Position numbers and translations under genes: made by a program. DNA of 64,000 nucleotides from Okeania sp. SIO1I7. GTDB taxonomy: Bacteria > Cyanobacteriota > Cyanobacteriia > Cyanobacteriales > Microcoleaceae. Under the pieces are notes generated by a model, which did no database searches, had not been told where the DNA came from, and saw nothing but the letters and a program-made list of their open reading frames with translations. Shown piece after piece: positions 1-64,000 of this stretch (positions are counted from its first letter, which is position 1; every line of letters starts with the position of its first letter). The stretch covers positions 186,001 to 250,000 of the forward strand of contig JAAHGF010000002.1 in NCBI GenBank assembly GCA_010672585.1, given 5' to 3'.

Positions 1-346
1 TAATTGCCAGGTGTTTGAGACCTTACTATTGCGTATGTCAGAACAGTAATGAATAAATTTTCTATTTTTGATTCAATAATTAGCCAAGCTCCAGAGCAAT
101 AAATTTTCTGTTTCCTATCCCCTAAAAACATAATCTTTGTATGATGAAGTGCGGAATGTGGGATATATAGGAATGTGCGCTGGCATATTTACAAATTACA
201 AGAACTGTCCAATAGCTAAAAGTCTTATACTATAGGTCTTTTATTCCTCCTGTTGCCTGTTGCCTGTTGCCTGTTGCCTGCGCACAGCGCTATATATGAT
301 TGAAGTCCACTATGATAGAAAAACTTGAAAAAAATTGAATTGATTT
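1..346. repeat. Intergenic start of window with TATAGC-type repeat element
   Basis: I see no gene here. From about 166 to 294 lies a short element that begins tatagg..gcgctgg and ends cgcacagcgctata. It contains about four copies of the heptamer gttgcct (251-279). Related elements lie at 49188-49295 (opposite orientation) and 57074-57287. All three share an internal stretch, tagctaaaagtcttat. Non-autonomous mobile repeat is my inference. Confidence 0.6.
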
Positions 347-1654
347 ATGTGGGATTTGTTCAGCTATGGAATTATATCTCTATGGCTAGAAATGGCAGGT
401 ATACAAACTATTGGGCAAAATACTCTAACGATAATGAAATGGCAAGCAGGTCTACCTCAATTAATTTCACCTGAAAATTCCGATCAAATATTAACTATAG
501 AAGTAGATGAATATTTGAGAGGTTTGGCAGCCAAGAGATTACTAACTTCCGATGCTCAGGGTATATGGATACAGTCAGAATTCAAACTTTTGCATAGCCA
601 CGAAGGTACAGTTCCCATTCCTGGTGCTTCCTTAACAAAAATCGCCACATCCTTAGCCGCCCTAGAAACTTGGGGACCTCAACATCAATTTGAAACCTCC
701 ATCAGCACCACAGGACCAATTACAAATGGAATATTGCGAGGAGATTTAGTAATTAATGGCGGTAATAACCCATTTTTTGTCTGGGAAGAAGCGATCGCCC
801 TGGGGAACACCATCCAAAAATTGGGAATTAATCAAGTCACAGGTAATTTGATTGTAGTGGGTGATTTCTGGATGAACTATCGGACTAACCCCATAGTTGC
901 AGGCCAATTATTGCGAGAAGGTATTAATTCAGCCACTTGGTCTAATAATGTGAGAAATATCTACAACCAAATGCCACCAGGAACACCTCTGCCAAAAGTG
1001 GCGATCGCTGGTTCTGTAATATCCCAAAAATCTGTATCTACAGAAATTCCAATCATTCGACACAAGTCTTTGCCACTTATCTATATTCTCAAAACTATGA
1101 ATGTGGAAAGTAACAATAAGTTGGCTGAAATAATAGCTAGTAATTTGGGTGGAGTAAAAGTTGTTCAACAAAAAGCTGCCTGGACTGCGGGAGTGCCTCA
1201 AGCAGAAATTCAGTTAATTAATGGTTCTGGGTTGGGAGTGGAAAATAAAATTTCTCCAAGAGCAGTAAGTGCAATGTTAATTGCTATTCAACGGTATCTT
1301 CAAACTTCTGAGTGGGTTATTGCTGACTTGTTTCCGGTATCTGGTTATGACCGGGGAACTTTAGTAGACCAGTCTCGGAATATTCCCCAGGGTTCGGCGG
1401 TGAAAACTGGTACTCTCAATGATGTGATTGCTTTGGCTGGAGTTATTCCTACCCGCGAACAGGGTTTGGTTTGGTTTACGATGATTAACCGCAGTCCTTA
1501 CTGGGAAGCAACACGGGTGGAGCAGGATAAATTTTTACAGCAATTGGTAAGTCTTTGGGGAGTTACTGAAGTACCTGCTGTGATTACTCCTCAGATTAAT
1601 GGTAATAGGTTGGGTTTGGGAGCTAGCGATCGAAATCAGATTTTAGGAGAATAG
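347..1654 (+). CDS. D-alanyl-D-alanine carboxypeptidase/endopeptidase, peptidase S13 (PBP4) family
   Basis: This is a penicillin-binding serine peptidase that trims or cleaves D-Ala cross-links in periplasmic peptidoglycan. All three active-site motifs are visible: SxxK as S95-L-T-K98, SxN as S255-N-N257 and KTG at 353-355 (AVKTGTL). Length (435 aa) is at the short end for S13 enzymes. The N-terminus has a hydrophobic stretch (about residues 5-20) that could be a signal peptide or anchor, although it is not a textbook one. The ATG at 347 is the first in-frame start. The gene stands alone, followed by intergenic DNA and a TnpB element. Family assignment is confident; whether it acts as carboxypeptidase or endopeptidase is not visible. 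Confidence 0.9.
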   Translation: MWDLFSYGIISLWLEMAGIQTIGQNTLTIMKWQAGLPQLISPENSDQILTIEVDEYLRGLAAKRLLTSDAQGIWIQSEFKLLHSHEGTVPIPGASLTKIATSLAALETWGPQHQFETSISTTGPITNGILRGDLVINGGNNPFFVWEEAIALGNTIQKLGINQVTGNLIVVGDFWMNYRTNPIVAGQLLREGINSATWSNNVRNIYNQMPPGTPLPKVAIAGSVISQKSVSTEIPIIRHKSLPLIYILKTMNVESNNKLAEIIASNLGGVKVVQQKAAWTAGVPQAEIQLINGSGLGVENKISPRAVSAMLIAIQRYLQTSEWVIADLFPVSGYDRGTLVDQSRNIPQGSAVKTGTLNDVIALAGVIPTREQGLVWFTMINRSPYWEATRVEQDKFLQQLVSLWGVTEVPAVITPQINGNRLGLGASDRNQILGE

Positions 1655-1964
1655 AATTAAGGCGTTGCTAGACAAGGATTTGGTCACGGATATACGGATG
1701 ATTCATCTGCATCTTGTGAAGCTCCAAAAAAAACGGCAAGGTATTTGCTCTTGCATCGCCCAAAAAATCGTGATAGAATGTAATTATTGGGTGGAACTCG
1801 CCCCTACGCATGACTTTTTATTCAACTAAAAATGGGGGTAAATACAGAAGGGGAAAACTTATCTAAAGTTCATCAAACTTACTCATAGTTATAGCTATCA
1901 AACTAAAATGAGTAAGTTTGTTTAGCTGTTTATCCATTGAGTCGTTATCAGTTACAATTAAGGT
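1655..1964. other. Intergenic region and left end of TnpB element
   Basis: No gene seen. A perfect 13-bp inverted repeat, caaacttactcat (1874-1886) and atgagtaagtttg (1908-1920), with a 21-base loop lies 45 bp upstream of the TnpB start. It probably marks the left end of the transposon, since gagtaagttt recurs at the right end. Confidence 0.55.
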
Positions 1965-3290
1965 ATGAAGCTAGTTGAACGTCATGTTATTACCAAATCG
2001 CATTATTTGTGGTCAGCTTGTGACCACAAGGCTTTTTTGTCAAAAAATCTGTTCAATTTAGCCAATTACCATTATCGCCAATATTTCTTTGAAAACAAAA
2101 AGAAATTAAATTTTAATGAACTGTATCACAAGGTATCTAAAAGCGACGATTATCAAGCTTTACCTACCAAAGTAAGTAAGCAAATAATCAGGAGATTAGA
2201 TTCAGCTTGGAGTAGTTATTTTTCAGCCTTAAGAGAGTGGAAAAAACAGCCAAATAAATTTTTAGGGAAACCAAAAATTCCCAAATACAAACATAAGACA
2301 AAAGGCAGAAATATTCTGCCCTATCCAGATGAATCAATTTATAAGAAAGCCTTAAAAAAAGGGATTTGTCACTTATCCATGAGTGAAATAAAAATCCCCA
2401 CTTCACAGACAGAAATAATAGAAACCAGAATTATCCCCAAAAGTAGCTGTTACATAATAGAAATAGTATATGAAAAAGCGGAGGAAACAACAGAAAATAA
2501 ACAAATAGCAGGAGTAGATTTAGGGGTAAATAACTTAATAGCTGTAACGACAAATCAAACAGGAACTGCACCTCTATTGATTAAAGGCAGACCATTAAAA
2601 GCAATTAACACCTTTTATAATAAACAGCGCTCTTGTTTACAATCTCAATTAAATAGTCAGAATAAAAGTAATTCTCATCGGTTAAAAAAATTAACTTACA
2701 AACTAAATTGTCGAGTAGAAAACTATCTCCATACAGCAAGTAAAAGAGTAATAGACTGGTGTATCAACCATCAAATAGGAACCTTAATTATTGGGCATAA
2801 TCAGAATTGGAAACAAGAAATAAAATTAGGGAAAAAGAACAATCAACAGTTTGTGAATATCCCTCACTATAGGTTAATAGAGATGTTAAGGTATAAAGCC
2901 CAACTAAGAGGAATAAAAGTAATAATTACCGAAGAATCCTATACATCTCAATCAAGCTGTTTAGATGGGGATGATTTGCCTAAATATGGAGAACAAAAAC
3001 CGACATTTAGTGGAAAAAGAGTAACAAGAGGACTGTATAAAACCAGGGAAAATAAATTATTAAATGCAGATGTAAATGGGTCATTTAATATAATTAGAAA
3101 AGTAATTCCTGATGTCTTAGACCAAGGAATAAAGGGTTTGCCGTTTAACCCTGTGGTGGTCGATCCACTACGAACAACTGAGTTTTCAGGCTTTTGAGTA
3201 AGTTTGAGTAAGTTTAGTTGAGCGGTGAAAGCTTGCCACTAATTGAACTTCATACATCAAATCAGCAACGCCACAATGAAGGGTAATTTT
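1871..3290 (+). mobile_element. Solitary tnpB transposon (IS1341-like), ends approximate
   Basis: The element is delimited on the left by the 13-bp inverted repeat at 1874-1920. On the right are the doubled gagtaagttt (3196-3215) and an imperfect hairpin running to about 3246 (aagtttagtt against aattgaactt). The guide (omega/re) RNA would be expected to overlap the 3' end of tnpB and run past the right end, so the bases after about 3246 would be guide sequence. The exact right boundary and the target-adjacent motif cannot be fixed without an empty-site comparison. Confidence 0.5.
1965..3197 (+). CDS. tnpB: RNA-guided nuclease TnpB (OrfB of the IS200/IS605/IS1341 group), solitary
   Basis: TnpB is the transposon-encoded, RNA-guided RuvC nuclease related to Cas12. 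The RuvC residues are visible: D185 (GVDLGVNN), E324 (EESYTSQSS) and D369 (NADVNGSFN). The usual C-terminal four-cysteine zinc finger between E324 and D369 is missing: only C332 remains and no CxxC pair is present. An N-terminal helix-rich region (residues 1-120) has the usual OrfB look. No TnpA transposase is adjacent, so this is an IS1341-type or immobile copy. The stop codon lies in a direct repeat of gagtaagttt (3196-3205 and 3206-3215), and the same decamer occurs in the left-end hairpin. Catalysis looks possible; the effect of the missing zinc finger is unknown. Confidence 0.92.
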   Translation: MKLVERHVITKSHYLWSACDHKAFLSKNLFNLANYHYRQYFFENKKKLNFNELYHKVSKSDDYQALPTKVSKQIIRRLDSAWSSYFSALREWKKQPNKFLGKPKIPKYKHKTKGRNILPYPDESIYKKALKKGICHLSMSEIKIPTSQTEIIETRIIPKSSCYIIEIVYEKAEETTENKQIAGVDLGVNNLIAVTTNQTGTAPLLIKGRPLKAINTFYNKQRSCLQSQLNSQNKSNSHRLKKLTYKLNCRVENYLHTASKRVIDWCINHQIGTLIIGHNQNWKQEIKLGKKNNQQFVNIPHYRLIEMLRYKAQLRGIKVIITEESYTSQSSCLDGDDLPKYGEQKPTFSGKRVTRGLYKTRENKLLNADVNGSFNIIRKVIPDVLDQGIKGLPFNPVVVDPLRTTEFSGF

Positions 3291-3334
3291 TTTCATCATT
3301 TTAGAAGAACGTGCCGATCAAAAGAGAAAATATT

Positions 3335-4198
3335 CTAGTTATCTGGATTAACTGCCGAAAATAAAGCAGAATAATCCACATCTGATAAACCTAATTCAAT
3401 AGTTTTCTCCAAAACTTTACGCACTCCTTCTTGAATACTCACATCAAGTCCTGCTGATTCTGCCGCATTAATAAATATGTTAGTATCCTTCAATAAATGT
3501 TTGGCTGGAAAATTAGGATTTTCATAATTTCTATCTAACATTCGTTGTAACTTTTTATCAAATGTTGGAGCATATAAAGCACTATCTCGAACAATTTGCA
3601 TAAACAAATCTACATCTATTCCTTCCCGAACTATCAACCCTAAACTCAGAGCAAAAGCAGTTGTTAAAGAACCAATTAATTGATTCATTGCCAACTTAAT
3701 TGCAGCACCACTACCTACGGCACCAATATGTAATGGTTCCGGACTAAATATCTTGAATAAACCACACCATTTTTCATATTGTTCTAGTGAAGCTCCCACC
3801 ATAACAATTAAACTACCAGATTTTACTTGAGGAATACTGCCCAAAACAGGAGCTTCTAAATATTCACCGCCACAAGCAACAACTTCATCTCTAATTTCTT
3901 TACTTTCAGTAGGGGAAATAGTTCCCATTTGAATGACTGTTCGACCCGATAATTCCGCTTTTGAACTATCAGATAAAAGTACATCTTTAATAGCCGTATA
4001 ATTTGTCAACATCAAAATCAAACATTCAGAATTTTGAATAGCTTCTGCCGGAGAATTAGCAATTTTAGCACCTGCATTTTGTAAAGGTTCTAATTTTGAT
4101 TGAGTACGATTATAAGCAGTTACAATATGATTAGCTTCTAAGAGTTTTTGAGCCATTGGCAGACCCATTAAACCCGTACCTAAAAATCCAATTTTCAT
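3335..4198 (-). CDS. NAD(P)-dependent beta-hydroxyacid dehydrogenase (3-hydroxyisobutyrate dehydrogenase / glyoxylate reductase-like)
   Basis: Enzymes of this family reduce or oxidise small beta-hydroxyacids or semialdehydes with NAD(P). The Rossmann motif GxGxxG opens the protein (IGFLGTGLMGLPMAQ), followed by YNRT, which in this family points to NADP preference. The substrate-binding motif (EAPVLGSIPQVKSGSL) and the catalytic-lysine region (GSGAAIKLAMNQLIGS) are both present. Length of 287 aa is typical. The ATG at 4198 is the natural start. Cyanobacterial members are often annotated as glyoxylate/succinic semialdehyde reductases; the substrate here is not deducible. It is monocistronic, between the TnpB element and an intergenic gap. 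Confidence 0.85.
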   Translation of the reverse strand: MKIGFLGTGLMGLPMAQKLLEANHIVTAYNRTQSKLEPLQNAGAKIANSPAEAIQNSECLILMLTNYTAIKDVLLSDSSKAELSGRTVIQMGTISPTESKEIRDEVVACGGEYLEAPVLGSIPQVKSGSLIVMVGASLEQYEKWCGLFKIFSPEPLHIGAVGSGAAIKLAMNQLIGSLTTAFALSLGLIVREGIDVDLFMQIVRDSALYAPTFDKKLQRMLDRNYENPNFPAKHLLKDTNIFINAAESAGLDVSIQEGVRKVLEKTIELGLSDVDYSALFSAVNPDN

Positions 4199-4504
<306 letters not shown>

Positions 4505-5101
4505 ATGCCCTATAGTAAATTTACCCTCAGTAAAGTTGTAGAAGATTTTCAACTAACTATCATAGAAGGCGATCGCTTTGTGCCAGACGTTTCTCGAATT
4601 AATCCTACTGCTTTACTCAAAGATATCCTGAAAGAAACAGTACCTTGGGCGATCGCTGTCGGTAGTGAAAAAGCTCGTTCTGAAGGTATTATTAATCCAG
4701 TATTATTGGAAGTCAAACGTCAGCTCAAAGGAAAAATAAGTGTTTTCTCGGGTGAAGAATTTGCGGTACAACCAGAAGTCGATCTTACTGGGTATGTTGA
4801 CTTTTTAATTAGTCGTTCTCCAGAACAATTGTATATTAAAGCTCCTGCGGTGGTATTAGTTGAAGCGAAAAAAGAAGACCTTAAACCAGCTCTTGGACAA
4901 TGTTTAGCAGAAATGGTAGCAGCTCAACGCTTTAATCAACAGAAACAGCAACCAATTTCTACTATCTACGGTACAGTGACAAGTGGTACAGTTTGGCGAT
5001 TTCTTAAACTAGAAGAACAAACAGTAACAATTGATTTAACAGATTATCCATTGCCACCCGTTGAGCAGATTTTGAGCTTTCTAGTTTGGATGGCAACCTG
5101 A
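4505..5101 (+). CDS. Hypothetical protein with PD-(D/E)XK nuclease-like (type I restriction R-subunit N-terminal-like) fold
   Basis: I do not recognise a named family. The middle of the protein has the order expected of a PD-(D/E)XK core: an acidic GYVDFLISR strand (about residues 97-105) and then VVLVEAKKEDLKPALGQC (about 119-136). The E-x-K is followed by a helix with a glutamine, as in HsdR N-terminal domains. Such stand-alone 190-200 aa proteins are common in cyanobacteria. No methyltransferase or specificity subunit is adjacent, so a restriction role is unlikely. The ATG at 4505 follows a heptamer repeat directly and has no clear Shine-Dalgarno sequence. Nuclease activity is an inference from the motif only. 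Confidence 0.6.
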   Translation: MPYSKFTLSKVVEDFQLTIIEGDRFVPDVSRINPTALLKDILKETVPWAIAVGSEKARSEGIINPVLLEVKRQLKGKISVFSGEEFAVQPEVDLTGYVDFLISRSPEQLYIKAPAVVLVEAKKEDLKPALGQCLAEMVAAQRFNQQKQQPISTIYGTVTSGTVWRFLKLEEQTVTIDLTDYPLPPVEQILSFLVWMAT

Positions 5102-5359
5102 AGTCAGAAGTCAGAAGTTAGAAGTCAGAAGTAATTTCTGGTATTAAATTCTAATAATTTAGTTATTGTAGGTCATTGCGACTGGAACGGAGTGGAAGGT
5201 TTGTGCAGCATTCCGTAAGTAAAGCAATCTCGAACATCCAAAACTTTTTCCTCATGTCAGCTATAATACCAACCATTAATAAAGGAAATTTGGGATTTCA
5301 AACCTCCTACTGAATTAGGAGGTAGACTAATAACCGATAACTGATAACTGATAACTGAA
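5102..5359. repeat. Short intergenic region with two heptamer repeats
   Basis: No gene seen. It contains agtcaga repeats (5101-5131) and aactgat repeats (5327-5358), the latter ending at the start codon of the ammonium transporter. Confidence 0.6.
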
Positions 5360-6985
5360 ATGACTAATAAAAACTGGTTCTCACGTTTTAGGTATGTCTG
5401 TTTATTTTTGGCAACTATTGTAGTTTTGATAAGTTGCCAAAGAGCTTTAGCTAATGGTGGTGATAGTGCCAATAACTTTGCTGCAGTAGAAAATATCTGG
5501 CTGTTATTAGCTGGCGCTCTAGTATTTTTTATGAACGCTGGTTTTGCTTTATTGGAAGCGGGTTTATGTCGTAGCAATAATTCTGTGAATGTCTTGGCGA
5601 AAAACTTAATTGTTTTTTGTGTGGCAGCGATCGCCTTTTGGATGTTTGGTTTTGGTTTAATGTTTGGCGATGGGTCAGATCATCCTCCTTGTAGGGAAGG
5701 TTTTCCTTATGACCAAAAAATAGTCAGTTATCTGGGGGATTTTTCTCCTGCAAGGGAATATAATCGGTTTGAGCAAAAGTCACAATTTATTATACTGCCA
5801 AAAGATGATAATCCGCTAGGTTTCCCTGAAGAAGGATTTTCTTGTTTGCAGCGCCAGTTTCCCAAACGTTCTATAGCATCTCTATTTTTCTTTCAATTAG
5901 CATTTGCTGGCACTGCAGCTACTATTGTTTCTGGAGCAGTGGCAGAAAGGATTAGGTTTTGGGCATTTTTCTGGTTTAGTTTTATATTGGTAGGATTTCT
6001 ATATCCTATAGTTGGTCATTGGGTATGGTCAGAATATGGTTGGCTCAAACAAGCATTTAAGTTTAAAGATTTTGCAGGGTCTACTGTTGTTCATACTGTA
6101 GGAGGAACTGCTGCTTTAGTGGGTGCTATGTTACTTAAACCCAGATGGAATTGCTTTAGATATGACCCACAAGAAGATTTAGATAGTAATGTACCACGGG
6201 AAACATTACCTCGTCAATTTGAGGAACAAAATTACTTTACTTATCCGAGCAACTTGACATCTGCTACTCTAGGGTGTCTCATACTTTGGTTAGGTTGGTT
6301 GGGTTTTAATGGTGGTTCCACATCTGAGCTACAAAATGTTGGTCATATCGTTATAACTACTATTATGTCCGCAGCAACAGGTGGTATAGTTGCCATACTT
6401 TCTACTCCCATCACTGCCTTATGGTCTCAAATATTTGAAAATAATCCAGAAACTGGAAAACCCGAACTTTCATCACTTATTAACGGTATCTTAGGTGGCT
6501 TAGTTGGAGTAACAGCTTCTTCTGCTTATATCGATGTTCCTATTGCTATTCTTATAGGTGCTGTTAGCGGAGGAATTGTTACTGGGGGTAGCATACTTTT
6601 AAGGTCTTTAAAAATTGACGATCCGGTAGGAGCTATTCCCGTTCATCTTTTTTGCGGGTGGTGGGGTACTGTAGCGGTATTTTGGAGTCTCAAAGGTACT
6701 GAAGTATATAAGGATAATTATAATGTTTTAGGCCAGCTAGGGTCTCAAATATTAGGATGGTTAATTGTTTTTTTTGTTACTTTGCTTCTTAGTTGGATCG
6801 TCTGGGTAGTTATTGGGATAATGTTATATAGTTTCGATCTGATAATTGGCAATGGTAGACAGTTATCTAACACAGGAAATTTATTAGAAAATATTCATAA
6901 GATAGCTAGACAAGGAATTAGAGTAACGCCAAAAGAAGAAATAAATGGAAGTGATGGTTTTTGGGAAAATCCTATAGACACCTAA
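5360..6985 (+). CDS. amt: Ammonium transporter, Amt family
   Basis: This membrane protein conducts ammonium across the cytoplasmic membrane, feeding nitrogen assimilation. Amt hallmarks are visible: NAGFALLEAGLCR in the first core helix, DFAGSTVVHTVGG (first pore histidine) and AIPVHLFCGWWGT (second pore histidine). The N-terminus has a hydrophobic segment ending ISCQRALANGG, compatible with either Sec cleavage after ALA or a lipobox-like LISC. At 541 aa it is longer than usual. The extra length is mainly a hydrophilic insertion after GFGLMFGDG (roughly residues 108-170), likely an extended external loop. No glnB/glnK gene is adjacent. It converges on the STAND gene downstream with only 20 bp between the stop codons. 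Confidence 0.93.
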   Translation: MTNKNWFSRFRYVCLFLATIVVLISCQRALANGGDSANNFAAVENIWLLLAGALVFFMNAGFALLEAGLCRSNNSVNVLAKNLIVFCVAAIAFWMFGFGLMFGDGSDHPPCREGFPYDQKIVSYLGDFSPAREYNRFEQKSQFIILPKDDNPLGFPEEGFSCLQRQFPKRSIASLFFFQLAFAGTAATIVSGAVAERIRFWAFFWFSFILVGFLYPIVGHWVWSEYGWLKQAFKFKDFAGSTVVHTVGGTAALVGAMLLKPRWNCFRYDPQEDLDSNVPRETLPRQFEEQNYFTYPSNLTSATLGCLILWLGWLGFNGGSTSELQNVGHIVITTIMSAATGGIVAILSTPITALWSQIFENNPETGKPELSSLINGILGGLVGVTASSAYIDVPIAILIGAVSGGIVTGGSILLRSLKIDDPVGAIPVHLFCGWWGTVAVFWSLKGTEVYKDNYNVLGQLGSQILGWLIVFFVTLLLSWIVWVVIGIMLYSFDLIIGNGRQLSNTGNLLENIHKIARQGIRVTPKEEINGSDGFWENPIDT

Positions 6986-7005
6986 ATATAGTTTGTATTA
7001 GTTTA

Positions 7006-9024
7006 TTATTTAAGAGGAGATCCTGGACAGTTATTTCTTAATTGAGTTAGTTTCTCCCTTACTTTCTCTATTTCATCATCATATAAATTAGAAGCGCCAG
7101 ATAACCAACCTTGTAATTGTGTTTGAATATCTGGAAAATTTTCATAATCTTCTGATATCTGACAGTATGCTTCTACAGCTTTGTCAAATTCAAAACTCTT
7201 GATGCGCTCTTGTGCTTGTTGGTATAAAGATTCATTTCTTGCTTGTTTTTTTTGCTCAGATAATTTCTGTTGTTGCTCAAATAATCTATTTTTATTTCTT
7301 TCACTTATAAAGGAATAGGCAAGACAATTTTTTCCCGATTGATTTTGCTCAATTACTGCTCCAATCACCTTTTCTTGATTTTCCACAGACAATTTTTGCT
7401 CTGAGAATATCCATTCTGATAATATATTTTCAACTTCTCTAAATTTTTCGTATTCTTCAGTAATTTCACAGAAAGATTCTATGGTTTTATCATATTCTCC
7501 AATATTTATTTGATTCCACCCATAATGGTAGAGCAATTCATTATATTTTCTGTCTAATTCATAATTATATGGACATTGTAAATCTAAACTTTCTTCTTTT
7601 CTAGACCATTCACTTCTGACTTTTTCGATGACTTGCGATCGCTCTTTTGCATCTCCTAAAGCTACATTTATTTCTTGTAAAAATCTAGAACATTCTGACC
7701 TAGAAGCTATAGAATTGCTTGAGTTACGAATCCGAGATAATGAGTATATTCCAGGAATAACTATAATTAAACTCACCACAAACAGAGATAAAAATTTTGC
7801 TATTTGATTAGGTCCTTGAGAATTATTGTCTCCCTTTTCTGTAGGCATTTTGTGGTTGTTATTTATTTTAGGTAGATTTTCATCTTTTTCAGGAATTTTC
7901 TCCATCTGCAGTCTTTCCTCATCAGATAAGGGATAGTTTTTTACCAGCCAATGTCGGACTAATTCAACTTTGATTTTATAAGCTATTGGATCTTCTTGTT
8001 CTTCTAAAAAGCCATATTTAACTAAACGTTTTCCTACAGACTGCCAATTTTTTATATTGGTCTTTAGTCGGTTTTCTCCCACTTCATTTTGGGCTACTGC
8101 TACTGCACGAAAAAACAACTTTTCATTGTCTTTCAAAGGTTCTAGAAAGCCTTTTAATACAGCCTCGCCTCCTTCTATTGCTTCATCTAAAATTAAGTCT
8201 ATATGATCGTGAAATACCTTTTTTATTCCTTTTTCCCTTGAATTATTAAAAATATAAAAGCATAGTAGTTGTGTTAGGGAAGGATGACCTGCTGATAGAT
8301 GCCAAATAGCATTAATTGCATCTGATTCATATTCTATATTTTTTTCTTTAGCTGGCTTAATAATCAGATTTTGTGTACTTTCCTTATCCAGCAAACCAAC
8401 TTCTATAGGCTTTCGATCTCCTTTTTTTAATTTTTCTAAGAATTTTTCCAGATAGATTATATCCGTTAACGGTCTACCAAAAACCAGAATACTAAATAGT
8501 TTTTCTTCCTGATTAACAACTTGTTCTAACCAATCAAATAAGTATTTTCCAGGAGTAGATATTGTTTCATCCTCTCCTAAAACATCAAACTCATCTAGGA
8601 GAAGAACTAGCTTTTTACCTGATAAATATTCATTGATAATTTTTGGCAAAAAAAGTTGAAAAAAGTTGTATTCATTATCGGCTAATTCTCTTACTTCTTT
8701 GGGAAGTCCACCAATAGTACCAGCAATATCATCAGCAAGATGATCTAATATTTCAGTTCTTGGCTTATGTTTGTAGCTTTGAAATGAAAAAGTGACAAAC
8801 TTAAAACCATTTTGCTCCTCAGTGAAAAATTGAGGTAGACAAGTTATCAATGAAGTTTTTCCAATACGTCGCTGGACGTGCAACAAAGTTATCTTGATAT
8901 TAGTTTTTAAATTATTTTCTATTTGCCTAAAAGTTTCTTCTCTGCCATATAGCTGCTCTATTTTATAAATTGGTTTGCCAAAAATATAAGGATTTAGCGT
9001 AAAATCATTATTACTTGTGTTCAT
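7006..9024 (-). CDS. STAND-like P-loop ATPase (type 2) with membrane segment and C-terminal helical repeats; locus A gene 3
   Basis: The N-terminal ~390 residues are a paralogue of the products of the next gene (9293-10552) and of the first part of the 24957-28868 gene. They share the NPYxxGxPI leader, LYGRE, DEFD Walker B and a GHPxxTQ motif (the GxP signature of STAND ATPases). The P-loop reads HVQRRIGKT: the first glycine of GxxxxGKT is V50 (codon GTC against GGC). A membrane segment (FLSLFVVSLIIVIPGIY, about residues 413-430) separates it from a charged region with two TPR-like repeats (YDKTIESFCEITEEYE and FDKAVEAYCQISEDYE). The annotated start is ATG at 9024; an upstream in-frame TTG at 9048 is less likely. 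A gap of 268 bp separates it from the next gene upstream, so it may have its own promoter. Function unknown; signalling or conflict switch is my inference. Confidence 0.75.
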   Translation of the reverse strand: MNTSNNDFTLNPYIFGKPIYKIEQLYGREETFRQIENNLKTNIKITLLHVQRRIGKTSLITCLPQFFTEEQNGFKFVTFSFQSYKHKPRTEILDHLADDIAGTIGGLPKEVRELADNEYNFFQLFLPKIINEYLSGKKLVLLLDEFDVLGEDETISTPGKYLFDWLEQVVNQEEKLFSILVFGRPLTDIIYLEKFLEKLKKGDRKPIEVGLLDKESTQNLIIKPAKEKNIEYESDAINAIWHLSAGHPSLTQLLCFYIFNNSREKGIKKVFHDHIDLILDEAIEGGEAVLKGFLEPLKDNEKLFFRAVAVAQNEVGENRLKTNIKNWQSVGKRLVKYGFLEEQEDPIAYKIKVELVRHWLVKNYPLSDEERLQMEKIPEKDENLPKINNNHKMPTEKGDNNSQGPNQIAKFLSLFVVSLIIVIPGIYSLSRIRNSSNSIASRSECSRFLQEINVALGDAKERSQVIEKVRSEWSRKEESLDLQCPYNYELDRKYNELLYHYGWNQINIGEYDKTIESFCEITEEYEKFREVENILSEWIFSEQKLSVENQEKVIGAVIEQNQSGKNCLAYSFISERNKNRLFEQQQKLSEQKKQARNESLYQQAQERIKSFEFDKAVEAYCQISEDYENFPDIQTQLQGWLSGASNLYDDEIEKVREKLTQLRNNCPGSPLK

Positions 9025-9292
9025 TGAAAATAAAAAATTTCTATACAATTTTAGAGACTATCAATCAAGTAAATATGAAATATAAAATTAATGCTACAGA
9101 TGATTTTTATTAACACAAAACACTTGATTACTATAGTCTTTTTTCAGAATAAAGAAAAGTTTTTCAAGGGCATACAAAGGGCATACATAAGTAGCAAACA
9201 TTTTAGTATCTTGTATAAAAAGGCCAATTTTATAAAATTTACAACCATCTAAACCACGATTATAACCTTATTAACTTAATATTTCTGGTTGT

Positions 9293-10552
9293 TTAATTAT
9301 TATGCGATCGCGTCCATCTTCTAAGGCCACTATGCCAAATTTGTTTGAGAAAAGACTTTTGAGGAAATAATTCATTTATTTTCTCTATTTCTGTTTCTAA
9401 TGAAAGTCTCTTTAATAACCAAAGTCGAAGTAATTCAATTTTTACTTTATAAATAGGAATTACGTTTTTTCCTAATTCTTGTTCTCCTATTTTTTGCAAA
9501 AACCCTAAATCCACTAAATGTTCTGCTGCTTTAGTTAATTCTTTTTTCATTTTTTGTGTAAGCTTTCCATGATGCCTTTCTAAGATCGCTAATGGATTAA
9601 CTATATTTGATTGAGAAGATTTTGTAGCTATTTTTTGAGCTTCAGCTACTGCGGATAGAATTAGTTTTTCTCTAGCAGATAAAATTCCTAGAGGAGATAC
9701 AAAAGCAGCCTCACCTTTTTCTAAAGATTCATCTATAATTCCTTCTACATCCTGATGAGTTACATTCCATCGGTCTAGATTTCTAGCCTGTTGAAATAAA
9801 TTAAAACATAGTAGTTGAGTATAGTAAGGATGTCCGCCTGCCAATTCCAAAATTGCCTCAATTGCTTCAGGTTCATATTCAAGAATTCCCTTAGCAATCT
9901 TAGTAATTAAATTTTCAGTATTAGACTTATTTAGTAATCCTAATTCTTGGTGAGGTACTTCTCCACCAAATAAATAACTAATATATTCTAGGCTATCTCC
10001 TCGTATTCCTAAAAACAGAATAATAAATAATTTTTCCTCTCTATTAATTAGTGAAGTTAAGAAGTTGATAAATGGGTTAATTTCCGTACAATTATCATCC
10101 CACAGAACATCAAATTCATCTAGAAGTAGAACTATATTTTTGCCTTCTAATCTATGGTAAATCTGTTTTAAAAAAATATCAAAAAATTCTTGTGGCTCTA
10201 CTTTTAAATCCTCCTGACTAGGAATAGCTATCGTGCTTCTCGATATTCCCAACCAATCAACTATATCCCTAGCAAAGTCATACAATATTTCATCCAAAGA
10301 ATAATGATGTTTCTCTTCTAGAGAAAGTGGAACAAAGATAAACCCATCTATACTAACAGACCGAGAAATATAATTCATATAGGAAGTCATACCAATACGT
10401 CTCTGTCCGTGTAGTACAATTACCTTTGCTCTAGAAGTAAGTTTCTCTCTAATAAAATTTACAATTGTTTCACGTCCATATAAGTACTCTGGAGCATAAA
10501 TTGGGCGACCTATAGTGTAAGGATTTTTAATCCAAGTGATTGATTTTTGCAT
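9293..10552 (-). CDS. STAND-like P-loop ATPase (type 2) with lysine-less Walker A; locus A gene 2
   Basis: A 419-residue ATPase paralogue: NPYTIGRPIYAPEYLYGRE leader, Walker B LLLDEFDVL, GHPYYTQ (STAND GxP motif) and a C-terminal winged-helix-like region ending in a basic tail. The Walker A reads HGQRRIGMT, so the invariant lysine is M55 (codon ATG where the paralogues have AAG or similar). ATP hydrolysis should be impaired; nucleotide binding or partnership with an active ATPase remains possible. It follows the type-1 ATPase gene by 33 bp, so the two are probably co-transcribed. It carries no recognisable effector domain. The same gene order with 32-bp spacing recurs at 24957-30193. Confidence 0.75.
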   Translation of the reverse strand: MQKSITWIKNPYTIGRPIYAPEYLYGRETIVNFIREKLTSRAKVIVLHGQRRIGMTSYMNYISRSVSIDGFIFVPLSLEEKHHYSLDEILYDFARDIVDWLGISRSTIAIPSQEDLKVEPQEFFDIFLKQIYHRLEGKNIVLLLDEFDVLWDDNCTEINPFINFLTSLINREEKLFIILFLGIRGDSLEYISYLFGGEVPHQELGLLNKSNTENLITKIAKGILEYEPEAIEAILELAGGHPYYTQLLCFNLFQQARNLDRWNVTHQDVEGIIDESLEKGEAAFVSPLGILSAREKLILSAVAEAQKIATKSSQSNIVNPLAILERHHGKLTQKMKKELTKAAEHLVDLGFLQKIGEQELGKNVIPIYKVKIELLRLWLLKRLSLETEIEKINELFPQKSFLKQIWHSGLRRWTRSHNN

Positions 10553-10585
10553 CTTTAATAACTATATTCGATTAGGTTTGCACTA

Positions 10586-11872
10586 CTATTTTTCGTCTGA
10601 TTTATTTAAAGGTATAAACCCCGACAATATTCTCATAATAGGTCGTCCAATTTTCAGGAAAAGTGATGCATTTTCTTTTACTTGCTCTAGCTGTTGAGCA
10701 GTAATCTTGAGTCCAAAATTGTCAAACAATATTTTACGCTGTTTAGGGTCTGAAATACTTTCAGCAAATTCTTGAACAACTAAATCTTGCATTAAAGAAG
10801 AATAAAAATTATATTTATCCTGCTCTGAAATTTCATAGATAACTCCTTGTTGCTGCAAAGCTTTCAGTAGATTTTTATTATTGCCAAATACTTTATCGAT
10901 ATCATCAACAAAATAACGCTCTCCCCTTAACTCACCTTGTGCATTCTTAATAACAATCAAAAGTAAAATTTTTTTCTCATTTTCATTCAAATCTCTCCAT
11001 ATATTCTTAAATATCTGTTCAGTTTGATTTTTAAATCTTGCTTTAAAAGTATTAATATCAATATCTCGCTCAGATTTAGAAAATATATGACCTGCGTGTT
11101 GAAGTAATATGGGATATCCGCCAGTCATTTCTAACACTGCTTCTTTCTGAATATTGTCAGGAATTGAAATTAAGAAATGCTCATCCGGGTTAAAAAAATA
11201 ATTATCAATATCCTTTTGACTAAAAGGTTTTAAGTCTATATATAGATAATGATTATACCAAGGAGAACCACCACGAGGAAGTTCCGGGCCTAACTCATCT
11301 AACTTTCGGAATGCAGCAACAACTGTTGAGAAATATTGACCTTCTGTACTATGAACTGCTAGGTTACGCAAACCACTTAAAAATGTCTGCATTTCTCTAG
11401 ATTTTTCATAGTCATACTCCTGTTGTGTACGAAGTATTCCATGATAGTCATCTAATAGTAATAATAAAAATTTATCTTTTTCCCCAATATGTCTAAGTAT
11501 CTGCCGTATGTCTCTTATTTCTATTATTTCTTCTTTTAATAGAGTATTAATTTTACCTTGTAAATCTGCATCACCTTCAGCTTCATTTTTTAACTCTTTT
11601 AAGACTTCTTGCCAAAAACTATTTGGCGTAAATAAACCCTCGCAGTTGTGATAAACAATCAAAGCTTCTGAATAATCTAATCCTTTCTCTTCCCAAAAAT
11701 TACGAGATTTTATATAGTTTAGTAAACATGACTTACCCATGCCATAACTACCATAAATAGCTGCATGACCACGATTATTAATTTGGTCAAAAATTGTGTA
11801 AAGTTCAGATGTTCTGCCGACAAACTTTTCTGGAGGAACTGGTGTATTAGGGAAGAATTGAGTTGGTGGCAT
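10586..11872 (-). CDS. STAND-like P-loop ATPase (type 1); locus A gene 1
   Basis: This 428-residue ATPase has an FFPNTPVPPEKFVGR leader and an intact Walker A GSYGMGKS (about residues 41-48). It also has a hydrophobic-LLLDDY Walker B, an RxxxELGPELPRGGSPWYNHY segment and a GGYPILLQ GxP motif, followed by a winged-helix-like C-terminus. It is a clear paralogue of the 28901-30193 product; many blocks are shared (IRQILR.IG, SGSPWYNHY, LRNLAV). It is first in the locus, with its ATG at 11872 and about 500 bp of repeat-containing DNA upstream. The partner gene follows after 33 bp. Pfam families such as ATPase_2 or AAA_16 are plausible; I cannot run the search. Confidence 0.75.
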   Translation of the reverse strand: MPPTQFFPNTPVPPEKFVGRTSELYTIFDQINNRGHAAIYGSYGMGKSCLLNYIKSRNFWEEKGLDYSEALIVYHNCEGLFTPNSFWQEVLKELKNEAEGDADLQGKINTLLKEEIIEIRDIRQILRHIGEKDKFLLLLLDDYHGILRTQQEYDYEKSREMQTFLSGLRNLAVHSTEGQYFSTVVAAFRKLDELGPELPRGGSPWYNHYLYIDLKPFSQKDIDNYFFNPDEHFLISIPDNIQKEAVLEMTGGYPILLQHAGHIFSKSERDIDINTFKARFKNQTEQIFKNIWRDLNENEKKILLLIVIKNAQGELRGERYFVDDIDKVFGNNKNLLKALQQQGVIYEISEQDKYNFYSSLMQDLVVQEFAESISDPKQRKILFDNFGLKITAQQLEQVKENASLFLKIGRPIMRILSGFIPLNKSDEK

Positions 11873-12372
11873 AATTTTAGATAAATTATTTGACTTTTAG
11901 CTTGACTATAATTATTAATTATATCAGAAGAGAATAGGGAACACTTAACCGGGAAAAAGCCAAAAAATCAAAGTATCTGAAAAAGGTGTGAAAAAGGTTT
12001 AATTTTGATGAGAGTTTTCAAGTTTAGGGCAGCAGACAGGAATCACATAATTTATTAGTATTACCCTTTTTTTTAATTGAATCAGGACTTACGCATGAGG
12101 TACGAAAAATTAGGATTTGAGATTACTTCCCTATGGGTCGCACGGTGAGGATATATTTTTTTGAATTTCTCCCACACTTCCCATCTCCCCACACACCCGG
12201 TGCTTCCTTTGCCATTACTATGCACCACCACCAGAGAGTGTTTGTAAAATGAATATTAAATATAGTCGAAAAATGCCTGTTTGCATAGCATGACCTAGGA
12301 AAAGTCAGTCTAGATCGGAGAATTACGTCAATGCCCTAAAAATGGCTGGAACCCTTTTTCCCTCTTTCTTTT
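11873..12372. repeat. Intergenic region with fragments of two dispersed elements
   Basis: No gene seen. It contains tcaggacttacgca (12082-12095), the same 14-mer that forms the termini of the element at 32081-32200. About 12270-12350 holds the reverse complement of sequence found inside the inverted-repeat element at 49317-49517 (agactgacttttcct, aattacgtcaa..). Both look like decayed mobile repeats. Confidence 0.5.
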
Positions 12373-13809
12373 TCAAGATTCCAAAGTAACATCTCCACCG
12401 ATAACAACATTCTGAATACGCAAACTCGGCCCGCCACAACCTACAGGTAAACCATCTTGCCCACCCTTACCACAACCACCAGACTCATCCCAAAAAAAAT
12501 CATCGCCGATCGCCTCAATATCACCCAAAGTCTCAAACACATTTCCAGAAAGAGTCACATCCCGCACAGGTTCAGCTAACTTACCATTTCTAATCATCCA
12601 AGCTTCCCCAGCACTAAAAGTAAACATTTCCCCATTAGTCATCCCACCCAACCAGTTGCGAGCATAAACTCCCTCCTTAATATCAGCAAATAAATCTGAA
12701 GCAGGAGTATTTCCTGGTGCTATCCAAGTATTAGTCATCCTGACTATAGGTGGATAATGATAATCAAGACAACGTGCATTACCCGTAGGTGCTTCTCCTA
12801 ATTTTCCCGCAGTCTCCCGTGAATGTAAACGTCCTACCAAAACACCATCTTGAATCAACTGGGTAGTAGTTGCTGGAGTACCTTCATCATCATATATATA
12901 ACTACCCCGATGTACTTCTTCTTCTACATTAGTATTTAGCAAAGGCGACACCTTAGCACCATCAAATATTTGTAAATTTTCTGGACCAAACCTCCGACCA
13001 ATTGTCATCACTTCCAATAAATCAGGATTTTCGTAGACCATATCTGCTTCCGAGAGATGACCAAAAGCTTCGTGAACAAATAGACCTGTGAGAATTGGGT
13101 CAATAACTACAGTGTAAGTATTACCTTGAACAATTGGCAAAGCTAGAGAATTCACAGCTCTTTCCGCAGCACTACGAACATAATTATCTAAATTAGTTAA
13201 ATCTTCATAAGCTTTGCGGGAACCAGTAGTTTCCCTACCTGTTTGTACGGTTTCCCCATCTCTAGCAGTGGCAGCAAAGCGTATTTCCATATCTACCCAA
13301 GATTGTTCTAGCATAGTGCCTTCGGAAGTAGCGAGAATTACTTTTTGGGTACTGTCCCCATAACGCACAGATACAGTGGTAATTCGACGATCAACACTCC
13401 GCAATATTTGGCCATAATGTTCGCATAGTTCTTTTTTGTTGGCCAAAGATATATGACGTGGATCTGTCCCTATGAGATGAACCGCATGAGTTGCTTGAAT
13501 TATGGGGATGGGAGCTAGGATTGTTTCTTCTTCTCCAATCAATTTAGCCACAGCGATCGCCTCTTCTATTCTGTCTTTCAAGGTTGAGAGTTGATTAAAG
13601 CTGGCAAAACCCCAACCTCCTCGGTAACAAGCTCGAACTTGACCACCTATGGAAAGACCTTCGCTTAGGGTTTCTATTTTGTTGCCTCGCAACAGAATAT
13701 CTGTTCCTTGAGATTCTTCTAGGCGAATGGCCAAATAATCTACTTGAGAACTATAATTAGCGAGCAAGTCGGATAATATATTTTTGGCATCAGTCAATAA
13801 TACAGGCAT
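12373..13809 (-). CDS. tldD: Metalloprotease TldD
   Basis: TldD, normally with TldE/PmbA, is a zinc protease that removes leader peptides and degrades unstructured peptides. The zinc motif HEAFGHLSEAD (HExxxH) lies near residue 250. The C-terminal block, rich in glycine and cysteine (GCGKGGQDGLPVGCGGP), is typical. I prefer the ATG at 13809 (MPVLLTDAKN); a TTG at 13830 in the same frame would add seven residues. The protein is about 478 aa, the family norm. Its TldE partner is not in the neighbouring genes. Confidence 0.92.
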   Translation of the reverse strand: MPVLLTDAKNILSDLLANYSSQVDYLAIRLEESQGTDILLRGNKIETLSEGLSIGGQVRACYRGGWGFASFNQLSTLKDRIEEAIAVAKLIGEEETILAPIPIIQATHAVHLIGTDPRHISLANKKELCEHYGQILRSVDRRITTVSVRYGDSTQKVILATSEGTMLEQSWVDMEIRFAATARDGETVQTGRETTGSRKAYEDLTNLDNYVRSAAERAVNSLALPIVQGNTYTVVIDPILTGLFVHEAFGHLSEADMVYENPDLLEVMTIGRRFGPENLQIFDGAKVSPLLNTNVEEEVHRGSYIYDDEGTPATTTQLIQDGVLVGRLHSRETAGKLGEAPTGNARCLDYHYPPIVRMTNTWIAPGNTPASDLFADIKEGVYARNWLGGMTNGEMFTFSAGEAWMIRNGKLAEPVRDVTLSGNVFETLGDIEAIGDDFFWDESGGCGKGGQDGLPVGCGGPSLRIQNVVIGGDVTLES

Positions 13810-14543
13810 TAGAGGTTTTGATAAGTTCAAAAAGATTGTACAGGTTGTTAGAAGTCAAAAGTCAAAAATAAAAAATCAAAAGTCATCTATGACTTACTTT
13901 CAGCATTTAGTATTGTCCGCACCCTAATTGCGTAGTGCTATATGATATCTATTGCTAAATATAAGGACTAAAAACTTTGACACTAACTATAGTAATTTCA
14001 AATAATTATTTCACATCATCAGAAGCGAAATTATTTGTGAAATCTTTCAACTGAATTGGTATTAGTTAAAGTTTTCTATTAATTCAACAATCAAATTATT
14101 GACTTTGATCATCATAAGCGGAGATTGCGGTTATTTAGTTCGGTTCTACCAACATCAGTAGTGGATAAATACCGATACCCTAAGTATTAATGGTTTACTT
14201 ATTTTTTGGACAACTAATCGGGGAATGCTTCAATATAACTAAGGAAGAGGAGCAATTTTCCCATTAATTAAATATTATCCAATTTTTTATTCTTGGGTAT
14301 ATAGCAGAAGGAAGAAGGAAGAAGGAAGAAGGCAAAATCTTACGTTGTCTGAGTTTTAAGCTTTTGATCTGTCAAACACCTTTCCTTCGAGTGGTATAAA
14401 ACTTAGTACACAAAATTTAAGATATAAGACAAAAAAAAGGTTGACAGTTTTGCATTTTATTTTACTATTTTTTTTAGCAAAGCTAGTTAAAGTTTCTGTG
14501 AAAGTTTAAATTTATCAATTAATAGATTAAGGTTATTTATTTT
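13810..14543. repeat. Long intergenic region with a TATAGC-type element
   Basis: No gene seen in about 730 bp. From 14300 to 14398 lies an element that starts tatagcagaaggaag and ends ccttcgagtggtata, with gaaggaa heptamers inside the left end. It resembles the one at 33572-33676 (shared ttttaagcttttgatctg). The rest is AT-rich and may carry the promoter of the histidine kinase gene. Confidence 0.55.
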
Positions 14544-16247
14544 ATGAAAAAAATGGACAACTATAACTATATATTACCAACTGTAAGTGACATTTTTGCC
14601 CAAGAAATGTCAAGTGATGATTTGCCTACAAAAACAATGGAACTGGCAAAAGAAAATTCTTCTCCTTCTATGAGACAGAGAAATCAAGATTTGTATTTAA
14701 AGGCTCAAAAGGAATGGTATAGTGCGATCGCTACTGTTAATCAACTATTGGAAATTTCATCAAAAAAGTCTGGTTCTCAAGATTTGAAAAATCAAGAGAT
14801 GACAAAAACTATTTATTCATTAAATGAGAGAGATTCAATCGGCAATTCCAAAAAATTTACTCCTAATTCGTTATTCTCTGATGTCAAATCATATCGTGGA
14901 TTAGTATTATCTAGTCCTACTCCTATCTTAACAAATCCTGCTTTAACTAATGATTTTTATACTTCAGTTTTTACCAGTAAAATACAGGAAAATTCAGACT
15001 GGTTATCCATTTTCAGAAGACAAAGTTTGCCTCTATTACCAGCAGCAGATAGTATAAATTCCTTTTATGATTTTATACCAATACTACCTTTATCAACCAA
15101 AGACCCAATAACAAATGAGCAGTTTTGTTTGGTTTTAACTGCTGAATTTAGTTTGGTTATGGTCTTAGGAAAAAATATAAATAATACACCTGCTTTTCTA
15201 TTTTCTTTTGACCCAGAAGTAGTTGAAAGAGCGTGGATTATCTTACGTCAACGAATAGTATTACCTACCCATTTTTATTCTAAAAAATCCGATAAAAATC
15301 AAAAAAATATCGATCAATATTCTCAAAATTTAGCAATTTTAGACGGCGTGTTTGATAAATTTCCACTCCGTGAACCAGACTATAAAATAGTTATGAAATT
15401 TAGCCATTTATTATTAGATAATTTACCAACAGTAGATAGTAAAAATGAAAAATTAGAAGTCAATACTTATGACAAAAGTCAAAACAATCAGAAAACGACT
15501 TTATCACTAAAATCTACTATTGAAAATTTCAAATCTCCTGATGTAGAATTATTGCAAGCGATCGCCCATGAAGTCAAAACTCCTTTAGCAACAATTCAGA
15601 CTTTAACTCGCCTATTATTAAAGCGTCCTAATCTCAATCAAGAAGTAATAAAAAAGCGTTTACAAATGATTGAGGCTGAATGTACTTCTCAAATAGACCG
15701 CTTTAATCTAATTTTTAGAGCAACAGAATTAGAAACTCAGCAACTATTAAAAGAAAAACATTCATACCTACAATTAACAACTATTCCTCTAGCTCAAGTC
15801 TTTCAAAATAGTATACCTCGTTGGCAACAAAAAGCAACTCAAAGAAATCACACTTTAAAAGTTATTTTACCTCCTAATATGCCAACAGTTGTTAGTGACC
15901 CTATTATGCTCGACCAAGTATTAGGAAATTTGATTGAAAATTTTTCACGAAATTTACCTCCTGGCAGTCTTATGCAGGTGGAAGTAATGTTAGCTGGAAG
16001 TCAATTAAAATTGCAGCTTAAATCTGATTCTAATATGGGTGGAAAAAGTCACTCACCTTTTACCAGTTGCACAAAAACACCCTTTAAATCTATCGGTCCT
16101 TTATTAATGTTTCAACCAGAAACAGGTAATCTTAGTTTAAATTTAAAGGTGACTAAAAATCTTTTTCAAGCAATGGGAGGAAAATTAGTAGTGCGACAAC
16201 GACCAACCAAAGGAGAAATTATGACTATTTTCTTGCCAGTTCAATAA
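14544..16247 (+). CDS. Sensor histidine kinase, atypical ATPase domain
   Basis: The protein has a classic phospho-acceptor H-box (LLQAIAHEVKTPLATIQT, about residues 335-352) followed by a dimerisation helix pair. It also has an N-box (MLDQVLGNLIEN) in a HATPase-like C-terminal domain ending GGKLVVRQRPTKGEIMTIFLP. The G1 box (DxGxG) is not recognisable: the corresponding segment reads SDSNMGGKSHSPF. ATP binding may therefore be altered. The N-terminal 330 residues show no membrane segment and no recognised sensor domain, so it is probably cytosolic. No response regulator is adjacent. It starts at ATG 14544 and is alone on the plus strand. Confidence 0.8.
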   Translation: MKKMDNYNYILPTVSDIFAQEMSSDDLPTKTMELAKENSSPSMRQRNQDLYLKAQKEWYSAIATVNQLLEISSKKSGSQDLKNQEMTKTIYSLNERDSIGNSKKFTPNSLFSDVKSYRGLVLSSPTPILTNPALTNDFYTSVFTSKIQENSDWLSIFRRQSLPLLPAADSINSFYDFIPILPLSTKDPITNEQFCLVLTAEFSLVMVLGKNINNTPAFLFSFDPEVVERAWIILRQRIVLPTHFYSKKSDKNQKNIDQYSQNLAILDGVFDKFPLREPDYKIVMKFSHLLLDNLPTVDSKNEKLEVNTYDKSQNNQKTTLSLKSTIENFKSPDVELLQAIAHEVKTPLATIQTLTRLLLKRPNLNQEVIKKRLQMIEAECTSQIDRFNLIFRATELETQQLLKEKHSYLQLTTIPLAQVFQNSIPRWQQKATQRNHTLKVILPPNMPTVVSDPIMLDQVLGNLIENFSRNLPPGSLMQVEVMLAGSQLKLQLKSDSNMGGKSHSPFTSCTKTPFKSIGPLLMFQPETGNLSLNLKVTKNLFQAMGGKLVVRQRPTKGEIMTIFLPVQ

Positions 16248-16691
16248 TTTATAGCTAATCTTTAGTTTTTTGTTAAAAAGTATAAAGATATGAAAGTAGG
16301 TTTATAGGGAATAGGGAACAGGAAACAGGGAACAGGGAACAGGGAACAGTTAATATTAACAAGTAGTTTAAACCATCCAAAATACAAAATCAAAAATACA
16401 AAATTACCAAATCATACCCAGAATCAGCAACGCCCATTCTTTTTTCAAATTGGTATAATACACTCCTATATTTACCAAAAAATGAGGTCCAAAGCCTCCC
16501 CTTTTAAGGGGATGAAAAAAGGCTCTCTTATCAAGAGAAACCTGACATCAGCAGACGAATACCCCCCCAGCAAAATTCCTAATCTGCCGTAGTTCCATAC
16601 TCTTTTTCGTCAAATTGCCATATCTATCGTGCCAGGCTTTTCGCCAAACCTTACTACCTTAGCTAATTGATTCTGCCTATTTATTTAGAGG
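16248..16691. repeat. Intergenic region with gggaaca heptamers and hairpin module
   Basis: No gene seen. Tandem gggaaca heptamers lie at about 16308-16347. The dispersed hairpin module ccccttttaagggg, next to a gcctcc flank, lies at 16498-16511. An aatcagcaacgcc motif (about 16420) also recurs at 3260 and 48500. Confidence 0.55.
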
Positions 16692-17270
16692 TTAATTATG
16701 TTCAAAATTATTCCCTTCAAGAGAAATTTCTTCTAGGTCAATATAATTAACTTCCCCTGCTTTAACTTCTTTAGGCACATTAGTTACCTCATATTTAGTA
16801 CCTTTAGGAACCAATACTTCTCTCTCACTATACATTGCAGAAAAATCACTAATAGACACTCCCGAATGATTGTGCTTTACCCGAATCACTACTTGGTAAC
16901 AATGACCAGAATAAGTCTCAGCAATTTTTGGATCGGAAGTAAAACTAGTGACCGAATCTAAAGTATAATCTCCATGGGGTTTTAATTGTTTAATAAAAGA
17001 TTTTATTGATTTTTCACTAAAAGACATACCCCGATAAATATCACCATCATAAGTGGGCATTTTGTGCATGAAATTGTTAAGAATTTTAACATTCCCTTCG
17101 TTTTTTCCTTCTTTATCTGCCCGTCTAATTTTACGAAAATCTGCAGTAGTAAATCTTTCAAGTGCGGATAATGATTCTGCTGCTTCAATAGAATTCATTC
17201 CACTTAATTTAGCAACCTGAGCAACGAGTTTGTTGTTTTCGCAAAGTACAACATTATTCATAAAGTTCAT
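16692..17270 (-). CDS. Putative mono-ADP-ribosyltransferase (R-S-E class), solitary
   Basis: ADP-ribosyltransferases of this class transfer ADP-ribose from NAD to a protein, usually on arginine. The three signature elements appear in order: R80 (DIYRGMSF), the S-x-T-S motif (S109-F-T-S112) and E149-R-E151 (SEREVLVPKGTKY, an ExE of arginine-specific enzymes). The N-terminal ~70 residues are helical with no signal peptide. Length of 192 aa fits a bare catalytic domain. The ATG at 17270 is used here; ATG at 17261 is equally possible. No antitoxin, secretion gene or phage structural gene is adjacent. It could be a toxin, a phage-derived enzyme or a regulator; the target is unknown. Confidence 0.75.
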   Translation of the reverse strand: MNFMNNVVLCENNKLVAQVAKLSGMNSIEAAESLSALERFTTADFRKIRRADKEGKNEGNVKILNNFMHKMPTYDGDIYRGMSFSEKSIKSFIKQLKPHGDYTLDSVTSFTSDPKIAETYSGHCYQVVIRVKHNHSGVSISDFSAMYSEREVLVPKGTKYEVTNVPKEVKAGEVNYIDLEEISLEGNNFEHN

Positions 17271-17640
17271 CTCAACTCGATACTTTTTATTATCTCCTAA
17301 AATTACTCAAAAAGTAACCCATTCATTCAGGTAATTTTTGCCTCACCCAGATGGGTGAATTTGAAGCTTAAAATTGATCCTGACCTAATATAGCCAGCAT
17401 TTTCTCAACAATTCTTAAAGATAAACCAATAAGTATAAATAACTAATAAGCCCTAATAAAATACTATAAATTCTAATTTAATTATTAATAAATAATCTAT
17501 CAATACTTTCCTGATCAACTTGTAAAAGTACAAACTTTAGCAATAAGTACCTGGACTTAAATCTTAGCAAGACCTTCCTAAAATATGAAGATAAATTACG
17601 GTCTTTTCTAGTGTAGGTTATGACCATGTTATATCATGTC
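17271..17640. other. AT-rich intergenic region upstream of the ADP-ribosyltransferase
   Basis: I see no gene, repeat or clear promoter motif. It ends in tatatcatgtccgctcgg, where the first unit of array A begins. Confidence 0.4.
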
Positions 17641-17685
17641 CGCTCGGTTAAAAATTTCAAAACTATTGTACAATAGATAAATTAG

Positions 17686-17721
17686 AACTCCGTGGAAAAA
17701 CTATAACGTTGGAGTTTTTTT
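17686..17721 (+). terminator. Terminator-like hairpin of array A, unit 1 (repeated in each unit)
   Basis: Stem aactcc (17686-17691) pairs with ggagtt (17711-17716), followed by a run of seven T. A competing pairing, aaaaact with agttttt, overlaps it. Copies lie 169 bp apart at 17855-17890, 18024-18059, 18193-18228 and 18362-18397. The copy in unit 6 (about 18729) has aacccc and a mismatch. On the minus strand there is no T-run, so orientation is plus. Confidence 0.55.
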
Positions 17722-18462
17722 GATGGCTCTATTCTATTGCTAGAGTCTGGCAAAAGCTTGAAGTAACCTTCGGTGCAATAATTCCATTGCCTAAGACGAT
17801 CGCTAATCAAGCTCAGTTAAAAATTTCAAAACTATTGTGCAATAAATAAATCAGAACTCCGTGGAAAAACTATAACGTTGGAGTTTTTTTGATGGCTCTA
17901 TTCTATTGCTAGAGTCTAGCAAAAGCTTGAAGTAACCTTCGGTGCAATAATTCCATTGCCTAAGACGATCGCTAATCAAGCTCAGTTAAAAATTTCAAAA
18001 CTATTGTACAATAGATAAATCAGAACTCCGTGGAAAAACTATAACGTTGGAGTTTTTTTGATGGCTCTATTCTATTGCTAGAGTCAAAAAACAACCTTAA
18101 TTGACCGTCGGTGTAAGAATTCTGTAGCCCAGGGCGATCGCTAATCAAGCTCGGTTAAAAATTTCAAAACTATTGTACAATAGATAAATTAGAACTCCGT
18201 GGAAAAACTATAACGTTGGAGTTTTTTTGATGGCTCTATTCTATTGCTAGAGTCAAACAAAAACCTTAATTGACCTTCGGTGCAATAATTCCATTGCCCA
18301 AAACGATCGCTAATCAAGCTCAGTTAAAAATTTCAAAACTATTGTACAATAGATAAATTAGAACTCCGTGGAAAAACTATAACGTTGGAGTTTTTTTGAT
18401 GGCTCTATTCTATTGCTAGAGTCAAACAAAAACCTTAATTGACCCTCGGTGTAAAAATTCTG

Positions 18463-18658
18463 TAGGGCTTGCTGATTAAATCTCAAAGCATTGACTGATA
18501 TTGGTTTTAGCCTTTTTTAGCTTGAAGGGGTGACCATAGCAGAAAAATCACTTTTGCTATAATGAACGACCACCTTCTCTATAACTCCCATTTCTCCTGA
18601 CTCTTAACTACTACCTACTCCCTACCTCAATAAAAAGACTTTCCATACGCAAACCCTA
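18463..18658. mobile_element. MITE-like element (tagggcttgc..gcaaaccta type) inserted in array A
   Basis: Termini tagggcttgc and gcaaaccct-a are imperfect inverted repeats. The element interrupts a unit of array A between attctgta and the continuation tgtaacccaggg. The intact unit reads attctgtagcccaggg, so tg or tgta was duplicated on insertion. Related elements occur at 51717-52020 (inverted) and 58238-58587. No transposase is encoded. Confidence 0.7.
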
Positions 18659-18878
18659 TGTAACCCAGGGCGAGCGCTTTTGTGGGTCCGTTAAAAATCT
18701 CAAAACTATTGTACAATAGATAAATAAGAACCCCGTGGAAAAACTATAACGTTGGAGTTTTTTTTGATTTATCTATTCTATTGCTATAATCAGGCAAAAG
18801 ACTCAAACCACCCTCTGTGTAAGTAAAATTCCATTTCCCAAGGCGAGCGCTTTTGTGGGTCGGTTAAAAATTTCAAAA

Positions 18879-20156
18879 CTATTGTACGATAAACTGACGA
18901 CTTGCCAAAACAGCACTACCATAAGCTGCATCTACATAAACAGCTTTCGTAATAGGTACTTGTAAATACCGTCCCCGAATCGCTGTAAAAGTAGGATTTT
19001 TAGCGCCGCCCCCAGCAGTATAGACATTTGTGAGTGTAGCTGCGCTTAATGCTTGCAACAATTTATAGCCTCGTAATTCAATTTTGGCAATACCTTCAAG
19101 CAAACCATGAAGAAACTGCACAGAATTTTCTGGTTTAGGCGCTAATCGTGGCAGTAATTCTGGGTCATTGATCGGAAAGCGATCGCCCTTTTGTAGCAAG
19201 GGATAATAATCTAACCCACTTTCAGCATTAGGGTCTATTTGACTACTCAAACTTGACAACTCAGCATCAGTAAAAAAATGTCGTAAAACAGCACCTCCAG
19301 TATTAGAAGCACCACCGACCAACCACAAATCTCCCAGACGATGACTATAAATGCCATATTTAGCATCATCAACCCTAGTGCGACTCAACAGTTTTAACAC
19401 CAGAGTCGAACCCAAAGAAGTTACGGCCTCTCCCGGAGTATTAGCACCACTAGCAATAAAAGCAGCAATGCTATCTGTTGTACCGCCACAGACAAAACAT
19501 TCGGGAGACAAACCAAGACTATCCACAACTTCTACAGTAATATTTCCCACTATCGAACCTGGTGTGACGACTTCAGGTAAAAGAATATTTCCCCCTATTT
19601 CAGAATTAACAAAATCAGTCAACCAGTCTGGATAAGATAAATTGGCAACATCATAACCCAGTTTCAAGACATTGTTATAGTCACTAACTCCTAGTTTTCC
19701 ATGAAGCAAAAACCCTAACCAGTCAGCTTGATGCAAAAAATAATAGCTTTTATTTGACACAGAAATATTTTCAATTAACCACAACAACTTTGCCAAACTA
19801 GAAGTAGCACTAATAACAGGATGATTAGCAGGAGCAATACTTCTTAACTTATCCATCATTGCCACTCCCCTACTATCATTGTAAAGAAGCGCTTCGCTCA
19901 CAGGTTTACCATCACCATCACACAATAATACTGTTGCCGAAGTACCATCAATAGCGATCGCTCGAATATCCCCTCGCATTTCTTGGGGAATATCAGAAAT
20001 TAGATTAAACAAAGCCATTTGCCAAACATGAGGAAATTTATTTTCCTGAGAATTTTCCCAAACATACTGTGTGTGTGCTTTAACTTGAAAGTTAGAGTCA
20101 ATAACCACTGCACGCGCTCCCGAAGTGCCAAAATCAAGCCCTAAGTATAAATTCAT
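18879..20156 (-). CDS. FGGY-family carbohydrate kinase (ribulokinase/xylulokinase-like)
   Basis: FGGY kinases phosphorylate a pentose or related sugar with ATP. The phosphate-1 motif LGLDFGTSGARA opens the protein, and AIDGTSATVLLCD and GGTTDSIAAFIASG follow. The adenosine motif YTAGGGAKNPTFTAIRG lies near the C-terminus. At 425 aa it is of the short cyanobacterial/plant type that includes D-ribulokinases; the substrate is not certain. ATG at 20156 (MNLYLGLDFG) is preferred over a TTG at 20162. The last residues (FIVQ) and the TAG stop are encoded by the terminal, degenerate palindrome of array A. A truncated sugar-type ABC ATPase lies upstream, suggesting the remnant of a sugar or nucleoside uptake locus. 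Confidence 0.85.
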   Translation of the reverse strand: MNLYLGLDFGTSGARAVVIDSNFQVKAHTQYVWENSQENKFPHVWQMALFNLISDIPQEMRGDIRAIAIDGTSATVLLCDGDGKPVSEALLYNDSRGVAMMDKLRSIAPANHPVISATSSLAKLLWLIENISVSNKSYYFLHQADWLGFLLHGKLGVSDYNNVLKLGYDVANLSYPDWLTDFVNSEIGGNILLPEVVTPGSIVGNITVEVVDSLGLSPECFVCGGTTDSIAAFIASGANTPGEAVTSLGSTLVLKLLSRTRVDDAKYGIYSHRLGDLWLVGGASNTGGAVLRHFFTDAELSSLSSQIDPNAESGLDYYPLLQKGDRFPINDPELLPRLAPKPENSVQFLHGLLEGIAKIELRGYKLLQALSAATLTNVYTAGGGAKNPTFTAIRGRYLQVPITKAVYVDAAYGSAVLASRQFIVQ

Positions 20157-20488
20157 TTTCAATAAAAACTTGCTATAATCTAAACTAAAAGATTATATAC
20201 AAAAACTAAGACGTTATAGTTTTGTAGATCATCAATTCTCTGTATTTATCGGTTGGTCTGAGGTAATAAAACCCAATCTACAAAGTCTCCACTTGTTATA
20301 ATCTAAAATAGATAACTAATGGGATGGTTCAATAATAACCCATTCTTTGTCTGTCAAACTGCTTGAAGGTTGGCATTTATCCAACTCTTGGTTATAGTAA
20401 TTGGCGATCGCTACTTAGTCAGGATTATCCCCACACTATTTATCTAATTACTTGCTCTTTGTAGGGTTGAGCTTGCGCTTAACCCAAC
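20157..20488. other. Intergenic region with short palindromic repeat
   Basis: No gene seen. At 20463-20492 an inverted repeat, gtagggtt..aacccaacctac, abuts the broken ABC gene and may mark the rearrangement that truncated it. Confidence 0.4.
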
Positions 20489-20797
20489 CTACGGCATCAA
20501 TGTTTTTTTACCGACTGTTAATGTTGGGACTAACATAAAATGCTGATGAATCATGCCAATACCATAATTTATTGCTACACTCGGCGAGGAAATTTTTATC
20601 AGTTTATCTAGAAGATAAATTTGACCATAGTTTGGTTGATATAATCCGGATAATATGTTCATTAATGTGGTTTTTCCTGCACCATTTTCTCCTAGAATAG
20701 CGTGGACAGAACCTGCTGCAATAGAAATACTAATATTATCGTTAGCGAAAAAATTTCCGAAGCTTTTAGTAATATTTTCTAAATGTAAATATGTCAT
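20489..20797 (-). pseudogene. 5' fragment of an ABC transporter ATPase (sugar/nucleoside BMP-type)
   Basis: Only the first ~102 residues remain. They include the Walker A GENGAGKTT and the Q-loop region (GIGMIHQHFMLVPTLTV), characteristic of RbsA/YufO-like ATPases that carry two ABC domains and normally exceed 500 aa. After LTV the frame runs into unrelated residues (GKKTLMP) and stops; the signature motif and Walker B are missing. No permease or binding-protein gene is adjacent. The start ATG at 20797 is intact. I regard it as a decayed gene. Confidence 0.85.
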
Positions 20798-22221
20798 TTC
20801 AGTTATAAGTTATCAGTTATAAGTTATCAGTTAGCCTCCTGTGGAGCAACTGCGGACTTCAGTACCTCTGCCTGTTTGTGCAGCATTCCGTAGGAAAGTT
20901 AGAGGCTTGAAATATTGAACTTTATTTTCTCTTGGTCGATTGGATATGGCACAGGTTTCCTCACTATCCCACCCAACGGGTGCGCTCCGAAGATCGACCG
21001 CTTTTTCATCCCCTTGTAGAGCGGTAGCTCGCGGCGCAGCCAAGGGGAGGCTTGAGACCTTATTTTTTGGTCATGGAATATTAGATGATATTTCTTTGAT
21101 TTTGAATGTAATTAAAACAATTATTAGTGCCAGTTATAAATAATTTTTTTATCCGTAGGAGGGGGTGGGGTAGTAGGGGAGTGGAGGAGAAGTAAACATA
21201 AGAATAATTAATACGCTACTAGCTAATAATCATCAAAAATGTCATTCCGCCACTTATGTTATTACTTAATAATTGAAGTTTCACCTAAGTATAGAATTTA
21301 TAGAATTCTTTTTTCACCCTTGATATAATAATTGATTCAAACTATTTATCAAAAGTAACTATCAAAATAACAAAAGTTATTAAACATTTATACCATGTCA
21401 ACAAATTGTATTTAGAAATATAAAATTAAATTATATAGCAAAGAAAGAGTTGGTTCGGATATCGACTGATAATGTACCTTAGACAGGGAAATATTTTTCC
21501 CACTGTTGTTATCAGAGAGTTGTTCTTGGCTATAGCAAGGTTTTTGATGCTATCAAGACGTTTATCTTTTTCTTTTGGGTTTAATACCTCGCCGTCAACG
21601 GGGGTGTTTACAATTGGTTAGGGTTATAAGAAACGGAGTGACAGAACGTTGACTATCCCCATCCACTTTTTCCTCCTTCCTGATTCCTCCTTCCTGATTC
21701 CTTCTTTAATGCTATACAGTTTAGCAAAACTTTGAAGAATACTATAACTATCAAAAAATATGAGTAAAAGTCTTGACTCTAACCTTAAATATCTAATACT
21801 TTATAATACTCAATTAGTCTATTTAAAGAGGAGTATTGAAAATACTACTATTGTAGGGGATTATACTTACTACAATTATTTTAAGAATTCATAAAATTTT
21901 GAATGGAATGTTCTCTATCATTTTGATTTTGTTTGATATAGATTAATTATTTTTATAGCAAGGAATGAGTTGGTGCTTGACTTCTGCTGATGATGCGCTT
22001 TAGATAGGAAAATATTTTTCCCAATGTTACTTCTGTTGGTCGGCATTCCCATGGCAAGAAAACCCGCTCTTGCACGCTTTCCTATCGGAATGCTCCGCAA
22101 ACATTTTGCAGAGCAAAACACCGGGTTCCGACCGCTTAGGTTTGTCGCCGATGTGGGGTCGCACCGCTGTTTACTGCTATAAATAATATTCTATGTTTTT
22201 GAATAAAAATTATTAAATATA
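20798..22221. repeat. 1.4-kb repeat-rich intergenic region
   Basis: No credible gene. Contents: agttatcagtt heptamer repeats (20803-20832), and a dispersed module with a gcattccgtaggaaag motif and cctc..atcccacc..gggtgcgctccgaagatcgaccgc (20875-21076). Related modules occur at 34540-34690, 37010-37130 and 47070-47170. Two related elements start tatagcaaagaaagagttgg (21434) and tatagcaaggaatgagttgg (21954); the second ends tgctata at 22181 and so has matching inverted termini. A heptamer run (cttcctgatt) lies near 21670-21700. Confidence 0.6.
21954..22181. mobile_element. MITE-like element with TATAGCA/TGCTATA termini
   Basis: It begins tatagcaagg and ends actgctata. Its left half matches 21434-21510, including aaatatttttccca. 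It encodes no transposase; open frames inside are not convincing. Confidence 0.5.
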
Positions 22222-22737
22222 ATGAGAAAAGTTAGGTTATTTATTGCTGCTAGTCTGGATGGATATATTGCCAGAATATCGGGAAAAGTTGATTGGTTAT
22301 TTACTGACCAAAATTACGGATATGATGATTTTTTTGCTGAGGTGGGGACTGTATTAATGGGTCGGAAAACTTATGAACAAATTCTAGAATTTGGAGAATA
22401 TCCATATACTGGAAAACAGAGTTTTGTCTTTTCTAAAACTCGCCACGGTGAAAGAGATGAAAATGTAGAATTTATTGGAAAAAATTTAGGAGATTTTGTT
22501 CATAATCTCCGTCAATCTAGTGGTAATGATATTTGGCTAGTTGGCGGTGCAAAAATAATTCAATATTTTATCAAGCATGGTTTTCTTGATGAGTTAATTT
22601 TGGCAATTCATCCAATTATTTTAGGGGATGGCATTCCTTTGATTGTTAAAGATAAAAATCTGGAGACAAAACTAAAGTTTAAAGAAATTAAAAATTACAA
22701 TTCGGGATTGTTACAGGTATTTTATGATTTGGTATAG
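22222..22737 (+). CDS. RibD C-terminal/dihydrofolate reductase-like protein (YyaP/YwjB type)
   Basis: A 171-residue reductase-fold protein. The motifs are FIAASLDGYIA, a VLMGRKTYE segment (the MGRxTxE NADPH-binding helix), IWLVGGAKIIQ and ILGDGIPLI, all standard for this family. Members are NAD(P)H-dependent reductases of uncertain substrate, distinct from true DHFR or riboflavin RibD. Start is ATG 22222. It is monocistronic, with repeat DNA upstream and a 234-bp gap before the DUF4209 gene. Confidence 0.88.
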   Translation: MRKVRLFIAASLDGYIARISGKVDWLFTDQNYGYDDFFAEVGTVLMGRKTYEQILEFGEYPYTGKQSFVFSKTRHGERDENVEFIGKNLGDFVHNLRQSSGNDIWLVGGAKIIQYFIKHGFLDELILAIHPIILGDGIPLIVKDKNLETKLKFKEIKNYNSGLLQVFYDLV

Positions 22738-22971
22738 CAGTATGAAATGATTTTTAAAATTTCTCCATAAATATTATTGCTGTATCTAAGTTTGAGGCTA
22801 TTGCTATTCACGAATGATTTAGGATTGCTATATAAGGTATGTGTTAAAAGTGCCTTTTGATTAACTTGATTCCATAAATAAAAAAAAATCAAACTTCTCG
22901 GATATTTTGTTTAAAATTATCAAATATAATTTGCAGTCTAACTAATAAAAATATAGAATAAAAGTAAGAAT

Positions 22972-24762
22972 ATGCTATATATTACCAAGAAAGATTTTAT
23001 CAAATCCGGCTGGCAGGATGTGGTTAATGCTAGTGAAAAAAAAGAATGTTTTGCCTACATTAAAGGCTTTTGTCAAAAAGCACAGGAAGCAGAAGAAGTA
23101 GGAAATATTAGGGAACAAACTATATTTAAAATATTAGCAAAAGTCACTCTCGTTGATATTAGGAGAACTCACCGACAATTAAACGAAGAAGACTTTGCTA
23201 AAATCAACTTGACAGACGAACATCTAAACTTTCTGGTTGAAATTGCACCTGAAATATCAGACTCCGAACTTCAGGCAAGAGTTGCAAATATTCTTTGGAG
23301 CAAACAACGTAACTATTCGATGGCTAAACTTGCAATTAATGCTTACATAAAATCTGCTATAGAATTAGAAGATTTTACTGCCATAAAATTAGGAATTCCT
23401 ACAAAATGGATCGGTTGCTATGATCGAATAGAAAGAGCATTTCAACTAGCAAAAAAAATCAACTATCAAGTTGAAAAAGTAGTTGAACATATAGAAAAAG
23501 TTCTCGAACGCTACCAAGGAGAAGACCCTCTTTGGTTATCAGCAAAACTAATGGAACTTTTGCAAAAAAACAAACTTGGCTGCCCCAAAAAATATGCTGC
23601 TCTAGCTAAAAAAGCTGCCCTTCTATCAGAATCATCCTATGATTGGGATAGAGCAAGAAATTATTGGGAAATCAAAGCAAAATGGCATCAAATAGAAAAG
23701 GATAGAGAAAACGAACGTGCGGCTTTAATGCTTGCTGCTGACACCTATTTTAAACAGGTAAAAAAAGCCCTAAAAAACAATCAAATTTTTTATTTAGCAG
23801 CATCAAAGAATCTTCAGAAAGCTATTGAAGCCTTTAGAAATATTCCTGGCACAAAAGAAGAGACTGTAGTGGCAAAAGCAAGAGCGGAAGAAGCTCATAA
23901 ACTTTTACTTCAATATCAAGAAAAATCTAAGAAAAAATGGATTACTAACTATTCCGATACTGTTGACTTTACAGAAGCAGTAGAAAAAGCTAGAGCAATT
24001 GTTAGAGGTGAAAAATTAGAGGATGCTCTTTTTTCCTTAGCTTTATCAACAAATTTTACAGAAGTCTCTCAACTTAAAAAACAAATAGAGCAGATAGTTT
24101 ATGATTTTCCTGTGTTTCCTCTGATGAAAAAAGAGAAAATAAATCAGAATGGTAAAGTTGTAGATAGACAAAAAGTGGAAACTACACAATTTGAAGAACT
24201 CAAAGCCGCAATGGAGTTTGAAATGTATCATACAAGTGCATCCTACCAAAGTATTCAAGCCCAAGTATTGATAGATCCAGCCAGAGAACAAATAAATTTA
24301 GAACATTCTGTAGAAATTAAAGACTTTTTTCCCATTGTTTCAAATAACCCTTTTGTACCACCCAAGAGAAAATATTTGTTTGCAAAAGGATTACTTGCTG
24401 GTTTAACTGGAGATTTCTACACATCTACCCACATCCTCATTCCCCAAATTGAAAATGCCATCCGTTATCTACTTTGGAAACAAGGTGCATTACCTTCGAG
24501 CTATGAGGATAAAGGAATTCAAAATGAATATAACTTGAACAAAATTCTTTACTTCCCTGAGATGGCTGATATTTTCGACGAAGACACAATTTTTGACCTT
24601 AGAGGTTTACTTGTTGAAAATTCAGGCTCTAATTTGAGAAACCGCATGGTTCATGGTTTGCTAGATGATGATGATTTTTTAAGTCCTCTGATGTCTTACC
24701 TATGGTGGGTGACATTGAGACTATGTTGTTTACCGAACGTTATATATCAACAGAAAGTTTAA
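22972..24762 (+). CDS. DUF4209-type protein with RNxxxHG (HEPN-like) C-terminal motif
   Basis: The C-terminus contains LRNRMVHGLLDDDDF (about residues 562-576), which matches the RNxxxHG motif that defines DUF4209. The spacing R-x4-H also fits the catalytic motif of HEPN ribonucleases. The first ~430 residues are helical with TPR-like character (many KAAL, AKLAI and AAxxY segments) and no membrane segment. No nucleotidyltransferase (MNT) partner or second toxin gene is adjacent. It converges on the STAND-WD40 gene, whose stop lies 194 bp away. Ribonuclease activity and any role in defence are inference. Start is ATG 22972. Confidence 0.72.
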   Translation: MLYITKKDFIKSGWQDVVNASEKKECFAYIKGFCQKAQEAEEVGNIREQTIFKILAKVTLVDIRRTHRQLNEEDFAKINLTDEHLNFLVEIAPEISDSELQARVANILWSKQRNYSMAKLAINAYIKSAIELEDFTAIKLGIPTKWIGCYDRIERAFQLAKKINYQVEKVVEHIEKVLERYQGEDPLWLSAKLMELLQKNKLGCPKKYAALAKKAALLSESSYDWDRARNYWEIKAKWHQIEKDRENERAALMLAADTYFKQVKKALKNNQIFYLAASKNLQKAIEAFRNIPGTKEETVVAKARAEEAHKLLLQYQEKSKKKWITNYSDTVDFTEAVEKARAIVRGEKLEDALFSLALSTNFTEVSQLKKQIEQIVYDFPVFPLMKKEKINQNGKVVDRQKVETTQFEELKAAMEFEMYHTSASYQSIQAQVLIDPAREQINLEHSVEIKDFFPIVSNNPFVPPKRKYLFAKGLLAGLTGDFYTSTHILIPQIENAIRYLLWKQGALPSSYEDKGIQNEYNLNKILYFPEMADIFDEDTIFDLRGLLVENSGSNLRNRMVHGLLDDDDFLSPLMSYLWWVTLRLCCLPNVIYQQKV

Positions 24763-24956
24763 AATAGCAGTCAGCAGTCAGCAGTCAGCGGTCAGCTCTC
24801 AAAGCGTATTTGGTATGAGTATTAAGTGGAGTGGGTATCCTACCTATCCGAAAATATAAAGAACGGGCAAGATTCCCATTCTACTTCCACAAAACGATTA
24901 AAATCATCCCGCATTTATGCAACGCCTTTTTTTTCAAAATTATTATCCATAAATTA
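24763..24956. repeat. Convergent intergenic region with agcagtc heptamers
   Basis: Four agcagtc-type heptamers lie at 24766-24796, between the convergent DUF4209 and STAND-WD40 genes. No gene or clear terminator seen. Confidence 0.5.
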
Positions 24957-27900
24957 TCAATTATCAATGATATCGTTACAAAGAGTTTTATCGCTCTCAT
25001 TAACTTCGGGGTTATTTTCTAGATAGTCTCGCACCCAGTTGCAACCACGGACTAGCAGTTCATCTAAGTCTTGATTTGCTGTAGATGTAGGTGGCTGCTG
25101 CTTCTGCAAGTTCCATAAACGGATAGTACCATCTTCTCCACCAGTTGCGAGTAAGTTGCCATCAGGACTAAAACTAATAGTGTTGATCGCTCCTTCAGGT
25201 ACTTGGAATTCCTCTAACTGCTGACGGCTGTTCAAATCCCACAAGCGTGCGGTGCCGTCTGCTCCAGCAGTAGCCAATAATGTGCCATCAGGGCTAAAAT
25301 GAACGCTATTAACTGCACCTTTGGGAACATTAAATACTTGCTCCTGCACACCCTGTAAATTCCACAAGTAGACAGTACCCTTTTTTCTTCCAATAGCTAG
25401 TAATCTACCATCAGGGCTAAAACTAATGCTAGTTACTAAACCTTGACTTCCTATAAATGAGCGTAATAGTTTACCTTCCAAATTCCATAATTTAACCATG
25501 CCATTTTCTCCTGCACTAGCCAGTAATTTACCATCGGGACTAAAAGCAACGCTAGTGACCGAACCTTGATTTCTTCCGAATGAGTATAACAGTTTGCCTT
25601 CCAAATTCCATAAGTTAACCGTGCCATTTTCTCCTGCACTAGCTAAGAGGTTGCCATCGGGACTAAAAGTAATGCTAGTGGCCGAACCTTGATTTCCTCT
25701 GAATGAGTATAACAGTTTGCCTTCCCAAGTCCGTAAGTCAACCGTGCCATTTGTTCCTGCACTAGCTAAGAGACTGCCATAGCGAGTAACAGTAAGGCTA
25801 GTGATCGAACCTTGATTTCCTATTAATGAGCGTAACAGTTTGCCTTCCAAATTCCATAAGTTAACCGTGCCATTTTCTCCTACACTAACCAGCAATTTAC
25901 CATCGGGGCTAAAATTGACGCTGGTCACTGAACCTTGATTTCCTTGGAAGCGGTTTTGTTCTTTGATTTCATCAACTACTTTTTGTAAGGTTTCGATCAC
26001 CTCATTGTTTAACTCAGTATTATTTCTAGGTAATAGCTTGAGTTCTTTCCCTGAGCGTAAACTGGCTATCAACCCCTCTAACTGACTATTTGAGGCAAAA
26101 AGAGCCTCTCCACTAGCACTGCGGGCACGAATTTCTGCAATCTGTGACCGTTGAATTTGAAACCAGATTGTTATTGGTACAGTTATAGATACCAAGAGAG
26201 TAAGCAAAAAAATTAAAATAGATGGTATAGTAGATTTTTTTCTTTGTTTTTCTAATTTTTGGCGCTTTCTCCACTCAATGCTTAGTTCGATAAATTCTTG
26301 CTCCAATAGATTCAGTTTTTCTGGACGTTCCTGCAGCAAATCTTCTGCCTCTGCAAGCAGCACACCTCGTAACAATGCCTCTTTCTCTCGTCCCGTCTCT
26401 TGCCATAGACGTACCGCTATTCGTAGTCGCTCTTGCCATATTCTAAATTCTCGGTCAGTTTCCATCCACTGTCTAAGTTGATCCCAGTTGCGAATCAGAG
26501 CCTCATGGATAACCTCGACAGTTTCCTGCTGTTGTCCAGCGATAAAAGATCTATTGATCGCTACTAACCGATCATCAGCTAACTTTTTGACTAACTTCCA
26601 ATCACTTTCCTGGAATTCTTCTTTGGTTGCTTGTCGTCGTGTGTCCTCAGTTCCTTCACCAGGACTCACTAACTGCAAAAAAATGTGATGAACTACTTCT
26701 TTTTCCTGTTTGCTAAGTTGATAATACTTTTCATCAGCATAGCGAGTTAACACCCCAGAGATTTCCCCTATCTCTTCATAAGCATTGTGAGTTAATTCGT
26801 TCTGGGTAAGGTTTTTCCATAGTTCCATGAGGGTAAATTCTAATAGGGGTAGGGGTAAATTTCCCGGTTTTTGTTGAACATCATTAAAAATTCTCTGCAC
26901 CAGTCCTTGTTCAAAGCTGACTCCTAAGTTTTGAGCTGGTTTTTCAATAACTTCTCTTAGTTCCTCTAACTTCATTGGACGTAGTAATAAATAGCCTTTT
27001 TGCAAGATATCCGCTAAGGGTGGATAGGAAAGAGCATTTCCTAAAAAATCGGTTCGTAGGGTGGCGACTAACACCGTTGATAAAGTAGACTTTTCCTCAG
27101 ACTGAAAGGGGTTTAAGAGGGTATCAAGAAATTTCTGATGGGTTGGTTCATCGCTACAAAGGGTATAGAGTTCTTCAAACTGGTCAGCGATCACAAGTAC
27201 CTGATAATTGGGGTAATTTTTTTTTATTTGGGAAAAAACATCTTTAAGCAAAACGGAACCGCTAACAAAGGATTGAGCTAATTGCCTAGCTTGCATTATT
27301 TGTTCAGTATCACCTAATTCTGTTCCAAAAAGTGGAATTAGTGCTTGTGCAAAAGCAAGGAAAGGGTCGGAACCAGGACGGAAGTAAGTGAACAGCCAGT
27401 TACCTTCTTGTTGCAGTTTAGGCACCAGTCCCGCTAAAACCACCGAAGATTTTCCGCTTCCTGACTCACCCAGCAAAGCTATAAAATTACGGGTATTAGT
27501 TGCAGCAAATAGTCTTTTTACAAATACCTCGCGCCCAAAGAAAAACTCAGCTTCATTCGGACCGAAATGATGGAAACCCTGATAAGGACAAGGGAGATTT
27601 TCATCAACAGATGTATCCGCAGACTCAACAGGTTCTAACTTGAAATCTTCACGCAAATCGAAGTAGTTGACAATTCTTGGGATGTGCGATTCCCATAATT
27701 CCCGTATTTCTTGCTTTAGAGGATGTCGCTTTAATAACCAACGGCGGACTAATTCGATTTTCACTGTGTATGCGGAAGCTTTTTTGGGAGGTTCTGAAAC
27801 TTTCAGCAAATTCAAGAAACCCCATTCCTTTAATCTTTCTCCTGCCTGAATCAACGATTTTGTCTGGATAACTCCATACTTTCTCAGCACCGTCAATGGG

Positions 27901-28868
27901 TCTTCCACAACAAACTCTGCTTTTCCAGTAGCTATTTGTTGAGCTTCTGCTACCGCTGAGAATACAACTCGTTCCGGGATAGGAAGTCCATCATAAAACC
28001 ATGCTAATCCAGCTTCAGCATTCTCGATCGCTTTATCGACAATACTTTCTACATTTCCACGAGTCACAATCGATCGCCCTTCTTCTCTGGCTTTGAAAAA
28101 GAGTGCAAAACATATTACTTGGGTAAAATAAGGATGCCCTGCTGATAGCTCCAGAATCGCCTGAATAGCATCAGGTTGATATTCTAAAACACCCTTAGCT
28201 GGTTCAATAATCAATCTCTTGGCATTTTTCTCTCGCAACAAACCAATTCTCAGATTAGGTGCTTGATGGAACAAACCCAGTAAATTCGGCATATCATCAA
28301 GCCGTCGTCCTACAACTGGAATGATAAAAAGCTGTTCTTGCTCATCAACAAGAGATTTTAAATAGGGAAACAAGTGAGTGCTGGCTGTATCTTGAGAGTG
28401 TTCGCCTAAAACATCAAATTCATCTAATAAAAGAACTAAATTTTTGCCATCTATTACTTCAAAAACTTGCCTTAAGAAAACTTCAGAAAAAAGCTCTTGT
28501 TCTTTCTGTAAATCCTTTTTAGATAGAATCCTAATCCCATCAACTTGCAGCTCAAATTCATCCTCCAAATATTCCAGAATTTCTGAGGCAATTTCATACA
28601 GAACATCACTAACTGATTTCCTGCTTTTGCCTTCCAGAGACAGGAAAACAAAGAAAAACTGTTCTAGCTGGACAAAGTTATGAACTTGCAACAATACCGA
28701 GGACTTACCAATACGCCGCTGACCATGGAGCAAAATCACTTTGGCATTCTGCTTCAAATTATCCTCAATAAACCGAAAGAGGTCTTCTCGTCCGAAAAAA
28801 GATTCCGGTTTGTGAATCGGAACACCTATAATATAAGGATTATCTTGTTCAGTAATTGAAGCAGTCAT
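24957..28868 (-). CDS. Tandem-NTPase WD40 protein: type-2 STAND ATPase + nSTAND1 + membrane segment + seven-bladed propeller; locus B gene 2
   Basis: A 1303-residue signalling protein. Residues 1-400: a type-2 ATPase with intact Walker A (G49-QRRIGKS56), DEFD (149-152) and GHPYFTQ. Residues ~425-880: an nSTAND1 module (CPYQGFHHFGPNEAEFFFGRE, Walker A GESGSGKSS at 468-476, Walker B VLVIADQFEEL). Around 890-915 a single membrane segment. From about 970 seven WD40-type repeats of ~41 residues (FSPDGxLLASAGxxGTVxLWNL) form a complete propeller. A tail, LDELLVRGCNWVRDYL, common in cyanobacterial WD40 proteins, ends it. Blades 1-4 are nearly identical. The type-1 ATPase gene lies 32 bp upstream. 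Membrane topology and ligand are unknown. Confidence 0.85.
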   Translation of the reverse strand: MTASITEQDNPYIIGVPIHKPESFFGREDLFRFIEDNLKQNAKVILLHGQRRIGKSSVLLQVHNFVQLEQFFFVFLSLEGKSRKSVSDVLYEIASEILEYLEDEFELQVDGIRILSKKDLQKEQELFSEVFLRQVFEVIDGKNLVLLLDEFDVLGEHSQDTASTHLFPYLKSLVDEQEQLFIIPVVGRRLDDMPNLLGLFHQAPNLRIGLLREKNAKRLIIEPAKGVLEYQPDAIQAILELSAGHPYFTQVICFALFFKAREEGRSIVTRGNVESIVDKAIENAEAGLAWFYDGLPIPERVVFSAVAEAQQIATGKAEFVVEDPLTVLRKYGVIQTKSLIQAGERLKEWGFLNLLKVSEPPKKASAYTVKIELVRRWLLKRHPLKQEIRELWESHIPRIVNYFDLREDFKLEPVESADTSVDENLPCPYQGFHHFGPNEAEFFFGREVFVKRLFAATNTRNFIALLGESGSGKSSVVLAGLVPKLQQEGNWLFTYFRPGSDPFLAFAQALIPLFGTELGDTEQIMQARQLAQSFVSGSVLLKDVFSQIKKNYPNYQVLVIADQFEELYTLCSDEPTHQKFLDTLLNPFQSEEKSTLSTVLVATLRTDFLGNALSYPPLADILQKGYLLLRPMKLEELREVIEKPAQNLGVSFEQGLVQRIFNDVQQKPGNLPLPLLEFTLMELWKNLTQNELTHNAYEEIGEISGVLTRYADEKYYQLSKQEKEVVHHIFLQLVSPGEGTEDTRRQATKEEFQESDWKLVKKLADDRLVAINRSFIAGQQQETVEVIHEALIRNWDQLRQWMETDREFRIWQERLRIAVRLWQETGREKEALLRGVLLAEAEDLLQERPEKLNLLEQEFIELSIEWRKRQKLEKQRKKSTIPSILIFLLTLLVSITVPITIWFQIQRSQIAEIRARSASGEALFASNSQLEGLIASLRSGKELKLLPRNNTELNNEVIETLQKVVDEIKEQNRFQGNQGSVTSVNFSPDGKLLVSVGENGTVNLWNLEGKLLRSLIGNQGSITSLTVTRYGSLLASAGTNGTVDLRTWEGKLLYSFRGNQGSATSITFSPDGNLLASAGENGTVNLWNLEGKLLYSFGRNQGSVTSVAFSPDGKLLASAGENGMVKLWNLEGKLLRSFIGSQGLVTSISFSPDGRLLAIGRKKGTVYLWNLQGVQEQVFNVPKGAVNSVHFSPDGTLLATAGADGTARLWDLNSRQQLEEFQVPEGAINTISFSPDGNLLATGGEDGTIRLWNLQKQQPPTSTANQDLDELLVRGCNWVRDYLENNPEVNESDKTLCNDIIDN

Positions 28869-28900
28869 AACATCACTTCCTTCCTACTATCATTTGATTC

Positions 28901-30193
28901 TCAGGTGGGATTGCCTAAAAACCTGCTTATTATATTAACAAATGACTCGACTGCCTTTCGATACTTCCATACCTGTTTGAAGACTTGAGTTACCCCCTCT
29001 ACCTGCTCGCGACTCATTAACCTGAGAAATACTTTCTCTCGCTTCTTGAGTTCTGTTTCATCACTGTTTTCAATTTCCCTGAGTACCCACCATTCCATCA
29101 TAGAAGAAGTAAATTCATAAACAGTTTTCCAGTCCTCTTGCGTTTTCTTAATTATCCCCCGTTCCTCTAAATCTATTAACTCCCTTTCTTTCTGACTAAA
29201 AATATTGTCAATACCTCTCAAAGCAAAACTTTTTTTACCCAGATTACCCTCTAAACGAGACAACGCTATTAGAATTAACAGGATTTGCTCCTCATCTGTG
29301 GATAATTGCCAAATGTTATCGAAGATTTGTTCTGTTCGACCTTGAAAGTCTTTAATAAAAGTCTCAAGATCGGGTATTTCTCCATCCTGAAGCCTTTCAT
29401 ATAGCAGATATCCTGCATTTTGAAGTAGTTGTGGATGCCCATCAGTAATTTTCAAAATACCTTCTTGCAAACTCTGTTTAATTCTAATGAAACGAGGAGA
29501 AGTAGAGGTGAAAAATTCCTCCAAAACTTCAGCCTTTGAGAAAGGTTTTATTGGTTGGAAGATATAGTGATTGTACCAAGGTGAGCCGCTTAGAGGAAGT
29601 GTTGGTCCGAGTTCGTTCAATCGCCTGAAAGTAGTTACAATAGTCCGCAGATGTCGCCCTAGTTTTGGATCTACTGCCAGATTACGAAACTCGCTGAGGA
29701 ATGTCAGCATCTCAATTTCTGTATATTCGGTATTCGTTTTGAGAGCAGAATCATAATCATCAATTAGTAGCAGCAGGAATTTATCTTTATCCTGCTTGCC
29801 AATTTTCCTAAGTATCTGACGGATATCCGTTTTCTCAATAGTATCTCCTTCCAAGACCTCATCAATAACAGCTTTTAATTCATCGTTATCCTCAACTTCT
29901 TCTTTCAACAAAATTAAGACTTCCTGCCAAAAAGCATAGGGTGTGAAAGGATTGATATTAGTACAGTTGAGATAAACAATCAAGGACTTTGAGTAGTCTT
30001 GTCCTTGCTCTTGCCAAATTTCAGAGTAAGTTAGAAGATAGAGAAGTGATGACTTCCCCATACCAGGGCTACCATAAAAAGCACCGTGTAAATTCTTAGT
30101 AATTAGATCGAAAGCAAATCGAAGTTCAGATTTTCGCCCGATGAAATATTCTGGAGGTACAGGGCCAGCAGGAAAGAAAGGATTGTTTGGCAT
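28901..30193 (-). CDS. STAND-like P-loop ATPase (type 1); locus B gene 1
   Basis: A 430-residue paralogue of the 10586-11872 product. It has the leader FFPAGPVPPEYFIGR, Walker A GSPGMGKSS, Walker B LLLLIDDYD and the shared GSPWYNHY block. It also has a DGHPQLLQ GxP motif and a winged-helix-like C-terminus with no extra domain. It starts at ATG 30193 and ends 32 bp before the tandem-NTPase WD40 gene, so co-transcription is likely. A GTPase gene lies 144 bp upstream in the same direction. Its repeated association with a type-2 ATPase suggests the two proteins form one complex; this is inference. Confidence 0.78.
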   Translation of the reverse strand: MPNNPFFPAGPVPPEYFIGRKSELRFAFDLITKNLHGAFYGSPGMGKSSLLYLLTYSEIWQEQGQDYSKSLIVYLNCTNINPFTPYAFWQEVLILLKEEVEDNDELKAVIDEVLEGDTIEKTDIRQILRKIGKQDKDKFLLLLIDDYDSALKTNTEYTEIEMLTFLSEFRNLAVDPKLGRHLRTIVTTFRRLNELGPTLPLSGSPWYNHYIFQPIKPFSKAEVLEEFFTSTSPRFIRIKQSLQEGILKITDGHPQLLQNAGYLLYERLQDGEIPDLETFIKDFQGRTEQIFDNIWQLSTDEEQILLILIALSRLEGNLGKKSFALRGIDNIFSQKERELIDLEERGIIKKTQEDWKTVYEFTSSMMEWWVLREIENSDETELKKREKVFLRLMSREQVEGVTQVFKQVWKYRKAVESFVNIISRFLGNPT

Positions 30194-30337
30194 GATATCT
30201 ACAGTTCTTGGTCTTTTAGGACATACTAAATTATATCAAGAAGGAAGAAGAAAGAAGGAAAGACAGAAGGAAAGTATTTGAGAATTAATCAGTAAACCCT
30301 AATTATTAATTATTAATTATTAATTATTAATTATTAA
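30194..30337. repeat. Intergenic spacer with aattatt and gaagga-type repeats
   Basis: Tandem aattatt heptamers at about 30299-30340 and gaagaaagaagg runs (30240-30275) separate the GTPase stop from the type-1 ATPase start. Any transcript joining them must cross these. Confidence 0.6.
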
Positions 30338-31648
30338 TTAATTCTTAAACCTCTCTTTCGCTGACTCAAACGCCTCCTGCATCACACCTTGAATTTTTTC
30401 TGGGTCTGGCTTTTTCCCTCCCATCAAATCTCCGAAATAAACACAAGCACTTTCACCTAATGCCCAAGTATATGCAGCAGCCCAAGAAGCTGCGATCGCG
30501 CTCCCGAACCCAGGCACAAATTTAATCAACTCCCTCCCCACTGCTTGAGCAACAAAACCTCCTCCAATAACACTAACAACTCCTCCTGCTTGAGATGGGG
30601 ATATTGTTTGCCCATACAAATTTCCTAATAAACCTACCATGGACACTTGCAAAGCTGTTAATACTGGCATTGTGGCAAAAGGTAGAGGTACTGCTGCTGT
30701 GGTAGCTACCATAATAGTAAATGATAAAATATAACGTCGCCCCACATCTCGATAAATATTGCCCAGTTGTTTGCTTGCTTGTTCGTCTAATAATTGATAA
30801 ATTGTTCGTGCTTCTGCTTCTGGAAGTAATTCTGCTAAACTATCTCGAAAGGCTTCTAAACCATAAAATACAGGATTGTAGTCATCCTCTTCTAGGGTAA
30901 AATCTATCAGTACAGAGCGATCGCTCAACTTCCCAAAGTCTTCCTGAATAGCAACAAAAGCACGGTTTATTTCTTCATATTCTGGAGGATATTCGGGATG
31001 GTCGTCAGTAGGGTTAGGATAAACTTCATGGAGACAAGTTACTGCTAAAAGACAGGGAATATTTGGATATTTTTGTCGCAACTGTTCTGCTATCTGTCGT
31101 AATGTATCGGTAGCAAAATCATTGATTTTTACGGTCAAAATCAAAATTCTAGCGCGGTTACTTTCTTGCTGTAACTCTCCCAGGAGTTCGTCAATAATAA
31201 CTGGTGTTTCCTGTTTGACATCTCCCAACCCCACAGTATCAGTGAAAATCAATAAGGGCAAATCGTCCGAGGGATAAGCATAACGTTCGGTATGTTGGGT
31301 ATGAGGGCGAAATCCTTGACCGACTATTTCTGGGGAAACTCCTGTTAAAGCTCGTACAATGGAACTTTTACCTGCTTGGGGTTTACCTATTAATAGTGCT
31401 TCGGTGGTGGGAAGTTCTGCGCGCACTTTTGTTAATATTTCTGCTACTTTGGCTTCATCAACGCTAAACCATTCTACTAATGTTTGTGCTGCTCGGTCTA
31501 CGGGTAATAGTTTCATTACACGGTTGCTGGTATCATTCCAAGCTTCAGCAATACGATTTTTCCAAGAGTCTTTTTTTGTATCTTCAGTCGGTTGATGAAA
31601 CTGTTCCGAATCAGTTGTTACTTGGTTGGTGTCATTTTCCTCAGTCAT
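30338..31648 (-). CDS. Era-like GTPase with DUF697-type hydrophobic C-terminus
   Basis: A GTP-binding protein. G1 is GKPQAGKSS, and G3 is DTVGLGD within LLIFTDTVGLGD. G4 appears degenerate (AVTCLHE rather than NKxD). The C-terminal ~130 residues are rich in small and hydrophobic residues (FATMPVLTALQ, GGVVSVIGGGFVAQAVGRELIKFVPGFGSAIAA), as in DUF697 proteins that associate with membranes. I use ATG 31648 (MTEENDTNQV). The longer in-frame start at 31837 would add 63 residues translated from a dispersed repeat (cccgcgctctcccgcagggg), which is unlikely to be coding. Position upstream of STAND locus B in the same orientation makes a functional link possible. Confidence 0.8.
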   Translation of the reverse strand: MTEENDTNQVTTDSEQFHQPTEDTKKDSWKNRIAEAWNDTSNRVMKLLPVDRAAQTLVEWFSVDEAKVAEILTKVRAELPTTEALLIGKPQAGKSSIVRALTGVSPEIVGQGFRPHTQHTERYAYPSDDLPLLIFTDTVGLGDVKQETPVIIDELLGELQQESNRARILILTVKINDFATDTLRQIAEQLRQKYPNIPCLLAVTCLHEVYPNPTDDHPEYPPEYEEINRAFVAIQEDFGKLSDRSVLIDFTLEEDDYNPVFYGLEAFRDSLAELLPEAEARTIYQLLDEQASKQLGNIYRDVGRRYILSFTIMVATTAAVPLPFATMPVLTALQVSMVGLLGNLYGQTISPSQAGGVVSVIGGGFVAQAVGRELIKFVPGFGSAIAASWAAAYTWALGESACVYFGDLMGGKKPDPEKIQGVMQEAFESAKERFKN

Positions 31649-32080
31649 TATGAATATAGTGGGTAAATCTATAGGATTAAGTGGACTTATTTGAAAGTGA
31701 TTTGAAATAGATTTTATTCTGATTTTAAGTTTCCTGGCGGGAAGTCCCGCGCTCTCCCGCAGGGGAGCGTCGTATGGGAAAGCCAGGGCCAGGATTCGGA
31801 TACCTTCATAAGCTAAACGTTCACAAGCCCTTGACAAGCTAGCTACATTTTGTTATTCTCCAGTTCAACACAGGGGGAGGACATCACCTCTGTCTAAACA
31901 GCGGTCAGGGTTTCCCAGACTGAAGAATCCCGCGTTGTCCCGTAAGGGCAACGTCGGGAGTATGTCAAGTTTATCATGTGGTCTATAGCAGTCGAAGGAA
32001 AGAGCGTGGACATATCAAAAGCTTCAAACTGAAACAACGCCAGATTTTTCCTTCTTCCTTGTTCCTTCTACTATAAATGC

Positions 32081-32200
32081 TCAGGACTTACGCAGAGACT
32101 GTGTATATAGCGAGGACGTCATTCGGAGCTTTGCGGAACGCAAATACCATTTGCCCCTACAGATAGTGGTTTAAAGGTCAATTTGCGTAAGTCCTGATGC
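32081..32200. mobile_element. MITE-like element with tcaggacttacgca termini
   Basis: Perfect 14-bp inverted termini tcaggacttacgca and tgcgtaagtcctga enclose about 90 bp. One terminus alone recurs at 12082-12095. An element at 49317-49517 has similar ends (gggacttacaca / tgtgtaagtccc). No coding capacity. Confidence 0.7.
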
Positions 32201-32202
32201 TC

Positions 32203-32420
32203 TATAGCAGTCGAAGGAAAGAGCGTGGACATATCAAAAGCTTCAAACTGAAACAACGCCAGATTTTTCCTTGTTCCTTCTTCCTTGTTCCTTGTTCCTT
32301 CTTCCTTGTTCCTTGTTCCTTGTTCCTTGTTCCTTGTTCCTTGTTCCTTGTTCCTTGTTCCTTGTTCCTTGTTCCTTGTTCCTTGTTCCTTGTTCCTTGT
32401 TCCTTGTTCCTTCTGCTATA
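32203..32420. mobile_element. MITE-like element tatagcag..ctgctata carrying an expanded heptamer tract
   Basis: The ends tatagcag and ctgctata are perfect inverted repeats. The left 60 bp are the same as in the copy at 31984-32075. The size difference comes from expansion of ccttgtt heptamers near the right end. Related elements: 14300-14398 and 33572-33676. Confidence 0.7.
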
Positions 32421-32433
32421 AATGCTGAATAGC

Positions 32434-33546
32434 TTATAAATCAGAGTTAGTATCAGGATCTACTTCTTCTTCAGGTACAGCAACAGTTACTGATTCTAGT
32501 TGCTCCTTTGTTTCAGTAATCCCCAACATATCGTCAACAATATCCTTAATAATACTAGCAACAGGAACGGCTAATAAAATTCCGACAAAACCTCCTAACT
32601 TGCTTCCGAGAAACACAGCAAATAATAGCCAGATGGGATTTACCCCGACCAGATCCTCCATCACCTTTGGCACAACAATACTATCTACTATCTGCCCTAA
32701 AATCAGAGCAATGAAAAATACCTGAAGACCAATTCCCACATCCTGAAGCATGAGAAATACACTGACAGAAACCTGCGCGACCGCTCCCATAAAAGGAAGC
32801 AGACTAGCCATACCAATTAAAAACCCAAACATTAATCCTAGAGGGACGCCAATGAGGATAAATATTACGGCCAAGACAAAGCTAAAACCCACAGAAATCA
32901 TTACCTGACCACCAATAAATCGCCTTAGTTTCACCGGTACGTTACTTCTAAGATGATTTTGCCACCAGGGAGAAAACCAATTCATTGCTCCATTCCAAGC
33001 AGTTTCACCACCAATGAGTAGAAAAATAGTCAACACCAGGATAAAAAATAGGGTAAGTCCGCTATTTAGACCTCCCAAAAATAGCCCTAATACTCCACTA
33101 AACAAAGATTGCAAAATGCCTGTTAGTCGTTGAGTTAATTCTTGCTCAAACTGAGTCAAATCTATCCCCAGTTGGTCAGATATAGGTAAATCGGAAATAA
33201 TATTTACTAATCCTGAAGCTGATGCTAGAGATTTCGGTAGAAAATCAATGAAATCTACAATTTGTTTAATTAGTGCTGGTATGATTAACAAGCTTAAGCA
33301 AATAATGAGTAACAGACCTACCAATAAAACGATTGTCAAGCTCCAAATTCTGGGCAACCTTCGTCTCTGCAAAAACTGCATGGGATAATCTAGCAAAATT
33401 GCCAGAATTACTGATAGGAAGAAAATGCTAACCATCGGTTGTAGATAGTTAACAAAAAGTACAAACAGCCAACCATTGAGAAAAAATAGTGGAAACATCA
33501 GACCGTTGCGTAACCACTTTGGCAGCTTTACGGGAGATTGATTCAT
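32434..33546 (-). CDS. AI-2E family transporter (PerM/UPF0118-like permease)
   Basis: A 370-residue polytopic membrane protein with about seven hydrophobic segments: MFPLFFLNGWLFVLFV, FFLSVILAILLDYP, LTIVLLVGLLLIICLSLL, LFFILVLTIFLLIGG, FVLAVIFILIGVPLGLMFGFLIGM, VFFIALILGQIVDS and LLAVPVASIIKDI. The QIVDSIVVPKVMEDLVGVNPIWLLFAVFLGSKLGGFVGILLAVPVA segment is the family signature region. Members export autoinducers, solutes or Na+/Li+; the substrate here is unknown. The C-terminal tail is acidic. Start is ATG 33546. Confidence 0.88.
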   Translation of the reverse strand: MNQSPVKLPKWLRNGLMFPLFFLNGWLFVLFVNYLQPMVSIFFLSVILAILLDYPMQFLQRRRLPRIWSLTIVLLVGLLLIICLSLLIIPALIKQIVDFIDFLPKSLASASGLVNIISDLPISDQLGIDLTQFEQELTQRLTGILQSLFSGVLGLFLGGLNSGLTLFFILVLTIFLLIGGETAWNGAMNWFSPWWQNHLRSNVPVKLRRFIGGQVMISVGFSFVLAVIFILIGVPLGLMFGFLIGMASLLPFMGAVAQVSVSVFLMLQDVGIGLQVFFIALILGQIVDSIVVPKVMEDLVGVNPIWLLFAVFLGSKLGGFVGILLAVPVASIIKDIVDDMLGITETKEQLESVTVAVPEEEVDPDTNSDL

Positions 33547-33571
33547 CAGATTGCATCCTCATATTATTGGT

Positions 33572-33676
33572 ATAGCAGAAGGAAGAAGGAAGAAGGAGGA
33601 AGGAAGAAGGAAAAATATTGCTTTGTCTGAGCTTTAAGCTTTTGATCTGCTCTAACCTTTCCTTCGACTGTTATAG
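33572..33676. mobile_element. MITE-like tatagcag element with gaaggaa heptamers
   Basis: It starts tatagcagaaggaag and ends ccttcgactgttata. Its centre shares gagctttaagcttttgatctg with 14300-14398. It sits between the permease and the acetyltransferase gene. Confidence 0.6.
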
Positions 33677-33719
33677 TAAGTGAGAGTAGAGACGTTGCAT
33701 ACAACGTCCCTAGAAATTT

Positions 33720-34223
33720 TCAATTTTCTCTTCCGATATTCTTACCTTTTCCTTCGTTTAAAGATTTTACCATCAACATAGACTCAGACTGAAAACCTAA
33801 CTTGTGGTAAAGATTAAGAGCGGGTTGATTTGAGACAAATACCTGCAAACCAATTTGCCGATCGCCCCTAGCTTTTGCCCAATTTTCTGCATGGGTAACT
33901 AAAGCTGAACCGATACCAAGTCGTCGATGGGGTGGGGACACATACAACAGAAATATGTGAGTTACCCGATCGCCTTCTACTTGGTCTATGGCATTCCCCA
34001 ACCACAGACAACCTATTGGTGAAGTTACAGGTTTATCTATGACCTCAACCCACCAAATAGGAGTTTGAGTTGATAAGTAGCGATCGACGGTTTTGGCTAG
34101 ATGGCTAAAATTTTGCTCTGGGAAAAGTTCTTGATAAGTGCGATGCATAAATTTAACCAGCATTGCTCTGTCTAGACCGGAACCCTTACGAAGTTGGTAA
34201 TTTGGAATTAACTTGCTAACCAC
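33720..34223 (-). CDS. GNAT-family N-acetyltransferase
   Basis: A 167-residue acetyl-CoA-dependent acyltransferase. The acetyl-CoA-binding motif A is visible as IFLLYVSPPHRRLGIGSALVTHAENWAKARG (R/Q-x-x-G-x-G/A at RRLGIG). Motif B follows as IGLQVFVSNQPALNLYHKLGFQ. The substrate is unknown. The frame starts at GTG 34223 (MVSKLIPNYQ), with no in-frame ATG until residue 22. That puts the start 6 bp after the stop of the small membrane protein gene, so the two probably form an operon and may be translationally coupled. Confidence 0.85.
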   Translation of the reverse strand: MVSKLIPNYQLRKGSGLDRAMLVKFMHRTYQELFPEQNFSHLAKTVDRYLSTQTPIWWVEVIDKPVTSPIGCLWLGNAIDQVEGDRVTHIFLLYVSPPHRRLGIGSALVTHAENWAKARGDRQIGLQVFVSNQPALNLYHKLGFQSESMLMVKSLNEGKGKNIGREN

Positions 34224-34229
34224 TGAATA

Positions 34230-34412
34230 TTACCAGAAATGAACATTGGGTGTGGATAGCATTGCCTCTTCTTGAGGAGAACTTAATTCTTCTGTGGGAG
34301 CGGGTGCTGCTAGATCCCCTGGTAAAAAGATACGAGCGCTGACTGCTACCATAGCGATTAAAAATATGACTACGACTATGAATGGAGCAATATATTGACG
34401 AAAAATTTGCAT
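34230..34412 (-). CDS. Small single-pass membrane protein (60 aa)
   Basis: The protein has one hydrophobic segment (IAPFIVVVIFLIAMVAVSARIF, residues 8-29) followed by an acidic, proline-rich tail. It starts at ATG 34412. It lies 6 bp ahead of the acetyltransferase gene on the same strand. I do not recognise a named family; its position and clean start support a real gene. Confidence 0.6.
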   Translation of the reverse strand: MQIFRQYIAPFIVVVIFLIAMVAVSARIFLPGDLAAPAPTEELSSPQEEAMLSTPNVHFW

Positions 34413-34931
34413 GGTTTTTGTTAAGTATTAAATAAGGTACAAGTTAGAAAACGAGTGATGACCTTTTTTTCATAGATAGAGAGGGGAGTTATTTCAGTTA
34501 TCAGTTATCAGTTATCAGTTATCAGTACTTCTGCAATCAGGAAGCTACGAAAATACTGAATCTTCTTTTCTATTGGTCTTATTGATATGGCGCAGATTTC
34601 CTCGCCATCCCACCCTACGGGAAGCTCCGAAGATCGACCGCTCTTTATCCTCTTATTAAAGGTGACTTCAGACCCAAATTTTTTGGTGGAAGGAAGAAAG
34701 AGAATATATTTAAGTTTCTGCTGCTGACTAATGCCATATCCGGATAATAGCGCGATAGAACTCCGTTCCGTGCTCCACGTTTTCGGTGCGGAATACTGCG
34801 CTTGACCTGTCGCGGAGCAACAAAAACTTTCTCCTTCTCCTCCTGTTGTTTCTTTCCTCCTGACTCCTGACTGCTGACTTCCCTTCCCCTCCACCGGAGG
34901 GGTTAGGGGTGGGTTGACTCCTGAGGACTCC
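34413..34931. repeat. Intergenic repeat region upstream of small membrane protein
   Basis: No convincing gene; the 147-aa open frame here is translated repeat. Contents: ttatcag heptamers (34495-34523) and the cctcgccatcccaccctacggg module (34595-34640). A palindromic ctccaccggaggggttaggggtgggttg segment (34886-34917) is of a kind that recurs in many other gaps. Confidence 0.6.
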
Positions 34932-36743
34932 CTAGACAAAATCGTCATCATCTAATCCTGGTCTTGGCATTGGCAAAATTTTCGATTTATTGAGCTGTCG
35001 CAACCAAACCCAACCGAGAACTCCAATAATTAGGAATATCCAGCCAATGTTTGGCTTCAGCAACAGAAAGCCACCAGTTGCCAAAAGTGCCCCAAATAAT
35101 AATAGTATAGATGCTAGTACTTTTTGTAAATCTTTTCCTAAATCCTGTGCTGGAGATAAACCTGTTTTCATCCTTTGCAGTTTCCAACCAGGGCCACCGG
35201 GAAGTGTTCGTCGATAAAATTCTTCTAAAGTTGCATCAGACTCTTGTGGGGTTAGAAACATTGCTGCTACCCAGAGTGATGTTACGGTGGCAGTTATAAA
35301 CATAATTCGCAAACCAAAGTCTTCAATTTTCAAAGCAGGAACTAAACTTGTTGTCATCCCTACGAAAAAACTAGCGACAATAGCAGTTAATTCTGCTGCT
35401 GCATTCACCCGACACCAAAACCAACGTAAAATTAACACTAATCCTGAACCTGTACCGATGGCTATTACTAATCTAAATACTGTAGCTACATCTGTTGCTA
35501 AAAATGCGGCAATTGCTCCTAAAACTGTTACTAATAAAGAGGAAAGTCGCCCTACCAAAACTAATTGTGGTTGAGTAGCATCGGGTTTAATAAATCTTCT
35601 ATATAGATCGTTAGTAATAAAAGAAGCTCCCCAGTTAATTGAGGTAGAAACTGTACTCATAAATGCGGCGACTAAAGAGGCAACAACTATACCTAAAATT
35701 CCTGGGGAAAGAAAGTCAATCATTAATTTGGGATAACCCAATTCTCGGTCTTCTAAATTAGGGTAAATTACAATGGATGCTAGAGCTACTAAAATCCAAG
35801 GCCAAGTTCTAATAACATAGTGCATGATATTAAATAACCAGGCTGCTTTTTCTGCTTCTGTTTCATTTTTAGCTGCGGCAAATCTTTGTACAAATTCTCC
35901 ACCTCCATCACTTCGTCGCCAAGACCACCATTGAAGGGCAATATAGGCAAAAAATGTACTGGCTGTTATGCCTGCTGTTTTACTAAAACTAATCAAAGCA
36001 TCGCCTTTTTTACCAATAGTTAAAGGTGAAAGGGATAAAATATCTTTGTCTGGCATTACTTCAGGAACTTTTGTAATTAATTCTTGGATGCCACCCACAC
36101 TATTAACAGCAAAAAAAGCGACAATAATTGCTCCAAATAGTGCTAAGAAAAATTGGAAAAAGTCTGTGGCAACTACTCCCCATAAACCGGATAAACCAGC
36201 ATAAATTAATACAAAAATACTTACACCAATAACGCTTAGTAATTTGAGATTATTTTCACTAGCATCAATGCCTAAATTTTGCCAAATTTCTAATGCTTCG
36301 ACAACTTTAACCATCGCCAACATAGCATAACCAATGGCAATACAATTCATGGGAATAGCAAATATAAAAGCTTTAACTCCTCGGAGAATAGCAGCCATAT
36401 TTCCACCGTAACGAAGTTCAGTTAATTCTGCATCAGTAATAACTTCGGAACGTCGCCACATTCTGGCAAAAATATAAATCATTATTACATGGGAAATACC
36501 AAAAATCCACCATTCCCAATTACCAGCAATTCCTCGGTTAGCTACAACTCCAGTAATATAGAGAGGAGTATCTATAGAGAAAGTTGTAGCTGCCATACTT
36601 GTGCCAGCTAACCACCAAGGAAGCGATCGCCCAGAAACAAAGAAGTCTGCTAAACTTTTTGAACCTTTGCGAGAAAGATATAGTCCCATCCACATTGTTA
36701 AGATGAGATATATTAAAACAATTAGCCAATCAATTAGTTCCAT
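34932..36743 (-). CDS. Sodium:solute symporter (SSS) family transporter
   Basis: A ~603-residue Na+-coupled transporter with about 13-14 membrane segments. Family features include the N-terminal SLADFFVSGRSLPWWLAGTSMAATTFSIDTPLYITG, and ASLVAAFMSTVSTSINWGASFITNDLYRRF, which is the core Na+-binding helix region with S/T residues. The substrate is unknown. I place the start at ATG 36743 (MELIDWLIV), directly before the first helix; ATG 36794 in the same frame would add 17 hydrophilic residues. The C-terminus carries two extra hydrophobic helices (ILLLFGALLATGGFLLL and IGWIFLIIGVLGWVWL). Confidence 0.9.
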   Translation of the reverse strand: MELIDWLIVLIYLILTMWMGLYLSRKGSKSLADFFVSGRSLPWWLAGTSMAATTFSIDTPLYITGVVANRGIAGNWEWWIFGISHVIMIYIFARMWRRSEVITDAELTELRYGGNMAAILRGVKAFIFAIPMNCIAIGYAMLAMVKVVEALEIWQNLGIDASENNLKLLSVIGVSIFVLIYAGLSGLWGVVATDFFQFFLALFGAIIVAFFAVNSVGGIQELITKVPEVMPDKDILSLSPLTIGKKGDALISFSKTAGITASTFFAYIALQWWSWRRSDGGGEFVQRFAAAKNETEAEKAAWLFNIMHYVIRTWPWILVALASIVIYPNLEDRELGYPKLMIDFLSPGILGIVVASLVAAFMSTVSTSINWGASFITNDLYRRFIKPDATQPQLVLVGRLSSLLVTVLGAIAAFLATDVATVFRLVIAIGTGSGLVLILRWFWCRVNAAAELTAIVASFFVGMTTSLVPALKIEDFGLRIMFITATVTSLWVAAMFLTPQESDATLEEFYRRTLPGGPGWKLQRMKTGLSPAQDLGKDLQKVLASILLLFGALLATGGFLLLKPNIGWIFLIIGVLGWVWLRQLNKSKILPMPRPGLDDDDFV

Positions 36744-38553
36744 AAATTTGTGTTTAATTAGGAATCTGTGTGTTTGTGACTGTTTTTTGAGCACATAGTT
36801 TCAAGTTTAAGAATATCATAGATTTTTGTAGATAAATTTACTGTTGATATTATTTATTTATATCTAATTTTGTTTGATCCAAAGTCAGCAAAATATTAGG
36901 GTTTTTCTCTGTCAAGCTTCTTAGTAAGTAATTCATTAATTGATAATGGATAATGGATAATTTATAATTACCTCGGGTTTTAACCGTTACGGAATTGAAT
37001 ATAAGGAATATTTTCTTTTCTTGGTCGATGGTCGGACAGCGAGGAAACCTCGCCATCCCACCCTACGGGAAGCTGCACGACCGCTTTTTTTCCCCTTAAA
37101 AGGGGAGGCTTTAAACCAGAATTATTTAATTATTAATTATTCATTATTAATTATTCATTATTCGGTAAATTCAGTGAAACCCTATAAAAAAATAATATTA
37201 GTAATAAATAATGATTCTATCAACCATAATAAAAAACTTTAAAGCGACAAAAATAAATAGAATAATAATGATAAAAAATATTCTTTTTGCCGAAAAAATG
37301 TGGTCTAAATCCTCCCCTTTTAAGGGGATAAAAAAGAGCATCTTCCTTATGTAAAGCCTCCTTATTGCAGAGGTACTGATAACTGATAACTGGTAAGCAT
37401 TCAGCTATAGCAATCAGGAATCAGTTGTGAGAATTTAAGTGTTCCTTAAAAGTACAGAATATAGCAATTATTACATTCATCTGATACGTTTTTCTCTGTT
37501 GCCTGTTGCCTGTTGCCTGTTGCCTAAAAGTTTCCAATATCTCACAACTCAAATCATATTGCTATATTAGCTGTCAGTTATCAGCAACAAGACTCTCCCA
37601 TATAGGATAGTGTTTAAATTAATATAGACTTTAAGGGCAAGGGAGCCAACTTTTGTAGAGAATTAATAAAGCTTTTATCGTCAACTAAAAGCAATAGCTT
37701 TTTGCGTAGCATCCCGCAGGGAAGTGCTGATAGCTGACGGCTGAATGCTTACGATAACTGATGACTGATAACTGAAATTACCTACTTATTCACTACAATT
37801 AAATCAAATAAAATATTGTGGAAATTTATCAAATATAAATGGTTATAATCCACTATTTATGCAGAGTCATTTCATTCTAGATTTTGGCAATTAATTTAGG
37901 TGTATCTCAATTTTGAATAAAGCCAAAATTTATCTCTTTTAGGCAAAAGCTCATCTGGTAATAGGAAATAGGGAATAGGGAATAGGGAATATATAGGCAA
38001 AAAGTATTTTTGCAAATATGAGATGCACCCATGAATTTATTGATTTTCAGACAGCAAAAGATAAATTTCCTAAAGCTTGAAATAACATGGTTTCATCAAT
38101 ATATAAAATGGCACAGTTTAGAATCAAACAGCCCTGCTATTTATGGGGGCTATTTGAATTTAGTAAAAGCATTAGAAGATGTTCTAATTAATTTGAGTTC
38201 AAAATATATAATTAATTTTGTGTAGGTACTTATTAATATACTACTCAGCAGGAAAACAGTTTTAAAAGTATGAAATGATTTTATACCAGTTTTATGCCGG
38301 GCTGTAAAGAATTATGAAATTTATTAACTTGTCTGTCTCAATTTACAGTCAACTCTGATTAAAATATTATTCTATGCAACTTGATATTAATTTGGTATTA
38401 AACCTTTGTTTATAGATATTGATAGTGAAAAATATTCTAAAAATCTTAACTCACTTATGGTATCATTGTAAGAGAGTATCTACGCAAGTAATAATTTACA
38501 AAATAATGAGCTTACTATGTAGATAATATTATTACTTTCTTAAAATTAGTTAA
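36744..38553. repeat. 1.8-kb repeat-rich intergenic region
   Basis: No supported gene; a 64-aa open frame at 38031-38225 has no recognisable features. Contents: a module from about 37010 with cctcgccatcccaccctacggg and ccccttaaaagggg (37092-37105), and a second such hairpin near 37316. gttgcct heptamers lie at 37499-37525. At 37566-37753 is part of the element ending gctgaatgcttac (see 53901-54120). gggaata heptamers lie at 37970-37990. Confidence 0.6.
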
Positions 38554-38925
38554 ATGAAAAGAATAATAATTGTAGACAATGAGCCAGACCTGGAGTATTT
38601 ATTCAGTAAAAAATTTAGAAAAGAAATTAAATCAGGTTCTCTCAAATTTATTTTTTTTATCTCAGCAATTGAGGTACTATCATACCTAGATTCTCAAGAA
38701 AATGATTCCATAGATTTAATTATATCTGATATTAATTTACCTACAATAAATGGCTTAGAAATGCTCAAAAAAATTAAAGAAAAATACAAGAAAATAAAAG
38801 TTTTTATGTTAACTGCCCACGGCTATGATGAACACTACAAAATTGCCAAAGAATATGGTACAGATGACTATCTAGTCAAACCAATTAATTTTGAAGAAAT
38901 TAAACAAAAAATACTCGAATTATAG
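38554..38925 (+). CDS. Single-domain response regulator (CheY-like)
   Basis: A 123-residue receiver domain. Features: VDNEPDLE (acidic pocket, with N9 in place of the usual second Asp), phospho-acceptor D59 in LIISDINLP, the LTAHG threonine and the DDYLVKP lysine. There is no output domain. It is the first gene of a three-gene run with 24-bp and then 72-bp gaps, and probably shares phosphorelay input with the next two REC proteins. No kinase gene is adjacent. Confidence 0.9.
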   Translation: MKRIIIVDNEPDLEYLFSKKFRKEIKSGSLKFIFFISAIEVLSYLDSQENDSIDLIISDINLPTINGLEMLKKIKEKYKKIKVFMLTAHGYDEHYKIAKEYGTDDYLVKPINFEEIKQKILEL

Positions 38926-38949
38926 TACAAAAAATAAATCCTAAAAATC

Positions 38950-41094
38950 ATGTTATCAAAAATACTTGTAGTTGATGACGAACCAGATCTACAATCATTA
39001 ATTTGCCAAAAATTCCGGAAGCAAATTATGCAAAAAAAAATCAAGTTCGTGTTTGTTCATAATGGTATAGAAGCTTTAGAAGCCCTTGAAAATGAAACTG
39101 ATATCGATCTAATGCTTACTGATATTAATATGCCTAAAATGGATGGAATAACTTTATTGACAAAGCTCTCAGAAAAACCAAATAAAACAATTAAAACAGT
39201 CATTATTTCTGCTTATGGAGATTTTAAAACTATCAGAAAAGCTATGAATTTAGGGGCTTTTGATTTTTTAACTAAACCCTTAGATTTACATGATTTAGAA
39301 ATTACTCTAAGTAAAACACTCAAAGCTGTGCAACAGGAAAAAGAAGCACGAGAGCAGAAAAAGTTAGCAGAAAAAGCTCATGCAGAACTATTAAAACAAC
39401 AAACATTGCGCAAAAGTGAAAAAAGATTTAGAGCATTAATTGAAAATTCTTTAGATCTAATAATGATTTTAAATCCTAATGGAAAAGTTATTTATTCTAG
39501 CCCATCAGCCCAAAGATTTTTAGATGATTTTAATCACAATAATTTGAATATATCAATTTTCAACATTATTCATGCTAACGACCGTCAATTAATCAAACAT
39601 ATATTGCAAAAAATAGTTAATAATCCATTAGAAAAACAGTATATTAATGAACTTAAAATCATAAATAAACGGCAAGAATTACAAATATTTGAAGCAGTAT
39701 TTACCAACTTGATTTTGGATGATGATATAACAGGAATAGTAGTTAATTGTCATAATATTACAGAAATAAAAATAGCAGAAGAAAAATTACTCCATGATGC
39801 TTTTCATGATTCCTTAACTAAATTACCTAATAGGGCATTGTTTATGGATAGATTATCTCATGCTTTTTCTAGATACAAGAGGTCTCATCAATATAAATTT
39901 GCAGTTATTTTTATAGATTTAGATAGGTTTAAAAAGGTTAATGATAGCTTAGGGCATTTAGCTGGAGACCAGCTAATTATTGAAGTTGCAAATAGACTCA
40001 CAGAAGATATGCGTTATGATGATACTGTAGCTAGAATGGGAGGAGATGAATTTGCGATATTATTAGAATATATTCAATCTGAAGAGAATGCTAAATATAT
40101 AGCCAAAAGAATTCAAAAATTGCTACAATTATCATTTAAAATAAATAATCAAGAAGTTTATACCAGCGCAAGTATTGGTATTGCTTTCCCCAACCAAGAT
40201 TATCAAAATCCTACAGATATTCTCAGAGATGCAGATACAGCTATGTATCGTGCTAAAACTCTAGGAAAAGCTCGTTACGAAGTATTTAATCCATCAATGT
40301 ATGCCGATAATTTAGCACAACTTAAGTTAGAAATAGACCTTCGACAAGCCTTAAAATTTAATGAATTAGAATTATATTATCAACCAATTATTTTGTTAGA
40401 AACAGGTTTACTTTGTGGCTTTGAAGCATTACTAAGATGGAAACATCCCCAGCGAGGAATAATTTCTCCAAATGAGTTTATTCCTATCGCAGAAGAAACA
40501 GGATTAATTGTACCCATTGGTTGGTGGACACTAGAACAAGCTTGTAAACAAACTTATGATTGGCAAAAACAATTTTCTATCCAGCCTTTAACTATTAGTG
40601 TTAATCTTTCTGGTAAACAATTTTCTCAAGCTCAACTGGTAGAACAAATTGATGAAATATTATCTGGTACTGACTTAGATTATCATAGTCTCAGATTAGA
40701 AATTACTGAAACTACAATTATGGAAAATGAGAAGAATGTTATGGGAATATTATCAGACCTAAAAGGGATGAATATACAGTTAAATATTGACGATTTTGGT
40801 ACTGGTTATTCTTCATTAAGTCGCCTGCGAAATTTTCCTATTGATACTTTAAAAATTGACCGTTCTTTCGTGATGACAATGGATACTGAACCAGAAAATT
40901 TGGAGATTACTAAAGCAATTATTAGTATGGCAAAAAGTTTAGAAATAGATGTCATTGCTGAAGGTGTAGAAACATCTACTCAACTGGCTTTGCTGAGACA
41001 ACTTAAGTGTAAATATGGACAAGGATATTTCTTTTCTAGACCTGTTAATAGTTCGCAAGCTACTAATTTAATTGCAGCAGCTAAAATATGGTAA
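38950..41094 (+). CDS. REC-PAS-GGDEF-EAL protein (c-di-GMP synthase/phosphodiesterase)
   Basis: A 714-residue cytosolic regulator. Residues 1-125: REC (VDDEPDL, LMLTDINMP, TKP lysine). About 130-150: coiled coil. About 155-275: PAS (RFRALIENSLDLIMILNPNGKVIYSS). About 285-445: GGDEF with an intact MGGDEF and an upstream RxxD inhibitory site (RYDD). About 455-710: EAL with FEALLRW, NLSGKQF, LEITE, DDFGTGYSS, LKIDRSF and AEGVET. Both active sites look intact, so it could both make and degrade c-di-GMP under phosphorylation control. Start is ATG 38950, 24 bp after the single-domain regulator. Confidence 0.95.
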   Translation: MLSKILVVDDEPDLQSLICQKFRKQIMQKKIKFVFVHNGIEALEALENETDIDLMLTDINMPKMDGITLLTKLSEKPNKTIKTVIISAYGDFKTIRKAMNLGAFDFLTKPLDLHDLEITLSKTLKAVQQEKEAREQKKLAEKAHAELLKQQTLRKSEKRFRALIENSLDLIMILNPNGKVIYSSPSAQRFLDDFNHNNLNISIFNIIHANDRQLIKHILQKIVNNPLEKQYINELKIINKRQELQIFEAVFTNLILDDDITGIVVNCHNITEIKIAEEKLLHDAFHDSLTKLPNRALFMDRLSHAFSRYKRSHQYKFAVIFIDLDRFKKVNDSLGHLAGDQLIIEVANRLTEDMRYDDTVARMGGDEFAILLEYIQSEENAKYIAKRIQKLLQLSFKINNQEVYTSASIGIAFPNQDYQNPTDILRDADTAMYRAKTLGKARYEVFNPSMYADNLAQLKLEIDLRQALKFNELELYYQPIILLETGLLCGFEALLRWKHPQRGIISPNEFIPIAEETGLIVPIGWWTLEQACKQTYDWQKQFSIQPLTISVNLSGKQFSQAQLVEQIDEILSGTDLDYHSLRLEITETTIMENEKNVMGILSDLKGMNIQLNIDDFGTGYSSLSRLRNFPIDTLKIDRSFVMTMDTEPENLEITKAIISMAKSLEIDVIAEGVETSTQLALLRQLKCKYGQGYFFSRPVNSSQATNLIAAAKIW

Positions 41095-41166
41095 AATTAA
41101 ATGTATCCCACTTAGTTTTGTGACTATATTGGTAATACAATAATTAATTCCAACTTAAATGAAGTT

Positions 41167-42864
41167 ATGCGAGCAAAAATACTGGTTGTGGATGATGAAC
41201 CATCCTTTCAATCAATCATAAACCAAAAATTTAGAAAAAGAATTAGGAAAAAAAACCTCCAATTTATTTTTGCTTCTAACGGTTTAAAAGCTTTGGAAAA
41301 GTTACAATCTGAACCAGATATAGATATGATATTGACTGATATTACCATGCCAGAAATGGATGGTATTACTCTACTATCTACTCTTTCTGATATTCATCAT
41401 CCTACACTTAAAACAGTAGTTATTTCTGCTTCTAGCGATCTGACTCTTGTGAGAAAAGCGATGAACTTAGGAGCATTTGATTTTTTAACTAAACCCATAA
41501 ATTTAGATGATTTAGAAATTACAATTAACAAAACTATAAATCATGTTCAACAGTTAAAAGATGCACTAAAACAGGAACATTTAATAGAAGCAGCTCAACA
41601 GTTATATGAAAGTGAAAAAAGACTAGAAAAATTCTTAGAAACTTTGCCAGTAGGAGTATTTGTAGTTGATGCTGATGGTAAACCTTTCTATACTAATCAA
41701 GCTGCAAAAAATATTTTTGGTAAAGGGATAGTAGCTGAAACTACTCCGGAGCAAATTCCTAAAATTTATCAAATTTACTTAGCAGGAACAGAACAATTTT
41801 ACCCCGTTGAACAACAGCCAATTTTCATAGCCTTGAAAGGGCAAAATTCTACAGTCGATAATATGGAAATTCGTCAAGGAGAAAGAATAATACCTGTAGA
41901 AGTATCAGCAAGTCCAATTTTTGATGATACTGGTCAACTAATCTATGCGATCGCCACTTTTCAAGATATTACAGAAAGAAAAAAAGCAGAAGCAGAAAGA
42001 ATTCAATTTACTCAACAATTAGAACTCAAAAATATTGAATTATCTAAACTTAATCAAAGTTATAGTCGGTTTGTTCCGAAACAGTTTCTCCGGTTTTTAG
42101 GACATGAAAGTATTGTAGAAGTTTCTTTGGGTGAATCTGTACAAAAAAAAATGTCAATTTTATTTTCTGATATTCGTGCTTTTACTACTCTTTCAGAAAG
42201 CATGACTTTAGCAGAAAATTTTAAATTTATTAATGCTTATCTTTCTCGTATGGAACCATTAATTACTGCTAATTATGGTTTTATTGATAAATATATTGGT
42301 GATGCCATTATGGCACTATTTGGTCGGTGTCCTGATGATGCCGTCCAAGCTGCTTTAGGGATGCTTTTAGAACTTAATCGATACAATATTATTCGTAATA
42401 AATATCAGAAATCACCTATTACTATTGGTATCGGAATTAATACAGGTTCCTTAATGTTAGGAACAGTGGGTGGTACAAACAGAATGGATACTACTGTCAT
42501 TAGCGATGCTGTAAATTTAGCTTCTCGCCTGCAAGATTTAACTAAAGTATATGGTGCTTCTTTAATTATTAGTCAAAAAACCTTTCTTGAGCTTAAAGAT
42601 TATACAAAATATAACTACAGATTTCTTGGTCAAGTTAACGTCAAGGGGAAAAAAGATGTCGTGTCTTTATTTGAATTATTTGATGCAGACCCCCCAGAAA
42701 TAATCGAACTTAAAAAACAAACTAAAACATTATTTGAAGCAGGAGTTATTAGTTATTACTCTCAGCAAATGGAGCAAGCTACTCAAATATTTCAGGAAAT
42801 TATTAATTTAAACCATCAAGATAAAGCTGCTTATTTCTATCTTGATCGAGACAACAATGTATAG
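41167..42864 (+). CDS. REC-PAS-class III adenylate cyclase
   Basis: A 565-residue protein. Its REC domain is closely similar to that of the preceding gene (VDDEPSFQSI, DMILTDITMPEMDGITLL, GAFDFLTKPINLDDLEITI). A PAS domain (FLETLPVGVFVVDADGKPFYTN) and a coiled coil follow, then a cyclase catalytic domain. The cyclase has the two metal aspartates (LFSDIR, IGDAIMALF), the adenine-selecting lysine (DKYIGDA) and the transition-state N/R (AVNLASRL). cAMP is therefore the expected product. Start is ATG 41167, 72 bp after the GGDEF-EAL gene. It ends with a short helical extension. Confidence 0.93.
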   Translation: MRAKILVVDDEPSFQSIINQKFRKRIRKKNLQFIFASNGLKALEKLQSEPDIDMILTDITMPEMDGITLLSTLSDIHHPTLKTVVISASSDLTLVRKAMNLGAFDFLTKPINLDDLEITINKTINHVQQLKDALKQEHLIEAAQQLYESEKRLEKFLETLPVGVFVVDADGKPFYTNQAAKNIFGKGIVAETTPEQIPKIYQIYLAGTEQFYPVEQQPIFIALKGQNSTVDNMEIRQGERIIPVEVSASPIFDDTGQLIYAIATFQDITERKKAEAERIQFTQQLELKNIELSKLNQSYSRFVPKQFLRFLGHESIVEVSLGESVQKKMSILFSDIRAFTTLSESMTLAENFKFINAYLSRMEPLITANYGFIDKYIGDAIMALFGRCPDDAVQAALGMLLELNRYNIIRNKYQKSPITIGIGINTGSLMLGTVGGTNRMDTTVISDAVNLASRLQDLTKVYGASLIISQKTFLELKDYTKYNYRFLGQVNVKGKKDVVSLFELFDADPPEIIELKKQTKTLFEAGVISYYSQQMEQATQIFQEIINLNHQDKAAYFYLDRDNNV

Positions 42865-43233
42865 GGGTAAAAACAGAAGCTCAAATACTATCTAAAGATA
42901 ATCTTTCCCTAGTTTATTTTCAAATTTTTTAGTGGTAATATCATGTCCGGATAATCACTTACAATCTAAATATAATATAAATTGAAGGGTGGAGTATGAC
43001 TGATACCATTTCCAGATGATTAAGTATAACAGGACTTATATAGAATCCGGTTATATAGTATATGTTTATAACTATACTTCAAGCCTTCAATCTCCCCTAA
43101 TCCCTACATTCCCCTCCTGGGAGGGGGAGGGGGAGGGGTTAAGGGTGGGTTGACTCCTAAGCAATTAAGATTAATATCATACACGCGTTTCAGCAACCCT
43201 GAAAGTCCCTACTACTTTACAAGTGGGTAAACT
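42865..43233. repeat. Intergenic region with G-rich palindromic repeat
   Basis: No gene seen. A dispersed aatatcatgtccggat motif lies at about 42939-42955. The palindrome cccctcctgggaggggg followed by gggttaagggtgggttg lies at 43108-43152. The latter module recurs at 34886, 48330, 51770, 56940, 57155 and 57980. Confidence 0.55.
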
Positions 43234-44154
43234 CTAATCACTACCCAAAAGACTTACTAATAAAGCTTTTTGAGCGTGCATCCGGTTTTCTGCTTGATCC
43301 CAAACTCGCGATCGCTCTCCTTCTATCACTTCATCAGTAATTTCTTCATCCCGATGAGCTGGTAAACAATGCAACACTATCACATCATCTGCTGCACTTT
43401 CTAGCAACTTTTCATTTACCTGATAGGGCTGAAAAATAGGTATCCGACTATTAGCTTCCTCTTCTTGTCCCATACTTGCCCAAACATCAGTATAAAGCAC
43501 CTGAGCGCCCTTAACTGCCACTTGGGGATCTTCAGTAACTATCACTTCACTCTTACCATTACTAATAGTCTTTGCTTGCTCCACAATTTCCAAATTTGGT
43601 AGATAACTTGATGGAGTTGCTATCCTGACATTCATCCCTACCATTGCACAACCTAACAGTAAAGAATTTGCCATATTATTACCATCACCAAAATAACTTA
43701 AAGTTAATCCATCTAGCTTGCCAAAACATTCTTGAATCGTCAATAAATCAGCCATTACCTGACAAGGATGTTCCCTATCTGTCAGAGCATTAATGACAGG
43801 AATTTGAGTATAACTTGCAAAAGTTTCTAAATCTTTTTGCTCAAAAGTCCGAATAGCTAAAATATCTAAATATCGGTCTAAAACTCTAGCAGTGTCAACC
43901 AAAGGTTCCCCACGACTAACTTGAGTAACATTAGGATTCAAATCAATAACTTGACCTCCCAATTGATACATTGCCACGGTAAAACTTACCCTAGTTCGTG
44001 TCGAAGCTTTAGAAAATAATAGCCCCAATACTTTATTACATTTGAGATTTATTTTACCTGATTTAAGTTGGGCTGCCAGTTGTAAAATTTCTTTTAATTC
44101 ATCAGAACTCAAATCTGCTAAACTTAATAAATTGCGTCCTTTTAAACTATCCAT
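43234..44154 (-). CDS. argF: Ornithine carbamoyltransferase
   Basis: The enzyme forms citrulline from ornithine and carbamoyl phosphate in arginine synthesis. Motifs: carbamoyl phosphate-binding SKASTRTRVSF, DREHPCQVMADL, SYFGDGNNMANSL and the ornithine-specific HCLPAHRDEEITDEV. Length of 306 aa is standard. Start is ATG 44154. It is monocistronic, as often in cyanobacteria; no ArgR box is evident to me. Confidence 0.97.
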   Translation of the reverse strand: MDSLKGRNLLSLADLSSDELKEILQLAAQLKSGKINLKCNKVLGLLFSKASTRTRVSFTVAMYQLGGQVIDLNPNVTQVSRGEPLVDTARVLDRYLDILAIRTFEQKDLETFASYTQIPVINALTDREHPCQVMADLLTIQECFGKLDGLTLSYFGDGNNMANSLLLGCAMVGMNVRIATPSSYLPNLEIVEQAKTISNGKSEVIVTEDPQVAVKGAQVLYTDVWASMGQEEEANSRIPIFQPYQVNEKLLESAADDVIVLHCLPAHRDEEITDEVIEGERSRVWDQAENRMHAQKALLVSLLGSD

Positions 44155-44670
44155 AATTTATCACTAATGTCAGGTTACCAATTATATTGTTTCAGTTAAC
44201 ATTGAAATTATTAAAAAGGTTGAGGCAAGTTTCATAACTGGGATGAAAATTTTCACACCAAATTATTTATATTTCAAACCCGCCATAACGAATTCCAAAG
44301 CTACTAGAATTAATATTATTTCTTGATGAGTATAGTTTTACACTTCTCAACTATTTAGAACAAAGACATTATAATATCTTTACTTTAGTAAGTTAAAAGT
44401 TAATTTGGTTCAATCTATAACAATTTTTCTTCAAGTCCCAAAACAGCCGTCGGAGCATAAAGGCCATAGTCCGACACCTAATATCATGTCCGGTTGAATA
44501 CTTATAAATATAACTATTTATTTGTAGCAAATATTGATTAAATTGGTATAACTGCTGTTTGTGATGCTTAAATTTGGCCACTATCTCCAGACCGACTCTC
44601 AACCTTAGTCTTTTTCCTCCTACCATAGGTATAGTTCTAATTTGACTGAAGGATTTCCTGTTATAAACCT
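44155..44670. other. Intergenic region upstream of argF
   Basis: No gene supported. It contains the dispersed motif aatatcatgtccgg (44481-44494). The remainder is AT-rich without clear repeats. Confidence 0.4.
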
Positions 44671-45238
44671 ATATTTAGAATATGCCGAATTATAGCCAGA
44701 AGTACATTACATCATTTATTAATTTTAGCGATCGTCGATCTATTAGAGACTATTTGTCAGATAATGTATTCAGAGATTATTGATCGACGTTCATACAACA
44801 GCTAGTAATAGAATTATCAGACAATAATGTAATTTGATCAGATGCTTAGTTGCGATAACAAGGATTAAAATAATTGCCAATATCTATCATTAAAACCTTT
44901 AATTAACTATCTAAATTTCGGCGATTTACTTGGGATTGTATGATTCGTTTTTGAAATTATTTGAAATTATCAAAGACCATGAAAAAAAATTACCAAGGAC
45001 TACTAATAAGAGTAAATCCTGACCAATAAAAAGGATGAGAAAAATCTGTTTCTCCCAAGATTTGTAAACTCTGAGGTAAAAGAATTTCTCCTCTAGAAAA
45101 TTTCAATTTTTCCCTGGCTAAATACACATCTCCATGAATCATTTTAATTTGAGCTTGTCTAATTGTTTCAGCCTTAGTTGATGCTGTTTTTAACTGTTCA
45201 TAAAATTCACTCATTAAAGCCAAAGTCCCAAGATCATT
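44671..45238. repeat. Tandem duplication, copy 1 (568 bp, matching 45249-45816)
   Basis: The segment reproduces the 3' end of the CHAT gene and its downstream flank, 578 bp away, with only about three base differences that I can see (for example gataatgta/gataatata and tccctgg/tccctag). The short joining sequence is ttatagactt. The event must be recent, or the copies are kept alike by gene conversion. Confidence 0.9.
44990..45238 (-). pseudogene. Truncated C-terminal copy of the CHAT gene
   Basis: This open frame (77 aa from ATG 45223) repeats the last residues of the neighbouring CHAT protein (ALMSEFYEQLKTASTKAETIRQAQ..) with one change, K for R. It lacks the catalytic His and Cys. It arose with the 578-bp tandem duplication and is unlikely to be functional, although a start codon is in place. 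Confidence 0.85.
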
Positions 45239-45567
45239 TTATAGACTTATATTTAGAATATGCCGAATTATAGCCAGAAGTACATTACATCATTTATTAA
45301 TTTTAGCGATCGTCGATCTATTAGAGACTATTTGTCAGATAATATATTCAGAGATTATTGATCGACGTTCATACAACAGCTAGTAATAGAATTATCAGAC
45401 AATAATGTAATTTGATCAGATGCTTAGTTGCGATAACAAGGATTAAAATAATTGCCAATATCTATCATTAAAACCTTTAATTAACTATCTAAATTTCGGC
45501 GATTTACTTGGGATTGTATGATTCGTTTTTGAAATTATTTGAAATTATCAAAGACCATGAAAAAAAA

Positions 45568-46983
45568 TTACCAAGGACTACTAATAAGAGTAAATCCTGA
45601 CCAATAAAAAGGATGAGAAAAATCTGTTTCTCCCAAGATTTGTAAACTCTGAGGTAAAAGAATTTCTCCTCTAGAAAATTTCAATTTTTCCCTAGCTAAA
45701 TACACATCTCCATGAATCATTCTAATTTGAGCTTGTCTAATTGTTTCAGCCTTAGTTGATGCTGTTTTTAACTGTTCATAAAATTCACTCATTAAAGCCA
45801 AAGTCCCAAGATCATTAACATACCATAAACTTGCTAATGCAGATTGAACCCCCGCTTGTAAAGCTAATCCAGCAAACCCTAACTCCACATCTCGATCTCC
45901 CACAGCTGTTTTACAAGCACTTAAAACTAATAATTCAGCCGGAGGGTCATTCCAATTAATCTCTTTAATTTCGTCTAAATGGAGCTGAGTATTCCAAAGT
46001 TGAATATAAGACTGTTCGGGTTTTCCGGGTTTAAATTCTGCATGAGTTGCTAAGTGAATAATATTAAAAGATTGAGAAGAAAGTTGATTTTTTAAGTTTT
46101 TTAAGGTGAAGTCCTGATTAAGAAATAATTTTCCAGGCCAACCTCTAGAAAGATTTTTAGTTGAGATATTTTCTATGAGGTTTTTATCAACAATTGTTGA
46201 TAGTTCAATTGGAACCGCAGGTAAAGGACTTTGGGTCGGAAATTCTGAAGCACCCATTGCCAAAATTCTGGCTTTTTGAATGGGAGTATAATTGGAATCA
46301 ATTAAATTAAATGCAGGAATAATTGCTAGGCTATATTTCTCTACTAAAAATTGTTTTCCATCATGTAATGCGGCTATTGGTAGAGTACGCAAACCTGCTC
46401 CTAAACAAAACAATATTGTGTCTATTTTTTCTTCTTGGAGATTTGCTTCAAAGGGTTCAACTATCCATTGATAAAGTTGTTGAGCCAGACTTAAGTAAGA
46501 ATCTGTGAACAGCGTCTGAGGATTAGTAATTTCATTATTAAATAATTTGACTTTACGAATAAGGCTTTCGCGTTTGAGGGAGTCAATATCTTGAACTAAA
46601 GGTTTTTTTCCAGGAGAAATTAAAACTAAATGTAAATGTTCAGATTCAGGAATTGCCCAAAATACAGCAGGTCTTATATTACTTTTTTGGCTAATTTCTA
46701 ACAATTTTTGAGCAATGTCATTACCCGCTTTTGAAACTTCTGAAATTTCTCGATCAAAATAATCCTCAAATTCTTTTTCTAGCCTTTGTTCCATTTTCAT
46801 AACTTTTTCCGATTTAGTGATATTAGAACTCATATTGTATCTATCTTTCAGACTTACATTTATGTCTTCAGAAAGGATTTTTTCAGAATTAAAACTAAGC
46901 AGAATAATTAGGGAAATAATTAACCCAAAAATTGTTAGACTAACTTTGTATTTTCTCTTAGGAGAAAAGAATTTTCGGAACAT
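45568..46983 (-). CDS. Membrane-anchored CHAT-domain (caspase-like) protein
   Basis: CHAT domains are clan CD cysteine peptidases related to caspases and separase. The catalytic dyad is present: H314 (IIHLATHAEF) and C357 (LLVLSACKTAVGDRD). The ELGFAGLALQAGVQSALASLW segment completes the fold. Residues 15-31 (SLTIFGLIISLIILLSF) form a membrane anchor preceded by a basic RKFFSPKRKYK. A helical linker (50-100) precedes the CHAT domain; the TPR repeats often found before it are absent. The basic N-flank suggests the C-terminal domain faces outward. Its 3' end is duplicated downstream. Substrate unknown. Confidence 0.88.
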   Translation of the reverse strand: MFRKFFSPKRKYKVSLTIFGLIISLIILLSFNSEKILSEDINVSLKDRYNMSSNITKSEKVMKMEQRLEKEFEDYFDREISEVSKAGNDIAQKLLEISQKSNIRPAVFWAIPESEHLHLVLISPGKKPLVQDIDSLKRESLIRKVKLFNNEITNPQTLFTDSYLSLAQQLYQWIVEPFEANLQEEKIDTILFCLGAGLRTLPIAALHDGKQFLVEKYSLAIIPAFNLIDSNYTPIQKARILAMGASEFPTQSPLPAVPIELSTIVDKNLIENISTKNLSRGWPGKLFLNQDFTLKNLKNQLSSQSFNIIHLATHAEFKPGKPEQSYIQLWNTQLHLDEIKEINWNDPPAELLVLSACKTAVGDRDVELGFAGLALQAGVQSALASLWYVNDLGTLALMSEFYEQLKTASTKAETIRQAQIRMIHGDVYLAREKLKFSRGEILLPQSLQILGETDFSHPFYWSGFTLISSPW

Positions 46984-47489
46984 ATAATACTTGGTTTAAT
47001 GAATTGAAGATTTAAAACTATATTTAAGGTATTTACCGAATAATTAATAATTAATAATTAAATAATTCGCGCCTTGAAGCCTCCCCTTTTAAGGGGAAAA
47101 AAGCGGTCGAGAGATGGCGAGGTCTCGGAGCCATATCCAATCGACTCCTGTGAAGAAATAATATTTCCTGATATTCAATTCCGTAACAGTTTTAACCAGA
47201 GGTAATTATCAATTATCCATTATCAATTATCAATTAATGAAATACCCTTGGAAAATAATATTAACACAGTAGGGAAATATATTTGCTAGTTCACTCTGAA
47301 TATTGCATAGATGATTAAATTACTACTCTATCTACTCTCCTATTTTATTAAACCTATCTACAACTATGGTTAACTCAGCTTATCTTTAACTAACGCCAAT
47401 TTTAGGTTTTTGGTGCGGGTGCTTTAGTCTGCTTAGAGTTGAGAAACGTGGTATTCTATTTAAGAGTAAATAAATATTTATATGAAAAA
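46984..47489. repeat. Intergenic region with dispersed module in reverse
   Basis: No gene seen. It holds aattatt-type repeats (47041-47065), the hairpin module ccccttttaagggg (about 47079-47092) and a reversed cctc/ggtc module (47100-47170). Short ttatcaatta repeats follow (47207-47235). The whole order mirrors that at 36930-37130 and 63490-63640. Confidence 0.55.
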
Positions 47490-48095
47490 ATGACAAACGT
47501 TATTTCCGCAGAAACTACTCCTAAATTGCTAGTTGTCGCTACCGGTAATCCGGGGAAAATTCAAGAAATACAGGAATATCTAGCAGATTTAAATTTACAA
47601 TTACAACTAAAACCAAAAGATTTAGAAGTTGAGGAAACTGGGGAAACTTTTCTAGCTAATGCTCGCCTCAAAGCAACTGAAGTGGCAAAAGCTACTGGAA
47701 AATGGGCGATCGCTGATGATTCGGGATTGGCAGTAGATGCTTTGGATGGCAGACCAGGTATTTATTCTGCTCGTTATGCTCCTACTGTTGCTGAACAAAT
47801 AGAGCGAGTATTAACAGAATTGGCAGATAATTCTAATCGTCAGGCACAGTTTGTCTGCGCTCTTGTCATTGCTAGACCTGATGGCACAATTGCATTAGAA
47901 ACAGAGGGAATTTGCCGTGGAGAAATTCTATATAGTCTCCGTGGCAATGGTGGGTTTGGTTACGACCCCATTTTTTATGTTCCTTCACAAGAAAAGACTT
48001 TTGCGGAAATGTCTGCTGAAATGAAGCGATCGCTCTCTCATCGCGGTCAAGCTTTTCAAATATTACTGCCTCAGATTAAAGCTCTTTTTGCCTAG
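47490..48095 (+). CDS. rdgB: Non-canonical purine NTP pyrophosphatase RdgB/HAM1
   Basis: It hydrolyses ITP, dITP and XTP to monophosphates, keeping them out of nucleic acids. The family signature is at the start (VVATGNPGKIQEIQEYL), and AIADDSGLAVDALDGRPGIYSARYA and GFGYDPIFYVP plus MKRSLSHRGQAF follow. I choose ATG 47490 (MTNVISAETTPK), giving 201 aa; the frame extends upstream to a TTG at 47439, which would add a non-conserved leader. It is monocistronic. Confidence 0.95.
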   Translation: MTNVISAETTPKLLVVATGNPGKIQEIQEYLADLNLQLQLKPKDLEVEETGETFLANARLKATEVAKATGKWAIADDSGLAVDALDGRPGIYSARYAPTVAEQIERVLTELADNSNRQAQFVCALVIARPDGTIALETEGICRGEILYSLRGNGGFGYDPIFYVPSQEKTFAEMSAEMKRSLSHRGQAFQILLPQIKALFA

Positions 48096-48504
48096 TGGTA
48101 AAGTGCTGAAATAAATGGGTTTTATGACTCTGGCAGTCATTTTTCATAATTTTTCGGTTTCCTGAACCCTTATAGTTTTTAGGCTCCTTAAAATGGCTTT
48201 CCTGAAACTTTTGTATTTCAAGAAAAGATACCAAATTGATTCTATAATATTAATCCTAATTATATCAAATCCGTTTAATTCGGTATAAAAAAATGTTCCA
48301 TTTTCAACCATTACCAAATATTTCTCAATTTTCCCCTCCTGGGAGGGGGAGGAGCTAGGGGTGGGTCCCCCATCTAATTACACCGATGCTACCGGATTTA
48401 ATATTACTTAGGAGTCAGGAGGGAAGAAAGAAGAAGAAACCCCGAATAGAAGGAGAAATTTTTTTGCTCGCGCTCTTCACCCGGACATGATATCATACCT
48501 CAAA
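48096..48504. repeat. Intergenic region with G-rich palindrome
   Basis: No gene seen. cccctcctgggagggggagg (48332-48351) and a reversed cggacatgatatca motif (48482-48495) lie here. The motif aatcagcaacgcc (48503-48515) overlaps the end of the next gene. Confidence 0.5.
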
Positions 48505-49137
48505 TCAGCAACGCCAGTTTTTATGGAAAATCACAGACAAATTATTTGCAGGCATTTCTACCATCTCCACAAACCTTAACCCCTCCTTCTCCGCTACTGC
48601 GATAACATCCTCTAAATTTCTCACTCCCCACTCAGGATCTTGAGAACGCAAAGACTCATCAAAACTCTGGTTACTTGGTGTAGTATGTTCCCCACCTTGT
48701 TTGTATGGACCGTACAAATACAGCACCCCATCCTTCGGTAACAAACGCCGCGCACCTGCCATTAATCCCAAACAAGTTGACCAGGGACTAATATGAATCA
48801 TATTAATATTGACAATAGCAGCAATCTCAATACCTTCTTTTTCCACCGCCCAAACCGACTCTCGCACATCAATATCAAGAGGAGAATGCAAATTATCTGA
48901 CGGACTATGTTGTTGCCAAGCTACAATACTATCGCGCAACATTGGGTTAGGGTCAGAAGGAAACCACTGACGAGGTTGCAGGTGTGGAGAAAAGAAAACA
49001 GAATGTTCTCCCGTACCACTAGCAATTTCTAAAATATTTCCCGTTGGAGGCAAAACTCGCTGTAGCACTTCCAAGATAAATGAGCGGTTGCGTTCAGTTG
49101 CGGGAGCATATTGCCGAGCATCGCTAAAAGAAGTCAT
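48505..49137 (-). CDS. DUF938 family SAM-dependent methyltransferase-like protein
   Basis: A 210-residue protein of the DUF938 (METTL26-like) family. It starts RQYAPATERNRSFILEVLQ and has the SAM-binding motif ILEIASGTGEHSVFFSP, with an SDPN acidic loop after it. NINMIHISPWSTCLGLMAGA and LYGPYKQGGEHTTPSNQSFDESL are characteristic. The substrate is unknown. Start is ATG 49137, followed on its 5' side by aattaata heptamers. Confidence 0.9.
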   Translation of the reverse strand: MTSFSDARQYAPATERNRSFILEVLQRVLPPTGNILEIASGTGEHSVFFSPHLQPRQWFPSDPNPMLRDSIVAWQQHSPSDNLHSPLDIDVRESVWAVEKEGIEIAAIVNINMIHISPWSTCLGLMAGARRLLPKDGVLYLYGPYKQGGEHTTPSNQSFDESLRSQDPEWGVRNLEDVIAVAEKEGLRFVEMVEMPANNLSVIFHKNWRC

Positions 49138-49745
49138 AGTTCAACAATTAATAATTAATAATTAATAATTAATAATTACCTCTCCTTTATAGCGCTGTGC
49201 GCAGGCAACAGGGGGAATAAATTGCCGATAAGATAAGACTTTTAGCTATTTTGCCCCTACTGCAATTTGTAAATATACCAGCGCTCATTGCTATAAAACG
49301 GATAGGATTGACTAACGGGACTTACACAAAAAAGCAGCAAAAAATAGGCTCAAATATAGACAGCTAGAGGCTTTTACGTCGAAAAGGTATAATTCCTTTA
49401 TTACCAAGGGTTCTAGCTATTTTTAGGGCTTTGACGTAATTCCCTTGCCTAGACTGACTTTTCCTGCGGAATGCTGCGCAAACAAGCATTTTTCAGCCCA
49501 GAAAATGTGTAAGTCCCACTAAAAGGAAAATTTTTCTTTATTATCCCCTTAAAAGGGAACCACAATTTTTCAGTAATGATTAAATTTTTTAACTAGCTAT
49601 TAGCTTTTAGCATTCAGCTATCAGCTTTTTAAGCTTGGATTGAAATCCCCGGTTTCTAAACCGGAAGCTGAGGGGTTAAAATCCCCTTCTAAACATTTCT
49701 CATGACTGCTGACTGCTGACTGCTGACTGCTGACTGCTTATTTAA
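49138..49745. repeat. Repeat-rich spacer between DUF938 and tRNA-Arg
   Basis: No gene seen. In order: aattaat heptamers (49143-49178), a TATAGC-type element (49188-49295), an inverted-repeat element with gggacttacaca/tgtgtaagtccc ends (49317-49517), a tagcattcagct fragment (about 49608) and gactgct heptamers (49705-49738). Confidence 0.65.
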
Positions 49746-50066
49746 CGGGACTGGCGCGATTCGAACGCGCGACCTAGCGCTTCAGATTTGTGTGAGTTTC
49801 CCCACTCTCTGGACTATCCCTTCACCATAGCTCCAAAATAGCTTTAGGTGGTGGCCTAGTTTAAGCAGAATTTTATTTCCCCTTAAAACTCTAGTCTCTG
49901 CACCTTCTTCACCAATAATTAGGTAAAGCTTGGATCAAGATTACCATATCTACAAAATAATAGACTTAGGCTTCCTTGAATTTGACCACATTCACTCACG
50001 GAGTTTCCTCACATGGTGCCCGATACTTCAGGAGGCGCTTGCTCTATCCATCTGAGCCACAGCCCC
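49746..50066 (-). tRNA. tRNA-Arg(CCU) interrupted by a group I intron
   Basis: Exon 1 is 50066-50030 and exon 2 is 49782-49746; joined they give a 74-nt tRNA. The acceptor stem is ggggctg with cagtccc (one G-U), the D stem gctc/gagc, and the anticodon stem agcgc/gcgct. The anticodon loop is ct-CCT-aa, and a gttcgaa T-loop is present. The anticodon CCU reads AGG arginine codons. The discriminator is G and no CCA is encoded. The break is after U36, and the intervening sequence ends in G, as in group I introns of this tRNA in other bacteria. Confidence 0.9.
49783..50029 (-). ncRNA. Group I intron (247 nt) in tRNA-Arg(CCU)
   Basis: The intron follows a U (5' splice site) and ends in G. The core segments are recognisable on the minus strand: ggtgcagagactagag (P7 5' strand region, about 49890-49905) and gatagtccagag (P7 3' strand region, about 49808-49820). 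There is no open reading frame for a homing endonuclease. I could not place the internal guide sequence with certainty. Size and core motifs point to the IC3-like type seen in bacterial tRNA genes. Confidence 0.85.
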
Positions 50067-50348
50067 ATATTTTTTAGTTGTTAGTAGAATATTTAACTTG
50101 TATGCAAAACACTCTACATATTAATATTAAAATCCCGCAGCAATATTCCGCAGGACTTTAATATTAACTTAATTAACTTTGGACTTTAACACATCTAGTG
50201 CAGGATGACGGAAATAACTGGTTACAAAATCCTAAAAAATTACAAATCAAAAATGATTGACTGTCTTGAGTCCGTCTTACATTCTGAGGTTTCCTCAGAA
50301 TTACGCACTTGCTTTTAACTTTTGACTTTTAACTTCCGCGTAGCGGTA
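50067..50348. other. Spacer between chlP and tRNA-Arg
   Basis: No gene seen. A short repeat, cttttaacttttgacttttaactt, lies at about 50311-50334, and a gcagcaatattccgcagg fragment at 50136-50153. Confidence 0.4.
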
Positions 50349-51569
50349 CTAAGGTGCTAAAGCATTACCCCGGAGAAGACTACCAATAGTTTTAGCAGTA
50401 ATCTTCATCTGAACTAAAGGATTAGCAGGTACGACAGTCTTGTACAAATAACTATCAAAAGTTAGCTTCTGCACATCCATATCAGCACACATTTCTACAA
50501 AAGCTTCGCGAGTAGCATCAGAACGATAGAATACTCTCTGTAAAATATCTAATACTGTATAAGTCATGCCATACTTCTTATCCCACCGCTTCAGATAAAG
50601 TTTTAAATCTGCTTCAGTGGGAATAGTCGCACCATTATTAGAAGTCTCCACAATAGTTTCAGCACACATCCGAGCAGACTTAGCAGCAAAATAAATACCT
50701 TCACCAGAAGACTTAGTTACAGTACCAGCAGCATCTCCCACTAGAGCAACTCTACCACGAACTCGACGAGGACGAGGATGTTCAGGAATTGGGTGAGCTT
50801 CTACCTTAATAATCTCTCCACCTTCCAGACGCTTTGCAGCACGAGCGCGAATACCTGCTTGTAACTGTTTAATTCTGGCCTGGTTAGGTTTCATTGTGCC
50901 AGTACCCACAGCAACGTGGTCATGTTTGGGGAATACCCAAGCATAGAAATCTGGGGAAACATCATCACCTACATACATCTCTGCTAGGTCTTCATAATAT
51001 CCCATGAGATGCTCGGGGAGACGAATACGCTCTTGGAAAGCGATCGCGTAATTATAATCTCCAGCATCAATGGCCTTAGCTATACGGGAGTTGGCCCCAT
51101 CAGCTCCAATAACTAAATCTACTTTTAAGGTCTTAGCTATCCCTTGGACATTACCTTCTGAATGGTCAGAGTAATGAAGAGTGTAAGGGTCTCTATCATT
51201 AGAAGGAATATCCAGCTTATAAACCGTGCCATTAATCAGGTTAGCTCCAAGAGAAGCTGCTCGGTCTCTCAGGAAGCCATCTAAAACTTCCCGACGGCAC
51301 ATACCTATATATTCATCTTGTTTTCGTATATGGATATCCACCTCAACATTAGAGGGAGATATCATTTTCATATTTCTAACGCGGCGATCGATAATTTCTG
51401 GTGGTAGGTCAAATTCACTCACCATACACAGAGGAATAGCTCCACCGCAAGGTTTAGCATTATCTAGTTTACGTTCAAATAAATAAGTTTCAATACCTGC
51501 TTTTACTAAAGTTTCAGCAGCAGATGAACCTGCTGGGCCAGAACCAACTACAGCAACTCTTAGAGTCAA
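50349..51569 (-). CDS. chlP: Geranylgeranyl reductase (chlorophyll/tocopherol phytyl formation)
   Basis: ChlP reduces the geranylgeranyl chain to phytyl for chlorophyll a and tocopherol. The N-terminal FAD motif is VAVVGSGPAGSSAAETL, followed by FERKLDNAKPCGGAIP, VIGADGANSRIAKAI and the second FAD motif GRVALVGDAAGTVTKSSGEGIYFA. Length of 406 aa is typical. The reading frame begins with TTG (51569); no in-frame ATG precedes the FAD motif. A GGGAG sequence about 10 nt upstream supports initiation there, so this is probably a genuine TTG start. It is monocistronic. Confidence 0.96.
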   Translation of the reverse strand: MTLRVAVVGSGPAGSSAAETLVKAGIETYLFERKLDNAKPCGGAIPLCMVSEFDLPPEIIDRRVRNMKMISPSNVEVDIHIRKQDEYIGMCRREVLDGFLRDRAASLGANLINGTVYKLDIPSNDRDPYTLHYSDHSEGNVQGIAKTLKVDLVIGADGANSRIAKAIDAGDYNYAIAFQERIRLPEHLMGYYEDLAEMYVGDDVSPDFYAWVFPKHDHVAVGTGTMKPNQARIKQLQAGIRARAAKRLEGGEIIKVEAHPIPEHPRPRRVRGRVALVGDAAGTVTKSSGEGIYFAAKSARMCAETIVETSNNGATIPTEADLKLYLKRWDKKYGMTYTVLDILQRVFYRSDATREAFVEMCADMDVQKLTFDSYLYKTVVPANPLVQMKITAKTIGSLLRGNALAP

Positions 51570-52111
51570 AGGTCTTCTCCCAATCTTTTTTTTATACTTA
51601 CAAATTGGGATGGTATCACGGACTTGGGTGTCATGGTTGATTCTCTGAGGGTATGTGAAGAAATTGCAACAGACCTTAATACTTTGATACTTTTTCTGAA
51701 AATGGACTTCTGTAATTAGGGTTTGCGCTCAAAAGTCTTATGGGTAAGGGTAGGAGACAGGAGACAACCCACCCCTCGCCCCTCCCCCTCCCAACCCACC
51801 CCTAACCCCTCCCAGGAGGGGAGGGGGAGACAGGAGACAGGAGGAACGGGGAATTAATTAGGAGGTAGGAGGAAGAATAATCAAGAGATTATTCTGCGCA
51901 ACTATGCGCCTAATATGCTAATTTTTTGAACCATTACGACCTAAAAGTTTGGACTTTTTTAACTAAAAAATGCTAAAACCTTCATAAGTCAATGTTTTTA
52001 CATTTAATCAGCAAGCCCTAATTAATAAAAATAGGCAAGAGAGGTATGTATTAGGAAATAAGGATTGAATCTTTGTAGTATAAATTGGCCTGAATTAATA
52101 TCTTCTTTATT
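51570..52111. repeat. Intergenic region with inverted MITE copy
   Basis: No gene seen. From 51717 (tagggtttgcg) to 52020 (cagcaagccctaa) lies an inverted copy of the element found at 18463-18658. It encloses G-rich/C-rich palindromic modules (51770-51835) and heptamers (agacagg type). Confidence 0.65.
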
Positions 52112-52519
52112 ATGAATAAAATTGCTGTTGCTTTGATTGACGGATATCAACAGTACATTTCGCCGAGAAAAGGATTTTCTTGTGCCCATAGAATATTGTA
52201 CAATGATGAATCTTGTTCTCAATATATAAAGCGTATGTTTATTGAGCAAGATTTATCAACAGCTATTCAAGCTGCACGTCAAAGGTTTAAAGCTTGTAAA
52301 GAGGCTAATCAGATTTTGAAGTTACAAGCAGTTAGTCACGAAAAGAAATCCAAAAAAAAACAAGGTTCTGAGTTCATTAATTGTTGCGGTGATGTAGCGG
52401 AAGAAAGCTGTGAGTCTGCTTTGCCAGACTGTAATTGTGATAGCTGTGATTTTCCAGAATTAGATTGTGGTAGCTGTGAATTAGATTGTAGCCCAGACTT
52501 TGGCAGTTGTGGTTCGTAA
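52112..52519 (+). CDS. YidD-like protein (membrane protein insertion efficiency factor family) with Cys-rich tail
   Basis: The N-terminal ~70 residues resemble YidD (IDGYQQYISPRKGFSCAHRILYNDESCSQYIKRM..AARQRFKACK). The residues after 90 form an unusual cysteine- and aspartate-rich tail (CDSCDFPELDCGSCELDCSPDFGSCGS) with about ten cysteines. YidD proteins assist YidC/SecYEG insertion; the tail suggests metal binding or disulfides, which is inference. No yidC, rnpA or rpmH is adjacent. Start is ATG 52112. Confidence 0.75.
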   Translation: MNKIAVALIDGYQQYISPRKGFSCAHRILYNDESCSQYIKRMFIEQDLSTAIQAARQRFKACKEANQILKLQAVSHEKKSKKKQGSEFINCCGDVAEESCESALPDCNCDSCDFPELDCGSCELDCSPDFGSCGS

Positions 52520-52696
52520 TTATTACTCTTAGGAGACATCAAATAGGAATGTTAACCTCCTCATACTATAAATTTTCGGTGGTGGTGCATTGTAATTATT
52601 TTTGTTACCAGACACAGTAGTGGGAGCATCTTGCTCCCTTGCTTCGAGGATGCCCTGACCCGCTTCGAGGATGCCCGCACTAGGCATTGCTTATTC
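52520..52696. repeat. Short spacer with gcttcgaggatgcc repeat
   Basis: A direct repeat gcttcgaggatgccc occurs twice (52641-52676). No gene. Confidence 0.4.
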
Positions 52697-53725
52697 CTAT
52701 TTACCATTACTATGGAGGACTACCAAATTTTCAATTACCTTGTCAATCAAATCACAACCTTGTTCCACCGTTTCCACTTTTGCCAATTGACCCCGCAACT
52801 CCCCCGCTCCAGGAAAACCCTTAGCATACCAAGTCATGTGTTTGCGGGCTTGACGAATACCGCGATCGCCTTTATATTCCCATAGTGCTTGTAAATGTTC
52901 TTTAGCACATTCCAGTTTTTCTACTGCAGTAGGCGCTACTTTTTCTGCACCATTTTTCAAGAAATAATCAATTTCTCCTACCAAAAAAGGATAACCCAAA
53001 GTACCACGAGAACACATTACCCCATCAGCACCAGTTTCTTCCAAACAACGTATTGCAGCATCCACAGAAAAAATATCCCCATTAGCAATAACTGGAATAG
53101 AAAGTATTTCCTTAACTTTTTTAATCCACTCCCATCTTGCCGGGCCATTATATCCTTGGGAACGAGTACGACCATGTAAAGTCAACATTTGAGCACCAGC
53201 ATCTTCCATTCTTTTAGCAAATTCGAGGATATTAATTTCTTGATTATTCCAACCAATTCTTGTTTTTACAGTAACAGGAACAGGCACAGCTTTTACGACT
53301 TTACTAACAATTTCTCCAGCTAATTCTGGTTGTCTTAATAATGAAGAACCACCGCCATTTTTGGTTATTTTATTAACAGGACAACCCATATTAATATCAA
53401 CAGTATCAGCTCCTTCTTCTACTGCCATTTGTGCTGCTTCTGCTAAGAAGTCAGGGCGACAATCAAATAATTGAATACTAATAGGTCGCTCATTATTATC
53501 AACCTCCATGATTTGAGGTAATTCTTTCACATAATGTAATCCTGTGGCGTTGACCATCTCGGTATACATCATTGACTCTGGAGCATGACGACGTACTAGA
53601 CGACGAAATACTAAATCTGTTACTCCTGATAATGGTGATTGAAGTACGCGACTTTTAACTTCAAAATTACCAATTTTGAGTGGAGTAGCTAATTTTTGTT
53701 TTAATTCAGGAGATAGAACAGTCAT
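52697..53725 (-). CDS. dus: tRNA-dihydrouridine synthase (DusB-like)
   Basis: A flavoenzyme that reduces uridine to dihydrouridine in tRNA. Motifs: LQSPLSGVTDLVFRRL (FMN-binding start), EMVNATGL, DINMGCPVNKITKNGGGSSLL with the catalytic cysteine, VTVKTRIGW, LTLHGRTRSQGY and IANGDIFS. The 342 aa fit the family; DusB is the likeliest subtype in cyanobacteria but I cannot separate subtypes here. Start is ATG 53725, preceded by ttatcag heptamers. Confidence 0.93.
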   Translation of the reverse strand: MTVLSPELKQKLATPLKIGNFEVKSRVLQSPLSGVTDLVFRRLVRRHAPESMMYTEMVNATGLHYVKELPQIMEVDNNERPISIQLFDCRPDFLAEAAQMAVEEGADTVDINMGCPVNKITKNGGGSSLLRQPELAGEIVSKVVKAVPVPVTVKTRIGWNNQEINILEFAKRMEDAGAQMLTLHGRTRSQGYNGPARWEWIKKVKEILSIPVIANGDIFSVDAAIRCLEETGADGVMCSRGTLGYPFLVGEIDYFLKNGAEKVAPTAVEKLECAKEHLQALWEYKGDRGIRQARKHMTWYAKGFPGAGELRGQLAKVETVEQGCDLIDKVIENLVVLHSNGK

Positions 53726-54289
53726 TTCAGTTATCAGTTATCAGTTATGAGTTATCAGTTATCATTACCTCTGCAATAAGGAGGTTTTACATAAGGAATA
53801 TTCTCTTTTTTTATCCCCTTAAGAGGGCGAAGCTTGAGACCAAAGTTTTTCGGTCATAGTTAATTACAGATAATTTTTAAGATAATTAATTATATTATAT
53901 GTAAGCATTCAGCCGTCAGCCATCAGCTATCAGCTATCAGCTATTACTTTTAGTTTACGATAAAAGCTTTATTAATTATCTTATCTATAAAAGTTGGCTG
54001 TCTGGCCCTTAAATCTATTTAGATTTATTTAATTTAAACACTTTCCTTAAGGAGAGAGTCTTGTTGCTGTTTGCGCAGCATTCCGCAGGAAAAGCTGACA
54101 GCTAATAGCTGAATGCTTACTATTATATTGATTCTGGAAATTGTGGTAAATTAATTTTATCTATAACCTGTCTGTGCCTAACCTCATAGCAGTTATATAA
54201 TGACCAAATATCAACCATATTGTAATATGTACATTATGTATTCTCTGGTTGTAAATTTCTAAATTATTATTACATTTTGGAGCAGTATC
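53726..54289. repeat. Intergenic region with MITE and hairpin module
   Basis: No gene seen. It contains ttatcag heptamers (53727-53762), a degenerate ccccttaagaggg module (53815-53830) and the MITE at 53901-54120. The last ~170 bp probably carry the promoter of the TerB-like gene. Confidence 0.55.
53901..54120. mobile_element. MITE-like element, 220 bp, gtaagcattcagc termini
   Basis: The 13-bp ends gtaagcattcagc and gctgaatgcttac are perfect inverted repeats. Its interior (ttagtttacgataaaagcttta, in pieces) matches the elements at 37566-37753 and 57569-57768 in reverse. No coding capacity. Confidence 0.75.
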
Positions 54290-55279
54290 ATGGAAACTTT
54301 TCAGAAAATAATATCTGTGTTAGCTTTTTTATCCATAGGATTTTCTCTCGCAGAAGTCTACTTAACAATGAATCCAGTCTGGAAGCGAAAACATGAGCGT
54401 GTAGTTGCAGAAAGTCAATCTGTTAGTGGTAATCTACTTTCTTTTACTATTGGAACTATTTTTGCAATTAACTCTCTTTTCACTGGAGAATATGTAGGTT
54501 TTATAGACAACATATTATTTAATGGTTTGGCATTGTTCTATATTTTTGTAGGAATGTCATTATGGGTACCAGGAGAAAGAAAAAAAGGTTTCTGGACTTT
54601 AATCAAAGAAGCTCTTAATTTTGAAAGAAAAGAAGCTGGAGATTTAGCCAAGTCATTTTTAAAACCTTCGGGAGCTAAAAAAATCATCAGTATTTTAAGT
54701 CAGGTAGCTATGATTGATGAAGTAATTGACCCCAGAGAAAAAGAGTTTATTCAATCATTTGCCGACCATTGGGGTATTAATTTTTCCTGGGATAATTTAA
54801 CAACAAATAGAATCACAGATGCTTCTGTAAATTTGATAAATTTACGTCAGGATGTCAATGATTATTTGGCAACTTCTCCACCACAGAAACAAGTATCAGA
54901 ATTAAAAGATATTATCAATGCTCTGGTGAATATTGATGAAGAAGTTTCAGAAAAAGAAAGGCTAATTATGGGAGAATTAGATGGCTTACTTTCTGAATAC
55001 ATTAGTCAAGAGTCAAATGCTGCTAGATATCATGTAATAGTAGCGCCACAAAACGAACGGCAGATTCAAGTAGTGAGTACTTCACTACCAGAATTAACAA
55101 GATATGAAGTAGGAGAAGGATTTGCTTATAATAGCGGTCCTTTTTATTCTAAAGAATATGCAGATATTATATCTGATGGTTATCGCAGTCTTAATCTTTT
55201 CAGCATCGTGACTTTAACTCTTCCTACAGAAATAAATTCTATAAATTCTGAGGATGATTCAACAATTAATAATGAATAA
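54290..55279 (+). CDS. Membrane protein with TerB-like domain
   Basis: A 329-residue protein. The first ~100 residues hold three or so hydrophobic segments: ISVLAFLSIGFSLAEVYL, LLSFTIGTIFAINSLF and ILFNGLALFYIFVGMSLW. The middle (about 135-240) looks like a TerB/tellurite-resistance helical domain with two acidic, metal-binding-like motifs (AMIDEVIDPREKEFI and ALVNIDEEVSEKERLI). The C-terminal ~85 residues (YHVIVAPQNERQIQVV..) are unassigned. A GGAG lies 9 nt before ATG 54290. The function of TerB domains in cyanobacteria is unclear; it is monocistronic. Confidence 0.7.
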   Translation: METFQKIISVLAFLSIGFSLAEVYLTMNPVWKRKHERVVAESQSVSGNLLSFTIGTIFAINSLFTGEYVGFIDNILFNGLALFYIFVGMSLWVPGERKKGFWTLIKEALNFERKEAGDLAKSFLKPSGAKKIISILSQVAMIDEVIDPREKEFIQSFADHWGINFSWDNLTTNRITDASVNLINLRQDVNDYLATSPPQKQVSELKDIINALVNIDEEVSEKERLIMGELDGLLSEYISQESNAARYHVIVAPQNERQIQVVSTSLPELTRYEVGEGFAYNSGPFYSKEYADIISDGYRSLNLFSIVTLTLPTEINSINSEDDSTINNE

Positions 55280-55807
55280 TTAATAATTACCTCTTCTTTT
55301 CAAGGAGAGGATTGACTAATAATGAAAAAAATTCATTATTATCCCCTTAAAAGGGGAGGCTTTAAACCACAATTTTTCGGTAAGCAAATTAATCAATTTT
55401 TATGAAGAAGGAAGAAGAAAGAAGGAAGAGGGATTTTTTTTGCAGTTCTGTAATCTGAAGAGATACCAATCATGCTTCCATCTTCCATACCTTATGAGTT
55501 TTGGTACTATTGTGAACCATATTGGACTATAATACCATTTTGAAAAAAGAATATTACGAATAATAAGCGTGATTAAAAGGCTTTAAATGAGATGTCTAAT
55601 AGACATCTCCGATAATAAAAAATTAAATCAATTATCACACAGAAACTATCAATTATTTCCCCCTACTCCCTACTCCCTACTCCCTACTCCCTACTCCCTC
55701 TATTCAATTATCACACATAAATTATCAATTATTTCCCCCTACTCCCTACTTCCTACTCCCTACTCCCTCTATAATTTTGAAATGTTTGACTAAAGAATAG
55801 AAACTGT
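55280..55807. repeat. Intergenic region with tccctac heptamers
   Basis: No gene seen. It contains ccccttaaaagggg (55343-55356), gaagaag runs (55403-55430) and two blocks of tccctac heptamers (55662-55698 and 55735-55768), each followed by a similar attatcacaca..aattatc segment. Confidence 0.6.
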
Positions 55808-56836
55808 ATGATTGAAAACGAAAAAAATAATGAAACAGTCGGTATTACAACAATTGGTTATTATATTCCTTCAGGAGTTATGACTAGCGAAGCGATCGCT
55901 AAACTAGCAGATATTCCCCTGTGGGTTTTGACAGAAAAATTAGGCATGGAAAAAAAACCCATTGCTGCTGAAGACGAGCATCCTAGCGATATGGGAATTA
56001 AAGCAGCAATATCGGCGATCGAGAAAGCTCAAATTCAACCAGAAAAAATAGATTTAATTGTTTATTGTGGTGGGGGAGATTACGATTACAGATTTTGGTC
56101 TCCCGCAGCCAAAATTCAAGCTGCTATTGGTGCTGAAAATGCTCATGCTTTTGAAGTTAGAAATTTTTGCAACGGTGGCAATTTAGGCATTCATATTTGC
56201 CGAAATATGCTGCTGGCAGATTCGAGCTTAAATTATGCTTTAGTTGTTTGTAGCGAGAAATTATCCCAGTTGCTTAATTACTCGGATAAAAATATAAGTT
56301 TCATGCTTACTTTCTCCGACGGTGCAGCCGCCGCGCTGTTAAAAAAAGGAGAGTCTAGTAACAAAATTCTCTCCTATTATGGCATGACTGATGGGAGATT
56401 AGCTGATTTTATTCGAGTACCTTTGGGCGGTACTAAGTTGCCTGTAAAAGGTGAAAATATTGACTTAGAACTTAATTATGTTAAAGTAGAAGAAAGTGAA
56501 AAATTAGACAAAATTTTATCGGAAATTTATTTAAAAAATTATAAAAAAGTTATAATAACTGCATTGCAAAAAAGTGGTTTTTCTATAGAAAAAATAGACT
56601 TTTTATTTAGTAATCAAATCAAAAAAAGTGTCTTTTTATCACTGCTTGAATCTCTGAAATTAAGCGAAAAAAATACATTTATTTCTATGAAAGAAAGCGG
56701 TCATTTTGGAGGAGCAGATACTTTATTTTGTTTAGCTAAAACTATGGAGTTAGAGAAAATAAAGCCTGGTAATTTAGTAGTTTTAGCCAGTAGCGCTTCT
56801 GGGTTTTCTTGGGGAGCAACTGTGATTAAATATTAA
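55808..56836 (+). CDS. 3-oxoacyl-ACP synthase III (FabH-like, thiolase fold) with atypical active site
   Basis: A 342-residue KAS III-type enzyme. The nucleophile cysteine is in VRNFCNGGNLG (about residue 117). The usual PHQAN histidine position reads FSNQIKK, and the usual GNTSAA asparagine position reads SGHFGGADT, so Asn and His appear exchanged. The fold is intact (DGAAAALLKKG, GNLVVLASSASGFSWGATVIKY). It is unlikely to be the housekeeping FabH; a secondary-metabolite or specialised condensation or acyl-transfer role is inferred. No acyl carrier protein or other biosynthetic gene is adjacent. Start is ATG 55808. Confidence 0.78.
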   Translation: MIENEKNNETVGITTIGYYIPSGVMTSEAIAKLADIPLWVLTEKLGMEKKPIAAEDEHPSDMGIKAAISAIEKAQIQPEKIDLIVYCGGGDYDYRFWSPAAKIQAAIGAENAHAFEVRNFCNGGNLGIHICRNMLLADSSLNYALVVCSEKLSQLLNYSDKNISFMLTFSDGAAAALLKKGESSNKILSYYGMTDGRLADFIRVPLGGTKLPVKGENIDLELNYVKVEESEKLDKILSEIYLKNYKKVIITALQKSGFSIEKIDFLFSNQIKKSVFLSLLESLKLSEKNTFISMKESGHFGGADTLFCLAKTMELEKIKPGNLVVLASSASGFSWGATVIKY

Positions 56837-57328
56837 ACTGTATTGAAGAAGGAAGAAGGAAGAAGGAAGAAGGAAGAAGGAAGAAGGAAGAAAAAATGGA
56901 TGGGGTTAACGAAGTCAGAAGTCAAAAGTCAGAAGTCAGAAGTTAACCCACCTCTCGCCCCTCCCCCTCCCCTCCTGGGAGGGGAAGTAGGGGATTTGAG
57001 CTTCGCTCCAAAAACCCGATCGCCTTAAAAGGCGGGGTTTTAGACCCATATTATTTTGATAAGTCATTTCAGTTATAGCAATGAGCGCTGGTATATTTAC
57101 AAATTGCAGGAGGTGCCAAATAGCTAAAAGTCTTATATTATCAGTTTTTTTATTCCCCTCCTGGGAGGGGGAGGGGCGAGGGGTGGGTTGCCTGTTGCCT
57201 GTTGCCTCTCTTGGTGCGCATTCCCTTGCGACTGGCGTCGTCGCGGGGTCGCACCGCTGTTGCCTGTTGCCTGCGCACAGCGCTATAATGGTCTTTCCGT
57301 AGTATTAAATGCCAGAAGAAATGAAATT
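56837..57328. repeat. Repeat-rich intergenic region
   Basis: No gene seen. It holds gaaggaa heptamers (56845-56893), agtcaga heptamers (56915-56943), a C-rich palindromic module (56945-56985) and a TATAGC-type element (57074-57287) with gttgcct heptamers. Confidence 0.6.
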
Positions 57329-57865
57329 ATGGCTAATACAGATACGCGGTTTTTAGTAGAAAAATTAATGTGGGAATTCACAGCAGGAGCAAAGAGTTGC
57401 GGGCGAATATATAGATAGTCGCTTTATCCAAAAAATGCTCGACCATACAGAGAAAATGAAACCTTATTTAACCAGTATGAAACTAGATTATGATAGGAAA
57501 AAACCTTTATAAATTGAAGCAATTGTGGGTAATCATTTGGTAAGAATTTCCTGCGGAATGCTGCGCAAATAGCTATTAGCTGTCAGTTAAACTCCTGGGT
57601 TAGAACTGCTTTAACAGCAACAAAACTCTCTCATATAGGACAGTGTTGAAATTAATATAGACTTTTAGGGCAAGGGAGCCAACTTTTGTAGTAAGACAAT
57701 TAATAAAGCTTTTATCGTCAACTAAAAGCAATAGCTGATGGCTAATAGCTGACCGCTGAATGCTTACATCCTTTGCAGATGGCAAAAGAGTCGGGAGTTG
57801 ATTTGCCAATGATTTCTCTGCTTTATCAACAGTTGAATTTTTTATATTTTATAGAACCCATTTGA
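57329..57865 (+). pseudogene. Decayed 2-dehydropantoate 2-reductase-like gene split by a repeat element
   Basis: Three pieces of one protein can be read. MANTDTRFLVEKLMWEFTAGAKSCGR (57329 on) runs to a stop. After a frame shift comes DSRFIQKMLDHTEKMKPYLT with SMKLDYDRKKPL, an in-frame TAA and IEAIVGNHL (to about 57541). Then, beyond an inserted element (57545-57768), HPLQMAKESGVDLPMISLLY with QQLNFL (57769-57865). The middle resembles the C-terminal domain of ketopantoate reductase (TSMKLDYDR.KPLEIEAI..GN). The N-terminal Rossmann half is absent. It is certainly non-functional; family assignment is from recall. Confidence 0.65.
57545..57768. mobile_element. Repeat element inside the reductase pseudogene
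   Basis: It starts with aatttcctgcggaatgctgcg and ends gctgaatgcttac. The interior gggcaagggagccaacttttg and aataaagcttttatcgtcaa match 37566-37753 almost base for base, and 53901-54120 in reverse. The left terminal repeat is missing or replaced. Confidence 0.65.
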
Positions 57866-59007
57866 GATCTATATAATTATGGTATTCAAGTCTTTTCGCG
57901 CATCAATTTTGACCGAAAATCTTCTGTTGGTGTGTTGAATTTTGTGTATTATTTCTCCCCATATCTTCCCTTTTTCTTCTTCCCCTCCTGGGAGGGGCGA
58001 GGGGTGGGTTGTCTCCTGTCTCCAGTATAGCTGTCTCCTGTCTCCTTACTAAATTTATGAAGATACGATCGGGGGTTCTATAAATCAGCTAGATAGTAAG
58101 TTTTTGCACATTTACAAAGAAGTCAAAATTCGTTTGTTTTAGGGAGTAGTAATTCAGGAAGCTAAGGAACAAAACAAAGAAGGAAAAGAGCTAAATAGAT
58201 AGCTTCTACCATTATACTTCAATACAGTTCAGTTAAGTAGGGCTTGCTGATTAAATATCAAAGCATTGATAGATCAATATTTGAGTTGTTTTAGGTTGAA
58301 AAAAGTTCCAGCTTTTCGGTTGCTCAAGGTCAAAAAGTTAACATTTTGGGCAGACAAAGGCAGAAAAATCTAAGGACAATTATTACCGAGAAATTGTGGT
58401 TTAAAGCCTCCCCTTTTAAGGGGATAATCAAGAAAAAAATTCCTTTGAGTAAATCCTCTTCTTTTCAAGGAGAGGCAATTATTAATTATTAATTGTTGAA
58501 TTATACCTCCTCTAGAATTATCATTTATCCTGAATCCTGAGTTCTGACTTCTACCTCTACCAAAATACTTTCCATACGCAAACCCTAATTATTAATTATT
58601 AATTATTAATTATTAATTGTTGAACAGCTTTCCGTTTTCTCGCATTCTTTTTTTTAATTGAACTATCGAAGAAGCGATCGCTAGACGGCAAACACAACAC
58701 ATAACTTACGGTTTGCCACAATGGCAACAAAGCCCTCAAGGAGCGTAAATTAGAAAGAGTAAAGGAGCAAAATTATAAAAGTTCCTCAAAGTCCAATATT
58801 CCCTGATGTTCGGTAAACACGCCTTCATGGAATTGTCTAAATAATCGCAGTATAGATATAAGTAACTTAATCTTAAAGACTGTATAAAAAATGGACAGGC
58901 CCTGGACTAAATCCAGAAGGCTTAAATATTAGTCCTTAACTCAACCTGAAAAACTAGGGTTGACAAAAAGTAAAAATTTTTGTAGTAATTGGAGCCAAAA
59001 AACTCTT
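57866..59007. repeat. 1.1-kb intergenic region upstream of dnaK with large MITE-like block
   Basis: No supported gene. At 57980-58010 is a C-rich palindromic module. From 58238 (tagggcttgctgattaaat) to 58587 (catacgcaaacccta) lies a copy of the element seen at 18463-18658. It is enlarged by nested repeats: the hairpin ccccttttaagggg (58410-58423) and attaatt heptamers. More attaatt heptamers lie at 58588-58620. The last ~390 bp before dnaK are non-repetitive and likely regulatory. Confidence 0.6.
58960..58990 (+). promoter_or_regulatory. Possible promoter of dnaK
   Basis: ttgaca (58960-58965) is a consensus -35 box. After 18 bp agtaat matches four of six -10 bases. It lies so close to the ATG (59008) that the leader would be under 20 nt. 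It also explains why the in-frame TTG at 58960 is not the real start. Weak evidence. Confidence 0.3.
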
Positions 59008-60924
59008 ATGGCAAAAGTAGTCGGAATTGACTTAGGTACAACAAACTCCTGCGTTGCAGTTATGGAAGGTGGTAAACCCACAGTAATTGCTAATGCAGAA
59101 GGTTTCCGTACAACCCCTTCTGTAGTTGCCTATGGTAAAAAAGGAGAACAACTCGTAGGACAAATCGCCAAACGTCAAGCGGTGATGAACACCCAAAATA
59201 CCTTCTATTCAGTAAAGCGGTTCATCGGGCGTAGATTTGATGAAGTGACTAATGAGACTACAGAAGTTTCCTATAAAGTACTCAATGTTAATGGTAACGT
59301 TAAATTAGATTGCCCAGCATTAGAAAAACAATTTGCCCCTGAAGAAATTTCAGCCCAGGTTCTGCGTAAACTGGTTGATGATGCTAGTAAATATCTTAAC
59401 GAAACAGTAACACAAGCAGTAATTACCGTACCAGCTTATTTCAACGACTCCCAAAGACAGGCAACCAAAGATGCAGGTAGAATTGCTGGTGTAGAAGTAT
59501 TGCGAATCATCAACGAACCTACAGCAGCTTCTCTAGCTTATGGGTTAGATAAGAAAAGTAATGAAACTATCTTAGTATTTGACCTTGGTGGTGGTACATT
59601 TGACGTTTCCATTCTAGAAGTAGGTGATGGTGTATTTGAAGTATTAGCGACTTCCGGCGATACACACCTTGGTGGTGACGACTTTGATAAGAAAATTGTT
59701 GATTTCCTCGCTAAGGAATTTGAAACAGCAGAAGGAATAGACCTACGGAAAGATAAGCAAGCACTGCAACGTTTAACAGAAGCAGCAGAAAAAGCTAAGA
59801 TTGAACTTTCTAGCGTTACTCAGACAGAGATTAACCTGCCATTTATTACCGCTACCCAAGATGGACCTAAGCACTTAGATACCACCTTAACTAGAGGTAA
59901 ATTTGAAGAACTCTGTGCTGACCTGATCGACCGCTGTCGCATTCCTGTAGAAAACGCAATTAGAGATGCTAAGTTAGATAAAAGCGCCATTGATGAAGTG
60001 GTATTAGTTGGTGGTTCTACTCGGATTCCCGCAGTCCATGATATTGTTAAGAAAGTCCTCGGCAAAGATCCAAACCAAAGCGTTAACCCTGATGAAGTGG
60101 TAGCTGTTGGTGCTGCAATTCAAGCAGGTGTATTAGCGGGTGAAGTTAAAGACATTCTCTTGTTAGATGTTACTCCTCTATCTCTGGGTGTAGAAACTTT
60201 GGGAGGCGTAATGACCAAAATTATTCCTCGTAACACAACTATCCCTACCAAAAAGTCAGAAGTGTTCTCAACTGCTGTAGATGGTCAGACAAACGTAGAA
60301 ATTCATGTACTGCAGGGCGAGCGGGAAATGTCTAACGACAACAAGAGTTTAGGAACTTTCCGTCTAGATGGTATCCCCGCAGCACCTCGTGGCGTACCTC
60401 AAATTGAAGTTACCTTCGATATTGATGCTAATGGTATTCTGAATGTAGCTGCGAAAGATAAAGGTACTGGTAAGGAACAGTCTATCAGTATTACAGGTGC
60501 TTCCACTTTACCAGATTCTGAAGTTGAGCGGATGGTGAAAGAAGCAGAAGCTAATGCTGCTGCTGACCAAGAGCGTCGTGAAAAAATTGACCGCAAAAAC
60601 CAAGCAGACTCTTTAGCATATCAAGCTGAGAAGCAAATTCAGGAGTTGGGAGATAAGGTTCCTGAAGCTGATAAGACTAAGATTGAAGGGTTGATTAAGG
60701 ATTTGCGTGATGCTGTTTCTCAAGAAGATGACGAACGTATTCAGTCTCTAACTACTGAGTTACAACAAGCTCTCTACACTGTGAGCAGTAATATTTATCA
60801 ACAAGGTTCTCCTGATGGAGCAACTCCTCCTCCTCCTAATGGTGATGGTGCTGCTGAGTCTTCCTCAAGTTCTGCTGGTGGAGATGATGTAATTGATGCT
60901 GACTTTACTGAAACTAAAAGCTAA
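59008..60924 (+). CDS. dnaK: Molecular chaperone DnaK (Hsp70)
   Basis: A 638-residue Hsp70. The ATPase domain has [44 protein letters not shown] and [10 protein letters not shown]. The linker [13 protein letters not shown] precedes the substrate-binding domain (VQGEREM-type [15 protein letters not shown]), and the C-terminal lid ends in an acidic [11 protein letters not shown] use ATG 59008 ([10 protein letters not shown]); the longer TTG start at 58960 overlaps a likely -35 box. No dnaJ or grpE is adjacent, which is common for one of the several cyanobacterial dnaK genes; the features suggest the major DnaK2-type copy. Confidence 0.97.
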
Positions 60925-60954
60925 GTAGTCTATAACTATAAAGTGTAATGAGAT

Positions 60955-60982
60955 GTAGGGTGTGAGTGATGTTACACCCTAC
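60955..60982 (+). terminator. Stem-loop after dnaK
   Basis: gtagggtgt (60955-60963) pairs perfectly with acaccctac (60974-60982) across a 10-base loop, 31 bp past the dnaK stop. No long T-run follows, so it may be a weak terminator or a mRNA 3' end stabiliser. Confidence 0.45.
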
Positions 60983-61129
60983 TAATTTACGCGTTTATTG
61001 AATTTTACCGAATAATTAAGGTTTAAAGGAGAGGCTTTAAAGGAGAATTATTTAATAATTAATAATTAATTATTCGGTAATTATTAATTATTAATTATTA
61101 ATTATTAATTGTTGAATCACATACTTCCA

Positions 61130-61639
61130 ATGGCAAAACCATCTCCTACTACTCCTGGCGATCGCTCTCAAGCAGCTAAGGTCAGACAACTGCGTAAAAT
61201 TAGCGATTTACTTGATAATGCTGTTCGCGTTCCTGGTACTTCTTATGGCGTTGGTATTGACCCACTTCTGGGATTAATTCCTGGAGGTGGTGATTTTTTA
61301 GGAGGACTTATTTCTGTTTATATTGTATTTTCAGCAGCAATGATGGGTTTGCCCAGGGAAACTCTGATGCGAATGTCTTCTAATATTGTATTTGATTCTT
61401 TGGCAGGAATTGTGCCTGTTTTTGGAGATTTGTTTGATGTTGCTTGGAAGGCAAATTCTAAAAATATGGATATTTTGGAGGCTCATTTAGAGTCTCCTAA
61501 AGTTAGTAAAAGTGCCGATCGCTGGTTTATTTTTTTGCTGTTGTGCGGTTTAATTTTATTTGTTATTATTATTGCTACTTTGGGGTTTTTAGTTATTAGT
61601 TTATTTGTGCATATTTTACAGTTTATTGTATCAGGTTAG
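61130..61639 (+). CDS. DUF4112 domain membrane protein
   Basis: A ~169-residue protein. The DUF4112 block runs [45 protein letters not shown] and then [24 protein letters not shown]-terminal membrane segment ([31 protein letters not shown]) completes it. I use ATG 61130 ([11 protein letters not shown]); the frame extends to 61109 in repeat DNA. Its function is unknown. The ParA-like gene starts 10 bp downstream, so the two are probably co-transcribed. Confidence 0.85.
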
Positions 61640-61649
61640 GTTGATAAAA

Positions 61650-62717
61650 ATGGTTCTAAAAATTGCCATTTTCAACCATAAAGGTGGGGTTAGTAAAACA
61701 ACAACAACATTTAATTTGGGTTGGATGTTAGCATCGAAGGGAAAAAGAGTAATCCTAGTAGATACAGACCCACAATGCAATTTAACAGGTATGATATTGG
61801 GGTTTTCTAGTAAACAAGAATTGGAAGAAATTTACAGTAAAAACTAAGATATTAAATCTGCTTTAGCACCTGCATTCGAGTCTCAGCCAAGATTAGTAGA
61901 AGCGGTTAATTGTATTTCCATTGAACAACAAGATGGTTTATTTCTGCTACCTGGTCATGTAGGATTAGCTGAATATGAGGTAACTCTAGGAATAGCTCAA
62001 GAATTAAGTGGTTCTATTCAAACTCTTCAAAACCTTCCCGGTTCAATTTCCTATTTATTTGAAAAAACAGCAGAAAAATTTTCTGCCGACTATATTTTAA
62101 TTGATATGAATCCTAGCTTAAGTTCAGTAAATCAGAACTTACTGATGACTAGCGATTTTTTTATTGTGCCTACAGTTCCTGACTTTTTTTCTATAATGGC
62201 AATTGATTCACTAGCTAGAATAATGCCATTTTGGCATATTTGGGCAGAAAAAGCTAGTGACTTAAAAGTTTTGAAAGAAGCTACTTATCCTTTTCCAAAA
62301 GTAACACCTCTTTTTTTAGGAACAATTATCCAAAACTATCGAATCAAAAAGAAAAAACCTTCTGCTAATTTTCAGGAATGGATAGATAGAATTCAAAAAG
62401 CTGTTTCAGAAGAATTAGTTCCATCATTAAAAGAACAAAATATGTTATTACCAAATGAAGTTTATTCTTCTCAAAATATGAATGACTATTGTTTAACTCA
62501 AATGTCTGATTTTAATAGTCTTATTGCCATATCTCAGAACTTTCAAACACCTGTTTTTGCATTAACAAAAGAGCAAATTTATCAACAAGGAATAGTTTTA
62601 GAAGATACCTTAAAATCATCTTCTAATTTTAGAGATGATTTTTCAACTCTAGCCGATAAAATCATTAATTTAACTTCAAATGCAGTCTGCGCTTTACCAG
62701 TTTCATATCAGTATTAA
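61650..62717 (+). pseudogene. ParA-family ATPase gene with a single in-frame stop
   Basis: One frame reads a full ParA-like protein of about 355 residues, except for TAA at 61845-61847 after codon 65. The deviant Walker A is [14 protein letters not shown] (residues ~11-24). [12 protein letters not shown] lies before the stop, and ADYILIDMNPSLSSVNQNLL (Walker B) and the conserved FIVPTVPDFFSIMAIDSL after it. A CAA to TAA change would explain the stop. No frameshift or deletion is apparent, so the mutation is recent, a sequencing error, or read through. A second start for the C-terminal part exists at 62106. No parB is adjacent; array B lies 70 bp downstream. Confidence 0.85.
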
Positions 62718-62787
62718 TCGCGTTAGAGATTTGATAGCTGTTCATCATGTTAAAGCGCAGTCTACTCCTGCTCTCGATCTTTCAGAT

Positions 62788-63358
62788 GGGTTTTGTTACC
62801 AAACAAAGCGTACGCTCATCACCAGAACAATAACTATTGTCCAATAGATAAATAGTCATTATTGCCAAATAAAGCGTACGCTCATCACCAGAACAATAAC
62901 TATTGTCCAATAGATAAATAGGGTTTTGTTACCAAACAAAGCGATCACTCATCACCAGAACAATAACTATTGTCCAATAGATAAATAGGGTTTTGTTACC
63001 AAACAAAGCGTACGTTCATCACCAGAACAATAACTATTGTCCAATAGATAAATAGGGTTTTGTTACCAAACAAAGCGTACGCTCATCACCAGAACAATAA
63101 CTATTGTCCAATAGATAAATAGGGTTTTGTTACCAAACAAAGCGTACGCTCATCACCAGAACAATAACTATTGTCCAATAGATAAATAGGGCTTTTTTGC
63201 CAAATAAAGCGTACGCTCATCAAAAGTTATCGCTCATCACCAGAACAATAACTATTGTCCAATAGATAAATAGTCATTATTGCCAAATAAAGCGTACGCT
63301 TATCACCAGAACAATAACTATTGTCCAATAGATAAATAGTCATTATTGCCAAACAAAG
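62788..63358 (+). repeat. Tandem array B: eight ~67-bp units with near-palindromic core
   Basis: Each unit has ttgttaccaaacaa (or tattgccaaataaa), agcgtacgct (a perfect 10-bp palindrome), catcaccagaac and aataactattgtccaatag with ataaatag. Units start (accagaac) near 62821, 62887, 62954, 63021, 63088, 63155, 63239 and 63305, so the period is 66-67, with a 17-bp insertion in one. There are no unique spacers, so it is not CRISPR. It follows the ParA-like gene by 70 bp. The core is shared with array A. A partition or regulatory site is inference. Confidence 0.88.
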
Positions 63359-63827
63359 TGATATAACTGCCGAATGAATGTTCTATCGCTACTTTCATGC
63401 AACAAAGTCACTTTAGGGAGTAGGGAGTAGGGAGTAGGGGAAAAAAGATTAACTTTGAAAGTGTACCTCATGCTTCCCAAAAAGTGCTTTCATTAATGGA
63501 TAATGGATAATTGATAATTACCTCGGGTTTTAACCGTTACGGAATTGAATATAAGGAGATATTATTTCTTTATTTTCCCCTTAAAAGGGGAGGCTTTAAA
63601 CCAGAATCATTTAATGATTAATAATTAATAATTCGGTAAATACCATAGAAGTATTAAATATTGACACAAAAATTGATATGGTTTGAAGCAGTAATATCAT
63701 GTCTGCTGGTATAGTTTGTGTAAAACCAAGGGTGAATATCTACAGGAAATTTACATTTTTTCCAAATTTTAAGCCTTCTTCTTTCTTCCTTCTTCCTTCT
63801 TCCTTCTTCCTTTTTTCTTCTGCCATA
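63359..63827. repeat. Intergenic region with repeats before the aldo/keto reductase end
   Basis: No gene seen. It contains gggagta heptamers (63415-63438), a copy of the dispersed tcgggttttaaccgttacggaattgaat module (63523-63550), ccccttaaaagggg (63577-63590), aatatcatgtctg (63692-63704) and ttcttcc heptamers (63777-63815). Confidence 0.55.
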
Positions 63828-64000
63828 TCACTTAGTCTGAAAAATATTTTGTACCATTTTCTTATCCGTACTCGTCGCAGCATTATCCAGTTCCGCAACT
63901 TCACCAGAATCTAATTCCCAACCCAATGCACCAATATTTTGTTCTGCCTGTGCTAGATTTTTTGCCCCCGGAATAGGAATTGTACCTTTACAAATACACC
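63828..64000 (-). CDS. Aldo/keto reductase, C-terminal end (gene runs off the window)
   Basis: The last ~57 codons are visible. They begin CKGTIPIPGAKNLAQAEQNIGALGWEL, which matches the C-terminal IPIPGAKN..Q...N.GALGWxL motif of aldo/keto reductases that binds the 2'-phosphate region of NADPH. The stop codon is TGA at 63828-63830. Substrate and full length cannot be judged. Intergenic repeats follow its 3' side. Confidence 0.85.
   Translation of the reverse strand, partial: CICKGTIPIPGAKNLAQAEQNIGALGWELDSGEVAELDNAATSTDKKMVQNIFQTK

Follow-up and report, generated by a model that had tools for sequence, protein, structure and literature searches.

Paired ATPase genes in the Okeania window

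The window analysed here, the whole stretch of 64,000 nucleotides from Okeania sp. SIO1I7, carries two loci at which a gene for one kind of STAND-like ATPase (T1) is followed by one or two genes for another kind (T2). The genes are as follows.

10586..11872, minus strand: T1 of locus 1, STAND-like ATPase, 428 aa (AAA_22 31.4 bits, cut-off 27; T1 HMM 699 bits)
9293..10552, minus strand: T2 of locus 1, STAND-like ATPase, 419 aa, bare (T2 HMM 635 bits)
7006..9048, minus strand: second T2 of locus 1, P-loop intact, HVQRRIGKTS (T2 HMM 527 bits)
28901..30193, minus strand: T1 of locus 2, STAND-like ATPase, 430 aa (AAA_22 27.8 bits, cut-off 27; T1 HMM 752 bits)
24957..28868, minus strand: T2 of locus 2 (T2 HMM 654 bits; Pfam; ORF list)

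The reading frames, their strand and the T1-T2 gaps of 33 bp (10553-10585, locus 1) and 32 bp (28869-28900, locus 2) given in the first-pass annotation were all confirmed from the ORF list. The annotation had also described a Walker B motif with two acidic residues and a GxP motif for both families, and we found these in the window genes as well as in the family alignments. The two T1 proteins have the P-loops GSYGMGKS and GSPGMGKS, the Walker B motifs LLLDDYH and LLIDDYD and the GxP motifs GGYP and DGHP, and the T2 proteins have DEFD and GHP. The P-loop HGQRRIGKS, which had been assigned to T2 at both loci, is present in 24957-28868; in 9293-10552, however, the motif is HGQRRIGMTS, with Met in place of the Walker A lysine and with Walker B DEFD and GHP retained. 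According to the motif table, the lysine is missing in all six copies of the T2 at this place (9293-10552).

No extra domain beyond the ATPase was found in the T1 of locus 1 by the Pfam scan, and ATPase_2 scored 29.9 bits on the bare T2, below its cut-off of 33.2. The tail of 7006-9048, about 245 aa in length, has one TM-like segment early in it and no Pfam match above cut-off, and its tail cluster recurs in five other loci among the matches listed. In 24957-28868 the T2 ATPase (about residues 1-400) is followed by nSTAND1 (residues 428-829; 401 bits in Pfam), a TM-like segment and seven WD40 stretches. Relatives of locus 2 are carried by L003, in which T1 is 88% and the T2 part 92% identical and the T2 ORF runs past the contig end. 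Of the three further T1 copies in the host genome, one is intact and adjoins a T2 (L002); the other two, both in L001, are a fusion in which T1 follows T2 and a copy interrupted by a stop.

No conserved additional gene was found beside the pair; the recurrent neighbours represent housekeeping-type synteny or small groups and have no effector gene in common, and trpS-like and MTHFR-like surroundings are kept across orders. A DUF697 GTPase at 30338-31837 was rejected as a conserved partner, being common only to L003 and the host's own copy of the locus (L104). Next to locus 2, at 22972-24762, PADLOC reports a candidate-defence gene, PDC-S39 (739 bits); it was not found beside any other locus examined.

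Motifs and pairing of the two families

STAND NTPases, as Leipe is said to have described them in 2004, reportedly combine Walker A, a Walker B with two acidic residues, GxP and a GR.xE-like segment before the P-loop, and an ATPase fold followed by a winged helix. Among the matches listed, the Walker A lysine is present in 73 of 76 T1 and 95 of 106 T2 proteins. Walker B has D followed by D or E in 68/76 T1, and LLLDEFD is its most frequent form in T2 (75/106). The GxP proline occurs in every protein of both sets (P254 in 76/76 T1; P246 in 100% of 106 T2, with H245 in 98%), and GR precedes the P-loop at positions 19-20 of T1 (96-97%) and 26-27 of T2 (97-100%). Candidates for an arginine finger, which nSTAND2 conserves in both of its products, are Arg170 of T1 (74/76) and Arg188 of T2 (90/106) in the same matches. 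In operons with a pair of T2 genes, the Walker A lysine is often missing from one of them, which keeps Walker B and GHP.

The 35 T2 proteins scanned were matched by AAA_16 (35), AAA_22 (34), ATPase_2 (29), AAA_35 (27) and nSTAND1 (26), and their best solved relatives, 2fna and 2qen, are weak matches. The T1 and T2 profiles align with each other over 324 columns with a probability of 98.8. Neither an effector family nor a recognisable sensor domain was found on the 35 T1 scanned of 76. Two T1 extensions were rejected as effectors: in L045 the 240 extra residues gave no hit to Pfam at E 0.01, and the extension of L054 proved to be a piece of MTHFR read in frame.

A pattern scan, the sole search beyond the phylum, provided at least 75 cyanobacterial loci on at least 80 stretches and no host outside Cyanobacteria among the matches listed. 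The loci span 23 named genera and 6 orders, and many of them are close relatives. The order and strand of the pair, which the first-pass annotation held to be conserved, are so: among the matches listed, 67 of the 69 full-length T1 genes with at least 800 bp downstream are followed within 1 kb by a same-strand T2, with a median gap of 84 bp between the domains, although these cases are not independent events because many of the loci are closely related. The two full-length T1 without a partner are in L026 and L045, and T2 and T1 are fused in 8 ORFs of the same matches, one of them L029:11706-14540.

In a survey of 386 cyanobacterial genomes, in which up to four best candidates were scored per genome, core T1 and core T2 were present in the identical 15 genomes. 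The cut-off for core T2 (E 1e-40) was set after the T1 search and is backed by a score gap, since T2 scores among these candidates drop to 135 bits or less under the core rows. Of 32 core T2 places, 31 are fused to a T1 or lie within 4 kb of one on the same contig, and at the remaining place an ORF with an amino-acid-binding tail precedes. The pairing of T1 and T2 is not a matter of chance. Distances within T1 and within T2 are correlated over 59 pairs (r 0.87; permuted maximum 0.20) and over the 14 pairs of the window's family (r 0.77; permuted maximum 0.54), both values being inflated by shared descent.

Exchangeable tails and a proposed joint switch

Tabulation of the C-terminal fusions, which the first-pass annotation had proposed, confirmed that the tails of T2 vary: they are of the binding-protein, TPR, GAF, SH3, WD40 or kinase type. 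The commonest is a periplasmic amino-acid-binding-type domain, which our own profile found at the end of 56 of 114 T2 ORFs among the matches listed and whose closest solved relatives are the binding proteins of amino-acid ABC transporters. Peripla_BP_6 was above cut-off in 7 of the 18 proteins scanned (L002, L017, with the domain at about residues 640-1004, L037, L038, L044, L028 and, with 37.9 bits, L025), as in periplasmic binding protein type I receptors; its scan found no such tail on the window's own T2 genes. A TM-like segment with a mean hydropathy above 1.6 lies between T2 and the binding domain in all 56 tails; it reaches at least 1.9 in 43 and is weak in 13. Lysine and arginine residues around this segment average 3.4 before and 2.1 after it, and they are fewer before than after in 7 of the 56.

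The annotation had taken the exchanged C-terminal part as an output. That the tails are exchanged holds, but with 56/114 T2 ORFs ending in a binding-type domain behind a TM-like segment the output role as stated is not supported, and from its domain types the exchanged tail looks more like an input. The tail of L022, a protein kinase (104.6 bits), could be an output.

We think it somewhat probable that T1 and T2 together form one heteromeric, nucleotide-dependent STAND switch, in which T1 is near-constant and T2 is the receptor half with an exchangeable signal-reading tail. In this switch two distantly related STAND-type ATPases would act jointly, T1 as the near-constant partner, and the N-terminal ATPase of T2 would pair with it in a putative physical complex while the exchangeable C-terminal part reads the signal. 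The commonest tail is predicted to cross the inner membrane once and to place a leucine-binding-protein-like domain in the periplasm; the cytoplasmic STAND pair would therefore read some small molecule from outside the cell, probably an amino acid or a related compound. In the window the putative signal-reading part would take three forms, namely no tail (9293-10552), TM with a short repeat-like region (7006-9048) and nSTAND1 with WD40 (24957-28868). The lysine-less T2 of an operon with two T2 genes would resemble a regulatory subunit that does not hydrolyse.

A different reading, which we regard as possible though rather unlikely, casts the pair as an NLR-like system for immunity or programmed death: T2 would sense an invader, and the cell would be killed by T1 or by a recruited protein. 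The STAND-type motifs of both proteins fit it, and so do the TIR (L149), trypsin-like (L152) and EAD4 (L155) domains on the first-gene side of distant pairs and PDC-S39 next to locus 2. However, the 35 T1 scanned of 76 bear no effector family, the recurrent neighbours share no effector gene, and PDC-S39 stands beside no other locus examined. The trpS-like and MTHFR-like surroundings kept across orders are unlike those of a mobile defence gene, and T1 was not found among 72,556 plasmid and 50,697 phage records, nor was a relative found on viral contigs. With PADLOC giving no match above 17 bits on the window's two ATPases, the role in defence or programmed death suggested in the first-pass annotation has gained no direct evidence for T1-T2. 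It is improbable that T1 is instead the sensor and the exchanged tail the output. The kinase of L022 and the window's own tail, an nSTAND1-WD40 protein, would agree with this, but the tail met most often joins a TM-like segment to a ligand-binding domain, tails of the GAF, TPR and SH3 type usually serve as inputs or scaffolds too, and no sensor domain was recognised on the T1 scanned. That the two ATPases are independent, sharing a transcript but no complex, would agree with the 2 of 69 T1 that stand alone among the matches listed; this is very unlikely in view of the 8 fusion ORFs of those matches, the identical distribution of T1 and T2 over 15 of 386 genomes and the same order in the wider family.

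Relation to other paired systems

The first-pass annotation knew of no description of the paired format. None of T1-T2 was found in the literature searched, mostly open papers without their supplements, but a two-gene STAND operon is already known: nSTAND2, a counter-invader system whose two genes each encode a STAND NTPase, according to Kaur and colleagues (2021, PMC8195603). The paper describes variable fused domains, a proposed hetero-multimer and a partner that can be catalytically dead, all of which resemble T1-T2. In nSTAND2 (PMC8195603), however, one partner is eroded and bears GT4 or HEPN effectors, whereas T1 and T2 are both mostly intact and the variable tails are mainly sensor-like. 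That T1-T2 belongs to nSTAND2 is very unlikely. Beside the shared two-gene format with STAND modules in both products, its model PF20702 matches 12 of the 35 T2 scanned at E <=0.01, with L052 and L009 exceeding the model cut-off; yet it matches only 1 of 35 T1, and five other STAND/AAA models match more of the 35 T2. Neither partner is generally eroded, the Walker A lysine being lost in 11/106 T2 and 3/76 T1 of the matches listed, and no GT4 or HEPN fusion was found in the T2 scanned whole (3 + 10 + 6). By the tests made, the T1 and T2 families do not fit nSTAND2.

The MNS clade, which in PMC8195603 includes an Npun2340/2341 family, and ATPase_2-type STAND ATPases resemble T2 through the ATPase_2 matches in 29/35 and the best solved relatives 2fna and 2qen, although these matches are weak. 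The adjacent numbering of Npun2340/2341 is no more than suggestive. The membrane-associated EACC1 system (PMC7159879) also has two genes and an exchangeable C-terminal part, in some cases TM with a periplasmic-binding-protein domain; its first gene, however, has a one-TM EACC1 domain and its second a caspase or cyclase, whereas T1 and T2 are both ATPases. Caspase models gave no match to T1 or T2 in the proteins scanned. In plants, sensor-helper NLR pairs are adjacent unequal genes, one with integrated domains, and the P-loop is sometimes dispensable; their likeness to T1-T2 would be one of analogy only.

The pair may belong to something wider. Among 38 loci with a distant T2 relative (37 of 59 rows examined and one host-genome locus), a short STAND-like ATPase precedes the relative or is fused to it in 36. 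An N-terminal effector on the STAND protein itself, as in NLR-like antiphage proteins of the Avs type, was seen only in such distant paired relatives, with the TIR, trypsin-like and EAD4 domains on the first-gene side; the 35 T1 scanned of 76 have none, and T2 starts at its own ATPase. After the addition of seven other STAND rows, the best tree does not unite the first-gene side (A) in one clade, and the constraint of its monophyly is not rejected (p-AU 0.379). We claim a single origin for the second-gene side (B) only, because monophyly of A is neither found nor rejected. We tentatively propose, at slightly less than even chances, that paired STAND systems form an ancient class spread across the cyanobacteria, in which A, sometimes with an N-terminal TIR, trypsin or EAD domain, is always coupled to B, one lineage of T2 and its distant relatives that supplies the membrane or sensor part. 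T1-T2 would be one branch of it, with a transmembrane amino-acid-binding receptor as the commonest form, and the class would be the bacterial counterpart of NLRs that work as helper and sensor in pairs, having arisen independently of the nSTAND2 pairs.

Most discussion of STAND proteins treats them as one chain that both senses and acts within the cell. Were these roles divided between two fixed partners, one of which often reads the periplasm, the pair would be a simple test system for shared STAND signalling, and because the Walker A lysine is recurrently lost in one of two T2 subunits, their division of labour is directly testable. T1-T2 would allow us to ask whether immune-type switches of cyanobacteria also serve nutrient or cell-to-cell sensing.

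The pair in the window and across Cyanobacteriota

The pairing of type-1 (T1) with type-2 (T2) STAND-like ATPase genes, which the first-pass annotation had claimed from two loci, is established. ORF calling recovered the four ORFs of these pairs at the positions and on the strand proposed, 33 bp apart at one locus and 32 bp at the other, and added a third T2 ORF. The window T1 and T2 ORFs match the AAA_22, AAA_16, ATPase_2 and STAND models of Pfam, mostly near the curated cut-offs. The intact P-loop HGQRRIGKS attributed to T2 is wrong for 9293-10552, because the sequence there is HGQRRIGMTS.

Features of the window
7006-9048 (-), second T2 of locus 1
9293-10552 (-), bare T2 of locus 1
10586-11872 (-), T1 of locus 1
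16692-17270 (-), 192 aa, putative ADP-ribosyltransferase by eye, with a 94% identical counterpart in locus L067
20489-20797 (-), short, probably truncated gene that by eye looks like the N-terminal region of an ABC transporter ATPase
22972-24762 (+), convergent with the locus-2 T2; matches the PADLOC candidate PDC-S39 (739.5 bits) and, in Pfam, DUF7380 and DUF4209
24957-28868 (-), T2 of locus 2
28901-30193 (-), T1 of locus 2
30338-31837 (-), DUF697-containing GTPase (MMR_HSR1), a short way upstream of the locus-2 T1
45568-46983 (-), 471 aa, putative CHAT-type protease by eye

The PDC-S39 gene adjoins no other T1-T2 locus among those examined. The GTPase has a 94% identical counterpart at the corresponding position of L003 (Okeania) and is absent from the other loci.

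A genome-contig scan with four T1 sequences as queries found at least 75 loci with T1, all in Cyanobacteriota and spread over six orders and 23 named genera. Among these loci, a same-strand T2 lay within 1 kb downstream in 67 of the 69 T1 that were full-length, standalone or N-terminal and followed by at least 800 bp; L026 and L045 were the exceptions, and 18 more T1 pieces, incomplete or at a contig end, were left out of the count. The distance between the T1 and T2 domains had a median of 84 bp (range 3-572 bp). Of 206 ORFs with a T1 or T2 domain, seven scored as T2-T1 and one as T2-T2-T1; because the latter is one T2 split into two matches, the T2-T1 fusions number eight.

Core T1 (best score at least 441 bits) was present in 15 of 386 genomes of the phylum, and T2 at E <= 1e-40 was found in the identical 15. 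At E <= 1e-10, T1 occurred in 22 of the 386, the remaining seven holding short remnants or a distant T1-like form, and T2 in 52. Core T2 rows scored at least 333 bits, apart from one row of 154 bits cut by a contig end, and those below the gap at most 135 bits. Core T2 lay within 4 kb of T1 on the same contig, or was fused to it, at 31 of 32 places, the remaining place (L134) being preceded by an ORF with a binding-protein tail. At L054, 9278-11293 (+), in a metagenome-assembled genome, T1 follows a partial MTHFR (118 bits) in the same reading frame, a joint that may be a product of assembly or decay. At L077, 10001-11250 (+), a T1 remnant (the first 52 residues) runs straight into an ORF with the binding-protein tail, which would fit loss of the central part of the operon.

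Co-inheritance, copies and lysine loss

T1 and T2 are distant homologues (hhalign probability 98.8, 324 columns). Pairwise distances of T1 and neighbouring T2 were correlated at r 0.866 over 59 pairs (permuted maximum 0.20), at r 0.765 over the 14 pairs of the window's family (0.54) and at r 0.870 over the other 45 (0.24), and shared species history contributes to all three values. Some T1-T2 positions are old, for a trpS-like gene (labelled by eye) and an MTHFR-like gene (labelled by Pfam in L054 only) each lie upstream, in the same orientation, at 17 loci that span Nostocales and Leptolyngbyales. The locus-1 trio adjoins an ammonium transporter in the window and in five other Okeania or Trichodesmium loci.

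The host genome carries T1 at five places (E <= 0.001) and T2 at eleven, of which the best five adjoin, are fused to or share an operon with T1. L002 has an intact T1 and then a T2 with TPR, a TM-like segment and a Peripla_BP_6 match; convergent with this operon, on host contig 56, is an ORF of 3191 aa (5907-15482, -). L001 holds a single ORF ordered T2-TPR-like-T1, with a stop-broken T1 upstream.

The Walker A lysine is absent from 11 of 106 T2, nine of which keep the Walker B DEF. The 11 comprise six copies of the bare T2 at the transporter-linked locus (window, L062, L064, L065, L067, L069) and five second-position T2 genes (L031, L036, L050, L060, L073); three other bare T2 (L040, L062 14272, L065 7315) have the lysine.

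The wider gene A-gene B format

The distant T2 relatives (at most 135 bits), here gene B, are mostly ORFs of 700-1000 aa. We examined 38 loci, namely 37 of 59 distant T2 rows and the host's own weaker relative, L154 (contig 46, 5190-8610, -), where gene A and gene B are separated by a gene resembling DUF4351 at 19 bits, under the cut-off. In 36 of the 38, gene A, a short STAND-like ATPase, preceded gene B, either fused to it or as a same-strand neighbour no more than 3 kb away, with all matches to the gene A profile at 54 bits or more; this profile found gene A downstream of gene B in none of the 38. The two exceptions were L161, where gene B is truncated, and L147, where the contig starts 957 bp away. 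Of the first 18 loci, 11 had supplied the training sequences of the profile, so the independent test is the second batch, with gene A in 19 of 20. Gene A and gene B distances were correlated at r 0.94 (34 pairs). Among ten gene A proteins scanned, additional domains were Trypsin_2 (L152), EAD4 (L155) and a sigma-70-region-4-like HTH (L151), and the others matched ATPase models alone. At L149, 2708-6082 (+), one chain has two TIR_2 stretches followed by ATPases of the gene A and the gene B type, in that order.

A tree of 101 ATPase domains placed T2 and gene B in a single clade (support 100/99), which was kept after seven other STAND rows were added (98/94). Because they form one clade in both trees, the B side (T2 and gene B) is, judged from sequence, of one origin; the tree program gave a long-branch warning for both. 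The A side (T1, T1-like and gene A) stood opposite in the first tree and was split by outgroup rows in the second, and its unity was not rejected (p-AU 0.379).

T2 tails and the role of the pair

A profile of our own, built from six Pfam-confirmed cases, assigned a binding-protein-type tail to 56 of 114 T2 ORFs, in 33 of 71 loci. A TM-like segment separates T2 from the binding domain in all 56 at a mean hydropathy of 1.6, which is loose, and in 43 at 1.9. In 35 of the 56, basic residues favour the cytoplasm as the side before the segment; 14 show no bias and 7 the reverse one. Among solved structures, the binding domain comes closest to ABC-transporter proteins that bind amino acids or branched-chain amino acids (best 4gnr, 5e-13).

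Other T2 tails among the proteins scanned (Pfam)
L005, L023: TPR only
L004: GAF and TPR
L009: a further P-loop domain near KAP and AAA_16
L022: protein kinase
L052: SH3
Window 24957-28868: nSTAND1-WD40, as first annotated

A paired STAND format as such is already known: the mobile two-gene operon nSTAND2, described in PMC8195603 in connection with GT4 domains, encodes two products with STAND modules, of which one has eroded and carries a fused GT4 or HEPN. By the tests made, T1-T2 does not fit nSTAND2. PMC7159879 describes EADs and the two-gene EACC1 system, and the sections consulted contain no T1-T2-like pair. That the pair serves defence is a rival reading, which seems to us rather improbable. 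PADLOC gave no match above 17 bits for the window T1 and T2 ATPases, and the 87-bit HEAT-ARM_XIII match of 24957-28868 falls in the WD40 part. The kinase tail of L022 speaks against every T2 tail being an input. Our best reading, which we consider moderately probable, is that T1 and T2 form a heteromeric switch in which T2 bears the sensor tail.
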